60,473 nt of DNA from Lactiplantibacillus songbeiensis. GTDB taxonomy: Bacteria > Bacillota > Bacilli > Lactobacillales > Lactobacillaceae. Below are positions 1 through 60,473 of the stretch, one piece after another (position 1 is the first letter of the stretch; every line of letters begins with the position of its first letter). The stretch spans positions 1 through 60,473 of the forward strand of contig NZ_BJDL01000014.1 of assembly GCF_005405125.1 (NCBI RefSeq), read 5' to 3'. A program made the translations under genes and the position numbers. The notes under the pieces were generated by a model. That model saw only the letters and a program-made list of their open reading frames with translations, made no database searches and was not told the DNA's origin.

Positions 1-17
1 CTACCACTATAAAGTAA

Positions 18-60
18 TAGAGGCATAGGAGCACCCCGTCGGGTAACTTCTATGCCTCTA
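18..60. terminator. stem-loop at window start
   Basis: An 11-bp perfect stem (18-28 with 50-60, TAGAGGCATAG) encloses a smaller CCC/GGG hairpin. A short T stretch lies about ten bases further on at 70-74. It may end a gene lying left of the window, but the T-run is not adjacent, so the terminator call is tentative. Confidence 0.35.
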
Positions 61-485
61 AGCTTAGTATTTTTGTTATGGCTCAATCTGTAGCCACTCG
101 TGCTAGTGAATCTGCAAGTGCGACATCAACTAGGACGTTTAGTTAAAGCGCCAATGGAGTCATGTCTATTAGCTGCAAAAGTTAAGGGAAGGTGAATGAT
201 GTTATGGGCCTAAGTCGTGACCGTGGCGTAGGCCATGTGGTGCTTGCTGAGTTGATTCAGGATTGAGCGGGGAAGCCTGAGAATTAAAAGCGCGTTTTAG
301 GTGTGGCTTATTTGTGAGTTGCCATACTCTTTGTTTAAAGGTTGATAGTTGTAAGTAAAACGTCTAGTTGAAGTGATGTATCGAAGGGGTGTGGGAGTGA
401 GTAAAATAAAAATGTTAATGCATGTATAAATTACGTGACATACAATTAAAATATTAATAAAATATATTGAAGGTGGGGACGGAAC
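61..485. other. no intact gene; possible relics
   Basis: No supported gene here. A short open stretch at 78-146 reads as a Ser/Ala/Thr-rich peptide (ATRASESASATST), which resembles the stalk of a serine-rich adhesin. It could be the relic of one. The last 80 bases are very AT-rich and probably carry the promoter of the next gene. Its ribosome binding site AAGGTGG lies around 470-476. Confidence 0.3.
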
Positions 486-2693
486 ATGTTGGATTTAATT
501 GTTGTTGTTGGGCTTGGTGTTGCAATATATTACGCTTGGAAATATTTTAAAGCATATAAAGTATATATTATTGGTGCAATCATTATTTTTGGTGTTTATA
601 AGTTAATTGGTATTAAGGGAATGTTGATTGCAGGTGTACTCTGGTTTATCTATGCTATGTATAGTAGTCATCAATATACTCAGAAGTTCCGACGTTGGTC
701 TAAACAAATGTCGGCGACTCATAACTATACATCCATGATTGTACGGACGAATCTTGAGATTATGGCGCAATCTTTCCGACTTTCTCAGGAGGAACTTCCA
801 TACGGCCGTGCAACTGGTTTCTTACAAAGTTTTAAGGACGATGCCTTAACTAAAGCTGATGTCGATTTTTATGGTTATTCACCGGTTCGCAGTAAGATTT
901 CTAATGAATTTTTGGAATATGGGTCATTACTTTCAACATATGGCATATTACATAAAAATCAGATTAAGCAAGGGACCAAAGAAAATGATTATCGAACGGA
1001 ATTTATTAAGTTGCCATTTAAGGGACTTTGGGGTGTTAGCTATGATACTGAAGGACAAACATTTACGTTTGCTTATCCCGATGAAACTAAAGAAGTTATT
1101 TTAAATATTAGTGATCCAGAGAAGTTAGTTCGAGCATTAACAAATTTAATCTCGCTAGGCTACACGAATGATCTGTATACTGGGTGGGTTGAAAAGCAAA
1201 GTAATGATGAAATACAGCAAAATATGGTTATGACTCAGAATGCTACGGTAGGTCAAGTTACGCGTGATGAAAATCAGAAAGTTTTACCAAGTGAAAGTAA
1301 TCCTAATTCAGTAGGTCCTCAATTAAGCCAAACAGAAGTTGAAAATGAATTAGATGAACGGTTCGATGATCAGAAAAAGAAGACGGACATAGATAAAACT
1401 CAAAGAGCTGGTGTATTGGGTGGTACGGCTGTCAATGTCGGTGCACATGTTAAAGATATACAACTAAATCAAATGGTTTCAGGTACAAAAGGACACGGAG
1501 TTGCTGCAGAGTATGCAAATAATCTGAATGATAAAATAAAAAATCCTTTAAAAAGAGTCCGGCAACTTGGGCAAAATAATGCTAAAAATGGCCCAGATAG
1601 AATGGTTGGGGCACAAAATATTCAGACTAAATACTATCAAAGTGCTAGTGGTTCGGTGAATGCTGGTTTTGGTTCAAATGGTATGTATAAATATGTAAAT
1701 GCTAATGGAAGTCCCATGCAATTAGAAGTTCCTAAGGATCAATATGCAGAAGCTCTGACCAAGATGAAGCGAAAGATTGCTGATGGAAAGGTTAGTGGTA
1801 TTTCTGATCCAGAACAGGCTAAAAATATTATTCGTAGAGGGAGCGTCAGCTATAAAGATAGTTTGGCAATTGCCAAAGGAGGAAATGTAAAGTCGATTTA
1901 CGCTGATTTACGCGATGGTGCGGTTCAAAGTCTAGCTGCTGGCGGGGTCTCTTTCGTAATAATTTTTGCGCAGGCTAAATGGTCGGGAAAGGATACTAGT
2001 GAAGCTGCAAAATTAGCTGGAGCTGCGGGATTGAAGACGGTTGCAATGGGAGCCGTTGTTTCTGCGGGATCACAACAATTTGCGAAGATTGCGACTAGAA
2101 GATTAGCAGAAGATGCTGGAAAGAAAGTAGCTGCTGAACAATTAGCATCTCGAGCTAGTTTTGCTATTTCGTTAGCAATCACTTTAGGCCCAGGAGCTTT
2201 TGATGCATTAAGTGGTCGGATTTCTTTAAAACAGTTCACAAAAGATGCGTTAGTTGCTGGGGGTGGTGTTGCCGGTGGTGCTGCTGCGGGTGCTGCAATG
2301 GGTTCGGTTGTTCCTGGTGTTGGAAACTTAGTTGGTGCTGTAGTGGGTGGTGCTGTTGCTTCAATTGCAGCTAAGAAAGCATTGGATCACTTTATGGAAG
2401 ATGATGCAATAGAGATGTTTGCAGAATTAAAAGAGGAATTTATGGATACAGCATTTGCGACATCAATCAATGGGGCTGAATTTGATAAATTGCAAGCAAC
2501 AATTTTTGATGAAAAAGTGGGTTCTAAACTAAAAGATATGTTTGCATCTGATAATCCACGTCATTATGCTCGAGACACTATTGTGGGTGATACATTAAGT
2601 TCGATTATTGGTGAGCGCCCAGTTGTTAATAATGATGAAATTTTAGAAGCGTATGAGACTGCTCAAAATGAATTTACGGTGGCAAGTGTCTAA
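486..2693 (+). CDS. large membrane-anchored protein with glycine-zipper C-terminal region, function unknown
   Basis: A 735-aa protein I cannot assign to a named family. Residues 3-62 form two or three membrane segments. A mostly hydrophilic middle (about 65-480) follows, with a Lys/Gly/Asn-rich part around 330-450. Residues about 480-640 are strongly hydrophobic and small-residue-rich, with a run of Gly/Ala pairs at about 589-628 of the glycine-zipper kind seen in pore-forming or membrane-inserting proteins. An acidic soluble tail ends the protein. The start is supported by AAGGTGG upstream. Codon use is AT-rich compared with genes further right, and a decayed insertion sequence follows, so acquisition by transfer is plausible. 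A toxin or envelope role is only inference. Confidence 0.8.
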   Translation: MLDLIVVVGLGVAIYYAWKYFKAYKVYIIGAIIIFGVYKLIGIKGMLIAGVLWFIYAMYSSHQYTQKFRRWSKQMSATHNYTSMIVRTNLEIMAQSFRLSQEELPYGRATGFLQSFKDDALTKADVDFYGYSPVRSKISNEFLEYGSLLSTYGILHKNQIKQGTKENDYRTEFIKLPFKGLWGVSYDTEGQTFTFAYPDETKEVILNISDPEKLVRALTNLISLGYTNDLYTGWVEKQSNDEIQQNMVMTQNATVGQVTRDENQKVLPSESNPNSVGPQLSQTEVENELDERFDDQKKKTDIDKTQRAGVLGGTAVNVGAHVKDIQLNQMVSGTKGHGVAAEYANNLNDKIKNPLKRVRQLGQNNAKNGPDRMVGAQNIQTKYYQSASGSVNAGFGSNGMYKYVNANGSPMQLEVPKDQYAEALTKMKRKIADGKVSGISDPEQAKNIIRRGSVSYKDSLAIAKGGNVKSIYADLRDGAVQSLAAGGVSFVIIFAQAKWSGKDTSEAAKLAGAAGLKTVAMGAVVSAGSQQFAKIATRRLAEDAGKKVAAEQLASRASFAISLAITLGPGAFDALSGRISLKQFTKDALVAGGGVAGGAAAGAAMGSVVPGVGNLVGAVVGGAVASIAAKKALDHFMEDDAIEMFAELKEEFMDTAFATSINGAEFDKLQATIFDEKVGSKLKDMFASDNPRHYARDTIVGDTLSSIIGERPVVNNDEILEAYETAQNEFTVASV

Positions 2694-2768
2694 ATTTATG
2701 AATTGAGATTTAATTGGTGCAATACCTATCCCAATCTATTCACGAAGCTCAAAAACAGGCAAAAAAAC

Positions 2769-2813
2769 AATCACGGTCAAATTCCATCCACAATTAGAAT
2801 TTGATTGTGATTT
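2769..2813 (+). terminator. probable terminator of the 735-aa gene
   Basis: Arms 2769-2784 and 2798-2813 pair over about 14 of 16 positions (AATCACGGTCAAATTC with GAATTTGATTGTGATT). T-rich sequence follows. Confidence 0.55.
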
Positions 2814-2914
2814 TTGATTTACAACCAGTATATTTGAATGTTGTTTGACTGTTTGAAACGCTGTGTTGCCTAAATTGACCTCTTGGTTGAACAGATTTTG
2901 AAAAAAAGATGAGA

Positions 2915-4199
2915 CTATCGATGTTGTATTCGATGTAGGATTTGCCAGAATAGTCGATCAAAAATATTCGCACTACTCAGTTGAATCCACGTTTGACGCG
3001 CGTGTGATACAATCCTAGCCGGAAATATGCAATAGGTTGAATCGTAAAGTCATGACGCTATTGTGGTCTCAGTTGGTGGTAATGCTGCTGATTTCATGGC
3101 TTGAATAAGATTATAGGCAACACCGCTAATCAACATATGAAAAGTATTGATTAGATAACTATGACTATCGGTTTTATCCAAGAAAAAGCCATCTATGTAA
3201 TTTTCGACAGCACCGTGTTGATGATATGTGTCAAACAAGCTACTGACGGTGGGTTCAACTAAGTTGGTAACTAGGAATTCATATTCCTTAAAAAGCAATT
3301 CATCTACCGATTTAGTTGCCTTCAACACGACTCGATAGGTTCGTGTTCAAGTATCTGGCCGATAATCTAGCTCATAATATTGCGTCTCTATTCCTAGAAT
3401 CCCATATAGAATGTTTTTCTCAGCCAATTGTTGAAGGCGATGATTAGACTTTAGTTTGACGATAAAGTTGACTTGTTGTTCATCACAAAACGTATAGACC
3501 TCGGGAGTGGCAAAGCCACTATCGCCACGGATTAAGATATCTGGATCACAACTATACTCGTGGTAATGAACTAGCAGTGGTTCTAAAAATTTACGGACAC
3601 CATGTGAAGTATATTGATTACCAGGACGCTGCTTCACATTTATCAAAACACCACTAACCGCGTCAAAAGCCAAAAGCGGGTGATAACCTTCCGTTTGATA
3701 ATGGGCATTATAGGCGACATTTTCTTGTTTGCCGAATGTATCAGCGTGGGTTGAATCAACGTCAATGATGAGTTCCTGTTGATTACGGCCTAATAAGTTG
3801 AGGTCACCAAGTCGACGAATAACAGCTTCGAATTCTTAAATATTTGTTTTGGTTAAACGTACGAAAAAGCGTGAAATGGTAGGTTGCGATACTGCTTTAC
3901 TTTGATCCAGTAATAGTTGATAAAGGTGGTCATCCTGTAGTCGGTTAGCGGCGGTATCGTGTTTATAGCTTGCAATGATCTGAAAAATAAGTTGTGTGAA
4001 AATTTTGGCTGAAGCGTGTTGTGGCGATCGACGACGGTCTTTGATATGCAATGGCTGTTGAATGATGCTGTCAAAATCAATCTGGTTCATAAATTCTTTA
4101 ATGAGTACTAATCCAGCATCACCCGTGAGATTACCACCGTTATTAGTAATTTTAAGACCAGTGTTGTTAAAAAGTTGTTTTTTTATGTAAAGTTGTCAT
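2915..4199 (-). mobile_element. decayed IS1380-type transposase (pseudogene)
   Basis: Read on the minus strand, this is a DDE transposase of the IS1380 type broken by several frameshifts and stops. It begins at the ATG at 4199-4197, behind a GGAGTTTCC ribosome site. It shifts frame in an A/T run near 4175, giving the N-terminal stretch with NGGNLTGDAGLVLIKEF. Recognisable blocks follow at about 4090-3836, 3673-3347 (with the IRGDSGFATPEVY catalytic-Asp region) and 3328-3050. The C-terminus continues in shifted frames with IVSHARQTWIQL and LHRIQHR to a stop at 2915-2917. The whole coding length of a typical IS1380 transposase is present but cannot be translated, so the element is dead unless helped in trans. 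I did not find convincing terminal inverted repeats or target duplications. Confidence 0.8.
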
Positions 4200-4283
4200 T
4201 GGAAACTCCTCTTTTTATCGTTGGTTGTGGTGACTTCACGATACCATAGTGGAGTTTCTTTTTGCGCCCTATAGGTGCAAACA

Positions 4284-4337
4284 AAAATCAACCAAGGGCC
4301 TTATCGTCTAACGACTCAAAGGTACTTGGTTGATTTT
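4284..4337. repeat. 13-bp inverted repeat beyond the IS relic
   Basis: AAAATCAACCAAG at 4284-4296 and its perfect complement at 4325-4337, separated by 28 bases. It lies just upstream of the transposase start. It could be part of the IS end or an old transcription terminator. Confidence 0.45.
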
Positions 4338-4453
4338 CGTGAATATATTGGGGTTAAGTAGATTTGAATTGTTTGTAAATTAGGCCAGTGCTTTTGAGTT
4401 GCTAAACGATAAAGTCATTGGGCTACTTTTATGAATAAAAAACTTAGTTCAAT

Positions 4454-4600
4454 TTATGGAATTAATTCGATATAGACTAAAAATGCCCAGTAAGATAAAT
4501 GTAAGTTTAAACCATCAAATGGGGTTAATTGAAAATTTATGTTGAATTGATTAGCTGCTTGTTGCTTAAAATAGTTAAACGCAAAAAGTAATAATAAGAT
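4454..4600 (-). pseudogene. possible relic of a membrane-protein C-terminus
   Basis: On the minus strand an open stretch of about 48 codons ends at a TAA at 4454-4456. It reads as protein-like sequence: a hydrophobic run, NYFKQQAANQFNINFQ, then PFDGLNLHLSYWAFLVY. No start codon or ribosome site goes with it, and an in-frame stop precedes it. I do not recognise the parent. The rest of 4338-4841 shows no gene. A TATAAT at 4753-4758 may serve the following gene, but no good -35 partners it. Confidence 0.3.
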
Positions 4601-4841
4601 TGTTTAAGATCCCTGATAAAATAATGTATTCCTAATGAAACATTATCTAAATCAATGATATTCAACCCTCAAAACATATGGTTAATCCACGCATTTACAA
4701 GTCAATTGTTACCTTGTTTAATCATTTTAGTCGTGGCATAGTATAACCATAATATAATTTATTCGTTAAAAATGGCGTTATAATGAAGTCAAATGAGGTT
4801 TGATATTTAGAAAGTTTCTTGATTTTGGAGGGGAAGCTAGC

Positions 4842-6119
4842 ATGATGAGATTACGAAAAATAATGTTCCTGGGTGCCGTTGTCTTGGGCTTAACTGGTCT
4901 AGGTACTATAAATGGGTCAACCACGGCTACAGCTGCGTCGTCTAACGCGAATAGTACCAGTACGGCAATTACGATTGATGGCCAGTTTTCAGATTGGTCG
5001 GGTGCCAAGTTAACGGAAGGCTATAACGGTTATACAGCTTTGATGGATAATGGTCGTTATGTGGCGACCTATGTCAAGATGAAGAATGGCAATATTCCGA
5101 TGACTGGTGACTATAACTTTGAGATTGATGGCAAAACTTACTATGTTTGGCTAAGCGATACGGCGGTTGAGTCTGGCAAGACGAAGGCGATTACGGTCAA
5201 AGCTGGTAAATATAATGAAGGCGATCAATATGGTGAAGTCGGTACTGGCTATGTGGCTAATGATGGTAAGCATAACTATGCGGAATTCACCATCAATCTG
5301 AAGGTACTCGGTCTTAACGGCACCACAGTTGGTAGTGACGTTTCGATGAAGAACCCGAATATCGGGAATGATGCCGCCACGACTAAAGTCACCTCAATGG
5401 GTAACAAGCATGGTCATGGTAGTAATACTAGTAGTGCGGCCAGTAGCAGTTCATCCAGTAGTGCCACTAGTTCTAGTAAAGCAGCTGGCGTGGTGAGTGA
5501 CAAGGCTGATTCTAGTTCAAAAGCCAGCACGACCAAAGATCCCAATGCGAATAATACAAATGATAATTTAAACATTGTGATTGACGGGAAGTTTAATGAC
5601 TGGAAGAACGTTACCTTAACAGAAGGCTATAACGGTTATACGGCGATGGTCAGTGATGGTGATTATGTCTACGTTTACGTCAAGATGAAGTATGGTCAGG
5701 TCCCAGGTTATGGGGATTACAACTTCGATATCGGTGGTAAGAAGCTTTATGTTTGGTCAGATAACATTCCAAGTAGTCAAAGCGATGGCGATGTCAAAGC
5801 CGTTTCATTTACCGGTGGTGACTATAACGAAGGTCATCAATACGGCACCGTTGGGACTGGTTATGTGGCCCAAGATGGCAGTCATAGTATTGCTGAATTT
5901 AAAGTTAACTTAGGCAAGCTCAAAGTATCCTCAATGACCGGGCAGACGATTACGATGTATAACCCGAATATCGGGGACAAAAAAGTGACCGTAGCCGGTG
6001 GGTCAACTGGCCCATGGTTGATTTCAGGGGTTGGCGTTGTGATTGTCGGTTTTGGTTACTGGCGTCTACGTAAGAAGGGCCTCTTAAAACGGCAGTCTGA
6101 TCATATTAGCGGAAAATAA
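4842..6119 (+). CDS. Firmicu-CTERM-type surface protein with duplicated DGxFxDW domain; likely XrtG substrate
   Basis: A 425-aa secreted protein starting at the ATG behind GGAGGGG (4827-4833). An upstream TTG would bypass that site. Residues 1-32 form a signal peptide. Two related domains of about 140 aa follow, each starting with DGxFxDW (46-52 and 248-254) and sharing TEGYNGYTA, GDYNF and NPNIG. They resemble carbohydrate-binding modules of the CBM9 type. A Ser-rich linker separates them. The C-terminus (about 391-425) has a Gly-Pro-Trp turn, one membrane helix and a basic tail, the layout of the Firmicu-CTERM sorting signal. The exosortase G gene lies immediately downstream. The inferred role is a cell-surface protein processed and possibly glycan-linked by XrtG. 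Confidence 0.8.
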   Translation: MMRLRKIMFLGAVVLGLTGLGTINGSTTATAASSNANSTSTAITIDGQFSDWSGAKLTEGYNGYTALMDNGRYVATYVKMKNGNIPMTGDYNFEIDGKTYYVWLSDTAVESGKTKAITVKAGKYNEGDQYGEVGTGYVANDGKHNYAEFTINLKVLGLNGTTVGSDVSMKNPNIGNDAATTKVTSMGNKHGHGSNTSSAASSSSSSSATSSSKAAGVVSDKADSSSKASTTKDPNANNTNDNLNIVIDGKFNDWKNVTLTEGYNGYTAMVSDGDYVYVYVKMKYGQVPGYGDYNFDIGGKKLYVWSDNIPSSQSDGDVKAVSFTGGDYNEGHQYGTVGTGYVAQDGSHSIAEFKVNLGKLKVSSMTGQTITMYNPNIGDKKVTVAGGSTGPWLISGVGVVIVGFGYWRLRKKGLLKRQSDHISGK

Positions 6120-6225
6120 TGGGCAACTCAGCCGGATTGTTAGTTAAGTAACGATAGTGGCAACTTAATCTAACTAGTACCAAGCAAGCATAGTGGTTAA
6201 TTGAATTTAAATAGGACGGATGTTC

Positions 6226-6825
6226 ATGGACGTAAATATCCTATTGGGAACGGTTGGGTGGCTCTATGCCCTCTCGGTTCTCAAACGAGCTCGGCTATCA
6301 GCGTTCACCTTTATTGTGGGCAGTGCAGGACTCTTCTTCATTTTAAGTGCGTTGAGCCGCCCTTATTGGGTTTGGTTTTTTACCCATGCGGTCATTCATG
6401 GTGTGGCATTATTTAGTGACATTACGAATTGGAGTACGATTATGTTTAAAACGGGATTGGTGTACATTACAAATGGGGCCAATCCCGTTATTATGTCAAT
6501 TGATTATGAATGCTCAGGGATTATTGAAACTTGTGCGTTTGTGGCGTTAGTCTCGTTTTTTCCAACGTATGAACGTAAGGAAAAAGTCTTCTACGCGCTC
6601 TTTGGCTTAATCTATATTTATGCGATTAATGTGTTACGTCTCTGTATTGTGGTCGTGATTGTCCACTTTGGTGGCGGTCAGACGTTCTTTTTGGCGCATT
6701 CGGTCATTGGCCGCCTCGTGTTTTATGTGCTGATTATTGCGCTCTATTACAATGTCTTTACTTATTCTCAATTGGCGCGAGGCATTTATCGCGAGTTTGT
6801 TGACTGGAGGCATGAGAAACTGTGA
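6226..6825 (+). CDS. xrtG: exosortase family protein XrtG
   Basis: A 199-aa multi-spanning membrane protein, the Gram-positive exosortase type. The three conserved catalytic residues are visible: Cys96 in DYECSG, Arg138 in NVLR and His158 in LAHS. Exosortases are transpeptidase-like membrane proteases that recognise C-terminal sorting tails. The preferred ATG is 6226, nine bases from AGGA. An ATG at 6220 lies too close to that site. The gene follows the Firmicu-CTERM protein by about 100 bp and its stop overlaps the next gene, so it heads a coupled operon. The assignment to XrtG rests on the residues, the size and the three XrtG-associated genes behind it. Confidence 0.9.
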   Translation: MDVNILLGTVGWLYALSVLKRARLSAFTFIVGSAGLFFILSALSRPYWVWFFTHAVIHGVALFSDITNWSTIMFKTGLVYITNGANPVIMSIDYECSGIIETCAFVALVSFFPTYERKEKVFYALFGLIYIYAINVLRLCIVVVIVHFGGGQTFFLAHSVIGRLVFYVLIIALYYNVFTYSQLARGIYREFVDWRHEKL

Positions 6826-8180
6826 TGTACTGGCTTAATTTAGCCCTGACCAGAATGGGCTTTTGGATTACATGGGCTTTAATTCCGATTGTGGTTGAAA
6901 TTATCCCAGCCATCATTTCGACGATTAAGTTGATGCGGCTCCATCTCCATCAACCGAAATTAACGCCGCCTGGTAAATGGCCGTGGGTGTCGATCATTGT
7001 GCCGGTTTATAATTCGGAAGATACCTTGTTTGCGTGTATTGAATCGATCAATAACCAAACGTATCCCAAAGATGCGATGCAAATTATCTTGGCGAATAAC
7101 CAAAGTACTGATGATAGTTTTGGGGCGTATGCGCGTGCCCAAAACACGTTTCCGGAGTTGATCTTACGCTACGTTAATACCGATAAGGGTAAAGCTAAAG
7201 CTCTTAATACAGCGATCTATGAAAGTATTGGCACCTATGTAATCAATATTGATAGTGATGGGGTACTCGAGCCACATGCGGTCGAAAATATGGTCTTACG
7301 GTTTGAAAATGACCTTGATATTGCGGCCATGACTGGGGCAATTTTGCCCAAGCGGGAACTGGTTAGTGGGATTAAAGGCTGGTGGCACCGGATTCTGGCT
7401 AAAAATGAATATTATGAATATGCCCAAGCCTTTCTCTCAGGACGGACGATGGAATCGTTTCGTGACCAGTTGTTTACGATGTCCGGGGCATTTTCCGCGT
7501 TTCGGCGGGAAGTCTTAATGGACACGTTCTTGTATGATATTGATACGATTGGCGAGGATACGGATATGACGTTTCAGATTCGGACGCGTCTGGGGAAGAA
7601 AGTCATGATCTGTGCCGATGCCATCTTTTATGTGGAGCCCATCTCGGGTTTTTCGGAACTCTATACCCAACGGCAGCGTTGGCAGCGTGGTGAACTGGAA
7701 GTTACAGCTAATTATATGGCGCAAACGGCGAATCTAAAGGGATTCTTTAAGAACTTCTTAGTACGACGGATGATGATTGATCATACGTTTACATTTCCGC
7801 GGATGATTTGGACGTTTGCGAGTATCGTGTTGATTGCCTTTGGGTATTCGTCGGTGATCCTATTACTATCGTATTTGTTAATTTATGTTTTATATGTTTT
7901 TGTGGCGGTAATCAATTTTATCAGTGTCGGCATTTTATTGCGACAGTATCCGGATGAACAGCACTTTTACTTGAAGCTTTGGTGGGTGACGTTGACCTTA
8001 CCCACTTATATGTTTATGTGTTCATGGATTCGGTTGGTTGGGATTATCAACGCGATGACGACTCAAGCCTCGTGGAAAATGCGGGGGTTATCCGAAGAAC
8101 TGCATCGGATTACAGCCGTGGTGCAGGATGATATTAATACGGTGAAGGAACAGCGACGTCAAGATAGGAAAGGAAAATGA
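6825..8180 (+). CDS. XrtG-associated family 2 glycosyltransferase, processive type
   Basis: A 451-aa membrane glycosyltransferase. An N-terminal membrane helix (about 12-38) is followed by a GT2 domain opening with VSIIVPVYN, a DSD metal/nucleotide site at about 143-145, EDTDM, and QRQRW at about 282-286. QxxRW marks processive synthases such as cellulose and hyaluronan synthase. Two or three C-terminal membrane segments follow (about 320-410). It matches the exosortase-G-associated glycosyltransferase family. The ATG overlaps the xrtG stop (TGATG); a GTG three bases earlier is also possible, with GGAGG at 6806-6810. The presumed role is to make a glycan or glycolipid used by the XrtG pathway. 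Donor and product are unknown. Confidence 0.87.
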   Translation: MYWLNLALTRMGFWITWALIPIVVEIIPAIISTIKLMRLHLHQPKLTPPGKWPWVSIIVPVYNSEDTLFACIESINNQTYPKDAMQIILANNQSTDDSFGAYARAQNTFPELILRYVNTDKGKAKALNTAIYESIGTYVINIDSDGVLEPHAVENMVLRFENDLDIAAMTGAILPKRELVSGIKGWWHRILAKNEYYEYAQAFLSGRTMESFRDQLFTMSGAFSAFRREVLMDTFLYDIDTIGEDTDMTFQIRTRLGKKVMICADAIFYVEPISGFSELYTQRQRWQRGELEVTANYMAQTANLKGFFKNFLVRRMMIDHTFTFPRMIWTFASIVLIAFGYSSVILLLSYLLIYVLYVFVAVINFISVGILLRQYPDEQHFYLKLWWVTLTLPTYMFMCSWIRLVGIINAMTTQASWKMRGLSEELHRITAVVQDDINTVKEQRRQDRKGK

Positions 8181-8611
8181 GCATGCAAAAACAACGATCA
8201 TATAAGATTAAATCATATGTTAATGCTAGTCACGCGATTCGATGGGAGTCGGGGACTGGGAAGAAGCATAACCATACTTGGGAGATTGTGTGTGAATTGC
8301 ATGTGTTCGAAGGAATGGTTTCTTTCTTTGATATTGGCAAATCCTTAAATAAAGCAATTGGGGCACTGTCTGGTCAGTATTTAAATGATCTGCCAGAATT
8401 TAAAACAGTTAACCCCACTGTCGAAAACGTGACGGAATATCTTTTTGATCAGATTGACGGCATCTTACGACAAAATAACGCGGTGTTATTGCGGATTGAA
8501 GTCAGTGATTCGCCAACACGGTCATTTTGTATCGACGTCACTGAACGGAAATTTCCAACGGCGGCGGAAGCCCACGTTAAACCGGCGGCACAGGACTCTG
8601 AAGATGCGTAG
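8177..8611 (+). CDS. XrtG-associated 6-pyruvoyltetrahydropterin synthase-like protein
   Basis: A 144-aa protein of the PTPS/QueD fold, overlapping the preceding gene by ATGA. The zinc ligands His19, His31 and His33 (SHAIRW, KHNHTW) are kept. The residues that do catalysis in QueD/PTPS are not. The Cys a few residues before the His-x-His pair is Thr/Gly here, and the Asp-His dyad of LDHHYLND reads LSGQYLND. The pterin-anchoring Glu appears as Asp in VSDSPT. It therefore fits the PTPS-related family tied to exosortase G rather than a folate or queuosine enzyme. It may bind zinc and a ligand, or catalyse a different step. The function is not known. Confidence 0.85.
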   Translation: MSMQKQRSYKIKSYVNASHAIRWESGTGKKHNHTWEIVCELHVFEGMVSFFDIGKSLNKAIGALSGQYLNDLPEFKTVNPTVENVTEYLFDQIDGILRQNNAVLLRIEVSDSPTRSFCIDVTERKFPTAAEAHVKPAAQDSEDA

Positions 8612-10199
8612 CTTTTATAATTTCAGTCAAACAATCATTAACTTCTTTTGGCGGGTACTCTTTTTTCTGATGTTCTTTTTTGCGTTGACGTCACCCAATA
8701 TTATCCTGGGTGATAACCCCACTTTTGGAACGAGTACGACGATGTTGACGACGAGTCTGGTGATCGGCATCGTGGCCGTGGCCGTGATGAATTATGCCTA
8801 TCCGTGGTTTCGGACGTGGCTGGTCAAAGTCTTTGTGACCCATCAATTAGCAACTGGGAGTTTGTTGTTGCTGATTGTCATGATTGGCCAAGTGATTTTT
8901 GTGACTTATGTGCACCCAGTGAGTGGGTTTGATGCTGGGATGCTGCATTATGCAGCCACGAGTGCCAAGCACGTGCAAGAAGTTGGGGTCACGTCGTATT
9001 ACAGCTTAAATCAAAATAACATGCCGATTATGCTGTTCATGCACTGGTTGTCGCAACTTACCGGGCAGACGTCATGGCAGTTTTTTGATTATGTCACGTT
9101 GTTTTTCGTGGACTTATCCGCTTTCTTTAACTTGCTAAGTGTCTTTGTGGCCCAACCCTTGGCCCTGGGCACGGCGTTGTATATCCATGCTGGCTGGTTG
9201 GCAGTGTTTCCAAGCATTATTATGCCGTATACCGATGCGTGGGGCTTACCGTTAGTGTCATTTTTTATTCTCTGTTACTTGATTATGCGGCAAACAACTT
9301 GGCCAATCTTATTGCGGGCGACGGCGGCACTGGGGTTTGGCATCAGTGTGACCTTGACGTACTTTATGAAGCCGTCGTCCATTATTCCGGTGATTGCGAT
9401 CGTGATGATGGAAATCTTAAGCGTCTTTCGGCATCCAGAAGGCGTAACGAAGCGGGCATTAGTGATTGTGTTCGCACTTTTAATGTTGATTGTGGATGGC
9501 GCTGGGGTGACGTATAAAGTCACGAATGATAAGATTCAAAATCAAACGTATATTAAGTTGGATAAGTCGCGTTCGATCCCAGCCATTCATTTTATGGCGA
9601 TGGGCGTTTATGGTGAAGGCGGCTATAGTGATAAGCAAGCGATTCAAATGGCCGTCCTACCCACGAAAAAACAGAAGACCGACTATTCGATCAAGAAGTT
9701 AAAACGTCGCTTAAAGCAGTTAGGAGCGGGCGGCTATCTGATGTTCTTAATCAAAAAGCAGCGGAATAATACGGCGGATGGCACGTTTGGTTGGTTAAAG
9801 GAAGGGCACTTCTTCCGTGAAAATCAGAAGCCCAGCAATCAAGGCCTCAGTAATAAATTAAAAAACTTTATCTACTTATATGGTCGCCATATCGCCGACT
9901 TTCGGTTTGCGGCCCAGTTATGGTGGATTGTCTTACTGGGGATTATCGCGCTTGGTTTCGGCCCCCAACGACTGGTGATTCAAATTTTACGGTTATCAAT
10001 GGTCGGTGGGTTTATGTTCTTGTTGCTATTTGAAGGTGGCCGGAGTCGGTATCTGATTCAGTATCTGCCATGTCTATTGTTATTAGCAACGTTCTCGTTT
10101 GAACGCGTGATAATTAATGTCGGCCGCTTATTTGGCTGGTATGAGGAACGTGTTGATGAGGCTGCAGCCGCGGATAAGCAACATGAGTCGGCGTCTTAG
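8604..10199 (+). CDS. XrtG-associated multi-spanning membrane glycosyltransferase
   Basis: A 531-aa protein with about ten membrane segments and a large loop after the first two. That loop carries VSGFDAGMLHYAA and SYYSLNQNN, the region where polyprenyl-phosphate-sugar-dependent transferases (GT39/ArnT-like) keep acidic catalytic residues. A second soluble part lies at about 310-430. It matches the XrtG-associated membrane glycosyltransferase family. The start is the ATG at 8604, which overlaps the previous stop by eight bases and has AGGA at 8592-8595. Longer upstream frames are the shadow of the PTPS-like gene. It is the last gene of the coupled operon and probably transfers sugars outside the membrane. 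Acceptor and donor are unknown. Confidence 0.85.
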   Translation: MRSFYNFSQTIINFFWRVLFFLMFFFALTSPNIILGDNPTFGTSTTMLTTSLVIGIVAVAVMNYAYPWFRTWLVKVFVTHQLATGSLLLLIVMIGQVIFVTYVHPVSGFDAGMLHYAATSAKHVQEVGVTSYYSLNQNNMPIMLFMHWLSQLTGQTSWQFFDYVTLFFVDLSAFFNLLSVFVAQPLALGTALYIHAGWLAVFPSIIMPYTDAWGLPLVSFFILCYLIMRQTTWPILLRATAALGFGISVTLTYFMKPSSIIPVIAIVMMEILSVFRHPEGVTKRALVIVFALLMLIVDGAGVTYKVTNDKIQNQTYIKLDKSRSIPAIHFMAMGVYGEGGYSDKQAIQMAVLPTKKQKTDYSIKKLKRRLKQLGAGGYLMFLIKKQRNNTADGTFGWLKEGHFFRENQKPSNQGLSNKLKNFIYLYGRHIADFRFAAQLWWIVLLGIIALGFGPQRLVIQILRLSMVGGFMFLLLFEGGRSRYLIQYLPCLLLLATFSFERVIINVGRLFGWYEERVDEAAAADKQHESAS

Positions 10200-10281
10200 G
10201 CTGGTTACTAGTTGGCCGTCTTCGTTGACCAACACAACAGTTAGCTGAACTAAATCTTGGTAATAATAATCAAAATAATTA

Positions 10282-10429
10282 GCGCAGGGCGGACTGGATG
10301 ATGCTCAGTGGTGAAATTTCACTTGGCCGATGATTTTCCGGCCTAGTGAAAGCCCGGCTTGCGAGCCCGCTTTTTGGCTCGCAAACGCGGCCACCACGTT
10401 CCAGCATCAATCCAGGCCAACCGGAGCGG
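10282..10429 (+). repeat. cloverleaf repeat, family 1, copy 1
   Basis: Lies between convergent genes. Hairpin 1 has TTTCAC/GTGAAA ends and hairpin 2 is TTGCGAG/CTCGCAA. The outer stem is the CTGGAT/ATCCAG type. Upstream, 10205-10240 resembles the edge of the family 3 element at 34264. Confidence 0.85.
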
Positions 10430-10445
10430 AAAAATGATACTAACT

Positions 10446-10488
10446 AAAAATCCGTTGATTTCTAAAATTTAGAAGTCAACGGATTTTT
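10446..10488. terminator. bidirectional terminator
   Basis: A 21-bp near-perfect inverted repeat with A-run and T-run ends (AAAAATCCGTTGA with its complement). It sits between the convergent XrtG operon and apbE. Confidence 0.85.
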
Positions 10489-10495
10489 AGTGGGG

Positions 10496-11497
10496 TTAGA
10501 TGATTTCGAAGTCTGGATCTAACAGCGTGACATTTGCTCGATCTAAGCCGACAAGCTGAATCTTTTTTTCTTTGGTGACGAAGATGGCACCATATAAGTC
10601 ATCACGGTCAACGCCCCAGTTGACTTCTGGTTGGCCGGCGAAGAATAGCCGGGTGGTTTCGATTTCACCATCAATAGATTGTTTGGATAAAATCGTCACG
10701 CTTAATAAGTCATTTTGCCGCGGGTAGCCGGTTTTGGAATCTAAGATATGGTGGTAAGATTTACCATTGATATCCAAGTGGCGTTCATAGATACCACTAG
10801 TTACAGCGGAACACGGTCCAATCTTGACGCTGGCGATCGCATTGCCACGTGGTGATAACGGATTTTGAATGCCGACGCGCCATTGTTGATCATCATGGAG
10901 TGGGGAATCACCGACCATCAATAAGTTACCACCTAAGTTAATCATACCGGCCCGTTGTCCAAAGGCTTCCCAGTAATCTTGAATCCGATCAGCGATGTAG
11001 CCCTTCGCGATGCCACCTAAGTCCAGTTCCATGCCGGGATGTTGCAGGTAGACACTGAATTGTTGGTCATCTAAGTCAACGTTGAATGGGTCAACCAGCT
11101 TTAAACGGGCATCAATCTCAGCTTGGGTAGGAACTTGCGCATCGTCAAAGCCGATGCGCCAAAGTTTCACTAAGGGGCCGATTAACGCATTGAAGCCAAA
11201 ATGCTGCTGGCTCAGCAGAATCGCTTGCTTCACTAGCGAGTAGGTCGCGGCTGAAACTTGCACCGGATACCGGCCAGCAGCGTGATTAATCGCCATGACT
11301 TCGGACTGGCTGCGGTTAACAGTCAACCGATCTTCGTATTGATCGATTAAGTGCGTCGCTTGCGTCAAATAGTCGCCAGTATCACTACCGAAAAGCGTTA
11401 AATCAATATCAGTTCCTAAACCATAATGAGCAATGTGCCGGCGTTGTTGTGCCAGTTGTGGGATTGCGGGTTGGTCGTGGTCATCTAAAGTTGTCAT
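10496..11497 (-). CDS. apbE: FAD:protein FMN transferase
   Basis: A 333-aa ApbE family protein. These enzymes attach FMN from FAD to a Thr/Ser of target flavoproteins, often extracellular or membrane redox proteins, using magnesium. Visible motifs are MELDLGGIAKGYIAD (FAD/metal region), AGMINLGGN, YHHILDSKTGYP and the later GEIETT segment. No obvious lipobox or signal peptide is present, so it may act inside the cell. The ATG has AGGA about nine bases upstream. No flavoprotein target (for example a fumarate reductase with an FMN-binding site) lies nearby, so its client must be elsewhere. Confidence 0.88.
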   Translation of the reverse strand: MTTLDDHDQPAIPQLAQQRRHIAHYGLGTDIDLTLFGSDTGDYLTQATHLIDQYEDRLTVNRSQSEVMAINHAAGRYPVQVSAATYSLVKQAILLSQQHFGFNALIGPLVKLWRIGFDDAQVPTQAEIDARLKLVDPFNVDLDDQQFSVYLQHPGMELDLGGIAKGYIADRIQDYWEAFGQRAGMINLGGNLLMVGDSPLHDDQQWRVGIQNPLSPRGNAIASVKIGPCSAVTSGIYERHLDINGKSYHHILDSKTGYPRQNDLLSVTILSKQSIDGEIETTRLFFAGQPEVNWGVDRDDLYGAIFVTKEKKIQLVGLDRANVTLLDPDFEII

Positions 11498-11544
11498 GTT
11501 ATCAAGTCCTATCTCTATTGTGCCGTGCTTAGCAGTAAATGAAT

Positions 11545-11764
11545 GATGCTTGGTGCTAGCTTAAATTGTCGTCTGCCGGTTGAATTGTTGGGTTAGATGA
11601 TAATTATCAGGTAATTAACGGCGGGCGGTCCAGAATTGGCTCAGTGGTGTCGTTTATCTTAGTCGGTGATTTTCCGACTTAGATAAAGCCCGGCTTTCGA
11701 GACCGCACTGTGGCTCGGAAACGTGGCCACCACGTTCCAGCCGATTCTGGACCAACCAGAGTGA
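11545..11764 (+). repeat. cloverleaf composite with family 2 core deleted; family 1 copy 2 at 11621-11764
   Basis: The family 2 tail (GCTTGGTGCTAG, then GTCTGCCGGTTG) runs straight into the linker and then a full family 1 cloverleaf. It looks like an internal deletion of the two-part element seen at 55306-55653. Hairpin 1 is TTTATCTTAGTCGG type and hairpin 2 is TTTCGAG with one wobble pair. Confidence 0.75.
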
Positions 11765-11793
11765 CAATTTAATCCAACTTCAAGCAGAATGAC

Positions 11794-12204
11794 TTAAATC
11801 AAAATACCGTGGCAGTGGTCGATTTCGTGTTGAATAATTTGAGCAGTAAAGTCAGTAAATGTCTGTTGCTGAGTCTTGAATTGACGGTCTTGAAACGTGA
11901 CCGTGATCTTTTGGTAGCGCGTCGTTGGCCGTTCACCTGGTAATGACAGGCAGCCTTCATTAGTTTGATAAGGGCTGCTTTTTTTGATGATTTTAGGGTT
12001 GAACATGGCCATGGCGAATGGCCCCATTTGGACCACGATAATGGCTTTATTGCGGCCAATCATATTGGCGCCCATACCGACACAACTATCAGCGTTAGCT
12101 TTGAGGGTGTCTAGTAAGTCAGTGGCAATGTCAGCGTCGGCTGTAGTGGCAGCGACGGCTGGTTGACTCAGCGCAGCGGGATCATGAACGACAGATCTAA
12201 TCAT
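11794..12204 (-). CDS. def: peptide deformylase-like protein
   Basis: A 136-aa protein with two of the three deformylase motifs intact: EGCLSLPG (metal-binding Cys) and HEIDHCHGI (HExxH metal site and catalytic Glu). The first motif reads GMGANMIG instead of GxGLAAPQIG, so the Gln that stabilises the transition state is replaced. This is the pattern of the short second deformylase-like proteins of Firmicutes. They may be weak deformylases or act on other N-formyl substrates. The start is the ATG at 12204 behind CGAGG; the frame stays open further upstream without a better ribosome site. It is probably not the main Def of the cell. Confidence 0.85.
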   Translation of the reverse strand: MIRSVVHDPAALSQPAVAATTADADIATDLLDTLKANADSCVGMGANMIGRNKAIIVVQMGPFAMAMFNPKIIKKSSPYQTNEGCLSLPGERPTTRYQKITVTFQDRQFKTQQQTFTDFTAQIIQHEIDHCHGILI

Positions 12205-12411
12205 TAATTTGGCCTCGTTTAATTGGAATTTAAGTCTATTATAGCGGTGATGGAACTGGGACTGCAAGTGGACTAGTTGGGAATAATCGTTAGTATAAGC
12301 AAATATATTTTATTTTTAGGCGTGTGTCTTTACTATGACCGGCAAATAAACCATGATAGACTTCAATTGATAGGTTCAGACAGATAATCGATTTAATTAA
12401 AGGAGTAAATT

Positions 12412-15252
12412 ATGAGTAAGAAAACGCACCATAATCGGCAATTGATGCGTATGTATAAGCCGGGTAAATTGTTGATGATGGTACTATTGTTTCTGACTAG
12501 TTGGGGATTAATGACGGTTAAAGCACAAGCACAGCCGACTTTGGAGAGTCGATTAGCGCAACCAACATTGTCAGCTAAGGCGCCAACGACCGCTGATGCG
12601 GCGGCAATCAAACAACTCTATACAGAGCTGATGACGCGTTTAAAAACCAATCGTCATTTGAAACCACTTAAATTGAAACCACAAAAGACTCCACAAGTAC
12701 GGACGGCCTTTGCTGGGTTGGAATTTATGGTCACGGAGGTTCAAAAGAATGGCATTATCTATCCACATAACTTTTATTGGCCGCAATATACGTGGTTGCC
12801 ATTGAACCAAGCGATTGACCATGATTTTTGGGAGTCGATAAGTATTAATGATGAACCATTATTCGACGAAGAACTAGTCGATCATTTTGCAACCTATTTA
12901 CAAGATGTCGATCTAGTTAAGACCACTTATGGGAACAAAACATACGGGGAGTTCATTTATCAATCTTATTTGGATAATGTTTCTGATCCAGATGATCTTG
13001 ATCCAGATGTCATTGCTACGGGCATACCGACGAGTTCTGGATTTCAAGCTTGGATATTGGGCCGTTTTGCACGCTTAGAATTAGGCCAGACAACGGCGGC
13101 AGATATTCAAGCAGAATATGCGGCAAAGTATCGTGAGTATGTGGTGATATTAGACGAGTTTGTTAATATGATCTCTGGCGAATCAGGAACGTTATCCCAA
13201 TTTGACACAATGATCAGTATTTTGGATTCAGATATTGCCCATGATTACTTTATCAAACCAATGTTAGATAATGCGTATGCCATCATTGGTGCTGATTATC
13301 CGCTAACTGAACTGGCCACATTGGACCCTGAAGCAACAATTGCGATTAACACAACGCAATACCACGCACCAGCTTTGGATCGGATGATAACGCAACATCA
13401 AGGACAAACTTGGCTGACGTTGGCGGCATTTAATCTGGTCCAGACCTATATTATGGATAATCCGGCTGACATTGCGGCCCCAGTCACGGTTAGTTATGAG
13501 GATCAAGCTGGCCAGTCAATTGCCGATAGTCGAACGATTACTGGTAATTTGGATGATGCTTATGATACCACGACCGATGACTACCAATTGGCAATCGCTG
13601 GGTATACCTTAGATAAAACGAAGTTACCAGTTAATGCGAAAGGTACGTTGACGGCCGATCAACAGACCGTGACGTATGTTTATACTAAAGACGTTGTCGC
13701 GGCCAAGCCGGTGACGGTCCATTATCAAGATGAGACCGGCACGGCACTGGCTGAACCAGACGTGCTGACTGGAAATGTAGGCGATCCGTATGCGACGACG
13801 GCTAAGTCATTTAAAGGCTATACGTTAGCGAACGTGACCGGACCCGTGAGCGGAACGTTAAGTGAGACGGCTCAAACCGTCGTCTATACGTACGCCAAAG
13901 ATCCGATTGCCGGTGCGCCGGTAACGGTACGCCATCAGGATGAAGCGGGTCAAAAGCTGGCCGCCGACGAAACCTTAAAAGGAAATATTGGCGATCAACT
14001 GCAAACGAAGGCGCAATCTATTGATGGTTATGTCTTCAAGTCCGTTGACGGTGAGCCAATTGTGACCATCACAGACCAGCCACAAACGGTGATTTATACC
14101 TATACGCCAATCGCGGTGGCGACCGGTTCAGTTACAATTAATTATCTGGATGCTGATGGTCAGGCGATTGCCCCAGCAACCACCTTAACGGGGGCAGTCG
14201 GTGATTCCTTTGAATCGGCACCGTTAACGATTACGGGTTATACGCTGAAGCCAGATACGACCACGATTAGCGGCAGGTATACGCAGGCGGTGCAACAGTT
14301 TAGTTACCACTACACCAAAACAACGGCACCGGTAACAGATGGCGCCGTGTTGGTGCGGTATGTTGATCAGGACAATCATCAGCTGGCAGACGCGACAACG
14401 TTAACAGGTAGGCTTGGTGAAGCGTTCACGACAACGGCGAAGACGATCCCTAATTATGAGTTGGTCAAGACGGAAGGGCCAATTAAAGGCACCTATACCG
14501 AAACGTTACAAACGGTGACCTATCGTTACAAACCAGTGACGGCCCCGGTTACAACTGGGCAAGTTAACGTTCATTATGTGGATACAGGTGGTAACACGAT
14601 TGCAGAGTCAGCGACGTTGACTGGTAACGTAGGCACAACTTATCAAACGACCTTAAAGGAAATTGCTGGCTACACGTATCAAAAAGTGACCGGCGCGCCG
14701 AGTGGCCAATATACGAGTGCAACGCAGACGGTGACTTACGTTTATACCAAATCAATGGTTGCTGTTGACCAAGGAAAAGTGACGGTGAATTACACCGACT
14801 TAAATGGGAAACCATTACAAGCTGTTACCATACTGGCTGGTGAGGTCGGAACGGCCTATACGACCACGGCGGCTAAAATCACCGGCTATACCTTCCATGA
14901 TGTGGTAGGGACGGCCGAAGGAACCTTTACCACTACCGCTCAAACCGTGACTTATCGGTATCAGGCGGTGAAAACGACGGCGCCAATTGATCCTGATGAC
15001 GGCGGTAGTAGTGATTCAGACGGTGATACGATCAATCCAGGACCGTCAACTAAGCCTACGACGAGTACTGGTACTGTGGCTACAAGTACCACACCGATGA
15101 AATCGACTGCCACACAAATTCTAAAGGTCCCTGCCAGCAGTGGCCGCTTACCAAAATCTAATGAACAGCGGTCTAGTTGGCTGACTGTGATTGGCCTTGG
15201 TTTATTGGCTGGAATCGGTCTTGTGGTCTGGCGGATGCGGCGTCACTCGTAG
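12412..15252 (+). CDS. MucBP-repeat cell-wall adhesin with LPxTG-like anchor
   Basis: A 946-aa surface protein. A long signal peptide covers about residues 1-42. A unique N-terminal domain (about 43-355) of unknown fold follows. Seven MucBP-type repeats of about 70 aa span about 357-845, each opening with V-x-V-x-Y-x-D and closing with VTYxY. A Ser/Thr-rich spacer leads to the sorting signal LPKSN at about 914-918, a hydrophobic helix and the tail WRMRRHS. MucBP domains bind mucin glycans in lactobacilli. LPKSN departs from the usual LPQTxE, so it may be a weak sortase A substrate. A good AAAGGAG precedes the ATG. The gene appears to be transcribed alone. Confidence 0.92.
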   Translation: MSKKTHHNRQLMRMYKPGKLLMMVLLFLTSWGLMTVKAQAQPTLESRLAQPTLSAKAPTTADAAAIKQLYTELMTRLKTNRHLKPLKLKPQKTPQVRTAFAGLEFMVTEVQKNGIIYPHNFYWPQYTWLPLNQAIDHDFWESISINDEPLFDEELVDHFATYLQDVDLVKTTYGNKTYGEFIYQSYLDNVSDPDDLDPDVIATGIPTSSGFQAWILGRFARLELGQTTAADIQAEYAAKYREYVVILDEFVNMISGESGTLSQFDTMISILDSDIAHDYFIKPMLDNAYAIIGADYPLTELATLDPEATIAINTTQYHAPALDRMITQHQGQTWLTLAAFNLVQTYIMDNPADIAAPVTVSYEDQAGQSIADSRTITGNLDDAYDTTTDDYQLAIAGYTLDKTKLPVNAKGTLTADQQTVTYVYTKDVVAAKPVTVHYQDETGTALAEPDVLTGNVGDPYATTAKSFKGYTLANVTGPVSGTLSETAQTVVYTYAKDPIAGAPVTVRHQDEAGQKLAADETLKGNIGDQLQTKAQSIDGYVFKSVDGEPIVTITDQPQTVIYTYTPIAVATGSVTINYLDADGQAIAPATTLTGAVGDSFESAPLTITGYTLKPDTTTISGRYTQAVQQFSYHYTKTTAPVTDGAVLVRYVDQDNHQLADATTLTGRLGEAFTTTAKTIPNYELVKTEGPIKGTYTETLQTVTYRYKPVTAPVTTGQVNVHYVDTGGNTIAESATLTGNVGTTYQTTLKEIAGYTYQKVTGAPSGQYTSATQTVTYVYTKSMVAVDQGKVTVNYTDLNGKPLQAVTILAGEVGTAYTTTAAKITGYTFHDVVGTAEGTFTTTAQTVTYRYQAVKTTAPIDPDDGGSSDSDGDTINPGPSTKPTTSTGTVATSTTPMKSTATQILKVPASSGRLPKSNEQRSSWLTVIGLGLLAGIGLVVWRMRRHS

Positions 15253-15312
15253 TCCATTTTCTCCCAGTTCAACGGTTAGTTGGGTTAAACTGAAAAGATA
15301 GGAGGGATTTTA

Positions 15313-16461
15313 ATGGCAGTATTTAGTGATCAAGAAAAAATTAAAATTTTAGCAGATTTAATAAAAATCAAATCGGTCAACGATGATGAAACCGAAGTGG
15401 CTCAGTATTTGCAACGGTTGTTTGCGGATCATGGGATTCAAGCGACGTTGATGCCGCTGAGCGCCACACGGAGTAATCTAGTGGCTGAAGTCGGGACAAC
15501 CGGCCCAGTTCTGGGAATTTCCGGGCATATGGATGTCGTGACCCCCGGGGATGTGGCTAAGTGGGATAGTGATCCATTCACACTGACAGCACGTGACGGT
15601 AAACTTTATGGCCGGGGCGCGACAGATATGAAGTCCGGTCTGGCTGCGATGGTGATTGCGATGATTGAAATCCAAGCCGCGGGAACGTTGACAACTGGCC
15701 GTATTCGCTTGATGGCGACGGTAGCCGAAGAAGTTGGCGAAACTGGTTCGCAGGAATTCTATCAACAAGGCACGATGGACGATGTGGATGCCTTATTAAT
15801 CGGGGAACCCTCTGGCTATAATATCGCTTATGCGCACAAGGGGTCCGTTGATATTCGGATTACGTCACAAGGGCAAGCCGCGCACAGCTCGATGCCTGAA
15901 CAAGGTTATAATGCCCTGGATCCGCTGATTGAAGTCCTATATCAGGCTAAACATGCCTTTCAGGATAGTGATCGGCATAGTGACTTGTTGGGCAAGCTTG
16001 GCTTTAATAACACCATTGTGCAAGGTGGTAATCAAGTCAACTCAATCCCCGCGCAGGCCGAGACGGAGATTAATATTCGAACGATTCCAGAATTTGATAA
16101 TGCCACGGCGATTGCCTTGTTACAAACCTTGGTTGATCAGCAAAACGCGCAGGGCGCTCAACTTGAGATGACTGTCTTTATGTCGCAATCGCCAGTTGAA
16201 TCACCCAAGGACTCGCCATTAAGTGACTTGGCGGCTAAGCTCGGTGAACCCTATGCTGGGGCACCGATTCCTAAGGTCGCCATTCCAGCGGTGACCGATG
16301 CCTCGAACTTATTGAAGGGCAAAGACCATGATTTTCCATTTATTATGTTTGGTCCTGGTAATATGACACCACATCAAGTCAACGAAAATGTTGATCGGCA
16401 GATGTATTTGGACTTTATTAAGCTCTACGAACAACTCTTTGTCAGTTATTTGACTGTCTAA
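15313..16461 (+). CDS. M20 family metallopeptidase, ArgE/DapE-type deacylase
   Basis: A 382-aa zinc amidohydrolase of the ArgE/DapE/CPG2 group. Visible motifs are SGHMDVVTPGD (metal His and Asp), YGRGATDMKSG (bridging Asp), ATVAEEVGETGS (catalytic Glu pair), GEPSG, a central dimerisation domain with AHSSMPE, and a late metal His in MTPHQVNE. Such enzymes remove succinyl or acetyl groups from diaminopimelate or ornithine precursors, or cleave dipeptides. No lysine- or arginine-synthesis neighbours help choose a substrate. AGGAGGG precedes the ATG by about seven bases, and a strong terminator follows. Confidence 0.88.
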   Translation: MAVFSDQEKIKILADLIKIKSVNDDETEVAQYLQRLFADHGIQATLMPLSATRSNLVAEVGTTGPVLGISGHMDVVTPGDVAKWDSDPFTLTARDGKLYGRGATDMKSGLAAMVIAMIEIQAAGTLTTGRIRLMATVAEEVGETGSQEFYQQGTMDDVDALLIGEPSGYNIAYAHKGSVDIRITSQGQAAHSSMPEQGYNALDPLIEVLYQAKHAFQDSDRHSDLLGKLGFNNTIVQGGNQVNSIPAQAETEINIRTIPEFDNATAIALLQTLVDQQNAQGAQLEMTVFMSQSPVESPKDSPLSDLAAKLGEPYAGAPIPKVAIPAVTDASNLLKGKDHDFPFIMFGPGNMTPHQVNENVDRQMYLDFIKLYEQLFVSYLTV

Positions 16462-16484
16462 GACTTGTCAGCATAAAATAATTG

Positions 16485-16532
16485 AACGGTTACTAACGAT
16501 GGGCTTAACTAAATCGTTAGTAACCGTTTTTT
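16485..16532 (+). terminator. terminator of the M20 deacylase gene
   Basis: A 16-bp perfect stem (16485-16500 with 16513-16528, AACGGTTACTAACGAT) followed by a T-run. Confidence 0.9.
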
Positions 16533-16695
16533 AATAGATTGGTCTAAGTTAACTCATTATCTTTTTACAAGTGAATCTTAAGCTTGAGTACCTTTCAACC
16601 AACTAAAATGTGGTTTTAACTGGCAAATACTAATGATTCTTCGGAAACTAGTGAGAATGCTTGTGATTTACAGAAAATGGTCTAAACTTTAGTCG

Positions 16696-16720
16696 TTCAT
16701 GTAAGAAGTTCTAACATGAA
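16696..16720. promoter_or_regulatory. inverted repeat upstream of aspA
   Basis: TTCATGT at 16696-16702 and ACATGAA at 16714-16720, 24 bases before the aspA start. It could be an operator. No regulator can be named. Confidence 0.35.
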
Positions 16721-16743
16721 ACTAAAAATAAGAAGGTATTGGC

Positions 16744-18141
16744 ATGCGGATTGAAGAGGATTGTATTGGCAAATTACCAATTGATGAGCAGGCATTATAC
16801 GGCATTCATACGGTGCGGGCGGTCCGCAATTTCCCGATTAGTCACGAACCGCTAGATCCACTGATTATTCAAAGCTTGATCCAGATTAAAAAGGCGGCGG
16901 CCGAGACGAACTACGCCGCTGGAACGCTGACAGCAGCTAAGCAACAAGCGATTGTTGCGGCTTGCAATCAGCTGTTGATCGGTCGACATGCGGATAGCTT
17001 TATTGTGCCAGCCATTCAAGGTGGCGCCGGGACGTCAGCGAATATGAATGTCAATGAAGTGGTAGCTAATTTGGCGCACCGCTTGAATCCGGCGGTCACG
17101 CTACAACCCAATGATGATGTGAACCAATCGCAATCAACAAACGATACATTCCCAACAGCTGGCAAGATGGCCTTGTTACAACAATTACCCGGGTTATTAG
17201 GCGCAGTTGGTCAACTGGTACAGACGTTACTTGTTCAAGCCAAGACGTATCAAGATGCTATTAAAGTGGGGCGGACACAATTACAAGATGCGGTTCCAAC
17301 CACTTATGGCCGTACCTTCCAGGCTTATTATCATTTGTTCAAACGTGATTTAGCCCGACTACAAACGGCGGGCAATCATTTAAACACCGTCAACCTAGGT
17401 GGCACCGCCATCGGGACCGGGGTCAACGCGACGCGCTATTATCAGCAACATATTTTAACTAATTTAAACCGCAATACTAAGTTAACCCTGCAGGCGGCCC
17501 CAGATCTGATCGATGCGACGCAAAACTGTGATTTGTTCGTGGAATTTTCGGGTGCAATGAAGACCCTGGCCGTTAACTTATCGAAATTCAGCAATGATTT
17601 ACGGCTGTTATCCAGTGGTCCGCAAGCTGGCTTAGCCGAATTGAACTTACCAGCCAAGCAAGCCGGCTCATCAATTATGCCCGGCAAGGTCAATCCGGTC
17701 ATTCCTGAAGTGGTCAACCAAGTCTGCTTTGAAGTAATCGGCAATGATGTAACGGTTACGATGGCGGCGGAAGCGGGGCAGCTTGAATTAAATGCGTTTG
17801 AACCGATTATGTTACGGGATTTATTGGCTAATGAACGTTATTTACAGCAAGCCATGCACACGTTGGTGAAGAACTGCTTACGTGATTTGACGGTTAACAC
17901 GGCGGCCTGCGCAACGGCCGTTGAACAATCCGCAATCACCGCAACCGTATTGACACCTTACTTAGGGTATATGGCCACGATGAAGCTCATCAAACGGGCC
18001 GTTGCCCAGCATCAGTCGGTTAAGAAAATCTTGCTGCAAGAACAATTGTTACCGGCAACGCTAGTGGAAACCCTCTTTTCACCAGCCAACTTAACGCAAC
18101 CACGGGCAACCAAAACAGCCTTGATTCAAAACCAGGCGTAA
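16744..18141 (+). CDS. aspA: aspartate ammonia-lyase
   Basis: A 465-aa member of the aspartase/fumarase superfamily. It converts L-aspartate to fumarate and ammonia. The start DCIGKLPIDEQALYGIHTVRA is typical of aspartases, and GSSIMPGKVNPV is the superfamily signature holding the catalytic Ser loop. NDDVNQSQSTNDTFPT is the second substrate region. Class II fumarase is the alternative, but the N-terminal YGIHTVRA form favours aspartase. AGAAGG lies just upstream. It stands alone, with repeats behind it. In lactobacilli the fumarate made can serve as an electron acceptor or feed partial citric-acid reactions. Confidence 0.85.
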   Translation: MRIEEDCIGKLPIDEQALYGIHTVRAVRNFPISHEPLDPLIIQSLIQIKKAAAETNYAAGTLTAAKQQAIVAACNQLLIGRHADSFIVPAIQGGAGTSANMNVNEVVANLAHRLNPAVTLQPNDDVNQSQSTNDTFPTAGKMALLQQLPGLLGAVGQLVQTLLVQAKTYQDAIKVGRTQLQDAVPTTYGRTFQAYYHLFKRDLARLQTAGNHLNTVNLGGTAIGTGVNATRYYQQHILTNLNRNTKLTLQAAPDLIDATQNCDLFVEFSGAMKTLAVNLSKFSNDLRLLSSGPQAGLAELNLPAKQAGSSIMPGKVNPVIPEVVNQVCFEVIGNDVTVTMAAEAGQLELNAFEPIMLRDLLANERYLQQAMHTLVKNCLRDLTVNTAACATAVEQSAITATVLTPYLGYMATMKLIKRAVAQHQSVKKILLQEQLLPATLVETLFSPANLTQPRATKTALIQNQA

Positions 18142-18173
18142 TTAATCTATTTGTCAGATTGTGCTTAGTTTGT

Positions 18174-18320
18174 CACTCCGGTTGGTCTGGATTGATGCTG
18201 GAACGTGGTGGCCACGTTTGTGAGCCATAAAGCGGTCTCACAAGCCGGGCTTTCACTAAATTGAGAAAATCACTCGATTAAGTGAAACGACACCACTGAG
18301 CATCATCCAGCCCGTCCTTC
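18174..18320 (-). repeat. cloverleaf repeat, family 1, copy 3
   Basis: Hairpin 1 has TTTCAC/GTGAAA ends and an AATCGAG neck. Hairpin 2 is TTGTGAG/CTCACAA. The outer stem is the CTGGAT type. It follows the aspA stop by 33 bases. Confidence 0.85.
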
Positions 18321-18466
18321 GTTAAATAGTGGATCGATTATTGAGTTGGTTATATCAAAATCATTTTGCCAGTCAGCTACGTGGTTAAGACTATAACTAG
18401 TGGCAGTTCCAGTAACTTGCGGCTAGGTTAGCTGGCTAAGAGTAAATAGGCAGTCATATTTGGTAC

Positions 18467-18618
18467 TAGTTGGACTTTAAAATACTGGAACGTCATAGGC
18501 CATTTTGAAGCCAAGATGGGCTTCAAAATGGCCTTAGCCTTAAAGTCCAAGTAAGCCTACTCGCAGTTAGGCCCAACGAAACGGCTGAGCATTTTAGCAT
18601 CCAAACTCTCGGCTAAAT
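18467..18618 (-). repeat. cloverleaf repeat, family 2, copy 1 (diverged)
   Basis: The outer stem is eroded, but the CATTTTGAAG/CTTCAAAATG hairpin is intact (20-bp region). It is joined by the usual linker (about 18607-18670) to family 1 copy 4, making composite 18467-18812. Confidence 0.75.
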
Positions 18619-18670
18619 AGCTGAACTTAAAATAATCAATCGTTACCTTTTTAATTTATATTATTTAACG

Positions 18671-18812
18671 ACGGGCGGCTCAGAATTGGCTCAGTGGTGT
18701 CGTTTATCTTAGTCGTGGTTTTCGACTTAGATAAAGCCCGGCTTGTGAGACCGAACTTTGGCTCACAAACGTGGCCACCACGTTCCAGCCGATTCTGGGC
18801 CAACCAGAGTGG
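18671..18812 (+). repeat. cloverleaf repeat, family 1, copy 4
   Basis: Hairpin 1 is TTTATCTTAGTCG type with a shortened loop. Hairpin 2 is TTGTGAG/CTCACAA. This is the right half of a two-part composite. Confidence 0.85.
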
Positions 18813-18819
18813 AAATCTA

Positions 18820-18869
18820 AGCATACAAAAAGCAGCTTATCCAATTCGGATAGCTGCTTTTTGTATGCT
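18820..18869 (-). terminator. terminator of the lipoprotein gene
   Basis: A long perfect stem of more than 20 bp (AGCATACAAAAAGCAGCT with its complement) around an AATTC loop. It overlaps the 3' end of the minus-strand gene. Confidence 0.85.
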
Positions 18870-19375
18870 CAATAAGCTGGTTTTAAAGGGGTCGGTGTTG
18901 CCAAAGTAGATGCCTTCAGCGCCACTTTAGCACTAGTTGGGATCATCCCATGTTGGGGATTCCAGCCAGTGTCCTTCATTAATTTAATCGTGGTTTTGCC
19001 ATGCTTCAGCGTCATGGTCGTCGCGTTACTTAACGTTAATTGGGCGGTCCCCAACTGCCCTTGGGATAATGTGGCCTGGTCATTGTCACTTAATTTTAAT
19101 TTGAACTGACCATGGATGGTTTGGTGATCCGTTTGAAACAGTGCCATGGTTTGTTGCTTATTCAAATAGAGGGCGACCTCTTTTGAATGGTTGACCCAAC
19201 GACCTAGGTAATCGCTTGTCTGAACTTTGTTGACCGCCGTGACGCTTGGTGCGGCTGATTGGACGCTTTTAACGGATTGCTCCGGTTTAAAAGCGCCTTT
19301 AGCGACTGACTGGCAGCCGGCTAACCCCAACACTAACAGCAGCGTGACTGCCAGTGTTCCCCGTAATTTTTTCAT
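18869..19375 (-). CDS. small lipoprotein, function unknown
   Basis: A 168-aa protein with a lipoprotein signal peptide. A charged start and hydrophobic core end in LAGC, with Cys21 as the lipidated residue. The mature part begins with a Ser/Val-rich tether. A compact domain (about 55-150) follows, containing LGRWVNHSKEVALYLN and alternating polar/hydrophobic strands that suggest a small beta-barrel. I do not recognise the family. The ATG has a GGAGG-like site (GAGGAGATT) upstream. It is transcribed alone toward a strong terminator. Confidence 0.8.
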   Translation of the reverse strand: MKKLRGTLAVTLLLVLGLAGCQSVAKGAFKPEQSVKSVQSAAPSVTAVNKVQTSDYLGRWVNHSKEVALYLNKQQTMALFQTDHQTIHGQFKLKLSDNDQATLSQGQLGTAQLTLSNATTMTLKHGKTTIKLMKDTGWNPQHGMIPTSAKVALKASTLATPTPLKPAY

Positions 19376-19840
19376 AGATAATCTCCTCCGAAGTCTTAGC
19401 CCCGCTGACTAACACTCACTCAATGCACATTCTCTCTCGCCTTATTATAGAGGAACCAACTTGGAAGCGAAACTATTCTGGCTGACTTTATCAGGAAAAT
19501 TAGACTTTTTTAAACGTTGGGGTCGGTGCTGGTCATTCAGTGAACGAGTAATTGTCCATCAATTTAATCACACTAGAATTGACCGCTTTATAGTCAATTT
19601 TGTGCCATTAATTATGACTGGCGTAGTCCGGATAAAAGTCGGGTTATACCTTGATATAACAACAATTATGGCAGTCATCAAATGGGTTAATTAATTATTC
19701 CAAATATATCATTTCGGTAATATAAAACAAAATTTAAAAGTATTTTTTTGTCGTATTTAAGCTTGATAGGGCGCGGGTCTGGTGCGAATTTATGTTCGCA
19801 AATCGAGTCAACCTAGATAGGCAATTACAACAAAATGAGC

Positions 19841-19854
19841 TACTATATATAGTA
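19841..19854. promoter_or_regulatory. NrdR-box-like palindrome upstream of nrdD
   Basis: TACTATATATAGTA is a perfect 14-bp palindrome resembling the NrdR box (consensus about acaCTATATATAGtgt). A weaker half-match, CACTATATCATTTG, lies at 19887-19900. The 46-bp centre-to-centre spacing is not the usual NrdR pair distance, so only the first site is well supported. The rest of 19376-19840 shows no gene; short open frames there have no ribosome site. Confidence 0.45.
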
Positions 19855-19941
19855 TTGAAACCGACAAAAGCCACCATTGATTGTGGCACTATATCATTTG
19901 ACGATCGGGGAAAACGAACGATTTTGAAAAGTGGGGATAGC

Positions 19942-22164
19942 ATGATAACGACAAAAACAACCGATGAACTAGACCAATTGCGGGCTTTACCGGTCATTAA
20001 ACGTGATGGAACCCAGACCAAATTTCATCCATATAAACTAGATTTTGTGTTACAGCAATTAATTGAGGATGCCGGTCAGCGCCAAGCGGTTCGCCAAGCG
20101 ATTGTGGCCCATTATCAGACAGCTACCACGATTGAAACGCGCGAGTTACGGCCAGCCTTGATGCATATTTTTGATCAGCTTGGGTTGCCATTGGCGGCTA
20201 AAGCCTATCAAGATTACTTTGTGGCGGAACAACATCGTTTTTCTTCAGCGACTAATGTCCGTGAACGGATTGAAAAGTTATTCAATCGAGATGCCAGTGT
20301 GGTTCACGAAAATGCCAACAAAGATAGTAACGTTTTTAATACCCAACGTGATCTCGAGGCTGGCGCGGCCAGTCGGGCTTTGGGACTAAAAATGTTGCCA
20401 GATTTAGTGGCAAAAGCCCATTTACGTGGTGATATTCATTGGCATGACTTGGACTATTCACCAGTGACGCCAGAAACGAACTGTTGCCTGATTGATTTTG
20501 ACGGCATGTTTAAGCATGGTTATAAGATTGGAAATGCCGAAGTGGCCTCACCGCGTTCGATTCAAACAGCGACGGCGCAAATGGCGCAAATTATTGCTAA
20601 CGTGGCGTCTTTACAATATGGGGGCTGCTCAGCGAACCGGGTTGACCAGTTATTAGCGCCATATGCGGCCATTAATTATCAAAAGCATCTAGCTGATGCT
20701 GAAAAATGGGTTGCTGCGGATAAACGTGACGACTACGCGAAGAGTAAGACGAAAAAAGATATTTATGATGCCATGCAAGCTTTGGAATATGAAATCAATA
20801 CCTTGTATTCATCACAAGGTCAGACGCCGTTTACGACGGTTAACTTTGGTTTAGGCACGAGCTGGATTGAACGTGAAATTCAAAAGTCCATTTTGCAGAT
20901 CCGAATTAAAGGACTCGGTAAAGAACACCGGACGGCCATTTTCCCTAAGTTAATCTTTACAATGAAGCGCGGCTTGAACTTGGCGCCAACTGATCCAAAC
21001 TATGATATTAAAGAACTCGCGATTACGTGTTCGACCAAGCGGATGTACCCCGATCTTTTAATGTACGATAAAATCAAGGAATTAACCGGGAGCTTCAAAA
21101 CACCCATGGGTTGTCGTTCCTTCCTACAAGGTTGGCGCGATGAAAATGGTGTTGAAGTTAACTCTGGTCGGATGAACCTCGGCGTGGTCACGGTCAATTT
21201 ACCCCGGATCGCGTTATCTGCACATGGTGATCCGAAGTTGTTCTGGGAAATTTTTGAAGAACGGATGACGCTTTGCCATCAAGCTTTGGCTTACCGGATC
21301 GAACGGACCAAGGAAGCTAAACCCGAAAATGCCCCGTTACTGTATATGTATGGTGCTTTTGGCAAGCGGCTCAAAGCGGGCGATTCTGTTGATGAATTGT
21401 TCAAGAACCAGCGGGCCACGATTTCATTAGGCTATATTGGTATTTATGAAGTCTGCACCACGTTCTTTGGTCCTAATTGGGAACATAATGACCAAGCACG
21501 CGCTTTTGCGGAAAAGGTGGTTAAAGCGTTACGGGATAAATGTGCCGACTGGGCAGCCGAAAGTGGCTATCATTACAGTCTTTATTCCACCCCAGCCGAA
21601 TCGTTGACAGATACCTTCTGTCGTGATGATATCGAAAAGTTCGGTCGAATTCCAGATGTGACGGATAAGGAATATTACACAAATAGCTTCCATTATGATG
21701 TGCGTAAGCATCCGTCACCATTTGAAAAGCTGTCCTTAGAAGAAGTCTTTCCAAAGTATGCTTCAGGTGGCTTTATTCACTATTGCGAATATCCTAATTT
21801 ACGTCAAAATCCCAAGGCCTTAGAAGCAGTCTGGGATTGGGCGTATGATCATGTGGGTTATTTAGGCACGAACACGTCGATCGATCAATGCTTCAAGTGT
21901 GGGTTCAAGGGTGAATTTACAGCTACGGCCCGCGGGTTCGTGTGTCCACAATGTGGCAATCACGACCCGAAATATTGTGATGTTGTCAAGCGGACTTGCG
22001 GTTATCTTGGCAATCCGCAACAACGGCCAATGGTGCACGGACGCCACATTGAAATCGCGTCCCGTGCCAAAAATATGTCTCCGGAGATGATTAAGCATGC
22101 CGCGCGCTACGAAAGGTCCAAACAATCCGATGCCGAAAGAATGGCTGGCGGAGAACCTAAGTGA
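19942..22164 (+). CDS. nrdD: anaerobic ribonucleoside-triphosphate reductase
   Basis: A 740-aa class III ribonucleotide reductase, which reduces NTPs to dNTPs without oxygen using a glycyl radical. An ATP-cone domain is at the N-terminus (about 15-105, VIKRDGTQTKFHPYKLDF). The catalytic barrel follows, with NCC and CTKRMYPD-like cysteines. The C-terminal zinc ribbon uses Cys650, Cys653, Cys668 and Cys671. The radical loop is RTCGYLG, with Gly687 the probable radical site. The chosen start is the ATG behind GTGGGGA; an ATG 150 bases earlier would add residues unlike the family. It overlaps nrdG. The palindrome at 19841 suggests NrdR control. Confidence 0.95.
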   Translation: MITTKTTDELDQLRALPVIKRDGTQTKFHPYKLDFVLQQLIEDAGQRQAVRQAIVAHYQTATTIETRELRPALMHIFDQLGLPLAAKAYQDYFVAEQHRFSSATNVRERIEKLFNRDASVVHENANKDSNVFNTQRDLEAGAASRALGLKMLPDLVAKAHLRGDIHWHDLDYSPVTPETNCCLIDFDGMFKHGYKIGNAEVASPRSIQTATAQMAQIIANVASLQYGGCSANRVDQLLAPYAAINYQKHLADAEKWVAADKRDDYAKSKTKKDIYDAMQALEYEINTLYSSQGQTPFTTVNFGLGTSWIEREIQKSILQIRIKGLGKEHRTAIFPKLIFTMKRGLNLAPTDPNYDIKELAITCSTKRMYPDLLMYDKIKELTGSFKTPMGCRSFLQGWRDENGVEVNSGRMNLGVVTVNLPRIALSAHGDPKLFWEIFEERMTLCHQALAYRIERTKEAKPENAPLLYMYGAFGKRLKAGDSVDELFKNQRATISLGYIGIYEVCTTFFGPNWEHNDQARAFAEKVVKALRDKCADWAAESGYHYSLYSTPAESLTDTFCRDDIEKFGRIPDVTDKEYYTNSFHYDVRKHPSPFEKLSLEEVFPKYASGGFIHYCEYPNLRQNPKALEAVWDWAYDHVGYLGTNTSIDQCFKCGFKGEFTATARGFVCPQCGNHDPKYCDVVKRTCGYLGNPQQRPMVHGRHIEIASRAKNMSPEMIKHAARYERSKQSDAERMAGGEPK

Positions 22165-22678
22165 ACAATATGTCGCTGATTATAAGGCGTTCAACTTTGT
22201 CGATGGTGAAGGGGTGCGTTGTAGTCTCTATCTAAGCGGCTGCCCGTTTCATTGTCCAGGTTGTTACAATGTAGCAGCACAAAATTTCCATTATGGGCAA
22301 CCCTATACGCAGGAATTGGAAGATCAGATTATCGCTGATTTGAGTCAAGATTATGTTCAAGGTCTAACGTTATTGGGCGGCGAACCATTCCTGAATACGC
22401 AAGTCGGGATTCGAATCTGTGAACGGGTTCGACAAGAATTCGGCCATACTAAGGACATCTGGTCTTGGTCAGGCTATACTTGGGACGAGTTACAACAAGA
22501 TTCCGATGATAAGTTGAAGATGTTGTCACTGATTGATATTCTAGTTGATGGGCGGTTCTTGCAGGACAAGATGGACTTAACTTTGCAATTCCGCGGTAGT
22601 TCGAACCAACGGATTATTGATGTGCCTAAGTCATTGGCTAGCGGGAATGTTGTCATTTGGGATAAGTTAAAGAAATAA
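22130..22678 (+). CDS. nrdG: anaerobic ribonucleotide reductase activating protein
   Basis: A 182-aa radical-SAM enzyme that makes the glycyl radical on NrdD. The CxxxCxxC cluster motif is Cys38, Cys42 and Cys45 (GCPFHCPGC). LLGGEPF is the SAM-binding GGE motif. The preferred start is the ATG at 22130 (MPKEWLAENL), which fits family N-termini. An ATG at 22097 would overlap nrdD further and lacks a clear ribosome site. The 35-bp overlap with nrdD implies coupling. Confidence 0.93.
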   Translation: MPKEWLAENLSEQYVADYKAFNFVDGEGVRCSLYLSGCPFHCPGCYNVAAQNFHYGQPYTQELEDQIIADLSQDYVQGLTLLGGEPFLNTQVGIRICERVRQEFGHTKDIWSWSGYTWDELQQDSDDKLKMLSLIDILVDGRFLQDKMDLTLQFRGSSNQRIIDVPKSLASGNVVIWDKLKK

Positions 22679-22701
22679 TTGGTTAGTGAGAATAAATTTG
22701 T

Positions 22702-22848
22702 CACTCTGGTTGGGCCAGAATCGGCTGGAACGTGGCGGCTGCGTTTGCGAGCCAAAAAGCGGTCTCGCAAGCCGGGCTTTGACTAAGCCGAGAAGCACAC
22801 TCGACTTAGTCAAACGACACCACTGAGCCAATTCTGGCCCGCCCGGCG
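22702..22848 (-). repeat. cloverleaf repeat, family 1, copy 5
   Basis: Hairpin 1 is TTTGACTTAGTCGAG type. Hairpin 2 is TTGCGAG/CTCGCAA. The outer stem is GGGCCAGAAT type. It lies 23 bases after the nrdG stop and before the nrdDG terminator, so it should be in the nrdDG transcript. Confidence 0.88.
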
Positions 22849-22869
22849 TTAGATAATCATTAAAATAAG

Positions 22870-22918
22870 CAAACAGCATTGCTGCAGGAATTTTTTCCTG
22901 AAGGCAATGCTGTTTTTG
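22870..22918 (+). terminator. terminator after nrdDG
   Basis: AAACAGCATTGC (22870-22881) pairs with GCAATGCTGTTT (22903-22914). An inner CAGGAA/TTCCTG stem and a following T-run complete it. Confidence 0.8.
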
Positions 22919-23000
22919 CAAAGAATGCAGTGTCCTACCGACTGGATTAGGGATGATTGTAATTATGTTCAAACGCTTGGTGCTAGTTGGTTTAAATTAT

Positions 23001-23145
23001 CACTCTGGTTGAGCCATAATCGGCTGGAACGTGGTGGCCGCATTTGAAAGCCAAATGCGGTCCTCCACAAGCCGGGGTTATCTAAGTCGGAAAATCACCG
23101 ACCAAGATAAACGATATCACTGAGCCAATTCTGGTCCACCCGTCG
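23001..23145 (-). repeat. cloverleaf repeat, family 1, copy 6 (partly decayed)
   Basis: Hairpin 1 is intact (TTTATCTTGGTCGG type); hairpin 2 is degenerate. It is the left half of composite 23001-23346, joined by an AT-rich linker to family 2. Confidence 0.8.
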
Positions 23146-23189
23146 TTAATTAACGGGAATTAATGACTATTTATTGTCAATCACAAATT

Positions 23190-23346
23190 TAGCTGAGAGG
23201 TTGGTTCCTAAAATGCTCAGCCTTGTCGTTGACCTTAGTGCGAGTGGTCTGCTCAGACTTAGGCCAAGGTCAGTTTTGAAGACCGTTCTTGAGGCTTCAA
23301 AATGACCCATGGCGTTCCAGCGTTTTAGGAACCAACCGGCAGGCGG
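23190..23346 (+). repeat. cloverleaf repeat, family 2, copy 2 (best preserved)
   Basis: The outer stem has 19 positions: 23199-23217 pairs with 23319-23337 (GGTTGGTTCCTAAAATGCT) with one G-T wobble. Hairpin 2 is TTTTGAAG/CTTCAAAA. The stretch TGTCGTTG after the outer stem corresponds to TGTCGTTT of family 1. Confidence 0.85.
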
Positions 23347-23590
23347 CAATTTCAACTAGCACCAAGCGTAAGCACGATTTTAATCGTTGACGGAGACGGT
23401 CACACTCAGAACACCATTTCGCGATGATTGGTGCGTTCAATGTGATGGCAGTGAGATTGTCTAGCAGTCGAAAGAAGTGACGCTAAAGCAATCAATATCA
23501 CCAACCAACAGCTAGAGTGACTAGGACTAATGTTACGTCGGATCAGTTAAAGTCGTGTTTTTTCCAATTAAGCTGTTTTTTGACTGATGA

Positions 23591-23634
23591 TTTTTGGCTA
23601 TGAATCGCTGTGTGTAGCGATTCATAGCCAAAAA
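23591..23634. terminator. orphan perfect 19-bp hairpin
   Basis: TTTTTGGCTATGAATCGCT at 23591-23609 pairs perfectly with 23616-23634 around a GTGTGT loop. It has T and A runs at both ends like a bidirectional terminator, but no gene reads into it within about 900 bases on the left. The surrounding 23347-23780 shows no gene. Confidence 0.6.
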
Positions 23635-23793
23635 TTAGGGTTATAATACTAAGGTCAGCTTGCAACGGTCAGCCGGTTAAAGCGAAAACTCTGAATGTAA
23701 CTAACAGTTAGGTTGCAAACAAATTAATCGTATTTTAATAAAAAAACGGGATAAACAGTCGAATTTTTTTATATTAAAGTCTATACTTAAACT

Positions 23794-23813
23794 GTGTCAA
23801 TCCACTTTGACAC
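23794..23813. promoter_or_regulatory. inverted repeat in the leader of the c-di-GMP operon
   Basis: GTGTCAA and TTGACAC are perfect complements with a 6-base spacer. They sit just downstream of a TATACT -10-like box (23782-23787) and just before the ribosome site of the EAL gene. The position suits an operator or a translation-controlling hairpin. Confidence 0.5.
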
Positions 23814-23844
23814 GAGGAAGATATGAAATGAGGTTTTGTATAAG

Positions 23845-24537
23845 ATGTATCGCTTTTTTGTTCAGCCACAAGTTGATCAACGTCAACAATCAGTATTTGG
23901 CTACGAACTTTTATTACGTAAAGAGCAGCATGGTCACTGGGCAGTTCCGGCAAAGTTTACGGAATTGTCGCTCGACAAACAAGTGCATTTATTAGAGGAG
24001 TTAGCGGGTCAATTGGCGACCAAAGCGACTAACCAGGTCTTGGCATTAAATCTGAATCGCGAACAAGCAGAAGATGAGTTAATGCTAGGAACCATCATTT
24101 ACTTGAAGAAACGGCTCAATCCGGCAGCGTTGACGATTGAATTGACTGAAAGTGCGACTTTAACAGAGATTCAAAAGTATAGTATGCTTTTTCATCAATA
24201 TGGCATTCAGTTGAGTATTGATGATGTTGGGACGGGTTCGAATACATTTGACAATATTAAAGATGCCTTGCCGTTTGTCGATCAGATTAAGTTCGCTATG
24301 CAAAATTTGCGGATGAGCGGAAAAGCAGATCAAATTCCGACGGCGTTAGCTTTTTGGAATACCATTGCGCATGATTATCATCTTGATTTGATTCTAGAAG
24401 GGGTCGAAGATGAGCATGATCAACAGATGGCGCAACAGTTAGGTATTGAATTGCATCAAGGTTATTATTATGGCAAACCGCAACTGGCCGTAAAGCCAGT
24501 GGCAACTGAGGTGCAACCAACAAGCAACGAACGTTAA
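23845..24537 (+). CDS. EAL-domain cyclic-di-GMP phosphodiesterase
   Basis: A 230-aa stand-alone EAL domain, the family that opens c-di-GMP to pGpG. Metal and catalytic positions are recognisable. E21 lies in GYELLLRK (the EAL motif itself reads ELL). E99 lies in ELTES, D126-D127 in IDDVGTG, K149 in QIKF, E185 and E188 in EGVED, and Q205 in HQGYYYGKP. Most ligands are kept, so activity is plausible although the signature is unorthodox. The ATG at 23845 is preferred over a TTG at 23836 because ATGAGG sits at 23828-23833. The gene is 15 bp from the diguanylate cyclase, so they form an operon. Confidence 0.88.
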   Translation: MYRFFVQPQVDQRQQSVFGYELLLRKEQHGHWAVPAKFTELSLDKQVHLLEELAGQLATKATNQVLALNLNREQAEDELMLGTIIYLKKRLNPAALTIELTESATLTEIQKYSMLFHQYGIQLSIDDVGTGSNTFDNIKDALPFVDQIKFAMQNLRMSGKADQIPTALAFWNTIAHDYHLDLILEGVEDEHDQQMAQQLGIELHQGYYYGKPQLAVKPVATEVQPTSNER

Positions 24538-24552
24538 TAAGGAAGGTTAACT

Positions 24553-25683
24553 ATGACATGGTCTTACTGGCGGGTACCGCCGTTTATCACCAGTATCTTC
24601 TTTATTCTAGGAGTGCTGACGTTATATTGGGTTCTTTTTAATTGGATAACTTCGTGGGTCCATGCCCGACACATTAACATCGATGACGATGTAATCAATT
24701 CTTGGCATGGGGTCATCTACATGCTGGTGTTTATTTTCAGCATGCAGACTTCGGTCGTGGGGCAGTCCAATTCTTGGGAATTTATGAACTTTCAAATTAT
24801 CGCGATGATATTCTGTGCGTACTTTTTGAATATTCATGTGCCGTACTACTACTTCTTCCCAATCGTCTTAGTCTACATGGTGTTTAACCAATCGATTGGG
24901 TACTGGCAGTCATGGGCACATGCAATCACGTTAATTACCTTTTTCTGGGTCTTAAATTTGATTCGGATTCGTTTTCAAAATCACAAGCGCGCACCGTTGA
25001 TTTATATGTCGGTCAGCGTCCCATTTGGGGGCTTATTGTGGGTTTGGATGAAGTTTAAATTCAACTTTTCTTGGTCAACTTTTGGTCAAGAATGGCTGTA
25101 CTTGATTATTTTTGAAATGTTACTATACGTTTACGTCACGATGTTGACACGTGATAGTGAGTTCAAGTTGCGGTTGGCACAATTTGCCAGCCACGATGCG
25201 TTAACGCAAACGGAGAACTTCGCTGCCTATACGGGTGAAATCAAGTTCTTGTTTGATGATAGTGTCAAAAACAATTTGAAATTGTCGATGATGATGTTTG
25301 ATATCGATCATTTCAAACATGTTAACGACACTTATGGCCATCTGGCGGGTGACCGGGTCTTGCAACACGTTGCTGATGTGGTGCAGACTGTGATTGATGC
25401 TAATGATACCAAGGTCAAGCTTTATCGGACCGGTGGTGAAGAATTTAACGTGTTGTTCCCAGGCTATGATTTAGAGTCAACGCAAACGATTGTCCGTCAG
25501 ATTTTCGTGGCGTTGAATCATTTGGATGTGAATTTCGGGGATCAACAAATTCCAATCTCAATTTCCGTTGGGGTGTCCACTTTGGCAGCAGATGATGCGT
25601 CGCCAACTGATTTCTATAATCGGGTCGATCATAATTTGTACCATTCAAAGCGGAATGGACGGATGCAGATTACCGTTGAATAA
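24553..25683 (+). CDS. membrane-bound diguanylate cyclase (GGDEF)
   Basis: A 376-aa protein with about six membrane segments (residues 8-200) followed by a C-terminal GGDEF domain (about 210-376). The active-site loop is GGEEF at 294-298, the canonical active form. FDIDHFKHVNDTYGH carries the metal-binding Asp and HDALT is the domain start. No RxxD inhibitory site stands at the usual spacing before GGEEF, so product inhibition may be absent. The membrane part presumably senses a signal. GGAAGG precedes the ATG. With the EAL gene it makes a complete synthesis/breakdown pair. No c-di-GMP effector is visible next to it. Confidence 0.92.
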   Translation: MTWSYWRVPPFITSIFFILGVLTLYWVLFNWITSWVHARHINIDDDVINSWHGVIYMLVFIFSMQTSVVGQSNSWEFMNFQIIAMIFCAYFLNIHVPYYYFFPIVLVYMVFNQSIGYWQSWAHAITLITFFWVLNLIRIRFQNHKRAPLIYMSVSVPFGGLLWVWMKFKFNFSWSTFGQEWLYLIIFEMLLYVYVTMLTRDSEFKLRLAQFASHDALTQTENFAAYTGEIKFLFDDSVKNNLKLSMMMFDIDHFKHVNDTYGHLAGDRVLQHVADVVQTVIDANDTKVKLYRTGGEEFNVLFPGYDLESTQTIVRQIFVALNHLDVNFGDQQIPISISVGVSTLAADDASPTDFYNRVDHNLYHSKRNGRMQITVE

Positions 25684-25693
25684 CGTTAAAAGT

Positions 25694-25728
25694 AAAGGAT
25701 TGAAGCCAAAGATGACTTCAATCCTTTT
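25694..25728. terminator. bidirectional terminator
   Basis: AAAGGATTGAAG (25694-25705) pairs with CTTCAATCCTTT (25716-25727). It lies between the convergent GGDEF and usp genes. Confidence 0.85.
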
Positions 25729-25742
25729 TAGTTTGCAATGAG

Positions 25743-26174
25743 TTAACGAATGACTAAGACTGAGATTGGCGCGTACTTGGCCATGTAGGCGGCTTGACTG
25801 CCGAAATGCTTAGTGATGCCGTGCTTGGCGAGTGAGCCAATGATCAAGATATCTGGTTGAACGTCTGGAATGACAGTTTTGACAATGGTCTCACCAGGTT
25901 CACCAGTGGCAATCATGATTTGAACGTCGGTGACCCCGGCAGCTTGGGCTTGATGTTGGTAAGTCTTCAAGTGCTGAATCAGGGCGTCGCGTTCACCGTG
26001 AACATAGTCTTTGTTCAAGGCCTGGTAGACATTCATTTGATCATCTTCTAAGACGGAAACAATCACGAGTTCGGCCGTATCCTTTTTAGCTTGTTGGACA
26101 GCATATTGAAAGGCGAGCAGGGCGTCGGGTGAGTCATCGACCCCGACTAAGATTCGTTGATATTTTGTACTCAT
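25743..26174 (-). CDS. universal stress protein, UspA family
   Basis: A 143-aa UspA-type nucleotide-binding protein. It opens with [18 protein letters not shown] (Walker-like Asp) and ends with the ATP-loop pattern [20 protein letters not shown] and APISVLVIR, close to G-x2-G-x9-G(S/T). Its ATG overlaps the mntH stop by ATGA, so it is translated with mntH. Usp genes paired with Nramp transporters are common in lactobacilli. The role of the pairing is not known. Confidence 0.92.
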
Positions 26175-27754
26175 GCAGTTTCACCTGCCTTAGCAGCTAG
26201 CTTGGCAGCGTAACGTTGATTACCACGATAGAGTTCGATGGTGGTCCACGTTAGTAACGCTAAGATAGCGATGATTAAGCTGATGGCAATGCCGTTAGCT
26301 AGATCGGTCTGACCGGCAGTTGGGTTATCGCCAAAGAAGCCGACAACTTGGGCAGGCAAGCCGATTAAGTTCAGAACAGTCAAGCCAACGACCGATAACC
26401 AGCCGAGTCCTTTAATAATCCAACTGTTCTTAAATCGATTGCCCATTTCAGCGGCACTATCAGTCATCATAAGTAACGGTAACATTGAGAATGGCAAGGC
26501 AAAGGCGAGAAAGACTTGCGAATTATTCATCAGGTCGTTCAATGCTTCGTGTTCCGCAATCGCACTCTTACCACTGGTTAGCATGACGCAAATCAGTACG
26601 GGAATCACGGATAACAGCCGAGTGACGAGGCGCCGTAACCACAGCGGCATCCGCATGTGGACGAAGCCTTCCATGATGACTTGACCGGTCAGTGTCCCAG
26701 TAATCGTTGAGTTTTGACCAGAAGCGAGTAGGGCAATGGCGAAAAGGGCGGATAGGACGCCGGATTTGGCCACGCCAATCAGTAAGCCGTTACTCAGCGT
26801 TGAGGTATTGGATAAGGCATTGTAAAGGCCGAAGAATGAAGGGTCTTTAACGGCCCCAGTCTTGAAGACCGCCACACCCATAATGAGCAGTAAGGCATTG
26901 ACGAAGAAGGCCGCAGTCAGTTGAATATTGGAATCCAAGCTAGCAAACTTCACGGTGCGGGCGACATCGTCTTCATCGTGATGATTGATTTTACGGGTCT
27001 GCGAAATCGCCGAATGTAAATACAGATTATGTGGCATGACGGTGGCGCCAATAATCCCTAATGAACCGCTTAATGGTGTCATCCCAGCGACGGTTTTCGA
27101 ACTGGAAATCGTGGCGGTAGTTGGGATTAAGCCAGCGAAGACCTGGCCCCAATTTGGCCCAGATAAGGCGACTTGGTAGACGAAGACGAAGAGAATGACC
27201 ATGATTAAGCAGACCACGATGGCTTCAATCTTGCGGAAACCAATTTTGGTTAATAATAACAAAATCAAAACATCAAAGACGGTAATGAAGACGGCAATGA
27301 TTAAAGGAATCCCAAAGAGTAAATATAACGCAATGGCCGCGCCAATCACTTCGGCAATGTCAGTGGCCATAATGGCAAATTCCGTTAAAATCCATAAAAC
27401 AATGCCGAGCTGTTTGCTGGTCCGAGCGCGAATCGCTTGGGCCAAATCCATCTGACTCACGATGCCAAGTTTGGCCGCCATGTATTGTAGCAACATCGCA
27501 ATCAAACTTGAGATCAAGATGACAGACATTAACATGTATTGAAAATTTTGCCCGCCAGTAATTGACGTGGACCAATTTCCGGGATCCATATACCCGACGG
27601 CGACTAGTGCACCAGGCCCCGAATAAGCGAATAATGTTTTCCAGAAGCCGATGTTTTTGGGCACTTCGATCTTACCATTGATTTCCTCCAGTGAGGGACC
27701 GTTCGCATATTCGATCAGTTTATGTGGCCGGTTGGAACTAGTTAGTTTCTTCAA
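26171..27754 (-). CDS. mntH: Nramp-family manganese transporter
   Basis: A 527-aa proton-coupled divalent-metal importer with about eleven membrane segments. The metal-binding DPGNW (Asp57, Asn60) is in the first helix and MPHNLYLHS in the sixth supplies the Met ligand. The start is a TTG at 27754 behind AAAGGTGG six bases away; no ATG fits. Lactobacilli rely on high manganese, and MntH is their usual high-affinity uptake route. An inverted repeat at 27832-27854 could bind a regulator such as MntR, but I cannot show it. Confidence 0.94.
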
Positions 27755-27831
27755 GGTAAACCCACCTTTCTTATTTCTGAATCGGCTTCATTGTACTCGG
27801 GTTTAAAATTGAAACCGTCAAAAACCAGTGA

Positions 27832-27854
27832 TTTAACGGTGAGTTGCCGTTAAA
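27832..27854. promoter_or_regulatory. inverted repeat upstream of mntH
   Basis: TTTAACGG and CCGTTAAA, perfect 8-bp arms with a 7-base spacer, about 80 bp before the mntH start. A candidate operator. It is not a clear match to any MntR or Fur consensus I know. Confidence 0.4.
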
Positions 27855-27910
27855 AATGTGTAGTTGGGGTAAAGGGCGTTAACTTACTATTAGTTGTTGG
27901 GGGTGGTTGC

Positions 27911-28056
27911 CACTCTGGTTGGTCCAGAATTGGCTGGAACGTGGTGGCCACGTTTATGAGCCGAAGGGCGGTCTCATAAATCGGGCTTTCACTAGAACGG
28001 GAAAAGCACCCGTCCAAGTGAAACGACACCACTGAGCATCATCCAGCCCGCCCGCG
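27911..28056 (-). repeat. cloverleaf repeat, family 1, copy 7
   Basis: Hairpin 1 reads TTTCACTTGGACGGG with CCCGTTCTAGTGAAA. Hairpin 2 is the unusual TTATGAG/CTCATAA. Both are compensated on the two sides. Confidence 0.87.
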
Positions 28057-28270
28057 CTAAATTGGTGATTCTTTTTTAGTTTGCATTAATCATCGATGGA
28101 TTAATTGATTTAAGATAGCCTGTCCAATGGTAAGAGCCAGGTAGATGAATTTTAATTTTACAAAGTAATCGGCGTTAGCTAGTAGGGATGAAGCCATGTT
28201 TGGCTGTTGTCCTGGGTAGCTTGGTTAATATTAGGTTGAGCGTAAAAAATATCATTATGTTAGTTAACGC

Positions 28271-28416
28271 CGGGCGGGCCGAAATTGGCTCAGTGGTGTC
28301 GTTGATCTTAGTCGATGGGGTGTTCATCGGCTTAGATCAAGCCCGGCTTGTGAGACCGATTTTTGGCTCACAAACGCGGCCACCACGTTCCAGTCGATTT
28401 CGGACCAACCAGAGTG
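28271..28416 (+). repeat. cloverleaf repeat, family 1, copy 8
   Basis: Hairpin 1 is TTGATCTTAGTCGATG with CATCGGCTTAGATCAA. Hairpin 2 is TTGTGAG/CTCACAA. The outer stem changes to CCGAAAT/ATTTCGG, again on both strands. It lies upstream of the PTS gene. Confidence 0.88.
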
Positions 28417-28560
28417 ACAAGTTTAATCAATCGTCAACAGTAGTTAACAGGCTTTGTATGTATATTGTGTTAACAAACTAAGGCAAATAAGTGTAAATAT
28501 TCACAAATCAGTTTAGTAAGGTGCCCTTGACGGTAAAAATATGGTAAAGTCATCCTAGAA

Positions 28561-28578
28561 AGTTTACTATCAAGCTAA
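28561..28578 (+). promoter_or_regulatory. 18-bp element shared by PTS and cytochrome-b5 leaders (copy 1)
   Basis: AGTTTACTATCAAGCTAA, 70 bases before the PTS start. It matches 17 of 18 bases with 30625-30642 upstream of the next gene. It may be an operator or an antitermination/leader element. Confidence 0.45.
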
Positions 28579-28648
28579 CTAATGAGTCAGAGCGTTAATT
28601 TGCGAAATTTGCGAACGAACCAGTGTCAAGCTATAAGGAGTGGGCAGC

Positions 28649-30589
28649 ATGTCAGTAACAACGAGTACAATTATTCCAGTCGTCGCCCCCGTTACCGGCC
28701 AAATGATTAATTTGGCAACGGTTTCGGACTCAGTCTTTTCACGGGGATTGTTAGGGGCTGGCTGTGGCTTTATTCCACAGACGGATCAGATTGTGGCGCC
28801 CGTTGCTGGTGAAGTGACCATGATTGCCAAAACCAAGCATGCCCTGGGGTTTAAGACGAAAAATGGACTGGAATTTTTATTGCATCTCGGGTTGGATACT
28901 GTTGAATTAGCGGGGACGCCATTTCGGTTGACCGTCAAAGTGGGTGATTACGTGACAGCTGGTCAGTTGATTGCCCAGATGGACGTGGCGGCGGTGGCCG
29001 CCGCTGGTAAAAAAACGACGGTTTTACTAACGATTACCAATGCTGCTGAACGGGTGCATGCCTTACTATTAGCTGCCAGTAATCAGGTTCATCCAGCTGG
29101 GACGGTAATTGCTGGGATTACGCTGAATATGGCGGCTAATCATGAGGTTGGAACAATCGGACCGCCAGCACCGTCGACCGCGACATTGGCCAACGCCATT
29201 ATTCAAGCGGTAGGTGGTCCTAGTAATATTGTCAACGTCATTCATTGTATGACGCGATTGCGATTTTATTTAAAGGATGCTAGCTTAGCGAATGATGTGG
29301 CAGTTGCGCGACTCGATGGTGTGTTAGAAGTTGCGCGAGCGAGTGGTCAATATCAGGTGGTCATTGGATCAACAGTGGCTGAGGTGTATGCGGCGATGTT
29401 GCCGCAACTTGGGGTGTCGGCAGATGACAAGGCTGTCGACAGTTCCGACTTACCGCCGACTCGAACTTTCTTCGGCAAAGTTCGGCGCCGGTTAAGTCAA
29501 TTTATTGGTGTGATGACGGCGGCAATGTTTCCCATTATTAGTCTCTTGGCGGGGGCCGGGTTACTAAAAGGGGTACTGGCAGCGATTGTCGGGTTTAAAC
29601 TATTGGCGCCGAGCAGTGGCACTTATTTGGTCTTGAATGCCGTTAGCGATGCGGTATTCTACTTTTTACCAGTCATGTTAGGCTTTACAGCGGCCAAACG
29701 GTTAGGGTCGAATCCGGTCACGTTAGCGGTGGTTGGGGCGGTGCTTACTTATCCAGCTTTAGTTACCGCCGCTCAAAAGGCAAGTACCGCGCATATCAGT
29801 TTCATGGGGTTGCCGTTGACGCTAATGAATTATACGGCGGCGGTTTTTCCAATGATTGTGGCGGCTTGGTTAGGCAAGTATGTTGAGCGTGGCCTCAAAC
29901 GGGGATTACCCGCGTATTTACAAGGGGTCTTACTGCCGATTTTAGAAGTGATTTTTTTGAGTGGCGTGATCTTGATTGGAATTGGGCCACTGACGACTTA
30001 TCTTAGCCAGGGCTTGGCTAACGGTATCGTGGCATTGTATCGGTTAAGCCCCGCGGTTTCAGGACTTATTATCGGTGGTGTCTATCAGGTCTTAGTGATC
30101 TTTGGGTTACACTGGGGCTTGGTGCCTGTCGTGATCAATGATTTAGCGACGAATGGGCATAGCTATTTGAATGCGATTATCTCCTTAACGATGGTGGCGC
30201 AAGGTGGGGCCGCTTTGGCGGTCGGCTTGCGGGCCAAACAGTCGCGCGTCCGACATTTATCAGTTGCCGCCGCGGTGGCCGCTTTTTGTGGTATTACTGA
30301 ACCGGCATTGTACGGGTTTAATCTGAAGTATAAACGGTTATTTGTGGCAGCAAGTTTGGCGAGTGCCATCGGTGGGCTAGTCGCTGGCATTTTGCGAGTT
30401 AATAACTATGCCTTATCTGGGTCATTGATTGGTTTTCCAGCGTTTATTACACCCGGTGTGGGAATTGGACCGAACTTTTATGGGTACCTAATCTCACACT
30501 ATGGGACATTAGTCGTGGCTTTAGGGTTGGCATTGGTCTTGAGTTTCGGTCAACATTTTCAAGCTAAATCAGCATTACCGGCTGCTTAA
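28649..30589 (+). CDS. PTS permease, glucose/beta-glucoside superfamily, domain order IIA-IIB-IIC
   Basis: A 646-aa phosphotransferase permease that imports and phosphorylates a sugar. IIA of the glucose type is at residues 1-160, with the phosphorylated His79 in LLHLGLDTVEL. IIB is at about 175-260, with Cys200 in NVIHCMTRLRF. IIC is at about 280-640, with about ten membrane segments and GITEPALYG. The A-B-C order is unusual, since sucrose/beta-glucoside permeases are normally B-C-A. The chosen ATG has AAGGAG eight bases before it; a GTG nine bases upstream is the alternative. No glycosidase or antiterminator is adjacent, so the sugar (sucrose, trehalose, beta-glucoside or GlcNAc class) stays open. 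Confidence 0.88.
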   Translation: MSVTTSTIIPVVAPVTGQMINLATVSDSVFSRGLLGAGCGFIPQTDQIVAPVAGEVTMIAKTKHALGFKTKNGLEFLLHLGLDTVELAGTPFRLTVKVGDYVTAGQLIAQMDVAAVAAAGKKTTVLLTITNAAERVHALLLAASNQVHPAGTVIAGITLNMAANHEVGTIGPPAPSTATLANAIIQAVGGPSNIVNVIHCMTRLRFYLKDASLANDVAVARLDGVLEVARASGQYQVVIGSTVAEVYAAMLPQLGVSADDKAVDSSDLPPTRTFFGKVRRRLSQFIGVMTAAMFPIISLLAGAGLLKGVLAAIVGFKLLAPSSGTYLVLNAVSDAVFYFLPVMLGFTAAKRLGSNPVTLAVVGAVLTYPALVTAAQKASTAHISFMGLPLTLMNYTAAVFPMIVAAWLGKYVERGLKRGLPAYLQGVLLPILEVIFLSGVILIGIGPLTTYLSQGLANGIVALYRLSPAVSGLIIGGVYQVLVIFGLHWGLVPVVINDLATNGHSYLNAIISLTMVAQGGAALAVGLRAKQSRVRHLSVAAAVAAFCGITEPALYGFNLKYKRLFVAASLASAIGGLVAGILRVNNYALSGSLIGFPAFITPGVGIGPNFYGYLISHYGTLVVALGLALVLSFGQHFQAKSALPAA

Positions 30590-30624
30590 TTGAAAGCGGA
30601 TTACTTGCTTTTATTTGGTAGGTC

Positions 30625-30642
30625 AGTTTACTATTAAGCTAA
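30625..30642 (+). promoter_or_regulatory. 18-bp shared element (copy 2)
   Basis: AGTTTACTATTAAGCTAA, within the near-palindrome CAGTTTA...TAAACTG (30624-30646), 20 bases before the cytochrome-b5-like start. See 28561-28578. Confidence 0.45.
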
Positions 30643-30662
30643 ACTGATAAGGAGTGATTCGA

Positions 30663-30902
30663 ATGAGTGAAGCAACTTTTAATCAAGCAGAATTAGCAAA
30701 ATATAACGGTCAGGATGGTCAACCGGCTTACGTTGCGGTCGATGGTGTTGTCTACGATGTCACTGGTGTCGCGGCGTGGGCCGGCGGCAAGCATCATGGT
30801 AACCTGGCTGGTCAAGAATTAACTAAAGTGATCGATGAAGACTCACCGCATGGTCGGCGAGTCCTTGAAAAGCTGACAGTAGTTGGTAAGTACGTGGTAT
30901 AA
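30663..30902 (+). CDS. small cytochrome b5-like haem/steroid-binding domain protein
   Basis: A 79-aa protein made almost entirely of one cytochrome-b5-like domain. It has the family pattern FNQAELAKYNGQDGQPAYVAVDGVVYDVT, then W-x-G-G-K-H-H-G, then LTKVIDEDSPHGRRVLEKL and VVGKY. The HPGG haem loop of true b5 reads GGKHHGN, so one axial His may remain but haem binding is unproven. ATG 30663 has AAGGAG eight bases upstream. A terminator follows directly. It lies 73 bp behind the PTS gene, whose leader element is repeated before it, hinting at common control. Confidence 0.85.
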   Translation: MSEATFNQAELAKYNGQDGQPAYVAVDGVVYDVTGVAAWAGGKHHGNLAGQELTKVIDEDSPHGRRVLEKLTVVGKYVV

Positions 30903-30913
30903 AAATATTTTTT

Positions 30914-30944
30914 GAGCCTGAAGCTTAATTCAGGCTCTTTTTTT
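30914..30944 (+). terminator. terminator after the b5-like gene
   Basis: GAGCCTGAA (30914-30922) pairs with TTCAGGCTC (30929-30937), followed by seven or more T. Confidence 0.9.
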
Positions 30945-30970
30945 ATGTGATGTTAGTTGGATTAAATTGC

Positions 30971-31113
30971 CACTCTGGTTGGGCCAGAATCGGCTGGAAC
31001 GTGGTGGCCACGTTTTCGAGCCATAGTGCGGTCTCGAAAGCCGGGCTTTATCTAAGTCGGAAAATCACCGACCAAGATAAACGACACCACTGAGCCAATC
31101 CTGGCCCGCCCGA
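30971..31113 (-). repeat. cloverleaf repeat, family 1, copy 9
   Basis: Hairpin 1 is TTTATCTTGGTCGG type and hairpin 2 is TTTCGAG/CTCGAAA. It is the left half of composite 30971-31297. Confidence 0.88.
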
Positions 31114-31149
31114 CGTTAATTAACGATTGATTACTTTTAGTTCAGTCGG

Positions 31150-31297
31150 TTAGCTGAGCCGTTGGTTTCTAAAATACTTAGCCGTGTCGTTGGTCTTAGT
31201 GTGAGTGTTTAGACCAAGGCCAGTTTTAAAAATCGCCCTTTGGCTACCAAATGGCCCATCGCGTTCTAGTATTTTAGAAGCTAGTCGACAGACGGCG
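31150..31297 (+). repeat. cloverleaf repeat, family 2, copy 3 (diverged)
   Basis: It keeps the TAAAATACTTAGCCGTGTCGTTGG motif class and the TTGGTCTTAG hairpin. The outer stem is weakened (TTGGTTTCTAAAATACT with AGTATTTTAGAAGCTAG). Confidence 0.7.
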
Positions 31298-31428
31298 ATG
31301 TTAAGGTCAACCTTTTTTAAACCGAAAATGTAACCGTTCCATAATTTGTAATCAAATTGTTACTTATGAAGCCCCACAATGGCATGCTATAGTAATCACT
31401 CGTAACTAAGGAATAGGAGTGTGCATAT

Positions 31429-31932
31429 ATGCCACGTAATTGGAAAGAAGAAGTTGTGTTTACGGCGATTATGGCGGGGTTAATGGTGTTTGTGATGACG
31501 GCGTATAACGTCACGATGGCCCAGGGATTCAGCAACGGCTTAGTTCTGGCAATCTTGAGCGGGTATCCGCTGGGGTTGTTAGTGGCAATTATCTTAGACA
31601 TGTTGGTCGTTGGACCAATTGCCAAAGGCTTGGCTTTCAAATATATCATTAATGATTACATGCGGAAAAAGACGGTTTTAATTGGAATAACGATCTCAGT
31701 TTTAATGGTCCTTGGCATGGTAACTTGCATGTCCCTGTTTGGGATTGCGGTGGAAGGCGAATTAAGTGGCGCCCATGTATTGGCAACGTATGGCCATACT
31801 TGGCTCTTTAATTTAATTGTCGCATTACCCTTACAACTGATCATTGTCGGGCCAATCGCCCGGGCTGTCTTAGGAAAGATGCAGGTCGCAACCGCTAAAC
31901 GTGAAGCTGACGCGGTGACCGAAAAAGATTAG
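31429..31932 (+). CDS. DUF2798 membrane protein
   Basis: A 167-aa protein with four membrane segments built from two repeats of the DUF2798 unit. Each repeat has a helix, a long loop, then a second helix ending in a P-x-x-x-x-V-G-P-I-A pattern (DMLVVGPIAKG and LQLIIVGPIAR). The function of the family is unknown. AGGAG precedes the ATG by about nine bases. It stands alone between a repeat composite and a terminator. Confidence 0.85.
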   Translation: MPRNWKEEVVFTAIMAGLMVFVMTAYNVTMAQGFSNGLVLAILSGYPLGLLVAIILDMLVVGPIAKGLAFKYIINDYMRKKTVLIGITISVLMVLGMVTCMSLFGIAVEGELSGAHVLATYGHTWLFNLIVALPLQLIIVGPIARAVLGKMQVATAKREADAVTEKD

Positions 31933-31939
31933 GTTAACG

Positions 31940-31972
31940 AAAAGGTGTTGGAAAAATTCCAGCGCCTTTTTT
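31940..31972 (+). terminator. terminator after the DUF2798 gene
   Basis: AAAAGGTGTTGGAA pairs with TTCCAGCGCCTTTT (one or two mismatches), followed by T residues. Confidence 0.8.
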
Positions 31973-32077
31973 GTTGCGCTAAAGAAGCGTTTTAACCCAA
32001 TTTGGATCCCAAAAAGGCACAAATTAAAGCAAATAACTAAAGGTGCCGATTATTAAGCGGCTTGATTAAACGATTCG

Positions 32078-32125
32078 AAAGTGGTGTCCAACCCTGGTAA
32101 ATCAGGATTGAACGCCACCTTTTTG
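32078..32125 (+). terminator. second terminator-like hairpin, no gene assigned
   Basis: AAAGTGGTGTCCAACCCTG pairs with CAGGATTGAACGCCACCTTT (several wobbles), with a following T-run. It sits 100 bases after the previous terminator with no gene between, so it may mark a lost gene or attenuate msmX expression. Confidence 0.5.
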
Positions 32126-32161
32126 CTTAAGAATCGCGCCGTGACGAATAACCGTAAAAGT

Positions 32162-32191
32162 TTGTGATTGGAAACGGTTACCAGCTATAAT
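32162..32191 (+). promoter_or_regulatory. msmX promoter with internal cre-like site
   Basis: TTGTGA (-35) and TATAAT (32186-32191, -10) are 18 bp apart. In the spacer TGGAAACGGTTACC (32169-32182) matches the CcpA cre consensus TGNAANCGNTNNCA except at the last base. This placement would give carbon catabolite repression. Confidence 0.6.
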
Positions 32192-32252
32192 CAGCTTTGT
32201 TAAATGAACGACCAAAACAAAAATTAGGGTTATTTAGAAAGGGGCAAGTGAA

Positions 32253-33356
32253 ATGGCTGAAATTGCACTTGAACATATTTATAAGAAATATGACGGCAAC
32301 CCGGAATATTCGGTAACGGATTTCAATCTGCATATGCAGGATGATGAATTTATCGTCTTTGTCGGGCCGTCTGGTTGTGGGAAATCGACCGTCTTACGCA
32401 TGATTGCGGGGCTGGAATCAATTACCAAGGGAAATGTCCGAGTTGGTGATCAAGTCGTGAATCGGATGGCACCCAAGGATCGCGACATCGCGATGGTTTT
32501 CCAAAATTATGCGTTGTATCCCAATATGAATGTCTATAACAACATGGCGTTTGGATTGAAGATCAAGCATGAGGATAAAGCTGAGATTGACAAGCGGGTT
32601 AAAAATGCCGCTGAAATTCTAGGGCTGGAAGATTATCTGGATCGTAAACCAGCCGCGTTATCAGGTGGGCAACGGCAACGGGTTGCGCTAGGTCGGGCGA
32701 TTGTCCGCGATGCCAAGTTGTTCTTGTTAGATGAACCATTATCTAACTTGGATGCTAAGTTGCGGGTTCAGATGCGGACACAAATTGCACAGTTACATCA
32801 GCGTTTAAAAACGAACATGATCTACGTGACCCATGACCAAGTTGAAGCGATGACCATGGCTGACCGGATTGTGATTATGAAGGCCGGCGTTGTGCAACAG
32901 ATTGGGACGCCGAGTGAATTATATAACGAACCGGTCAATCAATTCGTGGCGGGCTTTATCGGTTCACCAGGGATGAACTTCTTTAATGCCAAGCTGGTTG
33001 ACGGTCAAGTTATCAATGACGCTGGCTTAACGGTGACCGTGCCAGAAGGAAAGCTCAAAGGTTTAGTTGAAAAGGGTTATAACGGTAAACCGATTATTGT
33101 CGGAATTCGACCAGAAGATATTCATACGGAACAGATTGCGATTCAAGCCATGGCTGATGCAGTGGTCAATGCTGAAGTTGAAGTTTCAGAACTCTTAGGC
33201 GCCGAATCGATGTTGTATTCCAAGATTGGTGACAGTAAGTTTGTTGCCCAAGTGGATGCCCGTGATTACCACGAACCGGGGACCACGGTGAAGATGGCCT
33301 TTGAAATGAGTAAGGCGCATTTCTTTGATCCTGAGTCACAGTTAACAATCGAATAG
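32253..33356 (+). CDS. msmX: sugar ABC transporter ATPase, MsmX/UgpC type
   Basis: A 367-aa ATPase that powers carbohydrate importers. Walker A is GPSGCGKST, followed by the Q-loop VFQNYALYP. The signature is LSGGQRQR, Walker B is LFLLDEPLSNLD, and the switch His lies in YVTHDQ. The C-terminal regulatory TOBE/OB region (about 240-367) contains GIRPEDIH. MsmX-type ATPases serve several permeases. The LplB/YtcP importer at 34.8-38.3 kb has no ATPase of its own, so this is its natural partner. Twelve bases separate it from the ROK kinase gene, so they are one operon under the cre-bearing promoter. Confidence 0.93.
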   Translation: MAEIALEHIYKKYDGNPEYSVTDFNLHMQDDEFIVFVGPSGCGKSTVLRMIAGLESITKGNVRVGDQVVNRMAPKDRDIAMVFQNYALYPNMNVYNNMAFGLKIKHEDKAEIDKRVKNAAEILGLEDYLDRKPAALSGGQRQRVALGRAIVRDAKLFLLDEPLSNLDAKLRVQMRTQIAQLHQRLKTNMIYVTHDQVEAMTMADRIVIMKAGVVQQIGTPSELYNEPVNQFVAGFIGSPGMNFFNAKLVDGQVINDAGLTVTVPEGKLKGLVEKGYNGKPIIVGIRPEDIHTEQIAIQAMADAVVNAEVEVSELLGAESMLYSKIGDSKFVAQVDARDYHEPGTTVKMAFEMSKAHFFDPESQLTIE

Positions 33357-33367
33357 GAGGGCTGACG

Positions 33368-34249
33368 ATGCGATTAGGTGCAATTGAAGCCGGTGGCACG
33401 AAGTTTGTTTGTGGTATCGGCGATGAGACGGGACAGGTTAGTGAACAATTACGAATCCCAACCACGACGCCAGCCGTGACGTTAGCGGCGGTTGTTGACT
33501 TCTTTCAGGAACATCCAGTTGACGCGATCGGGATTGGGTCATTTGGGCCGATTGGCGTGAACCCCCAACACCGAGATTTCGGGTATATTACGCAAACGCC
33601 TAAAGCTGGTTGGGAAAATGTTAACTTCCTAGGTTATATGCGTACTCATTTGAATATTCCGATTTATTGGACGACTGATGTTAATGTCGCAGCGTATGGT
33701 GAATACCGGCTGGGTGCCGCTAAGAATGTTGAGAACTTAGTCTACTTTACAGTGGGAACGGGGATCGGAGCTGGGGTCATTTATCAAGGTCACTTTTTAC
33801 AAGGTTTTAATCATCTGGAAGCGGGGCACATCTTTGTGAACCATCGTCCAGATGATGATTTCGCCGGTGTTTGTCCGTATCACGGGGATTGTTTAGAGGG
33901 ACTTGCGTCGGGTCCGGCGCTAGAACAACGATTTGGTCAACCAGCCCAAGCATTAGCGGCCAATCCCGTTGTCTGGGAGTTGGAAGCTGATTATATCGCC
34001 CAAGCTTGCGTAAATTACACATTGAGTTATTCCCCCGATCGGATTGTGATTGGCGGTGGGGTCATGCATCAGGAGCAATTATTTCCATTGATTCGCCAAG
34101 CATTTAAGTCCCAACTGGCCGGGTATACGACTACGCCAGAGCTGAACAGCTATATTCAACGGATTGCGTTAAATGATGATGCTGGCTTAACAGGTTGCTT
34201 ATTATTGGCTAAAGATCTGATTGATTCAGGACAGACGGTTGGGGCTTAA
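33368..34249 (+). CDS. ROK family sugar kinase, fructokinase type
   Basis: A 293-aa ROK kinase. The N-terminal phosphate loop is GAIEAGGTKFVCGIGD. The catalytic Asp lies in WTTDVNVAAYGE. The zinc site H-x(n)-C-x2-H-x2-C is present as GHIFVNHRPDDDF then CPYHGDCLEG. This N-terminus and zinc pattern is that of bacterial fructokinases (ScrK/GmuE class), which can also act on mannose. AGGAGGG precedes the ATG. With the mannosidase genes downstream, phosphorylation of mannose or fructose is the likely job. The exact sugar is not shown by sequence. Confidence 0.87.
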   Translation: MRLGAIEAGGTKFVCGIGDETGQVSEQLRIPTTTPAVTLAAVVDFFQEHPVDAIGIGSFGPIGVNPQHRDFGYITQTPKAGWENVNFLGYMRTHLNIPIYWTTDVNVAAYGEYRLGAAKNVENLVYFTVGTGIGAGVIYQGHFLQGFNHLEAGHIFVNHRPDDDFAGVCPYHGDCLEGLASGPALEQRFGQPAQALAANPVVWELEADYIAQACVNYTLSYSPDRIVIGGGVMHQEQLFPLIRQAFKSQLAGYTTTPELNSYIQRIALNDDAGLTGCLLLAKDLIDSGQTVGA

Positions 34250-34263
34250 GGCTGCGACTAATT

Positions 34264-34432
34264 AGCCGTCTCCGTTGACCAGCATGTTCGCGGTGGAGCA
34301 GACCTGCAGCCAAAGTGCGGTCTGCAGGGCACTTGTTAGCCGAAAGTCACGTCTAACAAGCTGGCCCAGACACTAAGACCGGAAAACCACCGTTCTAAGT
34401 GTCTCGACACGGCGAACATACTGGTCACTGCG
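34264..34432 (+). repeat. cloverleaf repeat, family 3
   Basis: The outer stem is GACCAGCATGTTCGC (34277-34291) with 34412-34426, 14 of 15 paired. It encloses three hairpins: CCTGCAG/CTGCAGG (34303-34309/34322-34328), CTTGTTAG/CTAACAAG (34332-34339/34353-34360) and AGACACTAAGACCGG with CCGTTCTAAGTGTCT (34368-34404). The last repeats the central mismatch of family 1 hairpin 1, and CGACACGG recalls the family 1/2 junction. Confidence 0.8.
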
Positions 34433-34501
34433 ACTATGATTGATGGTATCACCTAGAATATTAGGTTAATCAACTTAGATTGTTTTAAATGATGATAGTT
34501 A

Positions 34502-34653
34502 GCGCAGGTTGGGCCGGATGATGCTCAGTGGTGTCGTTTGACTTAGCCGAGTGTACTTTGCTCGGGTTAGTCAAAGTCCGGCTTGCGAGACCGTTCTGTG
34601 GCTCGCAAACGTGGCCACCACGTTCCAGCATCAATCCAGCCCAACCGGAGCGG
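34502..34653 (+). repeat. cloverleaf repeat, family 1, copy 10
   Basis: Hairpin 1 is TTTGACTTAGCCGAG with CTCGGGTTAGTCAAA. Hairpin 2 is TTGCGAG/CTCGCAA. The outer stem is GGGCCGGAT/ATCCAGCCC. It lies between the family 3 element and the cre of the importer operon. Confidence 0.88.
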
Positions 34654-34714
34654 CAAAAATGAACCTTAATTATATAGATAAAGGCCTTAACTTTATGCCT
34701 AGTTTTAGTTTAGT

Positions 34715-34728
34715 TGTAAGCGCTACAA
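34715..34728 (+). promoter_or_regulatory. cre site upstream of the glycan importer operon
   Basis: TGTAAGCGCTACAA is a near-ideal CcpA operator, 34 bases before the first permease gene. It implies repression by preferred sugars. Confidence 0.75.
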
Positions 34729-34761
34729 TACACTTGTCAAATTAAGAAAGGAGTGGGGAAG

Positions 34762-35769
34762 ATGCCGAATCCAGAACCTGAGATGCCTACTGTTCAACCG
34801 GAAACGCCGGAAGAAAAGGCGGCTCGAAAAAAAGAGAACCGTCAAAACTTCTGGTACAGTGTCCGCGATAACACCCCCTTGTTACTGTTCGTGATTCCTG
34901 GTGCCATTTGGATGATTTTCTTTTTCTACATTCCAGTGTTCGCCAACGTGGTTGCGTTCAAAGATTTTCAGTTTGATCCGAACGGGTTTGTGGCGAGTTT
35001 GGCCCGCAGTCCGTGGGTTGGGTTTAAGAACTTCGAATTCTTATTTTCATCGAATGCCGCTTGGGTTATTACGAGAAACACTGTGCTCTATAATTTAGGC
35101 TTCATTTCGCTGAACTTAATCATCTCGGTCTTCTTCGCCGTTGTGATGAGCCAGTTGCGTAATCGACGATTGACCAAAGTTTATCAAACGTCAATGTTAT
35201 TACCATATTTCTTATCATGGGTCATTATCAGTTACTTCGTTTATGCATTCTTAAGCCCGAACCAAGGCTTGCTGAACTCGATGATTACCGGGAACGGTGG
35301 TAAAGCGATTAGTTGGTACAACGCGCCACAGTTCTGGCCGTTTATCTTGCTTTTTGTTGGGACTTGGAAAGGGATCGGGTATAACAGTATCCTTTACTTT
35401 GCCAGTGCGATGAGTATTGATCCGACCTTGTTTGAAGCCGCCGAAATTGATGGCGCGAACAAGTGGCAACAGATTAAGAATGTCACGTTGCCAGCATTGG
35501 TTCCATTGATGACGTTGATGACAATCTTGGCGATTGGGAATATTTTCCGGGCGGACTTCGGACTGTTCTACCAAGTCCCACAAAATTCAGGTAGTTTGTA
35601 TAATGTCACGTCAGTGTTGGATACGTATATTTACAACGGGTTAACGGCGACCGGAGATATTGGAATGTCGAGTGCGGCAGCCTTATACCAATCATTAGTC
35701 GGCTTCATCCTGTTGATGACCAGTAACTTTATCGTACGGCGGGTTGATCCAGAATCCGCACTATTCTAG
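34762..35769 (+). CDS. ABC sugar transporter permease, LplB/YteP type
   Basis: A 335-aa permease with six membrane helices. The ATPase-contact (EAA) loop reads EAAEIDGANKWQQIKNVTLP. This class (CUT1, LplB) imports oligosaccharides of plant or glycan origin, and in pneumococcus the related pair imports N-glycans. ATG 34762 has AAAGGAG eight bases upstream; a GTG nine bases earlier is less likely. Eleven bases separate it from its partner permease. The operon is cre-controlled. Confidence 0.9.
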   Translation: MPNPEPEMPTVQPETPEEKAARKKENRQNFWYSVRDNTPLLLFVIPGAIWMIFFFYIPVFANVVAFKDFQFDPNGFVASLARSPWVGFKNFEFLFSSNAAWVITRNTVLYNLGFISLNLIISVFFAVVMSQLRNRRLTKVYQTSMLLPYFLSWVIISYFVYAFLSPNQGLLNSMITGNGGKAISWYNAPQFWPFILLFVGTWKGIGYNSILYFASAMSIDPTLFEAAEIDGANKWQQIKNVTLPALVPLMTLMTILAIGNIFRADFGLFYQVPQNSGSLYNVTSVLDTYIYNGLTATGDIGMSSAAALYQSLVGFILLMTSNFIVRRVDPESALF

Positions 35770-35780
35770 GAGGGACGCAA

Positions 35781-36701
35781 ATGTGGCGTAAAAAAGAAAT
35801 TTCAACCGTTGAGATTCGCTCATTTGGTCCCGGCGCAAACCTTTGTTTTAACATCTTGGTGGCGTTGTTTGCCATCTCCTGTTTACTACCTTTGATCTTC
35901 ATTATCGTGATTTCTTTTTCAAGTGAACACGCCTTGGTTACGAACGGTTATCAATTCTGGCCGTCACAATGGAGTACGGCGGGGTATGAGTACTTAAGTC
36001 ATATGAGTGGTAAATTACTGAACGCTTTAGGTGTGACCTTGTTAGTGACCGTTTTGGGAACGGCCATTAATGCGACCTTTACCGCGACTTACGCCTATTC
36101 AATCTCACGTTCAAGCTTCCGTTATCGCCGGTTTTTCACGTTGTTTTGCTTGATTACGATGTTGTTCACCCCTGGGATGGTGGCGAACTATATCGTTATG
36201 ACGAACTTACTACAACTAAAAGATACGTTATGGGCGTTAATTTTACCGATGGCGGTCAGTCCATTCAATATTATCGTGATGCGAACGTTTTTCAAGCGCC
36301 AAGTGAACGAATCGATTATCGAAGCAGCCCGTATTGATGGGGCTAGCGAAATGCGGATCTTCTGCCAAATCGTCTTACCATTGGCGGTACCTGGGATTGC
36401 GACGATTAGTCTGTTTGCCGCTTTAGGGTATTGGAACGATTGGTTCAACGCGTTGCTATATATTCAAAACACGCGATTAGTGCCGTTACAATATTTGTTA
36501 ATGCAGATTCAATCCAACATTCAAATGTTGTCACAAAATGCAACGCAAGGGGCCCAGTACGCAACCGGTCTGTCTAATATTCCAAAGGAAGCCACTCAAA
36601 TGGCGATGGTCGTCATTTCGGTAGCGCCGATTGCCTTGAGCTATCCATTCTTCCAGAAGTATTTTGTTCGCGGTTTGACGATCGGTGGGGTCAAAGAATA
36701 A
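35781..36701 (+). CDS. ABC sugar transporter permease, YtcP type
   Basis: A 306-aa second permease with six membrane helices and the loop EAARIDGASEMRIFCQIVLP. It ends in the FFQKYFVRGLTIGGVKE-like tail typical of YtcP/LplC proteins. AGGAGG precedes the ATG. It forms a heterodimer channel with the preceding gene product. Confidence 0.92.
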   Translation: MWRKKEISTVEIRSFGPGANLCFNILVALFAISCLLPLIFIIVISFSSEHALVTNGYQFWPSQWSTAGYEYLSHMSGKLLNALGVTLLVTVLGTAINATFTATYAYSISRSSFRYRRFFTLFCLITMLFTPGMVANYIVMTNLLQLKDTLWALILPMAVSPFNIIVMRTFFKRQVNESIIEAARIDGASEMRIFCQIVLPLAVPGIATISLFAALGYWNDWFNALLYIQNTRLVPLQYLLMQIQSNIQMLSQNATQGAQYATGLSNIPKEATQMAMVVISVAPIALSYPFFQKYFVRGLTIGGVKE

Positions 36702-36856
36702 GCAGAGTGCGAGACAAAGCGAGTTGGGGTCGAGCATTGCTTAGCAAGCGGAGTCCCCAGCTTTGTCGAACACGTTTCAGCAATTTTAGCAATAAAAGCA
36801 CAACCAAAAAGTTAGGTCAGTCACAGTTACACACACAAGAAAGGTGCGAAAATAAC

Positions 36857-38329
36857 ATGGCAAAATGGCAAAAAGTCGTTGCAATTACGGGGTTAGCAGC
36901 TGGGTTAGCGGTCACACTATCAGCTTGCGGCAACAATAAATCATCATCTAGCAGTTCAAGTTCTAAGGGACCCACTACGTTAACCATGTATCAAATCGGG
37001 GACAAGCCGAAACAATACGATGCGATGATCAAGCGGGCCAACAAGATTTTAGTGAAAAAAGCGAATGCCAAATTAAAGATTACGTACATTGGCTGGGGCG
37101 ATTATTCACAAAAAATGTCAGTTATTGTTTCTTCGGGAGAACATTACGACATTGCTAAGGCGGATAACTACGCTGTCAATGCGCAAAAAGGGGCTTATGC
37201 TGATCTGACAAAGCTGTTACCGAAGTATGCGCCGGAAGCCTACAAGCAAATCGATTCTGCTTACATTAAGGGCAATAAGATCGACGGTAAATTGTATGCG
37301 GTACCAGTCAACGCCAACGTTTATTCAACGCAAGTGATTTCGTTCAATAAGAAGTTTGTTGACAAATACAATATTGATATTAGCAAAGTGAACTCATACG
37401 AAACGTTGAACAGTGCCTTAAAAGCGTTCCATGCCAAGGATAAGAACACCGTTGCTTTAGCTGCGGGTAAGGGGTTCAAAGTCGAATCCAACTTTGACTA
37501 TCCACTCGGCAATACCTTGCCATTTGCCGTTGACATTAGCAAGGGTGCTAACGGGAAGAAGATTGTGAACCAGTATGATACGGCGCAAATGCAAGCTAGT
37601 TTGGCTGCGATGCATAAGTATTACCAAGCGGGCTACATCTCTCAAGATGCCGCAACTAGCAATACTGACTATCCAATCGCCAGCAATACGTGGTTCGCAC
37701 GTCAAGAAACCCAAGGACCATTCGATTATGGTGATTTCCAGTTGAACAACACCGCGGGTAAGAAAGACGCCATCGAATCCAAAGCAATTACAGTACCATT
37801 GAAGAGTTTGTCGCAATCACAAGTCTTTGACTGGGTGGTTGGTAATGGTTCTGAACATAAAGAACTAGCTGTTAAAGTCTTAGGCCTGATCAACACGGAT
37901 AAGACTTTGTTAAATGGATTAGTTTGGGGTGCGGAAGGCACTGACTTCAATAAGACCGGTACGGATAAGATTAAGTTAACGTCTAAGTATGACCCATCGA
38001 ACCAAATGGGCGCCTGGATGACTGGGAACAACAAGAATCTCTATACGACCGATGCGATTACAGACAAGATGATCAAGGAACGGGATACCAGTATTAAGGC
38101 GGCTAAGTCCTCACCATTACTTGGATTTACCCCAGATACCAGTAGCGTGAAGACTGAAATTACCAATATTCAAAACGTCATGAACCAATATATCGACGGC
38201 TTGAACACGGGGACTTCTGATCCTAAGCCAACCATTAAGAAGATGGATAAAGCGCTGAAGGGTGCTGGCTACGACAAAGTTCAAAAATTATTACAGAAAC
38301 AATATACAGAATTTTTGGCTAAACAATAG
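36857..38329 (+). CDS. extracellular sugar-binding lipoprotein, LplA/YtcQ type
   Basis: A 490-aa binding protein of the family-1 solute-binding group with the long DUF3502-like C-terminal part. The lipobox LSAC makes Cys24 the lipidated residue. A Ser-rich tether follows. The start is the ATG at 36857 behind AAGGTG; the frame extends upstream without a ribosome site. The size and the two permeases match the pneumococcal N-glycan transporter type, which binds Man-rich oligosaccharides. That substrate is inferred from the glycosidases nearby. Confidence 0.9.
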   Translation: MAKWQKVVAITGLAAGLAVTLSACGNNKSSSSSSSSKGPTTLTMYQIGDKPKQYDAMIKRANKILVKKANAKLKITYIGWGDYSQKMSVIVSSGEHYDIAKADNYAVNAQKGAYADLTKLLPKYAPEAYKQIDSAYIKGNKIDGKLYAVPVNANVYSTQVISFNKKFVDKYNIDISKVNSYETLNSALKAFHAKDKNTVALAAGKGFKVESNFDYPLGNTLPFAVDISKGANGKKIVNQYDTAQMQASLAAMHKYYQAGYISQDAATSNTDYPIASNTWFARQETQGPFDYGDFQLNNTAGKKDAIESKAITVPLKSLSQSQVFDWVVGNGSEHKELAVKVLGLINTDKTLLNGLVWGAEGTDFNKTGTDKIKLTSKYDPSNQMGAWMTGNNKNLYTTDAITDKMIKERDTSIKAAKSSPLLGFTPDTSSVKTEITNIQNVMNQYIDGLNTGTSDPKPTIKKMDKALKGAGYDKVQKLLQKQYTEFLAKQ

Positions 38330-38363
38330 CGCTGCGACTAGTAGCCCACACATGATTTAACTT

Positions 38364-38399
38364 AAAGACGCGCGCATCTAAAAAATGCGAGCGTCTTTA
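38364..38399 (+). terminator. terminator after the binding-protein gene
   Basis: AAAGACGCGCGCAT (38364-38377) pairs with ATGCGAGCGTCTTT (38385-38398) with one mismatch. It is probably partial, separating the abundant transport mRNA from the regulator genes. Confidence 0.7.
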
Positions 38400-38486
38400 C
38401 TGGTATAAATAATTAGTGTGTTTGATGATAATGCTATTAGAGGTTACCGAAAACCAGCGACAAGACACGTTAAAGGGGATATCATA

Positions 38487-39092
38487 ATGATAAGTACAGG
38501 CTTGCAAAAGGCGTTCATTCGGATTTATGCGATTATTAAACTCAGCTTGCTATTTTGGTTATTCAGTTTCGTCGGCGGGCTATTATTTGGCATCGGACCG
38601 GCATTATTAATGATTAGTGATTTGTATCATCATAACGGCTGGCGTTATCAGTTGGACACGCTTAAAGCGGCCACTAGCTTGTTCAAACGTTATTTCAAAG
38701 TGGGCAATGGCTATTTTTATAGCGGCGCGGTGATTCTAGGTCTGTTACTGATGAATCTTTGGCTGGCAGTTCAGTTGCGAGGGATTGGTTTCTTGATTTT
38801 AGACTTTGTCCTGATCTTTGCGATTTTATTGTTCAGTTGTGTGTTCAATAACTTAATTATCTTAGCTGGTGCGTATCAGGCTCAGCCACGTGATTTGGTG
38901 AAGTTAGCATTAATGCAATTCTTTAGCAATTTCTTTAATGTGTTAAAAACGATTGGCGGCTATGGGATCATCGTGGTGGTGACGTATAAGTTTCCTGGTT
39001 TGATTTTATTTGGGACGGTACCGCTAGTCTTGATTTGGACGACGTTTATTAGTCGGCAATGGTATCAACAATTACAGACGCAGTTAGCTTAA
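38487..39092 (+). CDS. YesL-like DUF624 membrane protein
   Basis: A 201-aa protein with about five membrane segments, of the YesL/DUF624 family. The family almost always accompanies YesM/YesN two-component systems and LplB/YtcP importers. Its job is unknown but may be signalling or transporter assembly. The start is the ATG at 38487 (MISTGLQKAF) behind AAAGGGG; a longer upstream frame lacks a site. It is 18 bases from the sensor kinase gene. Confidence 0.87.
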   Translation: MISTGLQKAFIRIYAIIKLSLLFWLFSFVGGLLFGIGPALLMISDLYHHNGWRYQLDTLKAATSLFKRYFKVGNGYFYSGAVILGLLLMNLWLAVQLRGIGFLILDFVLIFAILLFSCVFNNLIILAGAYQAQPRDLVKLALMQFFSNFFNVLKTIGGYGIIVVVTYKFPGLILFGTVPLVLIWTTFISRQWYQQLQTQLA

Positions 39093-39110
39093 ATAGGGAG
39101 TTGGGGGTCA

Positions 39111-40859
39111 ATGTTCAAATGGCGGCGTAATTATAATTTCTCACAATTAATGGCGACTTACGCCGTCCTTTTGAGTACCGTGATTGGGCTGTTTGCACTC
39201 TATATGGGTACGACCACGACGGCCAATGACAACCGTGCAATCAGTGCGAGTTTAACGAATGGTTTGGACAAAGTTGCGGATCAAGTGACGGCTAACGCGC
39301 GGGAAGTCCATGAATTAGGGCAGCATTTGACTAGTACGAACAGTCAGGTCAAGAATCTGAACAAGTACTTTGAACTGAGCCCGGCAGCTTACTTGACGTA
39401 TAGTCAGACGGCGTCCAATCATGAGGCATTTTATTATTTGCCGGATGAGACCCTACAGCTCTTAATGAGTAATCCGATGATTGAACAAGTCCGGATTACG
39501 ATGAGTGACTTTAAGCCGAATTTTGTCGCGGATCGGCGTACTCCCGGTGGCTATAAGACTACTCAGCGCGTGAGCTCACGGCCACAGTTTCGATTCAGTT
39601 ATCCGTTTGTGGATAATGCGAACTTACGCGGCTATGGCACCTTAACACTGACGTATCAGACGCAACCATTAACGGCGGCCTTGGATAAGCTCAACCGTGG
39701 TGCTAACTTGCAAGTGATGGTCTTAACGCCAACTGGTCAAGCTAGCTACCACTTTCATGGCCGTGAGGTGACGGCAAGTGCCGCCCGACAGACGGCTAAA
39801 CGGGTGCAACGTACCTTTGGCCGGCAAACGTCAGGATTGGCTGCTTTTACCCAAAAATATCGGTATCGGACTAGTAAATTAGCAGATGGCAGTCTCTTGG
39901 TGGCGATGACTGATCGCGCAGTTGTCCGACAGCAGCAACGCCTTAAAAATTGGACCTTGGGAGCGGAAGCAGTTGCCATTGATGTCATTTTATTCGGTGG
40001 GTTATGGCTGACATTTCGGCGGTATCGGCTACAACTTCAACAAATGATTCAATCGATGTCGCTGGTCGGTCAAGGTGATCTGGATGTGCGGTTAAAAGTG
40101 CCAACGCAATCTGGTGATTTGAAGATTATGGCGACCGGGATTAATCAGATGCTAGATGAAATCAACACCTATGTGTACCAGATCTATCAATTAGAGATCG
40201 AACAACGTGATGCCAATATGAAGGCGCTCCAATCGCAAATTCAGCCGCACTTCTTATACAATACGTTGGAATATATTCGGATGTATGCGGTCGCTGAAGA
40301 CCAAAATGAATTGGCCGAGGTGGTCTATGCATTTGCGGCACTACTGCGAAATAATACCGATCAGTCACCCACAACGACGCTAGCTAAGGAAACCGAATTT
40401 ATCGAGAAATATATTTATTTATATCAAATGCGTTTTCCCGACCAGATTGCGTACGGTTTGCAGTTAGCGCCAATATTAGCTGATTTGACGATTCCGAAGT
40501 TTATCTTACAGCCGTTAGTTGAGAACTATTTTGCCCATGGGATTGATTATCTACGGACTGATAATGTGGTTAGTGTCAAAGCTTGGCAAGATGGTCAGCA
40601 GCGGGTTTATTTGCAAGTTCAAGATAATGGTCGCGGCATGTCAGCTGCACAGTTGGCAACGGTGCAAACACAAATTGAAAGTCAGCAGGTAACTGGCGAA
40701 CGGACGTCGATTGGGTTGCGTAATGTGTATGAACGGCTGCAAGGCTATTTTGGGGATAGTGCAACGATGAGGCTGAATCGTAATCAGCAGGGTGGGATTA
40801 CGGTGATGCTAACTTTTGTGAGGGGGACAACCGATGCAACGCGTCATGATCGTGGATGA
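39111..40859 (+). CDS. YesM-type sensor histidine kinase
   Basis: A 582-aa membrane sensor. Helices at about 12-30 and 285-305 flank an extracellular sensor domain. HAMP lies at about 305-360. The His-kinase domain has QIQPHFLYNTLEYIRM, with the phosphorylated His in QPHFLYN at about residue 379. The ATPase domain has N-box LVENYFAHGI, DNGRGMS and GLRNVYERL. This LytS/YesM class responds to extracellular oligosaccharides, often through the binding protein. Its end overlaps the response regulator by 26 bp. Confidence 0.92.
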   Translation: MFKWRRNYNFSQLMATYAVLLSTVIGLFALYMGTTTTANDNRAISASLTNGLDKVADQVTANAREVHELGQHLTSTNSQVKNLNKYFELSPAAYLTYSQTASNHEAFYYLPDETLQLLMSNPMIEQVRITMSDFKPNFVADRRTPGGYKTTQRVSSRPQFRFSYPFVDNANLRGYGTLTLTYQTQPLTAALDKLNRGANLQVMVLTPTGQASYHFHGREVTASAARQTAKRVQRTFGRQTSGLAAFTQKYRYRTSKLADGSLLVAMTDRAVVRQQQRLKNWTLGAEAVAIDVILFGGLWLTFRRYRLQLQQMIQSMSLVGQGDLDVRLKVPTQSGDLKIMATGINQMLDEINTYVYQIYQLEIEQRDANMKALQSQIQPHFLYNTLEYIRMYAVAEDQNELAEVVYAFAALLRNNTDQSPTTTLAKETEFIEKYIYLYQMRFPDQIAYGLQLAPILADLTIPKFILQPLVENYFAHGIDYLRTDNVVSVKAWQDGQQRVYLQVQDNGRGMSAAQLATVQTQIESQQVTGERTSIGLRNVYERLQGYFGDSATMRLNRNQQGGITVMLTFVRGTTDATRHDRG

Positions 40860-42306
40860 TGAATATATGATTTTAAAGGGCATGACCAAGGTGGTGGATT
40901 GGACCGCACTGGGGTTTACGATTGTTCAGACGGCACGTAATGGGTGGCAAGCATTAGAAACGGCGCGAGAACAGTCGATTGACTTGGTGATAACCGATGT
41001 ACGGATGCCTGAGATGACCGGCATTGAACTGATGCAGCACTTACAGCAGTTGCCACATCCGCCGGTGGTACTGGTGCTTTCGGGCTATCAAGAATTTGAC
41101 TATGTGAAAGCTGCTTTGCGTTTAGGGGCGATGGATTATTTATTGAAACCCGTAAGCGCCACTGAATTAACGACGATTCTGACTAAAGTCAAGCAGCGAT
41201 TAGATGAACGGCAACAGCAACAAGCGACACAGCATTATTATGTTGAAATGCAGACTGAACGGCTGGTTGCCGGTGATTTAACAGCTGGTCAAACGGCGCA
41301 ATTGCTAACGAGTGCCGGTATTCCCACCGATCAGCATGAATTTACCATGGTTTGCTGTAATGTTGTTCCGGCAATGCCCCCGCTTATGGCGGCCTGTGAT
41401 GCACAGGGGCAACGTTTGTATTATCCGTCAGCTGACCAACTGGTGATTTGTTTTGCAGGAACTCATATTTTACTGAATCAATTTATTCGGCAACTAGAAG
41501 CCGACCAACTCATTACTGGGACCGCCTTTATTACGGTCGGTCAACGAGTGAATCAACTGAGTCGCTTGAGTGAAAGTTTGGAACAAGCTCAGACATTGGC
41601 GGAACTTTATCAGTTTTATGAAGAAAAAGCACCGTTTCTATCCGGTTCAGCTCGGACCGAGTGGCTACGGCAAGCCGAGATTCCAAAGGTGTCACTCGAT
41701 GAATTTAAACAAGCGCTGGCACTAGGAAATCAAGCGTTAATGACGAAATTAGTTCAGGCGATTTTTGCTGAACTCATTACTGAACACGTGGTACCTTCAT
41801 ATGCGCGGCAAGTCGCGTTTCTCATTCTGAATGCGATTAGTAATTACCAGTCGTTCAGCAATCAAGCCTATGAAGCGCAATTGAATGCCATTGATGAAGC
41901 GCCCACGATGGCCGTTTTAGAGACTTGTTTGACGACACTAATTGCGGACTATGAGCCGAAACAGCAATATGTTTTTTCGCAAAATATTAATCGCGTCGTT
42001 GACATTGTCGCGAAAGAATATGCACATGATCTATCGTTAACGCAAGTGGCGGAACGGTTGCATCTCAATCCGGTTTATTTAGGTCAGTTATTCAAAAAAG
42101 AAGTGCACACGAGTTTTTCAAAGTATTTGAATCAATATCGCATTGACCAAGCCAAGTCGATGTTGGCGCGAACGGATGAGAGCATTAATAACATTGCGTT
42201 GGCAATCGGCTATACCAATAGTGGTTATTTTTATAAAAACTTCCGGGTGATCTGCGATATTTCGCCGAAAGAGTACCGACAACAACATCAGCGACGCCCG
42301 GTGTAG
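40834..42306 (+). CDS. YesN-type AraC-family response regulator
   Basis: A 490-aa response regulator. The receiver domain has VDDE and the phosphorylated Asp55 in ITDVRMPE. A long middle region (about 130-385) follows. Two AraC helix-turn-helix motifs close the protein (about 390-490, LSLTQVAERLHLNPVYLGQLFKKE then INNIALAIGYTNSGYFYKNF). It presumably activates the importer operon, and perhaps the mannosidase operons, when the YesM kinase senses the substrate. Confidence 0.93.
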   Translation: MQRVMIVDDEYMILKGMTKVVDWTALGFTIVQTARNGWQALETAREQSIDLVITDVRMPEMTGIELMQHLQQLPHPPVVLVLSGYQEFDYVKAALRLGAMDYLLKPVSATELTTILTKVKQRLDERQQQQATQHYYVEMQTERLVAGDLTAGQTAQLLTSAGIPTDQHEFTMVCCNVVPAMPPLMAACDAQGQRLYYPSADQLVICFAGTHILLNQFIRQLEADQLITGTAFITVGQRVNQLSRLSESLEQAQTLAELYQFYEEKAPFLSGSARTEWLRQAEIPKVSLDEFKQALALGNQALMTKLVQAIFAELITEHVVPSYARQVAFLILNAISNYQSFSNQAYEAQLNAIDEAPTMAVLETCLTTLIADYEPKQQYVFSQNINRVVDIVAKEYAHDLSLTQVAERLHLNPVYLGQLFKKEVHTSFSKYLNQYRIDQAKSMLARTDESINNIALAIGYTNSGYFYKNFRVICDISPKEYRQQHQRRPV

Positions 42307-42320
42307 TTTGGTGGTACTTG

Positions 42321-42432
42321 CCACTCTGGTTGGCTCAGCATCGGCTGGAACGTGGTGGCCGCGTTTTTATCTAAGTCGGAAACTCACCGACTAAGATAAA
42401 CGACACCGCTGAGCCAATTCTGGCCCGCCCGC
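42321..42432 (-). repeat. cloverleaf repeat, family 1, copy 11 (hairpin 2 deleted)
   Basis: Hairpin 1 (TTTATCTTAGTCGG type) and the outer stem are present. Hairpin 2 and its flanks are missing, so the element is about 35 bp short. It is the left half of composite 42321-42637. Confidence 0.83.
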
Positions 42433-42476
42433 CGTTAAGTAACGGTGATTAATGATTATCTATTATTGACCATAAA

Positions 42477-42637
42477 TTTAGCCAAGAAGTCGGTTTTTAA
42501 AATGCTCAGCCGTGTCGTTGGCCTTAGTGTGAGCGGTTTGCTCAGACTTAGACCAAGGTCAGTTTTGAAGATTGGCTTTTGACTTCAAAATGACACATGG
42601 CGTTCCAGCGTTTTAGGAACCAACCGGCAGGCGGCAA
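42477..42637 (+). repeat. cloverleaf repeat, family 2, copy 4
   Basis: The right arm AGCGTTTTAGGAACCAACC is intact and the left arm has decayed to CGGTTTTTAAAATGCT. Hairpin 2 is TTTTGAAG/CTTCAAAA. Confidence 0.8.
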
Positions 42638-42710
42638 TTTCAATTAGCACCAAGCGTATGATGTTTTATTTGGTAGTGATCTTATTTTTTGAATTTTGAT
42701 CGTAGTCTAT

Positions 42711-42757
42711 AAAATCGACCAGCTTAACGAAATGACATCGTTGAGCTGGTCGATTTT
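42711..42757. terminator. bidirectional terminator between yesN and GH92
   Basis: AAAATCGACCAGCTTAACGA (42711-42730) pairs with 42738-42757, 20 positions with one wobble. Confidence 0.85.
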
Positions 42758-42794
42758 GGGTTTAATCGGATTATCAATTTAATAACACTAGTTA

Positions 42795-42944
42795 GCGTAG
42801 GGTGAACTGGATGATGCTCAGTGGTGCCGTTTGACTTAGTTGAGCGGTTTTCTCGGCTTAGTCAAAGCCCGGCTTTCGAGACCGTACTGTGGCTCGAAAA
42901 CGTGGCCACCACGTTCCAGCGTCAATCCAGTTCACCCGGAGCGG
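42795..42944 (+). repeat. cloverleaf repeat, family 1, copy 12
   Basis: The outer stem is GTGAACTGGAT/ATCCAGTTCAC, quite unlike the GGGCCAGAAT form yet fully paired. Hairpin 1 is TTTGACTTAGTTGAG with CTCGGCTTAGTCAAA. Hairpin 2 is TTTCGAG/CTCGAAA. Confidence 0.9.
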
Positions 42945-42955
42945 TAATACACAAT

Positions 42956-45094
42956 TTAATGGACATTTGGCACTAATCCCAGCCGGGTTGCTAAATGCTG
43001 AGTAGCCATTAAATCGGCATGACTGATCGTCGTGGCCTGAAAAGCTTGACTATCACGGGTAACTTGTTGGACGAAGTTGTTGTGGCCGTGGTTGTTGGCA
43101 GTTGTTAAGGTCAAATCGTGATCAGCGAGATGCAACGTCACTTCATCGAAAGCGGGTAGGCCTAAGACATATTCAGCGTCGGCAGGACAGACTGGGTAAA
43201 AGCCCAGGCAGGCAAAGATGAACCAAGCTGACATTGAGCCGTTATCTTCATCACCGGGAAAACCAGTTGTCGAAGCGTCAAATAGCTGACGTAATTGTTT
43301 AACCACGACTTGTGTCTTTTCTGGATGACCAGCTAAGGCGAAGAGATATGGGAGATGGAAGCTCGGCTGATTGGAGATGGCTAACTGGCCGTAATCAACG
43401 GCGGCCATCTCAGTCATTTCATGAATGACCATGTCGTATCCGCCGATTTGATAAGTCGGTTGGGTGTTACATAGGGCGGTTAGCTGGGCATCGAGTTTGT
43501 CTGGACCGCCCATCGCCGTCATTAAGCCATCGATATCATGAAAGGCACTGAAGCTGTTTTGCCAGGCGCTGCCTTCGGTGTAATCGCCACCCCAACGATC
43601 CGGTGCAAAGTTGGGTTTAAAGCGACCATCCGTATTTTTAGGGCGTAAGAAGCCCGTTTGTTTATCAAGCAAGTTCAAATAACGTTTAGATTGTTGCCAA
43701 TAAGTCTGTGCTAGCTGTGGTTGCTTTAATACCGCCGCAACTTGGCCGATACAGTAATCGCTATAAGCATAGTCTTGTGTGCGATTGACACTTTCGGAAT
43801 ATTGATCGGCGGGCAAGTAACCGTACTGGTCATAATCAGCGCCACCCGTCCGACCATAACGATTGTTTTCGGCGGGCTTGGTATCGCTGTCAATCATGGC
43901 TGTCAACAGTTCGGGTAGCAAGTCGGTCGCAATGCCCTTTTTAGCACATTCTGCAATAATCGAGTCCACTAAATTCCCCGGCATCATCCCGCGTTCATCC
44001 GGTGCTAGCCAGCGGGGTAAAAAGCCGGTCTCTTGATACGACGTCAAAAAGCCGCGTAAGAATTTTGGTAGGAGTTCCGGCGCCAAGATTGAAAAGAGCG
44101 CATAAACGGATTTGGCGGTATCCCAAAAGCCGTTGTTCGTATATAAAATCCCTGGTTTAGCCACTTTATCCGTCGTATCGTAATGGATGGGTTGCCGATT
44201 CGCGTCAATTTCGTAAAACCGTTGCGGGAAGAGGAACAACCGGTATAAACAAGTGTAGAACGTTTGCACCACCGCGGCGTGATGATCGCGGACGCTGACT
44301 CGGTCTAAGTAATCGTTCCAACGGTTGGCGCTTTCATTTTCAAGCTGGCCGAATGACCGCTGGCTAATCCGACTGAGATTTAAGCTCGCTTGTTCAGCGC
44401 TAATAAACGACGTGGCTAACCGCGCGTCAAAGTTGATGGCTGGCGTGGCCACTAATAGGGTTAATTGATGGCCAGTCGCTTCAGTCGCTGTCTGCCAGTT
44501 ACCTTGGTCGTCGTAGTAGCCAGAGTGGGCAATGTCGATGGCTGGCAAGCTGAGTTCGGCGTACATCGTCAAGTTTGGGTCTTCGCCGCCATGATAGTCC
44601 GCGGTATAGAGTTGAATATGATTGTCGATCAACCGAAAGCCGCCGTCATCGGGTAGTTGAAGCTGTAGACCATGATGTTCGGCTAAAAGCCGGTCGAATT
44701 GGTAGCGTAACGCCGCGCCATAAGTCGTGGGCGTTAGTTCATTGTGGACATTAAAATGGTCATCGTAGATTGCTAAATAATTCGCTTGAAAAGTTGCCCG
44801 GTCTGGCTGGTAATTGCCAGTAAAATCGGGATTGGTTTGGGGATCATGCCACTGCACTGCGGTGATTAAAAAGTGGCTATAGTCGCCAATCCAGGGGCTA
44901 GGCTGATGGGTTACGCGAATTCCTTCGAATTGGGAATCAGTTGGTTGGAAAAACCAGCTATTGGCCGCACCATTAGTCTGGGCGACATAGTAGTTCATTC
45001 CCATTGGCACGCCAACGTATGGTAGGCAGTTACCGTTTGACCGGTGAGGTGAATTGGCGGTTCCTTGGCGAATATCAAGTTGGTCGATGTGCAT
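42956..45094 (-). CDS. GH92 alpha-mannosidase (predicted alpha-1,2), cytosolic
   Basis: A 712-aa glycoside hydrolase of family 92, a calcium-dependent inverting exo-alpha-mannosidase. Signatures are NGNCLPYVGVPMGMN at the N-terminus, TNNGFWDTAKS, the HEMTEMA acid region, QPSFHLPYLFALAG, and the C-terminal DEDNGSMSAWFIFACLGFYPVCP. No signal peptide is present, so the enzyme is intracellular. It is encoded three bases behind the regulator gene, with AAAGGAGG for translation, so the two are one operon divergent from GH125-GH38-ROK. It would trim terminal alpha-1,2-mannose from imported high-mannose glycans. Confidence 0.93.
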   Translation of the reverse strand: MHIDQLDIRQGTANSPHRSNGNCLPYVGVPMGMNYYVAQTNGAANSWFFQPTDSQFEGIRVTHQPSPWIGDYSHFLITAVQWHDPQTNPDFTGNYQPDRATFQANYLAIYDDHFNVHNELTPTTYGAALRYQFDRLLAEHHGLQLQLPDDGGFRLIDNHIQLYTADYHGGEDPNLTMYAELSLPAIDIAHSGYYDDQGNWQTATEATGHQLTLLVATPAINFDARLATSFISAEQASLNLSRISQRSFGQLENESANRWNDYLDRVSVRDHHAAVVQTFYTCLYRLFLFPQRFYEIDANRQPIHYDTTDKVAKPGILYTNNGFWDTAKSVYALFSILAPELLPKFLRGFLTSYQETGFLPRWLAPDERGMMPGNLVDSIIAECAKKGIATDLLPELLTAMIDSDTKPAENNRYGRTGGADYDQYGYLPADQYSESVNRTQDYAYSDYCIGQVAAVLKQPQLAQTYWQQSKRYLNLLDKQTGFLRPKNTDGRFKPNFAPDRWGGDYTEGSAWQNSFSAFHDIDGLMTAMGGPDKLDAQLTALCNTQPTYQIGGYDMVIHEMTEMAAVDYGQLAISNQPSFHLPYLFALAGHPEKTQVVVKQLRQLFDASTTGFPGDEDNGSMSAWFIFACLGFYPVCPADAEYVLGLPAFDEVTLHLADHDLTLTTANNHGHNNFVQQVTRDSQAFQATTISHADLMATQHLATRLGLVPNVH

Positions 45095-45097
45095 AAG

Positions 45098-46159
45098 TTA
45101 ATCCTCCTTTGAATAGGGCACCATTGGTTTGGTGGAGTCACGTGGAATTAACGTGACCGGTAATTTAATGAGCATGTTAGTCGTGGTTGGTTGTAATAGT
45201 CGGTCAACGGCTTTGGCGCCCATCCCTTGAAAGTCTTGGGCGACAGTCGTTAAGGCCGGGTACGTTAAGCTGGCCGCTTGAATATTATCGAAGCCGACGA
45301 TCGATAGGCGTTGAAATAACGCGGGATCGGTATCACGTAGCGCGTTCATCAGTTTGATCGCGGTTAGGTCATTTTCGACGACGATACTGGTAATGGCATG
45401 ATCTTTAAGGTAGCGCACCCATTGTTCCGGGGTGAACTGATTCAAGTCAGCCAGTTGCGCAAGTGGTGCCGGGGGGGTCAGCTTAGCGGCATGCAAGGCC
45501 GTTAAATACCCGAAGTAACGGTCGTATACGGAACTCGGTAAAACGGATTCAGCTTGCGCATAAAACAAAATTTGCGTGTGCTGTAGCTGAATTAAGTGTT
45601 CGGTAGCTAATTGTCCACCAGTAAAGTTGTCGGCGGCCACTACTGGCAATCCGAGTTCTGGAAATTGTTTATCCAATAAAACGATTGGTAAATGGGCTAG
45701 CTTTAATTGGTAGAGTCGCTCAGCGTCGGCGTACAAGTTCTGAGTTAAATAGATAATTCCAGCGTATTGGGTCTGTAAGTCCCGGAGGCTCAGCTGGTTA
45801 AAGTTCTCCGTATCCATCGTCACGGTCTGATAACCGCGCGCGGTGGCTGCTTGGCTAACGCCGGACGCATAGTCGCCGAGCCCGGCATCCGTTGGAAATG
45901 GCAGGACTAATAATAGTTGTTGTGCAGTTTGGGTCTGTGGTAAACGTTGCACGAAACTACCGCTACCTTGTTGACGATAGATTAGACCGTGACTTTCTAG
46001 TTCGGTTAAGGCCCGCTTAGACGTAATTCGGCTGACGGCGTACGTTTTGGCTAGTTGTAGTTCGGTTGGTAATTGTTCATCTGGTTGGAGCTGACCGTTG
46101 GCAATTTGTTGCTGTAAATCATGATAAATTTTTAAATAACGCGGTTCATTTTTTGGCAT
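45098..46159 (-). CDS. GntR-HTH/LacI-type sugar-sensing regulator
   Basis: A 353-aa regulator. A GntR winged-helix domain (about 5-72, LPTELQLAKTYAVSRITSKRALTELESHGLIYRQQGSGSF in pieces) is fused to a LacI/periplasmic-binding-like effector domain (about 78-350). This is the AraR/BglR-like architecture, which usually represses until a sugar binds. It faces the GH125-GH38-ROK operon, and three copies of a TTTGATATATCAAA-like element lie in the 147-bp spacer. It is therefore the probable repressor of both divergent operons. Confidence 0.9.
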   Translation of the reverse strand: MPKNEPRYLKIYHDLQQQIANGQLQPDEQLPTELQLAKTYAVSRITSKRALTELESHGLIYRQQGSGSFVQRLPQTQTAQQLLLVLPFPTDAGLGDYASGVSQAATARGYQTVTMDTENFNQLSLRDLQTQYAGIIYLTQNLYADAERLYQLKLAHLPIVLLDKQFPELGLPVVAADNFTGGQLATEHLIQLQHTQILFYAQAESVLPSSVYDRYFGYLTALHAAKLTPPAPLAQLADLNQFTPEQWVRYLKDHAITSIVVENDLTAIKLMNALRDTDPALFQRLSIVGFDNIQAASLTYPALTTVAQDFQGMGAKAVDRLLQPTTTNMLIKLPVTLIPRDSTKPMVPYSKED

Positions 46160-46191
46160 GGTTCCTCACTTCCATTGTCCTTGATTGCCAT

Positions 46192-46293
46192 TAATATATC
46201 ATTTAAGCCGGTAAAAGGAAAGCAAAACGAGTGTATTTGATATAGACAATTATTAAACACATGCTATAATAACGGAAAATGATATATCAAATA
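46192..46293. promoter_or_regulatory. divergent control region with three operator-like repeats and GH125 promoter
   Basis: Three related elements occur. TTAATATATCATTTA is at 46191-46205, TATTTGATATAGAC at 46234-46247, and AAATGATATATCAAATA at 46277-46293; the last contains the palindrome TGATATATCA at 46280-46289. A promoter TAGACA (46243-46248), 16 bp, TATAAT (46265-46270) drives GH125. The second element overlaps its -35 and the third sits at about +1, the usual repressor geometry. Confidence 0.65.
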
Positions 46294-46306
46294 ATGAGGT
46301 GAGCAG

Positions 46307-47596
46307 ATGACAACCAATTATGTTGACGACCAAGTGACCGCTTTTGTAGCTAAGATTAGCCAGTTGAGTCAAGACTTGGACCCCCGTTACGGGCAGGTTT
46401 TCCAGCAAACATTTTTAAATACGTTAGCAACCACGATCTCAGATGATGATGCCGGTCGCGCTTTTATTTTGACCGGGGACATTCCAGCAATGTGGCAACG
46501 CGATTCGACAGCCCAAGTGCGGCCTTATCTTGTATTAGCCCGGGAACACCCTGGTATTGCGGATCTGATTACGCGGGTCGTCCAACGGCAATTCTTTAAT
46601 ATGACTTTGGATCCATATGCCAATGCCTTTAATGAAACCGCTAACGGTCAAGGCCACCAAAGTGATCAGACCGAGATGGGTCCTTGGATCTGGGAGCGCA
46701 AGTTTGAGATTGATTCCTTATGTTATCCAGTTCAGCTAGCCTACCTGCTTTATCGTAATACTGGGGCGACTGACCAATTTGATACGAACTTTGTCAGTGG
46801 CGTGCGGGCACTACTGCGGACCTTTGCCGTCGAACAACATCATGACAGTTCACCATATCGCTTTGTGCGGACCAAAGACCGTCCTGAAGATTCATTGGTG
46901 CGAGACGGTCGGGGGACTCCGGTGGCCGAGACAGGGATGATCTGGTCCGGTTTTCGGCCGAGTGATGATGCTTGTGAATACGGGTATCTCGTTCCCGCCA
47001 ATATGTTTGCCGTGGTGATTCTAGGATATTTGCAAGAGATCTTTAGCAGTGTCCTGGATGACCCAACGATTGTGGCGACGGCTAAAAAGTTACAACAAGA
47101 AATTCGCACTGGCATTGAAACGTATGGCTATACGCAGAATGCCAATGGCGAACAAGTCTATGCCTATGAAGTTGACGGCTTAGGCCACGCCAAGTTAATG
47201 GATGACGGCAACGTGCCGAGCCTGTTGAGTGCGCCATATTTGGGTTATTGTGACTTGTTCGACGATAACTACATGCGGACGCGGCAGACCTTATTGAGTC
47301 CAGAAAATCCCTATTACTATAGTGGCAAGCTAGCCGCGGGCCAAGGCAGTCCGCATACGCCGGTTAATTATATTTGGCCGATTGCGATTGCGATGGAAGG
47401 CTTAACGACGCGCGCGGCCGGACCACAATTACAGGCCTTACAGACGTTGGTTCAAACGACTGGCGGGACGGATTTGATGCATGAATCCTTTGATGTCAAT
47501 GACGACCGCCGTTTTACCCGCGAATGGTTCTCCTGGGCCAATATGATGTATTGCGAATTATTGTTAACGACGCTAGGGTTTAAAATCGAAAGGTGA
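46307..47596 (+). CDS. GH125 exo-alpha-1,6-mannosidase, cytosolic
   Basis: A 429-aa glycoside hydrolase of family 125, inverting enzymes specific for alpha-1,6-mannose in N-glycans and yeast mannan. Signatures are FILTGDIPAMWQRDSTAQVRPY in parts, NAFNETANG, EMGPWIWERKFEIDSLCYP, IWSGFRPSDDACEYGYLVP and the terminal DVNDDRRFTREWFSWANM. No signal peptide is present. GAGGTGAG precedes the ATG. It is the first gene of the operon and is followed within nine bases by GH38. Confidence 0.94.
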   Translation: MTTNYVDDQVTAFVAKISQLSQDLDPRYGQVFQQTFLNTLATTISDDDAGRAFILTGDIPAMWQRDSTAQVRPYLVLAREHPGIADLITRVVQRQFFNMTLDPYANAFNETANGQGHQSDQTEMGPWIWERKFEIDSLCYPVQLAYLLYRNTGATDQFDTNFVSGVRALLRTFAVEQHHDSSPYRFVRTKDRPEDSLVRDGRGTPVAETGMIWSGFRPSDDACEYGYLVPANMFAVVILGYLQEIFSSVLDDPTIVATAKKLQQEIRTGIETYGYTQNANGEQVYAYEVDGLGHAKLMDDGNVPSLLSAPYLGYCDLFDDNYMRTRQTLLSPENPYYYSGKLAAGQGSPHTPVNYIWPIAIAMEGLTTRAAGPQLQALQTLVQTTGGTDLMHESFDVNDDRRFTREWFSWANMMYCELLLTTLGFKIER

Positions 47597-47604
47597 TTAA
47601 AACG

Positions 47605-50307
47605 ATGACTAAGAAAAAGGTTTTTATTATTTCTCACAGCCACTGGGATCGCGAATGGTACATGCCATTTGAGCAACATCACATGCGCTTGGTAACGTTG
47701 ATTGATAACTTGTTGGACTTGTTTAAGCATGATCCTGATTTTGACAGCTTTCATCTGGATGGTCAGATGATTGCGTTAGATGATTATCTGGCAGTACGCC
47801 CAGAACGCAAGCCAGAACTGGCGGCGGCCATTACGGCGGGCAAGTTACGGATTGGGCCGTTTTACATCTTGCAAGATGATTTTTTGATCAGTCCGGAAGC
47901 TAATGTCCGCAATATGGTGATTGGTCGCGATGAAGCTTTGGCGTATGGCGACGAAGTGAAGTTAGGCTACTTCCCAGATACATTCGGTAATATGGGCCAG
48001 ACACCACAGATGATGGCGTTAGCGGACTTAGATACGGCGGCGTTTGGTCGTGGGGTGACCCCAACTGGGTTTAATAATCAGACCGGGGGGGCCGACTATG
48101 CGTCACAATATTCTGAGATGTGGTGGCAAGGACCAGACGGAACACGGATTTTAGGCCTGTTATTTGCTAATTGGTATAGCAATGGGAATGAGATTCCAAC
48201 TGATCCAGCTCAAGCGAAAATCTATTGGGACCAAAAGCTGGCCGATGCCGAAGCTTATGCCTCAACTGATAACTTATTGATGATGAACGGCGTCGATCAC
48301 GAACCGGTGCAGGCTGATGTGACCACGGCGATTAAAGTGGCGAATGAACTATATCCGGACTATGAATTCGTCCATTCAAACTTTCCCGATTATTTGGCCG
48401 CTTTAAAAAATAGCTTGCCAACCCAATTGAGTACGATTAAAGGCGAACTGACTAGTCAAGAAACGGATGGTTGGTATACTTTGGCGAATACGGCGTCGAG
48501 TCGGGTCTACTTGAAGCAGGCCAATACGCGTAATGAACGCTTACTTGATAGTATTGCGGAACCGTTGGCGACAATGGCTTATCCGGCCGAGCAATACCCA
48601 CATGACCGCTTCCGTTATGCCTGGAAATTACTTTTACAGAACCACCCACATGATAGTATTTGTGGCTGTTCAGTAGATGAGGTTCACCGCGAGATGTTAA
48701 CCCGGTTTGCCAAATCAACGGAAGTGGGGCGCTACTTGGCGCAAGATGCCTTGAACACCTTAGCTCAACGCATTGATACCACGGACTTTGATACTGATGC
48801 CAAGCCATTTGTGGTGGTCAATACTACGGGGTTTGTGAAGTCCGGACAGACTGAGGTAACGATCGAATGGGATCGTCGGAACTTTAGTCCGGAGATGACG
48901 ATTCAAGCTCAACGCGCTGAATTAGAAGCGGAATTGGCAGCCTTACCAACGCTACAATTAGTCGATGCAAGTGGGCAAGCCGTACCGTTTCGATTAGTGA
49001 AGCAAGCCGTTGAGTTTCATTATGATTTGCCAAAAGACCGTTTCCGAGTGGCGTATCAAGCCATTGAAATCACGATTGCCATCAACGTGACCGGTCTTCC
49101 AGCATATGGGTGGCAGACGTTGGCCTTGCAAGCGGCTAAGGAAAGCGTCACACCGATTGAAGGGCCGACACGGCGGGCGTTTAGTGAGCATGAATTCAGT
49201 AATGAATGGTTGAAAGTGACGGTTGCGAGTGATGGCAGCTTGACGATCACTAACCGAGAGACTGGGCATATCTACCACCAGATGTTGGTATTTGAAGATA
49301 CGGGTGATATGGGGAATGAGTACATCTACCGGCAAACTGCCGATAACCAGGCGATTCTCTCGACGGACTTTCCAACTGAAGTTCGGCTCGTCCACGATGA
49401 TGCGCTGGGCGTTGAAGTTGAACTGATTAATCAGCTAGCGATTCCAGTATCCGCCGATGAGCAGTTATTAGCTGAACAACAAGCGGTCGTGGATATTACT
49501 CATCGAACGGCGAAACGGTCCACGGTGACGCGGCCATTAACGATTACCACCCGCATGCGCTTAGGTCGGCATAGTCGGCAATTACAGTTTAAGACCAGCT
49601 TTGATAATCAAATGCGTGATCATCGGGTGCGGGTCTTGTTCCAAACGAACTTAGCGGCGACGACGAACACGAGCGATGTGATTTTTGAAACGGTCACCCG
49701 TGCGAATGAACCCGCCGCAAATTGGCAAAATCCAACGAATCCCCAACATCAACAGGCTTTTGTTAACTTACACGATGCGCAAAACGGGGTCACGATTGGG
49801 AACATCGGGTTGAATGAATATGAAATCTTACCGAAACACGGGACGATTGCCGTCACGTTATTGCGTTCAGTTGGTGAAATGGGCGATTGGGGTTATTTTC
49901 CAACGCCAGAAGCGCAGTGTTTAGGGGCGTTCAGTTGCGAGTATAGTTTGGCATTACATGATGGGACGACTGAACAACGGTTGGTCAGTTATCAACAGGC
50001 ACGTAATTTCCAAGTGCCGTTTAGTGTTCAGCCGACTGATTGGCATGCGGGCGAACTGGCGGCCGACGATGCTTATTTGCAATTACGGACCTTAGAATTT
50101 GCGGTAACTAGTTTCAAACGGGCAAATAATTCTGCCGGGGCGACTTTAAGAGGTTATAATTTAACTAAGCAACCGGTTACATTAGACGTGAGCTGCTGTC
50201 AGACACCAGCAACGGCGGTGAATTTTCTCGAACAGCCGTTACCAGATGTAGCGAGTGATCAATTAGGACCGGCTGAAATCAAAACGCTATTATTTGCGAA
50301 AAAATGA
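47605..50307 (+). CDS. GH38 alpha-mannosidase, cytosolic
   Basis: A 900-aa retaining alpha-mannosidase of family 38. The zinc site is seen as HSHWDREW (His13, Asp15), GYFPDTFGN with the nucleophile Asp125, and HPHDSICGCS. The C-terminal beta domains complete the usual length. No signal peptide is present. The ATG at 47605, behind AAAGGTG, is chosen over a GTG at 47593 that overlaps GH125. In pneumococcus the homologue releases alpha-1,3-mannose after GH92 and GH125 act. The gene ends ten bases before the ROK kinase. Confidence 0.94.
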   Translation: MTKKKVFIISHSHWDREWYMPFEQHHMRLVTLIDNLLDLFKHDPDFDSFHLDGQMIALDDYLAVRPERKPELAAAITAGKLRIGPFYILQDDFLISPEANVRNMVIGRDEALAYGDEVKLGYFPDTFGNMGQTPQMMALADLDTAAFGRGVTPTGFNNQTGGADYASQYSEMWWQGPDGTRILGLLFANWYSNGNEIPTDPAQAKIYWDQKLADAEAYASTDNLLMMNGVDHEPVQADVTTAIKVANELYPDYEFVHSNFPDYLAALKNSLPTQLSTIKGELTSQETDGWYTLANTASSRVYLKQANTRNERLLDSIAEPLATMAYPAEQYPHDRFRYAWKLLLQNHPHDSICGCSVDEVHREMLTRFAKSTEVGRYLAQDALNTLAQRIDTTDFDTDAKPFVVVNTTGFVKSGQTEVTIEWDRRNFSPEMTIQAQRAELEAELAALPTLQLVDASGQAVPFRLVKQAVEFHYDLPKDRFRVAYQAIEITIAINVTGLPAYGWQTLALQAAKESVTPIEGPTRRAFSEHEFSNEWLKVTVASDGSLTITNRETGHIYHQMLVFEDTGDMGNEYIYRQTADNQAILSTDFPTEVRLVHDDALGVEVELINQLAIPVSADEQLLAEQQAVVDITHRTAKRSTVTRPLTITTRMRLGRHSRQLQFKTSFDNQMRDHRVRVLFQTNLAATTNTSDVIFETVTRANEPAANWQNPTNPQHQQAFVNLHDAQNGVTIGNIGLNEYEILPKHGTIAVTLLRSVGEMGDWGYFPTPEAQCLGAFSCEYSLALHDGTTEQRLVSYQQARNFQVPFSVQPTDWHAGELAADDAYLQLRTLEFAVTSFKRANNSAGATLRGYNLTKQPVTLDVSCCQTPATAVNFLEQPLPDVASDQLGPAEIKTLLFAKK

Positions 50308-50317
50308 GGGATTTTAA

Positions 50318-51199
50318 ATGCAACCGTTAGGATTAATTGATATTGGTGGGACGTCGATCAAGTTTGCTGTATGGGATGGTCAGGGACTACAGGCACATCA
50401 TGCGCTACCAACGCCGACCACTAAGGCCGCGTTCTTTGAATTAGTGACCCATGAAGTGGCCGAAATGAAGCAGCAATGGCCGTTAGTGGGGGTCGCTATC
50501 AGTTCACCAGGGGCAGTTAATAAGCTGACTGGGGTCGTGGAAGGTGCCAGTGCGATTCCGTATATTCATAACTTTCCGATTCAGTCAGAGCTGGCTGAAA
50601 AGTTCGGCTTGCCCGTCAGCATGGAAAATGACGCTAACTGTGCCGCGTTAGCGGAATTAGCGAGTGGTGCCGGTAAAGATGTGGACAGCCTCGTCTTCCT
50701 AGTGATTGGGACTGGTGTTGGCGGTTCCGTTATCTTCAACCACCATATCTGGCATGGTGCCCATCTCTTCGGTGGGGAGTTCGGCTTTATGCTGATGAAT
50801 GACCAAGGCACGTTAAGTGAACTTGGGACCGCTCCAGCGGCAGTCAAACGGTATCTAAAAGCCAACCCAACTGCTAAAAAGCTGAGTGGCAAAGACTTAT
50901 TCGACTTAGCTGCGCAGGGCGATGCAGCCGCGACTAAAGAAGTGGATACCTTGTATCATGCGCTAGCCTTAGGAATCTATAATTTGCAATACAGTTTTGA
51001 TCCTGAAAAAGTTGTGATTGGCGGGGCAATTTCAAATAATCCACAGCTGATTCCTGGTATCGAACGCGAGATTGAAAAGATTCGGGCACAGGTCAAAATT
51101 GCTTCGATCAAACCGAACGTCGTGACTTGTCAGTATCATGATGAGGCCAATCTGCGTGGGGCGGTCGTTGATTTTGAGCAGACTTATGACCGCGTGTAG
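50318..51199 (+). CDS. ROK family sugar kinase without zinc motif
   Basis: A 293-aa ROK protein. The phosphate loop is GLIDIGGTSIKFAVWD, the catalytic Asp lies in MENDANCAALAE, and GTGVGGSVI and VVIGGAIS are typical. The usual ROK zinc motif CxCGxxGCxE is absent (EFGFMLMND then LSELGTA), placing it in the BglK-like zinc-free group. It has no DNA-binding domain, so it is a kinase and not a repressor. As the third gene of the mannosidase operon it probably phosphorylates the mannose (or a mannosyl disaccharide) released. The same ROK-GH38-GH125-GH92 set occurs in the pneumococcal N-glycan locus. Confidence 0.88.
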   Translation: MQPLGLIDIGGTSIKFAVWDGQGLQAHHALPTPTTKAAFFELVTHEVAEMKQQWPLVGVAISSPGAVNKLTGVVEGASAIPYIHNFPIQSELAEKFGLPVSMENDANCAALAELASGAGKDVDSLVFLVIGTGVGGSVIFNHHIWHGAHLFGGEFGFMLMNDQGTLSELGTAPAAVKRYLKANPTAKKLSGKDLFDLAAQGDAAATKEVDTLYHALALGIYNLQYSFDPEKVVIGGAISNNPQLIPGIEREIEKIRAQVKIASIKPNVVTCQYHDEANLRGAVVDFEQTYDRV

Positions 51200-51261
51200 T
51201 GGTAATTTGCCGCCCACTGGTATTTATTTTAAGCGTACTTGGTGCTGGTTAGATTAACTTA

Positions 51262-51406
51262 CCACTCTGGTTGGCCCAGAATCGGCTGGAACGTGGTGGC
51301 CACGTTTGGAAGCCAAGGGGCGGTCTTCCAAGCCGGGCTTTATCTAAGTCGGAAAATCACCGACCAAGATAAACGACACCACTGAGCCAATTCTGGGCCG
51401 CCCGCC
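51262..51406 (-). repeat. cloverleaf repeat, family 1, copy 13
   Basis: Hairpin 2 is the rare TTGGAAG/CTTCCAA, compensated on both arms. Hairpin 1 is TTTATCTTGGTCGG type. A linker and a family-2-like tail (CCAACTGACAGGCAG) follow without a family 2 core, again suggesting an internal deletion. Confidence 0.88.
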
Positions 51407-51514
51407 GTTAACTAACGTGGATTAGGAAATTAACGATTGATTGTTTTTAGAATCCAACTGACAGGCAGTACTTGCGCGTACCTAGACGCAATCAAACAAT
51501 GAGGTGACACAAAA

Positions 51515-52906
51515 ATGACCAGTTTTCCCAAAGATTTTGTCTGGGGAGCGGCCACATCCGGCCCGCAGACAGAAGGTAATTTCCACAAACCGCACCAAAA
51601 TGTTTTTGATTATTGGTTTGCCACCGCACCGGAGCAATTCGATGCTGGGGTGGGGCCAGACTTAGCATCCAACTTTTACAATGACTATGAACATGATTTG
51701 GACTTGATGCAGCAAGCGGGGATTCAAGGACTACGGACCTCGATTCAATGGACGCGCCTAATCGATGATTTTGAGACGGCGAGTTTGAATCCGGATGGTG
51801 TGGCCTATTACAATCGGGTGATTGACGCGATGTTGGCCCGTGGGATTGAGCCGTATCTGAATTTGCATCACTTTGACTTACCGGTGGCGCTTTATGATCA
51901 ATATGGTGGCTGGGAGTCGAAACACGTGGTAGATTTATTTGTTAAGTTTGCTGAACAATGCTTTAAGCTCTACGGTGACCGGGTGAAAAAGTGGTTCACG
52001 TTTAATGAGCCGAAAGTGGTGGTCGATGGGCAATACTTGTATGGCTGGCATTATCCACAAGTTGTCGATGGACCCAAGGCCGTGCAGGTGGCGTATAACT
52101 TGAATTTAGCCTCAGCTAAAACGGTGGCCGCTTTTCGGCAGCTCTGTCCACAGACTGATCATCAAATCGGGATTATTTTAAACTTGACCCCGGCGTATGC
52201 AGCTAGTGATGATCCCGCCGATCAAGCAGCGGCTGAATTTGCTGAGTTGTGGTCGAATAACTTATTCTTGGATCCGGCGGTACTCGGTCATTTTCCAACG
52301 AAATTGGTAGACCGGTTAACGACCGATGGGGTCATCTGGGAGTCTACTCCCGCGGAACTGGCCTTGATTGCAGCTAACCCAGTGGATGTGCTTGGGGTGA
52401 ATTATTACCATCCTTTCCGTGTTCAACGACCAGACATTTCACCAACTAGCCTACAACCGTGGTTACCGGATATTTACTTTAAAGACTATGCGATGCCAGG
52501 ACGGGTGATGAATGTCGATCGCGGGTGGGAAATCTATCCCACAGCGCTGACGGATATTGCGAAAAACATTCAGGAAAATTACCATAACATTCCGTGGTTC
52601 ATTTCGGAAAATGGGATGGGGGTTGCGCATGAAGAACGCTTCTTAGATCGTCAAGGAGTGGTTCAAGATGACTATCGGATTGACTTTATGCGAGCCCATC
52701 TAAACGCATTGGCGGCTGGTATTGCGGCCGGGTCAAATTGCCAAGGATATTTCGTATGGACGGCAATTGACTGCTGGTCATGGAATCACGCCTATCACAA
52801 CCGCTACGGCTTGATTCGTGATGAGATTCATACCCAAACGAAGACCTTGAAGAAGTCGGCTGCTTGGTTTAAGCAACTCAGTGACACCAATCAATTTGAA
52901 GACTAG
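51515..52906 (+). CDS. GH1 beta-glycosidase
   Basis: A 463-aa glycoside hydrolase of family 1. The acid/base Glu165 is in TFNEP and the nucleophile Glu365 in SENGMG. QxE near residue 18 and W-x-W-rich regions are typical. In phospho-beta-glycosidases a Ser-x6-Lys-x-Tyr set binds the 6-phosphate. Here the Ser (422) and Tyr (431) are kept but the Lys position is Asn429. Whether it takes 6-phosphoglycosides is therefore uncertain. AATGAGGTGA lies before the ATG. It sits downstream of the mannosidase operon and could hydrolyse a beta-linked core such as mannosyl-GlcNAc, but this is inference; a plant beta-glucoside is equally possible. Confidence 0.88.
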
Positions 52907-52917
52907 GGGGTTTTAGG

Positions 52918-53268
52918 ATGGCTCAAGCTAAGATTTTTTCGATGCCAGTTGCGACAGTCTACCCATTATACGTGCAAAAAGTTGAGAAAAAAGGTCGGAC
53001 TGCCGCCGAAGTGGATGAGGTCATTCGCTGGTTGACTGGTTATAGTGACCAGCAGTTACAGCAATTGCTAGCGGATCAGACTAGCTTTGAAAGTTTCTTT
53101 GCGGCGGCCCCCGCATTTAACCCCCAGTCGACTTTGATTACCGGGGTGATTTGTGGCTATCGGGTTGAAGCGATTAGCGACCCATTAATGCAAAAGATAC
53201 GATACTTGGACAAGCTGGTCGATGAACTGGCTAAGGGTAAACCGATGTCTAAAATTTTAAGACAGTAA
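52918..53268 (+). CDS. DUF2200 family protein
   Basis: A 116-aa soluble protein of the DUF2200 family: [20 protein letters not shown], then [19 protein letters not shown] and [20 protein letters not shown]. The function is unknown. The family is small, conserved and widespread in Firmicutes. It is 11 bases behind GH1 and before a strong terminator, so it is co-transcribed with GH1. Confidence 0.85.
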
Positions 53269-53270
53269 TG

Positions 53271-53316
53271 AAAAGCCCCACCAACTGTAATTGATGCAGT
53301 TGGTGGGGCTTTTGTT
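53271..53316. terminator. bidirectional terminator
   Basis: A perfect 17-bp stem: AAAAGCCCCACCAACTG (53271-53287) with 53297-53313. It lies between convergent DUF2200 and aldolase genes. Confidence 0.92.
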
Positions 53317-53324
53317 TGCTTGAT

Positions 53325-54008
53325 TTATTTCAATGAGGTAACGGTCGTGCCAACACCATAGATTGATTCCCAATCGTTGGTGAAGTCTTTAACAGCTGCC
53401 CCGATGGCGGGTGCCGTCAAAGCGGTGTTCAAGATATCAGCGCTCATAGTGGCGGCTTGGGCGCCCATCTCAAAGGCGGAGTTAACTTGCTGAACCGTGT
53501 GGAAGCTAGCGGCTAAAATCTTGGTGTTGCTATTTTCACGGCAAATCTGTGCAGCGAGTTCACCGATAACTTCATCGGCATTGATGTTCATGTTGACCAT
53601 CCGGTTGTAATAAGGTGCTAAGTAATCGGCACCGGCACTCATGGCTAAGTAGCCTTGGAACTTCGTATAAATGGCGGTCGCGGTGACGTTAACGCCTTCA
53701 CTCTTAAGCTGCTTGATAGCGGCTAGACCGGCTTCGTTAGTTGGAATCTTGATGAAGACGTGGTCATCGACATTCTTCAAAATGGTGTGAGCATCTTCAA
53801 CCATGGCTTCAGTAGTTTGACCGACGACTTGAATATGGAAACTAGCATCTAGGCCAATAATTTGTCGAATCGCTTTCATGTGATTGAAGAAGTCAATTTT
53901 ACCTTCTTTTTTAACAATCGATGGGTTTGAGGTTACGCCGCTTAACGGGATAATACCTGCGTATTTTTTGATGTCTGCAATATGAACTGTGTCTAATAAG
54001 AATTCCAT
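53325..54008 (-). CDS. fructose-6-phosphate aldolase / transaldolase-like protein
   Basis: A 227-aa member of the small transaldolase group (FSA/TalC). The Schiff-base Lys87 lies in HVFIKIPTNEAG, with the N-terminal LLDTVHIADIKKYAG-like and GVTSNPSIVKK motifs. These enzymes join or split C3 units and aldoses, for example fructose 6-phosphate to glyceraldehyde 3-phosphate and dihydroxyacetone. The ATG at 54008 is preferred (AGGGGTG six bases upstream) over a GTG at 54017. A cre-like site lies 47 bases upstream, so catabolite repression is likely. Confidence 0.88.
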   Translation of the reverse strand: MEFLLDTVHIADIKKYAGIIPLSGVTSNPSIVKKEGKIDFFNHMKAIRQIIGLDASFHIQVVGQTTEAMVEDAHTILKNVDDHVFIKIPTNEAGLAAIKQLKSEGVNVTATAIYTKFQGYLAMSAGADYLAPYYNRMVNMNINADEVIGELAAQICRENSNTKILAASFHTVQQVNSAFEMGAQAATMSADILNTALTAPAIGAAVKDFTNDWESIYGVGTTVTSLK

Positions 54009-54054
54009 GATGTTCACCCCTGTTTGTTTTTTACAAGTTCACTATACCGAGAAA

Positions 54055-54068
54055 TGAAAGCGCTGACT
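54055..54068. promoter_or_regulatory. cre-like site upstream of the aldolase gene
   Basis: TGAAAGCGCTGACT on the plus strand fits the CcpA consensus except its last base. It lies in the promoter region of the minus-strand aldolase gene. Confidence 0.6.
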
Positions 54069-54163
54069 ATGGATTGGAAATTCATTTCAAATGAAAAAGT
54101 CGGTCTGGACCATTCAGACGGGGTTTCGTACGAAAGTAACTAGCTAAAAATTGCACATATGTG

Positions 54164-55114
54164 CTAGTCGTCTAAATCAAGCACTCTTTGGGCAGTTTCA
54201 GCATCGGTAATCAAAGTGGTGAGAATCCCCATCTTGAGTAACGCTAGGATGGCCGGGGCTTTTGTCAATGAGCGGGCGATCGCAACCGAGTTAGGGACTT
54301 GTTTGATCTGATCCAAAGGAATCGCGATGGTCCGGTTCAATAAATCCCCGCGTAAAATCTTACCGTGTTTGTCGAAAAAGGTGCAGCAACAATCCCCGAT
54401 GGCTTGGCGTTCCTTCAATAATTCACGATCGTCGGGAGTTAACAGATCTCGCCAACGACTGCTCGTATTGGTCAATGGGCCGCCGATGCCTAGCAGGGCG
54501 ATATCCAAGTTATCCCAGCAATGGCGGATTTCATGGAAGTATTGTGAAGAGGTAATCCCGTCACGAATGTATTGGGATTCCTGCACGGCCGCGGCATCCA
54601 CGAACAAGCTCTGACCCCCAAAGGCCCGCGCCGCATCGTAGACAATCCCGTTAACATGGTATTGAGCATTTGACGGACTCGGTCCACCCACCAACGGCAC
54701 AAAAGTCGCAGCGGTTTGCATTGGATGATGGAGCTGGCCAATCATGCCAGCCAGAATGGAGCCCCAGGCAAAGCCAACAATGTTGTGTGGTTTGATGATT
54801 TGTTTGAGATAAAGGGCGGCCTCGTTGGATAGTCGGCGCTCCTTTGCTTGGTGGTCGGCGTGTGGTTTGCTGGCAATGACCACGGCATTTTTAAGGTGGT
54901 AGCGTTGCCGTAACTGTTCTTCTAAATTAAATAAATCGGTGTTAAAGTCGTTGATTTTTATATCAACGATTTCGTTTTCCCGGGCTTGTTTTAACATCCG
55001 GCTGATAGTGGTGCGATAAATATTGAGTTCTTGCGCAATCTGAGCTTGCGTGTAGTCACGAATATAGTAGAGGTACGCGACTTTTGCGAGCAAGCGGCGA
55101 CGATTATCATTCAT
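54164..55114 (-). CDS. SorC/DeoR-type sugar-binding transcriptional regulator
   Basis: A 316-aa regulator. The N-terminal helix-turn-helix (about 8-55, YTQAQIAQELNIYRTTISRML) is followed by the SorC sugar-phosphate-binding domain (about 60-312) with GFAWGSILAGM, VPLVGGPS and LLGIGG. Such proteins sense phosphorylated sugars and control neighbouring sugar operons. The nearest candidates are the aldolase gene just downstream on the same strand and the PTS IIA on the other side. It has its own promoter region (55115-55305), where I see no clear operator. Confidence 0.9.
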   Translation of the reverse strand: MNDNRRRLLAKVAYLYYIRDYTQAQIAQELNIYRTTISRMLKQARENEIVDIKINDFNTDLFNLEEQLRQRYHLKNAVVIASKPHADHQAKERRLSNEAALYLKQIIKPHNIVGFAWGSILAGMIGQLHHPMQTAATFVPLVGGPSPSNAQYHVNGIVYDAARAFGGQSLFVDAAAVQESQYIRDGITSSQYFHEIRHCWDNLDIALLGIGGPLTNTSSRWRDLLTPDDRELLKERQAIGDCCCTFFDKHGKILRGDLLNRTIAIPLDQIKQVPNSVAIARSLTKAPAILALLKMGILTTLITDAETAQRVLDLDD

Positions 55115-55305
55115 AGTAAATCCTCCAATAGTTGGTGCCAGGATGGTCCGAATTCAATTGCTAGTATACCCATTAATGTATCAAGTTGCACGGACATTTA
55201 ATTACGAACGAAAATAAATTTAGTTTCACTTGACCTGAAACGCGTCTCATAAGTTATGCTTGGGTTGTTGAAAGGTAAGTAGCACGCTTGGTGCCAGTTG
55301 AAATT

Positions 55306-55470
55306 GCCGCCTGCCGGTTGGTTCCTAAAACGCTGGAACGCCATGGGCCATTTTGAAGCCAAAGTGCGGTCTTCAAAGCTGACCTTGGCCTAAGTCCGAG
55401 CAGACCACTCGCACTAAGGCCAACGACACGGCTGAGCATTTTAGGAACCAACCTATCGGCTAAATTTGTG
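55306..55470 (-). repeat. cloverleaf repeat, family 2, copy 5
   Basis: The outer stem GGTTGGTTCCTAAAACGCT with its complement is essentially perfect. With family 1 copy 14 it forms the best full composite, 55306-55653. The GCTTGGTGC tail precedes at about 55287. Confidence 0.85.
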
Positions 55471-55509
55471 GTCGACAATAGAGAATCATTAATCCCTGTT
55501 AGTTAACGT

Positions 55510-55653
55510 CGGGCGGGCCAGAATTGGCTCAGTGGTGTCATTTATCTTAGTCGGTGATTTTCCGACTTAGATAAAGCCCGGCTTTTGAGACCGTTCTATG
55601 GCTCAAAAACGTGGCCACCACGTTCCAGCCGATTCTGGCCCAACCAGAGTGGC
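55510..55653 (+). repeat. cloverleaf repeat, family 1, copy 14 (reference copy)
   Basis: The outer stem is 55515-55529 with 55627-55641 (GGGCCAGAATTGGCT, one wobble). Hairpin 1 is 55541-55554 with 55562-55575 (one central T-T). Hairpin 2 is 55583-55589 with 55602-55608. Hairpin 3 is AACGTGG/CCACGTT, 55608-55614 with 55618-55624. The element is 58 bases upstream of the IIA gene. Confidence 0.92.
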
Positions 55654-55711
55654 AATTTAAACCAACCAGCACCAGGTCTAAGTAGCGAAATCAAGCAAGG
55701 GGGTCGTTCTC

Positions 55712-56191
55712 ATGGGACTATTCAATCGTCATCGTAAGTTCACACTCGGCGCACCGGTACAAGGCCGGTTGGTGCCGTTAAAGTCAGTTAAGCACGCCGT
55801 ATATGCTAGTAACCAGTATGGCGTTGGGTTTGCGGTGGAACCGGATTGTGATCAGGTCGTTAGTCCCATTGCGGGAACGATCGTTAGTTATTTTCCGACG
55901 AAACATGCGGTTGGCATTCAAGCGGATAAGTTGGAAGTCCTAGTTCACATGGGGATTGATACGGTTGAATTGAATGGCAACCCATTTGAAACCTTAGTTA
56001 AAGTTGGGGATCATGTTAACGTCAACACACCGTTATCCCGAATGGATTTAGCGCAGATTCATCAAGCTGGTAAGGCCGCGACAACGATGGTGGTCGTCGT
56101 TAATGCTGGTGAGCATGTGAAATCCTTGGACGTCCCAGATTCAGGGACAGTGACAGCTGGTGAAACGGTTGGCCAGGTTGTAGAAGTTTGA
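55712..56191 (+). CDS. PTS IIA component, glucose type (free-standing)
   Basis: A 159-aa soluble IIA of the glucose/Crr type. The phosphorylated His79 lies in EVLVHMGIDTVEL, with the partner His in FPTKHAVGI. Typical Crr segments are SPIAGTIVSYFPTKHAVGI and VKVGDHVNVNTPLSRMD. It passes phosphate from HPr to a IIBC permease lacking its own IIA. No IIBC lies next to it, so it must serve one elsewhere. AAGGGGG stands before the ATG. Confidence 0.92.
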   Translation: MGLFNRHRKFTLGAPVQGRLVPLKSVKHAVYASNQYGVGFAVEPDCDQVVSPIAGTIVSYFPTKHAVGIQADKLEVLVHMGIDTVELNGNPFETLVKVGDHVNVNTPLSRMDLAQIHQAGKAATTMVVVVNAGEHVKSLDVPDSGTVTAGETVGQVVEV

Positions 56192-56237
56192 GGGTGACGT
56201 GGTCGCTTTTTCGATGAGAACTTGCTATAATATGAGT

Positions 56238-56300
56238 GGTTAAAGGACTGTAACAAAGTACACCAAAGCCCTCAGCTATGGCGAGCTGAGGGCTTTTTTT
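56238..56300 (+). ncRNA. predicted antitoxin RNA (RNA II) of an Fst/par-type system
   Basis: An extended -10 promoter, TGCTATAAT (56223-56231), would start a transcript of about 63 nt ending at the terminator at 56265-56300. Near its 5' end it carries AAAGGACTGTAACAAA (56242-56257). The same 16 bases occur at 56418-56433 over the start codon of the minus-strand toxin, so the RNA is complementary to that part of the toxin mRNA. Convergent transcription, a shared terminator and direct repeats are the plan of the par loci. Confidence 0.6.
56265..56300. terminator. bidirectional terminator shared by toxin mRNA and antitoxin RNA
   Basis: AAAGCCCTCAGCT (56265-56277) pairs perfectly with 56284-56296, followed by T on the plus strand. 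On the minus strand it ends the toxin transcript, although with few T residues. Confidence 0.85.
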
Positions 56301-56339
56301 ACGCTTGAAATCAAGCGGGTGGGTTAGTGTTACCGTTGA

Positions 56340-56432
56340 CTACTTACGATGATGGTCATGTGCTTCTAACCAGTGCGCAAACCAAATGCTGATCAGTGCT
56401 ACCGCAAGCGGTGCCCAAAAGGACTGTAACAA
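56340..56432 (-). CDS. Fst-family type I toxin peptide
   Basis: A 30-aa peptide too short for ordinary gene calling. It has a short start, the helix QSFWAPLAVALISIWFAHWL and the charged tail EAHDHHRK. The A-P-L-x-V helix followed by W-L and a charged end is the pattern of Fst/Lpt/Ldr membrane toxins of Gram-positive bacteria. The start is a TTG at 56432 with GGAAGGGGG eight bases upstream. A convergent antisense RNA gene with a matching 16-base repeat makes the pairing convincing. These peptides damage the membrane when the antitoxin RNA is lost. Confidence 0.75.
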   Translation of the reverse strand: MLQSFWAPLAVALISIWFAHWLEAHDHHRK

Positions 56433-56636
56433 AATAGTAACCCCCTTCCACTCACACGAAATGATCCGGTGACTTACTAGGTATCACTGATTAATTGAGA
56501 TGAAACGAGCATATTTGTGTAAAGATTCAAACGAACGTTCGCTAAGATTGTGCAAAAGGTAAAGTTAACCGCGCCCCCTGACTAGTAGGTATACTGGAGT
56601 CAGTAATTCAATCTGACTAAAAGTGAGGGTTTAACT

Positions 56637-56930
56637 ATGGAAGTCTATACAGGTAAAACGGATATTAAGTTATTTGAAAATCTAGTCGAGACGCCCCACC
56701 AAATCGTGACGCATTTGGTGTTAGCGGCTGGTCAAGCAACTCCGGTACATTTTGTGGATTATGACGTGATTGTGGTGCCGATTAAAGGGCGAATCGCATT
56801 TTCAGATGAGACACGGACGGAGACGATTTATCCCGGACGAATCGTACAGATGCAACGCAATGAGCATCATGGCCTAAAAGCCATTGTTGACAGTGAACTG
56901 ATGGTGATTAAGTCTGACTTAGCTAAATAA
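56637..56930 (+). CDS. small cupin-domain protein
   Basis: A 97-aa single-domain cupin: HLVLAAGQATPVHFVDYDVIVVPIKGRIAFSDE in parts, then IYPGRIVQMQRNEHHGLKA. Only some of the metal-binding His/Glu positions are present (H in PVHF, HH in NEHHG). It may bind a metal or a small ligand. No pathway is indicated. It lies alone, with GTGAGGG before the ATG and a terminator behind it. Confidence 0.8.
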   Translation: MEVYTGKTDIKLFENLVETPHQIVTHLVLAAGQATPVHFVDYDVIVVPIKGRIAFSDETRTETIYPGRIVQMQRNEHHGLKAIVDSELMVIKSDLAK

Positions 56931-56936
56931 ATGATC

Positions 56937-56968
56937 GACGGTAATCCAAGCTGATTGCCGTCTTTTTT
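56937..56968 (+). terminator. terminator after the cupin gene
   Basis: GACGGTAATC (56937-56946) pairs with GATTGCCGTC (56953-56962), followed by six T. Confidence 0.88.
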
Positions 56969-57235
56969 GTGTCATGAAAATTAGATATTTGTTGATTGAA
57001 TCTTAGTATAACTAAATGAGTTATTTAACCATCGATTATTTAAGTCGTCCACGATATTTAGTTGTGCAAAACTGGATATTAACGCGGTTAATGGCTGTTA
57101 TTATACTGATATTTTTATACAAATAAAATTATCGATTGTGGTTGATTGTTGCCTGAAAAAGCGTGAAAATAGAAAGTGAATTAACGGATTTTTAAGGGCA
57201 TAATCAAGCTATAATTTTAGGTGGGGTGTACGTGT
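56969..57235 (+). other. AT-rich promoter region of the surface protein
   Basis: No gene. TATAAT at 57210-57215 is a likely -10 box, but no convincing -35 stands 16-18 bp before it. AGGTGGGGTG at 57219-57228 is the ribosome site of the next gene, so this -10 would leave almost no leader. The true promoter may lie further upstream. Confidence 0.35.
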
Positions 57236-59575
57236 ATGGAAAGTAAACGAACACATTTTAAGATGTACAAGATTGGTCGTCGGTGGGCCTTTGCTTGTGC
57301 CGTGTTGTTGACGTTAGGTGGGGCAACCGTTACAGCGAACGCTGATGAAAATGCTGGCACCACTAGTAGCAGTTCCAGTATTGAAAGTACGGCTAAAAGT
57401 GAGTCGTCATCGAGTTCTTCAAGTTCACAAGTTTTGCAGTCTAGTAGCAGTAATAGTCAAGCAAGCAGCCAAAGTTCAAGTAGCCAATCTTCGAACAGCA
57501 GTAGTTCGAGTAGTAGCCATTCAAGCAGTAGTCAAGAGGCTGATAATAACCAGAATGGTATTAAACAGGCTGGGACTCAAGTAAGCTCTGCTAAAGAAAC
57601 TAAGTCAGTAGAGACTACTAAGCAACAAACACCGCAGCCAAAAGAGACATCGACTAAGACTGAAAGTCAGTCGACCAAGACGGCTCAAAGCAACAGTGAT
57701 GCCACGACTGGATCTGTAAAAAAGACGACTACTAGTTCGATTGATATGGTTCAACCAGCCTCAATAGATTTGGGTAATGGGACCTCATATGGGACGTTTA
57801 AGAGTAGTCTGAATACCAACGCGACTGTTAAAGCCAACGATGCCGTTCAAGATGGTGGGAATGTTTACGATGATTATCCCGACTTGAATAATATCTTGGG
57901 GATTTCATCGCAATTCCATATTTTTGCGCGTGAAGCGGAATTAAATGCGCACACTAATGGGAACGTTGCGGTTGGCAATCTAATTGGTAATGTTAACTTT
58001 GGGACGAATATCATTGAAGAACTTTTGGATAAAGATATTTCGTATATTCAAAATATTTCCAATATTGCGGGGAGTTCCTTTGTTTCAAATGGGGCAACGC
58101 GGAGTAACAAAGTTATCTTTGGTGATGGCATTGAAGTTGATGTCAGCAATCCTAATCGGCCAATGGTCAACGGGGTCTACATCGACCATTTGTTAGCTGA
58201 AGAAGTTTACCAGGATAAGAATGGCAATGTCTATATTGACTTTGATAAAGAGTTTGCACAATTAAAAGATACTAATGCAGGATTAAGCACAAAAGACAGT
58301 CAACTTAATGTTACGACCAGTGATTTTCCAGATCAAAATAATCGGGTGATTGATGTCACTGACTTACAACCAGATGAAAATGGCCGAATTGTTATTAACT
58401 TAACTGCGGATGTTTTAGCTGGTAGTACGCCATTGACAATCCAAGGACTTTCACCAGATGCTGACGGGAATACGATTATCATTAATGTTGATACTGAAGG
58501 CCAAGCGGATTATGATATTAATTCACAAATTAAAGTAATCTATAGTGATGGTTCAGATCGGAATAACCATGAAACTGAAGATTTTGGGGATAATCATTTA
58601 CTCTGGAACTTCTTTGATTCAACGGCTAGTGACAAGCAATATGCTGGAACAATTAATATTAATCGGCCATTTCAAGGGAGTATTTTAGCGCCATCTGCTG
58701 AAGTGGTTGCTGGTCAAAACGTTGATGGGAACATTATTGCTAATAAAGTTGTCGTCAATGCTGAAACCCATCGCTGGGATTTACAAAATAACAAAGATAA
58801 CGAAGATGATCCAGAGGACCCTGATGTTACGCCAGATCCAGGTCCTGAATTTCCTGAAGAACCAGGAACCGAAGAACCAGGAACCGAAGAACCAGGAACC
58901 GAAGAACCAGGGACTGAAGAACCAGGAACTGAAGAACCAGGGACTGAAGAACCAGGGACCGAAGAACCAGGGACCGAGGAACCAGGAACTGAAGAACCAG
59001 GGACCGAAGAACCAGGAACTGAGGAACCAAGTACCGAGGAGCCAGAACCTGAAAAACCTGATACTGAGGAACCAGGGACTGATACTGAGGAACCAGGGAC
59101 TGATACTGAAGAACCAGAAGAACCAAATACTGACACGGACACTAACGAAGCGGTTGAAGAACCTGATACAGATGGTAATGAAGGTGTAGAAACACCTAAT
59201 GTAACCGTTCCAGATGTTGATGATGAAGAAGAGTACTTTTATTCTGAAGACCACGATATGGCAGTTGAAGAATCTTTTGAAGATGAATTAGACGCGGCTT
59301 TAGCTGAACCAACGGCTGAAGAACGTTTAGATGCTGAGGAAGCCTTATTGTCCAAACTCGATGCGGCGATTGCGCAAGCTAAAGCGGACGGCGATCAAAT
59401 CTTGGTTGCTAAGTTAGAAGCTTTACGGGCACAATTGGTGGCGGATATGCATGGATCCGGCTTGCCACAAACAGATGAAAGCCAATCTAATGCAGCGGCT
59501 GCCTTAGGTTTGAGCCTTGCAGCGGCAACTTTAGTCCTTGGGAGTGCAGCTTTACGGCGGAAGCGTCACAATTAA
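57236..59575 (+). CDS. LPQTD-anchored adhesin with choice-of-anchor-A-type domain and PGTEE repeats
   Basis: A 779-aa wall-anchored protein. The signal peptide is of the KxYKxGKxW type (KMYKIGRRW at 9-17), often linked to accessory Sec or glycosylated adhesins. A Ser-rich low-complexity stalk (about 45-110) and a Thr/Lys-rich part follow. The main domain (about 173-515) begins DLGNGTSYGTF and contains the FHIFAREAELNAHTNGNVAVGN and NRPFQGSILAPSAEV segments typical of the choice-of-anchor-A beta-helix fold. Acidic PGTEE repeats (about 540-601) and an acidic helical part come next. LPQTD (743-747), a hydrophobic helix and RRKRHN complete it. LPQTxE is the L. plantarum-type sortase motif. The ATG at 57236 is chosen over a GTG at 57221. 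Confidence 0.9.
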   Translation: MESKRTHFKMYKIGRRWAFACAVLLTLGGATVTANADENAGTTSSSSSIESTAKSESSSSSSSSQVLQSSSSNSQASSQSSSSQSSNSSSSSSSHSSSSQEADNNQNGIKQAGTQVSSAKETKSVETTKQQTPQPKETSTKTESQSTKTAQSNSDATTGSVKKTTTSSIDMVQPASIDLGNGTSYGTFKSSLNTNATVKANDAVQDGGNVYDDYPDLNNILGISSQFHIFAREAELNAHTNGNVAVGNLIGNVNFGTNIIEELLDKDISYIQNISNIAGSSFVSNGATRSNKVIFGDGIEVDVSNPNRPMVNGVYIDHLLAEEVYQDKNGNVYIDFDKEFAQLKDTNAGLSTKDSQLNVTTSDFPDQNNRVIDVTDLQPDENGRIVINLTADVLAGSTPLTIQGLSPDADGNTIIINVDTEGQADYDINSQIKVIYSDGSDRNNHETEDFGDNHLLWNFFDSTASDKQYAGTININRPFQGSILAPSAEVVAGQNVDGNIIANKVVVNAETHRWDLQNNKDNEDDPEDPDVTPDPGPEFPEEPGTEEPGTEEPGTEEPGTEEPGTEEPGTEEPGTEEPGTEEPGTEEPGTEEPGTEEPSTEEPEPEKPDTEEPGTDTEEPGTDTEEPEEPNTDTDTNEAVEEPDTDGNEGVETPNVTVPDVDDEEEYFYSEDHDMAVEESFEDELDAALAEPTAEERLDAEEALLSKLDAAIAQAKADGDQILVAKLEALRAQLVADMHGSGLPQTDESQSNAAAALGLSLAAATLVLGSAALRRKRHN
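58856..59040 (+). repeat. 15-bp tandem repeat encoding (EPGTE)n
   Basis: Eleven copies of a 15-base unit (GAACCAGGAACCGAA with silent changes) and one EPSTE variant, within the adhesin gene. Length change by slippage would keep the frame. The minus-strand frames through it are shadows. Confidence 0.92.
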
Positions 59576-59589
59576 GTTAGCTTAATGGA

Positions 59590-59630
59590 AACGTGTAGCC
59601 TGTCTTTTTGACAGTGCTGCGCGTTTTTTT
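59590..59630 (+). terminator. terminator after the adhesin gene
   Basis: AACGTGTAGCCTGTC pairs with GACAGTGCTGCGCGTT (two mismatches), then seven T. Confidence 0.8.
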
Positions 59631-59811
59631 GTCGGTTATCGTTAAGATAAATGGTTTCTATTGTGAATTATATTTTAAGCTGGCTTGTATAAGGTTATTA
59701 AAAAATAATGGGCTCATAATTGAACCATAAGTCAATATATTTTTACATAAAAAGAGCATAATGGTTGTTAGGCGGCGATACGTTGGATATTATAAAGATA
59801 ATAAGTTTGTC

Positions 59812-59828
59812 AAATCTTGATAAGATTT
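59812..59828. promoter_or_regulatory. inverted repeat in the leader of the last gene
   Basis: AAATCTT and AAGATTT around GAT, flanked by further pairing (CAAATCTT/AAGATTTATTTG). It sits in the AT-rich region 59631-59919, which otherwise holds no clear gene. A candidate operator. Confidence 0.35.
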
Positions 59829-59864
59829 ATTTGGCAAAACGTTAAAGGAAAGGTGTGATTTAAA

Positions 59865-59894
59865 ATGAGAACGACTGATTTAGATGGCTTGTGA
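59865..59894 (+). CDS. possible 9-codon leader peptide
   Basis: ATG to TGA encodes MRTTDLDGL, with AAAGGAAAGGTG about ten bases upstream, a better ribosome site than many real genes here. It ends 25 bases before the next start. It could be a leader peptide or the truncated start of a former gene. Confidence 0.25.
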   Translation: MRTTDLDGL

Positions 59895-59919
59895 TTAAAA
59901 AAGCAAGGGGTGTACGCAT

Positions 59920-60473
59920 ATGAAAAAGAAACGCACACAACGACGGAAACTTTGGATTGGTTGGAAATGGTTTGTTGCTTTAGGTATTTTATGTTTATTA
60001 GGACTAATTGCCATGGGGACCAATGACCTCACTGAAGCGGATAGTAGCGATCCGCGAACTGAAACACTTGTTGATAATGATCAAGCAGCTAAGGCCGAAA
60101 GCGAAGCGGCTGCTAAAGCAGCGTCCGAAGCCGAAGCGCAACAAGCGGAAGCTAAAAAGGCCGAAGATGCTCGCAAGGCTGAAGCGGAAGAAAAAGCAAA
60201 ACAAGCTGCGGCGGCCAGCGAGGCGGCTAAAGTGGAAGCTGAAAAAAAGGCCGCTGCAAAAAAAGAAACGACACAAACGTCTGAGGCTGAAGTTTATACG
60301 GTAACGGATCGATTTTTAGCTGAACCACCTGTGCAAAAAAAATCGAACGGAACGGCTAAATCAACTGACAGTTCCAAAAAGGCGTATTCTAAAGCAAAAG
60401 CAAAAGCAAAAGCAAAAGCAAAAGCAAAAGCAAAAGCAAAAGCAAAAGCAAAAGCAAAAGCAAAAGCAAAAGC
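59920..60473 (+). CDS. membrane-anchored Ala/Lys/Glu-rich protein, partial at window end
   Basis: At least 184 codons, open to the last base. A basic N-terminus is followed by one membrane helix (about 18-33, WFVALGILCLLGLIAMG), so the bulk is probably outside. Residues about 50-115 are a coiled-coil-like Ala/Glu/Lys run. A Thr/Ser/Lys stretch (about 116-155) follows. The final part (from about 158) is a pure Lys-Ala repeat continuing past the window. AAGGGG at 59905-59910 supports the ATG. TolA-like or wall-spanning proteins have such helices. I do not recognise the family. Confidence 0.75.
   Translation, partial: MKKKRTQRRKLWIGWKWFVALGILCLLGLIAMGTNDLTEADSSDPRTETLVDNDQAAKAESEAAAKAASEAEAQQAEAKKAEDARKAEAEEKAKQAAAASEAAKVEAEKKAAAKKETTQTSEAEVYTVTDRFLAEPPVQKKSNGTAKSTDSSKKAYSKAKAKAKAKAKAKAKAKAKAKAKAKAK
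60391..60473 (+). repeat. AAAGCA hexanucleotide tract
   Basis: About 14 units of AAAGCA without a single change, encoding Lys-Ala, running off the window. The tract is probably longer in the genome. Confidence 0.95.

Follow-up and report, generated by a model that had tools for sequence, protein, structure and literature searches.

Interspersed repeat units in the window

The window, which is the entire 60,473-nucleotide stretch of Lactiplantibacillus songbeiensis DNA that was analysed, carries 19 repeat units that family-specific models divide into 14 family 1 and five family 2 units. A search with a single-copy nhmmer query yields 14 family 1 copies, seven per strand, which agrees with the number and the mixed orientation given in a preliminary description of this DNA. 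The same query finds four weaker relatives and, over the inclusion threshold, one weak antisense match on the copy with an internal deletion. An additional partial match lies at 34324 to 34410. The earlier count of about twenty intergenic repeats is likewise borne out: in the window and 15 other stretches, only 3 of 120 units overlap an ORF of 100 or more codons by more than 60 bp, once ORFs lying mostly inside a unit are removed. Unit cores take up about 4% of the window, as follows.

10287 to 10421, plus strand: family 1 unit
11623 to 11756, plus strand: family 1 unit
18181 to 18317, minus strand: family 1 unit; six pairs changed on both sides relative to the sister-species ortholog, with pairing kept
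18470 to 18596, minus strand: family 2 unit, forming a twin with 18673-18804
18673 to 18804, plus strand: family 1 unit
22709 to 22844, minus strand: family 1 unit flanked by an ORF end (22678) and a terminator-like hairpin; the sister species has no unit there
22973 to 23369: complete twin element of 397 bp, both 17-bp terminal repeats intact; the sister species has no unit there
23008 to 23141, minus strand: family 1 unit of the twin at 22973 to 23369
23209 to 23336, plus strand: family 2 unit of the twin at 22973 to 23369
27918 to 28053, minus strand: family 1 unit
28272 to 28409, plus strand: family 1 unit
30978 to 31111, minus strand: family 1 unit of a twin; flank-like remnants at the sister site, which may reflect loss in the sister
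31171 to 31281, plus strand: family 2 unit, twin partner of 30978 to 31111
34508 to 34645, plus strand: family 1 unit
42329 to 42430, minus strand: family 1 unit with an internal deletion, member of a twin
42498 to 42624, plus strand: family 2 unit, twin partner of 42329 to 42430, with a terminal repeat at 42641-42657
42800 to 42935, plus strand: family 1 unit; the sister-species ortholog has a different outer-stem type on both arms
51270 to 51403, minus strand: family 1 unit
55284 to 55679: complete twin element of 396 bp with terminal repeats and a perfect 7-bp target duplication
55317 to 55443, minus strand: family 2 unit of the twin at 55284 to 55679
55511 to 55644, plus strand: family 1 unit of the twin at 55284 to 55679, the example used in the preliminary description

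Twin elements with transposon ends

Family 1 and family 2 are halves of one mobile element. A complete element of about 396 bp consists of a family 2 unit, a spacer (commonly 68 bp) and a family 1 unit, with the units pointing apart. It is bordered by a 17-bp inverted repeat, beyond which lie target duplications of 7-10 bp. A divergent family 1 partner is present at most 100 bp away for 38 of 42 family 2 units, and the other four have no family 1 unit within 1 kb. The twin structure, the inverted-repeat ends and the target duplications were not part of the preliminary description.

The host genome contains hundreds of these short non-coding mobile elements, typically with the twin-unit layout. 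Within the host-genome DNA examined, 50 elements of 104-406 bp have both 17-bp ends at four or fewer mismatches, and 12 of the 50 carry a perfect duplication of at least 7 bp, whereas 1000 shuffles averaged 0.245 such cases and never exceeded 3. Genome-wide, 181 single ends occur at two or fewer mismatches, compared with 0 for a reversed-pattern control. At 20 loci, no open frame of 120 or more codons lies wholly within an element; some frames cross elements or their ends. Palindrome elements of the IS200/IS605 type have neither a terminal inverted repeat nor a duplication, and this class was ruled out because both features are present here. The ends of a separate 1.6-kb repeat (L155:7026-8638) were also inspected, and nothing was recognised.

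Insertion, loss and inversion

The preliminary description had proposed a search for empty sites, and a comparison with the sister species reveals two exact ones at 9-bp targets, with a single mismatch in one of the duplicates. These two sites establish insertion. One of the elements concerned shares 99% identity with a copy elsewhere in the sister species, against 89% for the flanks. Overall, the unit is absent at the corresponding place in the sister for 18 of 37 mapped units. A missing sister copy does not always denote an insertion, since the flank-like remnants at the place corresponding to 30978-31281 make this case look like a loss in the sister. The repeats spread by transposition, and some copies decay afterwards.

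These observations also bear on whether the repeats might be a domesticated host regulatory RNA, such as a dispersed 3'-UTR or processing element, rather than selfish DNA. Pairing is intact in seven window copies that have been retained at orthologous sites, and one unit sits, as noted above, between the end of an ORF and a hairpin resembling a terminator, both of which favor such a role. However, the 18 absences, including the two exact empty sites, and the near identity of one inserted element to another copy point the other way. So do the patchy occurrence in the family and the distribution among intergenic gaps (0.49 elements per convergent, 0.40 per divergent and 0.30 per tandem gap), which reveals no strong gene-context bias. 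We consider domestication distinctly unlikely.

Three orthologous places suggested that an element had been inverted. At L157:5409, inversion was set aside: judging by the flanks, the two insertion points differ by about 10 bp, and independent insertions close to the same spot are the likelier explanation. The remaining two candidates align better when turned round.

A candidate IS982-family partner

A congener carries two 958-bp IS copies, one of which matches the repeat ends at 17 of 17 positions on both sides. Its ORF scores 219 bits against the NCBIfam IS982 model (cut-off 130). Seven Lactiplantibacillus plasmid records also have the first 21 bases of this IS beneath annotated IS982 genes; two of these matches are exact, and the E values of 0.1 to 4 reflect the short query. 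Because these IS982-family elements have identical 17-bp ends, the repeats are best read as MITEs mobilised by IS982. The features by which a MITE is recognised, namely terminal inverted repeats, a target-site duplication, the lack of an internal transposase gene and an autonomous IS with matching ends, were all found. The repeats resemble IS982-family IS and IS-derived MITEs in the 17/17 terminal repeat and the 7-10 bp duplications, and are short, non-coding and intergenic. They differ in their twin three-way-junction interior: the congener IS copies contain no family 1 or family 2 unit. By eye, the likeness between the IS and the repeats is confined to the ends.

No IS982 gene was found in the examined host-genome DNA, which is a fraction of the genome. 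Far-apart pairs of ends were considered as autonomous copies, and the three examined, from the roughly 100 of 181 sites listed, proved to be separate short elements. Searches of plasmids and phages with the host-genome element gave no match, nor did viral contigs contain the one exact pattern used. In another genus (g15), the element ends differ from those of IS982, and Lactobacillaceae plasmids gave no match to them.

A three-way junction

The preliminary description had proposed a four-way cloverleaf, in which an outer stem encloses three hairpins. Its outer stem (55515-55529 with 55627-55641) and the central CTTAG/CTTAG mismatch are present as described, and copy 55490-55660 folds with z = -7.55 relative to shuffles. 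However, none of the 7 pairs in the third hairpin (AACGTGG-CCA-CCACGTT) covaries among 13 window copies, even with pairing intact in 94.5% of cells. Among 102 copies from other genera, its pairing is 63.8% and its covariation stands at shuffle level. The four-way model was therefore rejected. A competing lower stem is also nearly invariant in the 13 window copies, with two-sided changes at none of its 6 pairs, but it covaries in wider sets (6 of 6 pairs, and 5 of 6 in other genera).

The fold is a three-way junction. In the consensus, a single branch point connects two arms to the outer stem; the outer stem contains a CA/GUUCC internal loop, and arm 1 a U-U mismatch.

Covariation and strand bias

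In 13 window copies, 17 of the 50 junction pairs changed on both sides with the pair kept. The statistical test for covariation that had been suggested earlier gives 49 of 50 pairs within the genus and 45 of 50 in other genera, and 0 of 500 shuffles reached either result on any measure. Mismatches are biased toward GU over AC in other genera (129 versus 34), in 57 rows outside the host genome (98 versus 15) and in 42 of the host's own copies without other mismatches (33 versus 10). Alignments A2 and A4 are fitted to the structure. An unfitted MAFFT alignment of 72 own copies over 50 columns shows only a modest excess, 65 GU versus 43 AC (p = 0.04, related rows included), after three columns were dropped and the GU-rich column 50/72 was set aside. 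For family 2 units the counts are 70 and 53. Taken over these sets, the GU excess indicates that one strand folds.

Orthologous copies were compared with no structure picked for the individual pair, since a structure so chosen biases the count. For seven orthologous window pairs the tally is 13 two-sided changes with pairing kept, 12 Watson-Crick/GU, 3 AC and 6 other. Five of the 13 sit in one outer stem that has been switched wholesale to a different type, with both arms, about 100 nucleotides apart, changed and the inner hairpins nearly the same. Counting against strand-specific selection, single changes over all ten co-oriented orthologous pairs comprise 21 AC, 17 other mismatches and 17 GU, so neither of the first two classes is rarer than GU. 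Three of the ten pairs, located outside the window, look decayed, L157:2909 above all.

The preliminary description had attributed the stem differences to selection rather than simple copying, unless they came from a few independently spread subfamilies. The arm variants that it listed for the hairpins are in the alignment and nearly always matched. An exception is the copy at 11622, whose hairpin-2 arm is mismatched. At 100 host-genome sites, hairpin-1 arms are mainly of three types (67, 16 and 6), so copying does explain much of the pattern within the genome, and the subfamily alternative is partly borne out. Copying cannot readily account for the 13 two-sided changes at orthologous copies, although five of these lie in a single outer stem, nor for an arm variant found at just one of the 117 scanned sites. 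Covariation far above column shuffles in the genus and in other genera, the GU excess and the two-sided ortholog changes all support selection on a folded strand.

Matched arms might instead arise by mutation, through arm-to-arm template switching (quasipalindrome correction) or hairpin gene conversion between copies. Long inverted arms are known substrates for quasipalindrome correction, many copies share arm types, and the wholesale stem switch would suit such a process. Yet correction of one arm by the other should treat GU and AC alike, and GU exceeds AC. The solitary arm variant, a switch spanning some 100 nucleotides around nearly unchanged hairpins, and pairing that holds across genera also weigh against this explanation, which we regard as very unlikely.

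Selection might also act on single-stranded DNA or a cruciform, with transposition or replication machinery reading the hairpins of one strand and no RNA involved. The mobility of the elements and the absence of a promoter signal before family 1 are in keeping with this. Moreover, G-T is better tolerated than A-C in DNA hairpins too, and so the strand bias cannot tell RNA apart from one particular DNA strand. However, terminal repeats with duplications of 7-10 bp are in line with a DDE transposase, and the same-ended IS copies without either unit imply that the transposase as such does not need the fold. In addition, a single strand would carry only one of a twin's two units in the correct orientation. 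We judge this explanation unlikely.

A possible role for the folded interior

We consider it probable that the repeats are MITEs with a strand-specific fold, for which the sequences themselves document the twin layout, ends, duplications, empty sites, an IS982 element with identical ends, and covariation with strand bias. Such a non-autonomous element would rely on an IS982-family DDE transposase supplied in trans. In place of a gene, the complete element would have as its conserved cargo two divergent units of about 135 nucleotides, each folding as a three-way junction.

The best promoter score before family 1 is 7.94 versus 7.85 for shuffled sequence (71 units), with no enrichment. We infer from this that the folding strand could be RNA made by read-through transcription from neighbouring genes. 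That the fold acts in such transcripts is a tentative proposal, about which our doubts somewhat exceed our confidence. With the twin arrangement, transcription arriving from either side would yield one fold in the right orientation. The fold might help the element, for instance as a binding site for a host RNA-processing factor. Alternatively, it might stabilise or end the host transcript, such that insertions are tolerated. Family 2 may have a weak promoter signal (8.19 versus 8.01 shuffled in 27 units; 4 versus 1.8 sites scoring at least 9.5).

Distribution and relation to known elements

The fold is present in 73 of 301 genomes and 12 of 40 genera of the family, with a patchy distribution, and the order sample gave no matches outside the family. 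Its retention in many other lactobacilli suggests that the elements depend on a folded RNA, or a single DNA strand. A more far-reaching and doubtful idea treats the twin three-way junction as the entity that replicates and is conserved: a selfish RNA module found across the family, joined to different transposon ends in different genera (IS982-type in Lactiplantibacillus, very different ones in g15), whose fold recruits a host or transposase factor required for its spread. MITEs are usually viewed as passive derivatives whose interior is unimportant, whereas here a non-coding interior keeps a folded unit, or a divergent pair of them in complete copies, with pairs changed on both sides across genera. 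The elements are a possible source of insertion differences between lactobacilli. They also make an RNA-dependent or RNA-tolerated mobile element a testable proposition in harmless, genetically tractable food bacteria.

The preliminary description recognised no named element. Rfam gives 0 matches in the window at gathering thresholds and 0 at E<=10 for 55200-55720, and no title or abstract opening among those examined pointed to this element. The terms Lactobac*, Lactiplanti* and Lacticasei* do not occur in the text of the review that describes QMITE2 (PMC10969869).

Three described systems are comparable, judging from the parts of the sources consulted. The BOX, RUP and SPRITE repeats of Streptococcus pneumoniae are high-copy, interspersed, considered parasitic and MITE-like, with a predicted transcript fold (PMC3049150). 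Compared by description only, they are modular or simple streptococcal repeats, with structures predicted from alignments and not followed across genera in that account. The bcr1 repeat of the Bacillus cereus group is an intergenic sequence of about 150 bp with a predicted common structure and mobile-element character (PMC2267715). It differs, again by description only, in its confinement to one species group (according to the cited title) and in that the text seen has no twin layout. QMITE2 of Coxiella burnetii is a MITE with 7-9 bp duplications, terminal repeats and a folded transcript, and differs in that the passages seen describe no twin module but a core surrounded by terminal repeats of 23-29 bp (PMC10969869).

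Organization of the repeats

The window carries 19 units, 14 of family 1 (f1) and five of family 2 (f2), which agrees with the roughly twenty repeats, fourteen of them family 1, counted in the preliminary description; unit cores occupy 4.1% of the window. The 3.03 Mb genome, of which the window is contig C14, has Lactiplantibacillus dongliensis as its closest named relative by one protein (97%; records very near the window were possibly excluded). Genome G008, presumed to belong to this relative, serves below as the sister species. In the window and 15 further stretches (359,373 bp total), which were picked around already known copies and not at random, we found 120 units, comprising 78 f1 and 42 f2. 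The genome-wide total is uncertain, at about 410 units from the terminal-repeat ratio versus about 950 from the window density.

The f1 and f2 units are parts of one element and do not form two separate families. A divergent f1 is located within 100 bp of 38 of the 42 f2 units, and no f1 was found within 1 kb of the other four. The spacing in these 38 twins ranges from 47 to 89 bp with a mode of 68 bp (15 twins), and both units are near full length in 27. Outside both units is a terminal repeat, ACGCTTGGTGCTAGTTG and its complement. Among 50 elements with both ends at four or fewer mismatches, 23 are 391-406 bp long and the shortest is 104 bp; the shorter elements examined lack a whole unit or a portion of one. 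Twelve of the 50 are flanked by perfect duplications of 7-10 bp, versus a mean of 0.245 and a maximum of 3 in 1000 shuffles.

At two loci (L164 868-1138 and L173 1467-1620), both terminal repeats are present and one unit is absent, as if hairpin units had been deleted as blocks.

Consensus fold and covariation

The RNAalifold consensus includes an outer stem, a CA/GUUCC internal loop, a lower stem and two arms; a third hairpin proposed previously is unsupported. The covariation claimed in the preliminary description was checked and found at most pairs, both in the genus and beyond it. In alignments fitted to the structure model, a set of 122 distinct copies that come almost entirely from the genus has 97.1% of cells paired, with changes on both sides at 49 of 50 pairs, and shifting the partner by one column lowers pairing to 43.6-45.4%. 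Other genera, represented by 102 distinct copies, give 97.6% paired cells and two-sided changes at 45 of 50 pairs. An unfitted MAFFT alignment of the genome's own 72 f1 copies, 33 of which are mismatch-free, has at least two Watson-Crick types, each in at least two copies, at 13 of 50 pairs.

Ten co-oriented orthologous f1 pairs were compared with the sister species on a fixed structure, with a few mixed classes left out of the counts. Nineteen base pairs differ at both positions, with Watson-Crick pairing in each species; single changes gave 17 GU, 21 AC and 17 other mismatches, and 89 of 512 unpaired bases differ. Eighteen of the 21 AC changes come from three pairs outside the window, which look decayed. 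The seven window pairs have 13 two-sided, 12 GU, 3 AC and 6 other changes. Of these two-sided changes, six are at 18181, five belong to an outer-stem switch at 42800 and two are at 18673; a scan of 117 sites found one of the two-sided variants, TTTTA/TAAAA, a single time. For three pairs whose orientation is reversed, a separate count gives 2 two-sided, 7 GU, 1 AC and 3 other changes.

The likely folding strand

RNAalifold energies are -124.4 for f1 on this strand versus -114.8 on the opposite strand, and -103.0 versus -91.3 for f2. GU and AC pairs were counted in columns where Watson-Crick pairs dominate, and because the rows are related, p-values are indicative only. GU exceeds AC by 129 to 34 in other genera, by 183 to 55 in the whole structure-fitted copy alignment and by 98 to 15 in 57 rows from outside this genome. 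The unfitted own alignment gives 89 to 44, or 65 to 43 when one GU-rich column is omitted, and 42 own copies free of other mismatches give 33 to 10. This excess points to the outward strand as the one that folds, a bias that would look the same for RNA and for the outward DNA strand.

Mobility and the probable IS982 partner

Across four regions of the genome 45 units were compared, and for 37 the corresponding interval between flanks was identifiable in the sister species; it holds a unit in 19 cases and none in 18. These absences do not equal 18 clean empty sites, since only two are exact. At both, a 9-bp target that is single in the sister species flanks the element on each side here, with one mismatch in one duplicate. 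The sister species seems to have lost the twin at 30978-31281. One inserted element and a different copy from the sister species share 99% identity, with flanks at 89%. Sister units have the opposite orientation at three places, and close inspection of one of them suggests that the insertions were independent, some 10 bp from each other.

Some elements lie just beyond terminator T-runs (L157 5409 against L182, and also L248), and a target preference is possible.

The 17-bp end, at one mismatch, has matches in 6 of 19 genus genomes. Two 958-bp copies, in which such ends enclose a 290-codon frame, lie in one stretch of a congener (G014); the second matches 17/17 at each end and has a 7-bp duplication. 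A third 958-bp copy, on another contig, has an interrupted frame, and partial copies occur in a second congener (G004). The frame matches DDE_Tnp_1_3 and scores 219 bits against the NCBIfam IS982 model (cut-off 130). Its plasmid relatives, among the matches listed, are annotated IS982, and the first 21 bases of the element lie under IS982 genes in seven Lactiplantibacillus plasmid records, two of them exact (E 0.1 to 4).

We show a non-coding, transposing element with IS982-type ends. Its transposase would be supplied in trans, and neighbouring transcription might produce the folded strand, for which the twin layout would offer one correct fold whichever direction transcription comes from. Promoter signal gives no support for f1 having its own transcription. 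We call the element a MITE, a known kind, set apart by its deeply conserved folded module. No Rfam family matches, in keeping with the earlier remark that no named element was recognized, and a literature search whose reach excluded most subscription papers found no description.

Distribution

The fold search matched 16 of the 18 remaining genomes of the genus and none of 12 genomes from other families. Larger searches, whose counts are lower bounds because 7-10 candidates were scored per genome under stricter filters, matched 73 of 301 genomes and 12 of 40 genera (own genus counted) in the family, which is Lactobacillaceae by genus membership. In an order sample, 23 of 395 genomes matched, all in that family; the share of the 395 outside it is not given. 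One named match beyond the genus is Lapidilactobacillus luobeiensis. Divergent twins occur in 37 of 76 loci of other genera; some loci overlap, and 14 of the 37 were fetched for being twins. Twins were found in 6 of 11 other genera, one weakly, and single units in the rest; the sole two units found in one genome (G267) form a twin. Element ends differ between genera.

One genome of another genus (G154, genus g15; L199, L224-L243) has 81 matches; the copies retrieved have almost the same cores, but their ends are different (GGTTCTTTCTTAAG...). This pattern suggests that another transposase spread them recently.

Other features

12412-15252: seven MucBP stretches in a mucin-binding adhesin-like protein.
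42956-52906: a GH92, GH125, GH38, ROK and GH1 gene cluster (Pfam), which suggests mannose glycan use.
58811-59112: a 15-bp tandem repeat array within a 784-codon ORF (57221-59575), which looks like a repetitive surface-protein region.
60366-60467: AAAGCA-type hexamer repeats by the contig end.

Outside the window, a repeat of about 1.6 kb (L155 7026-8638) matches the sister species at four places.
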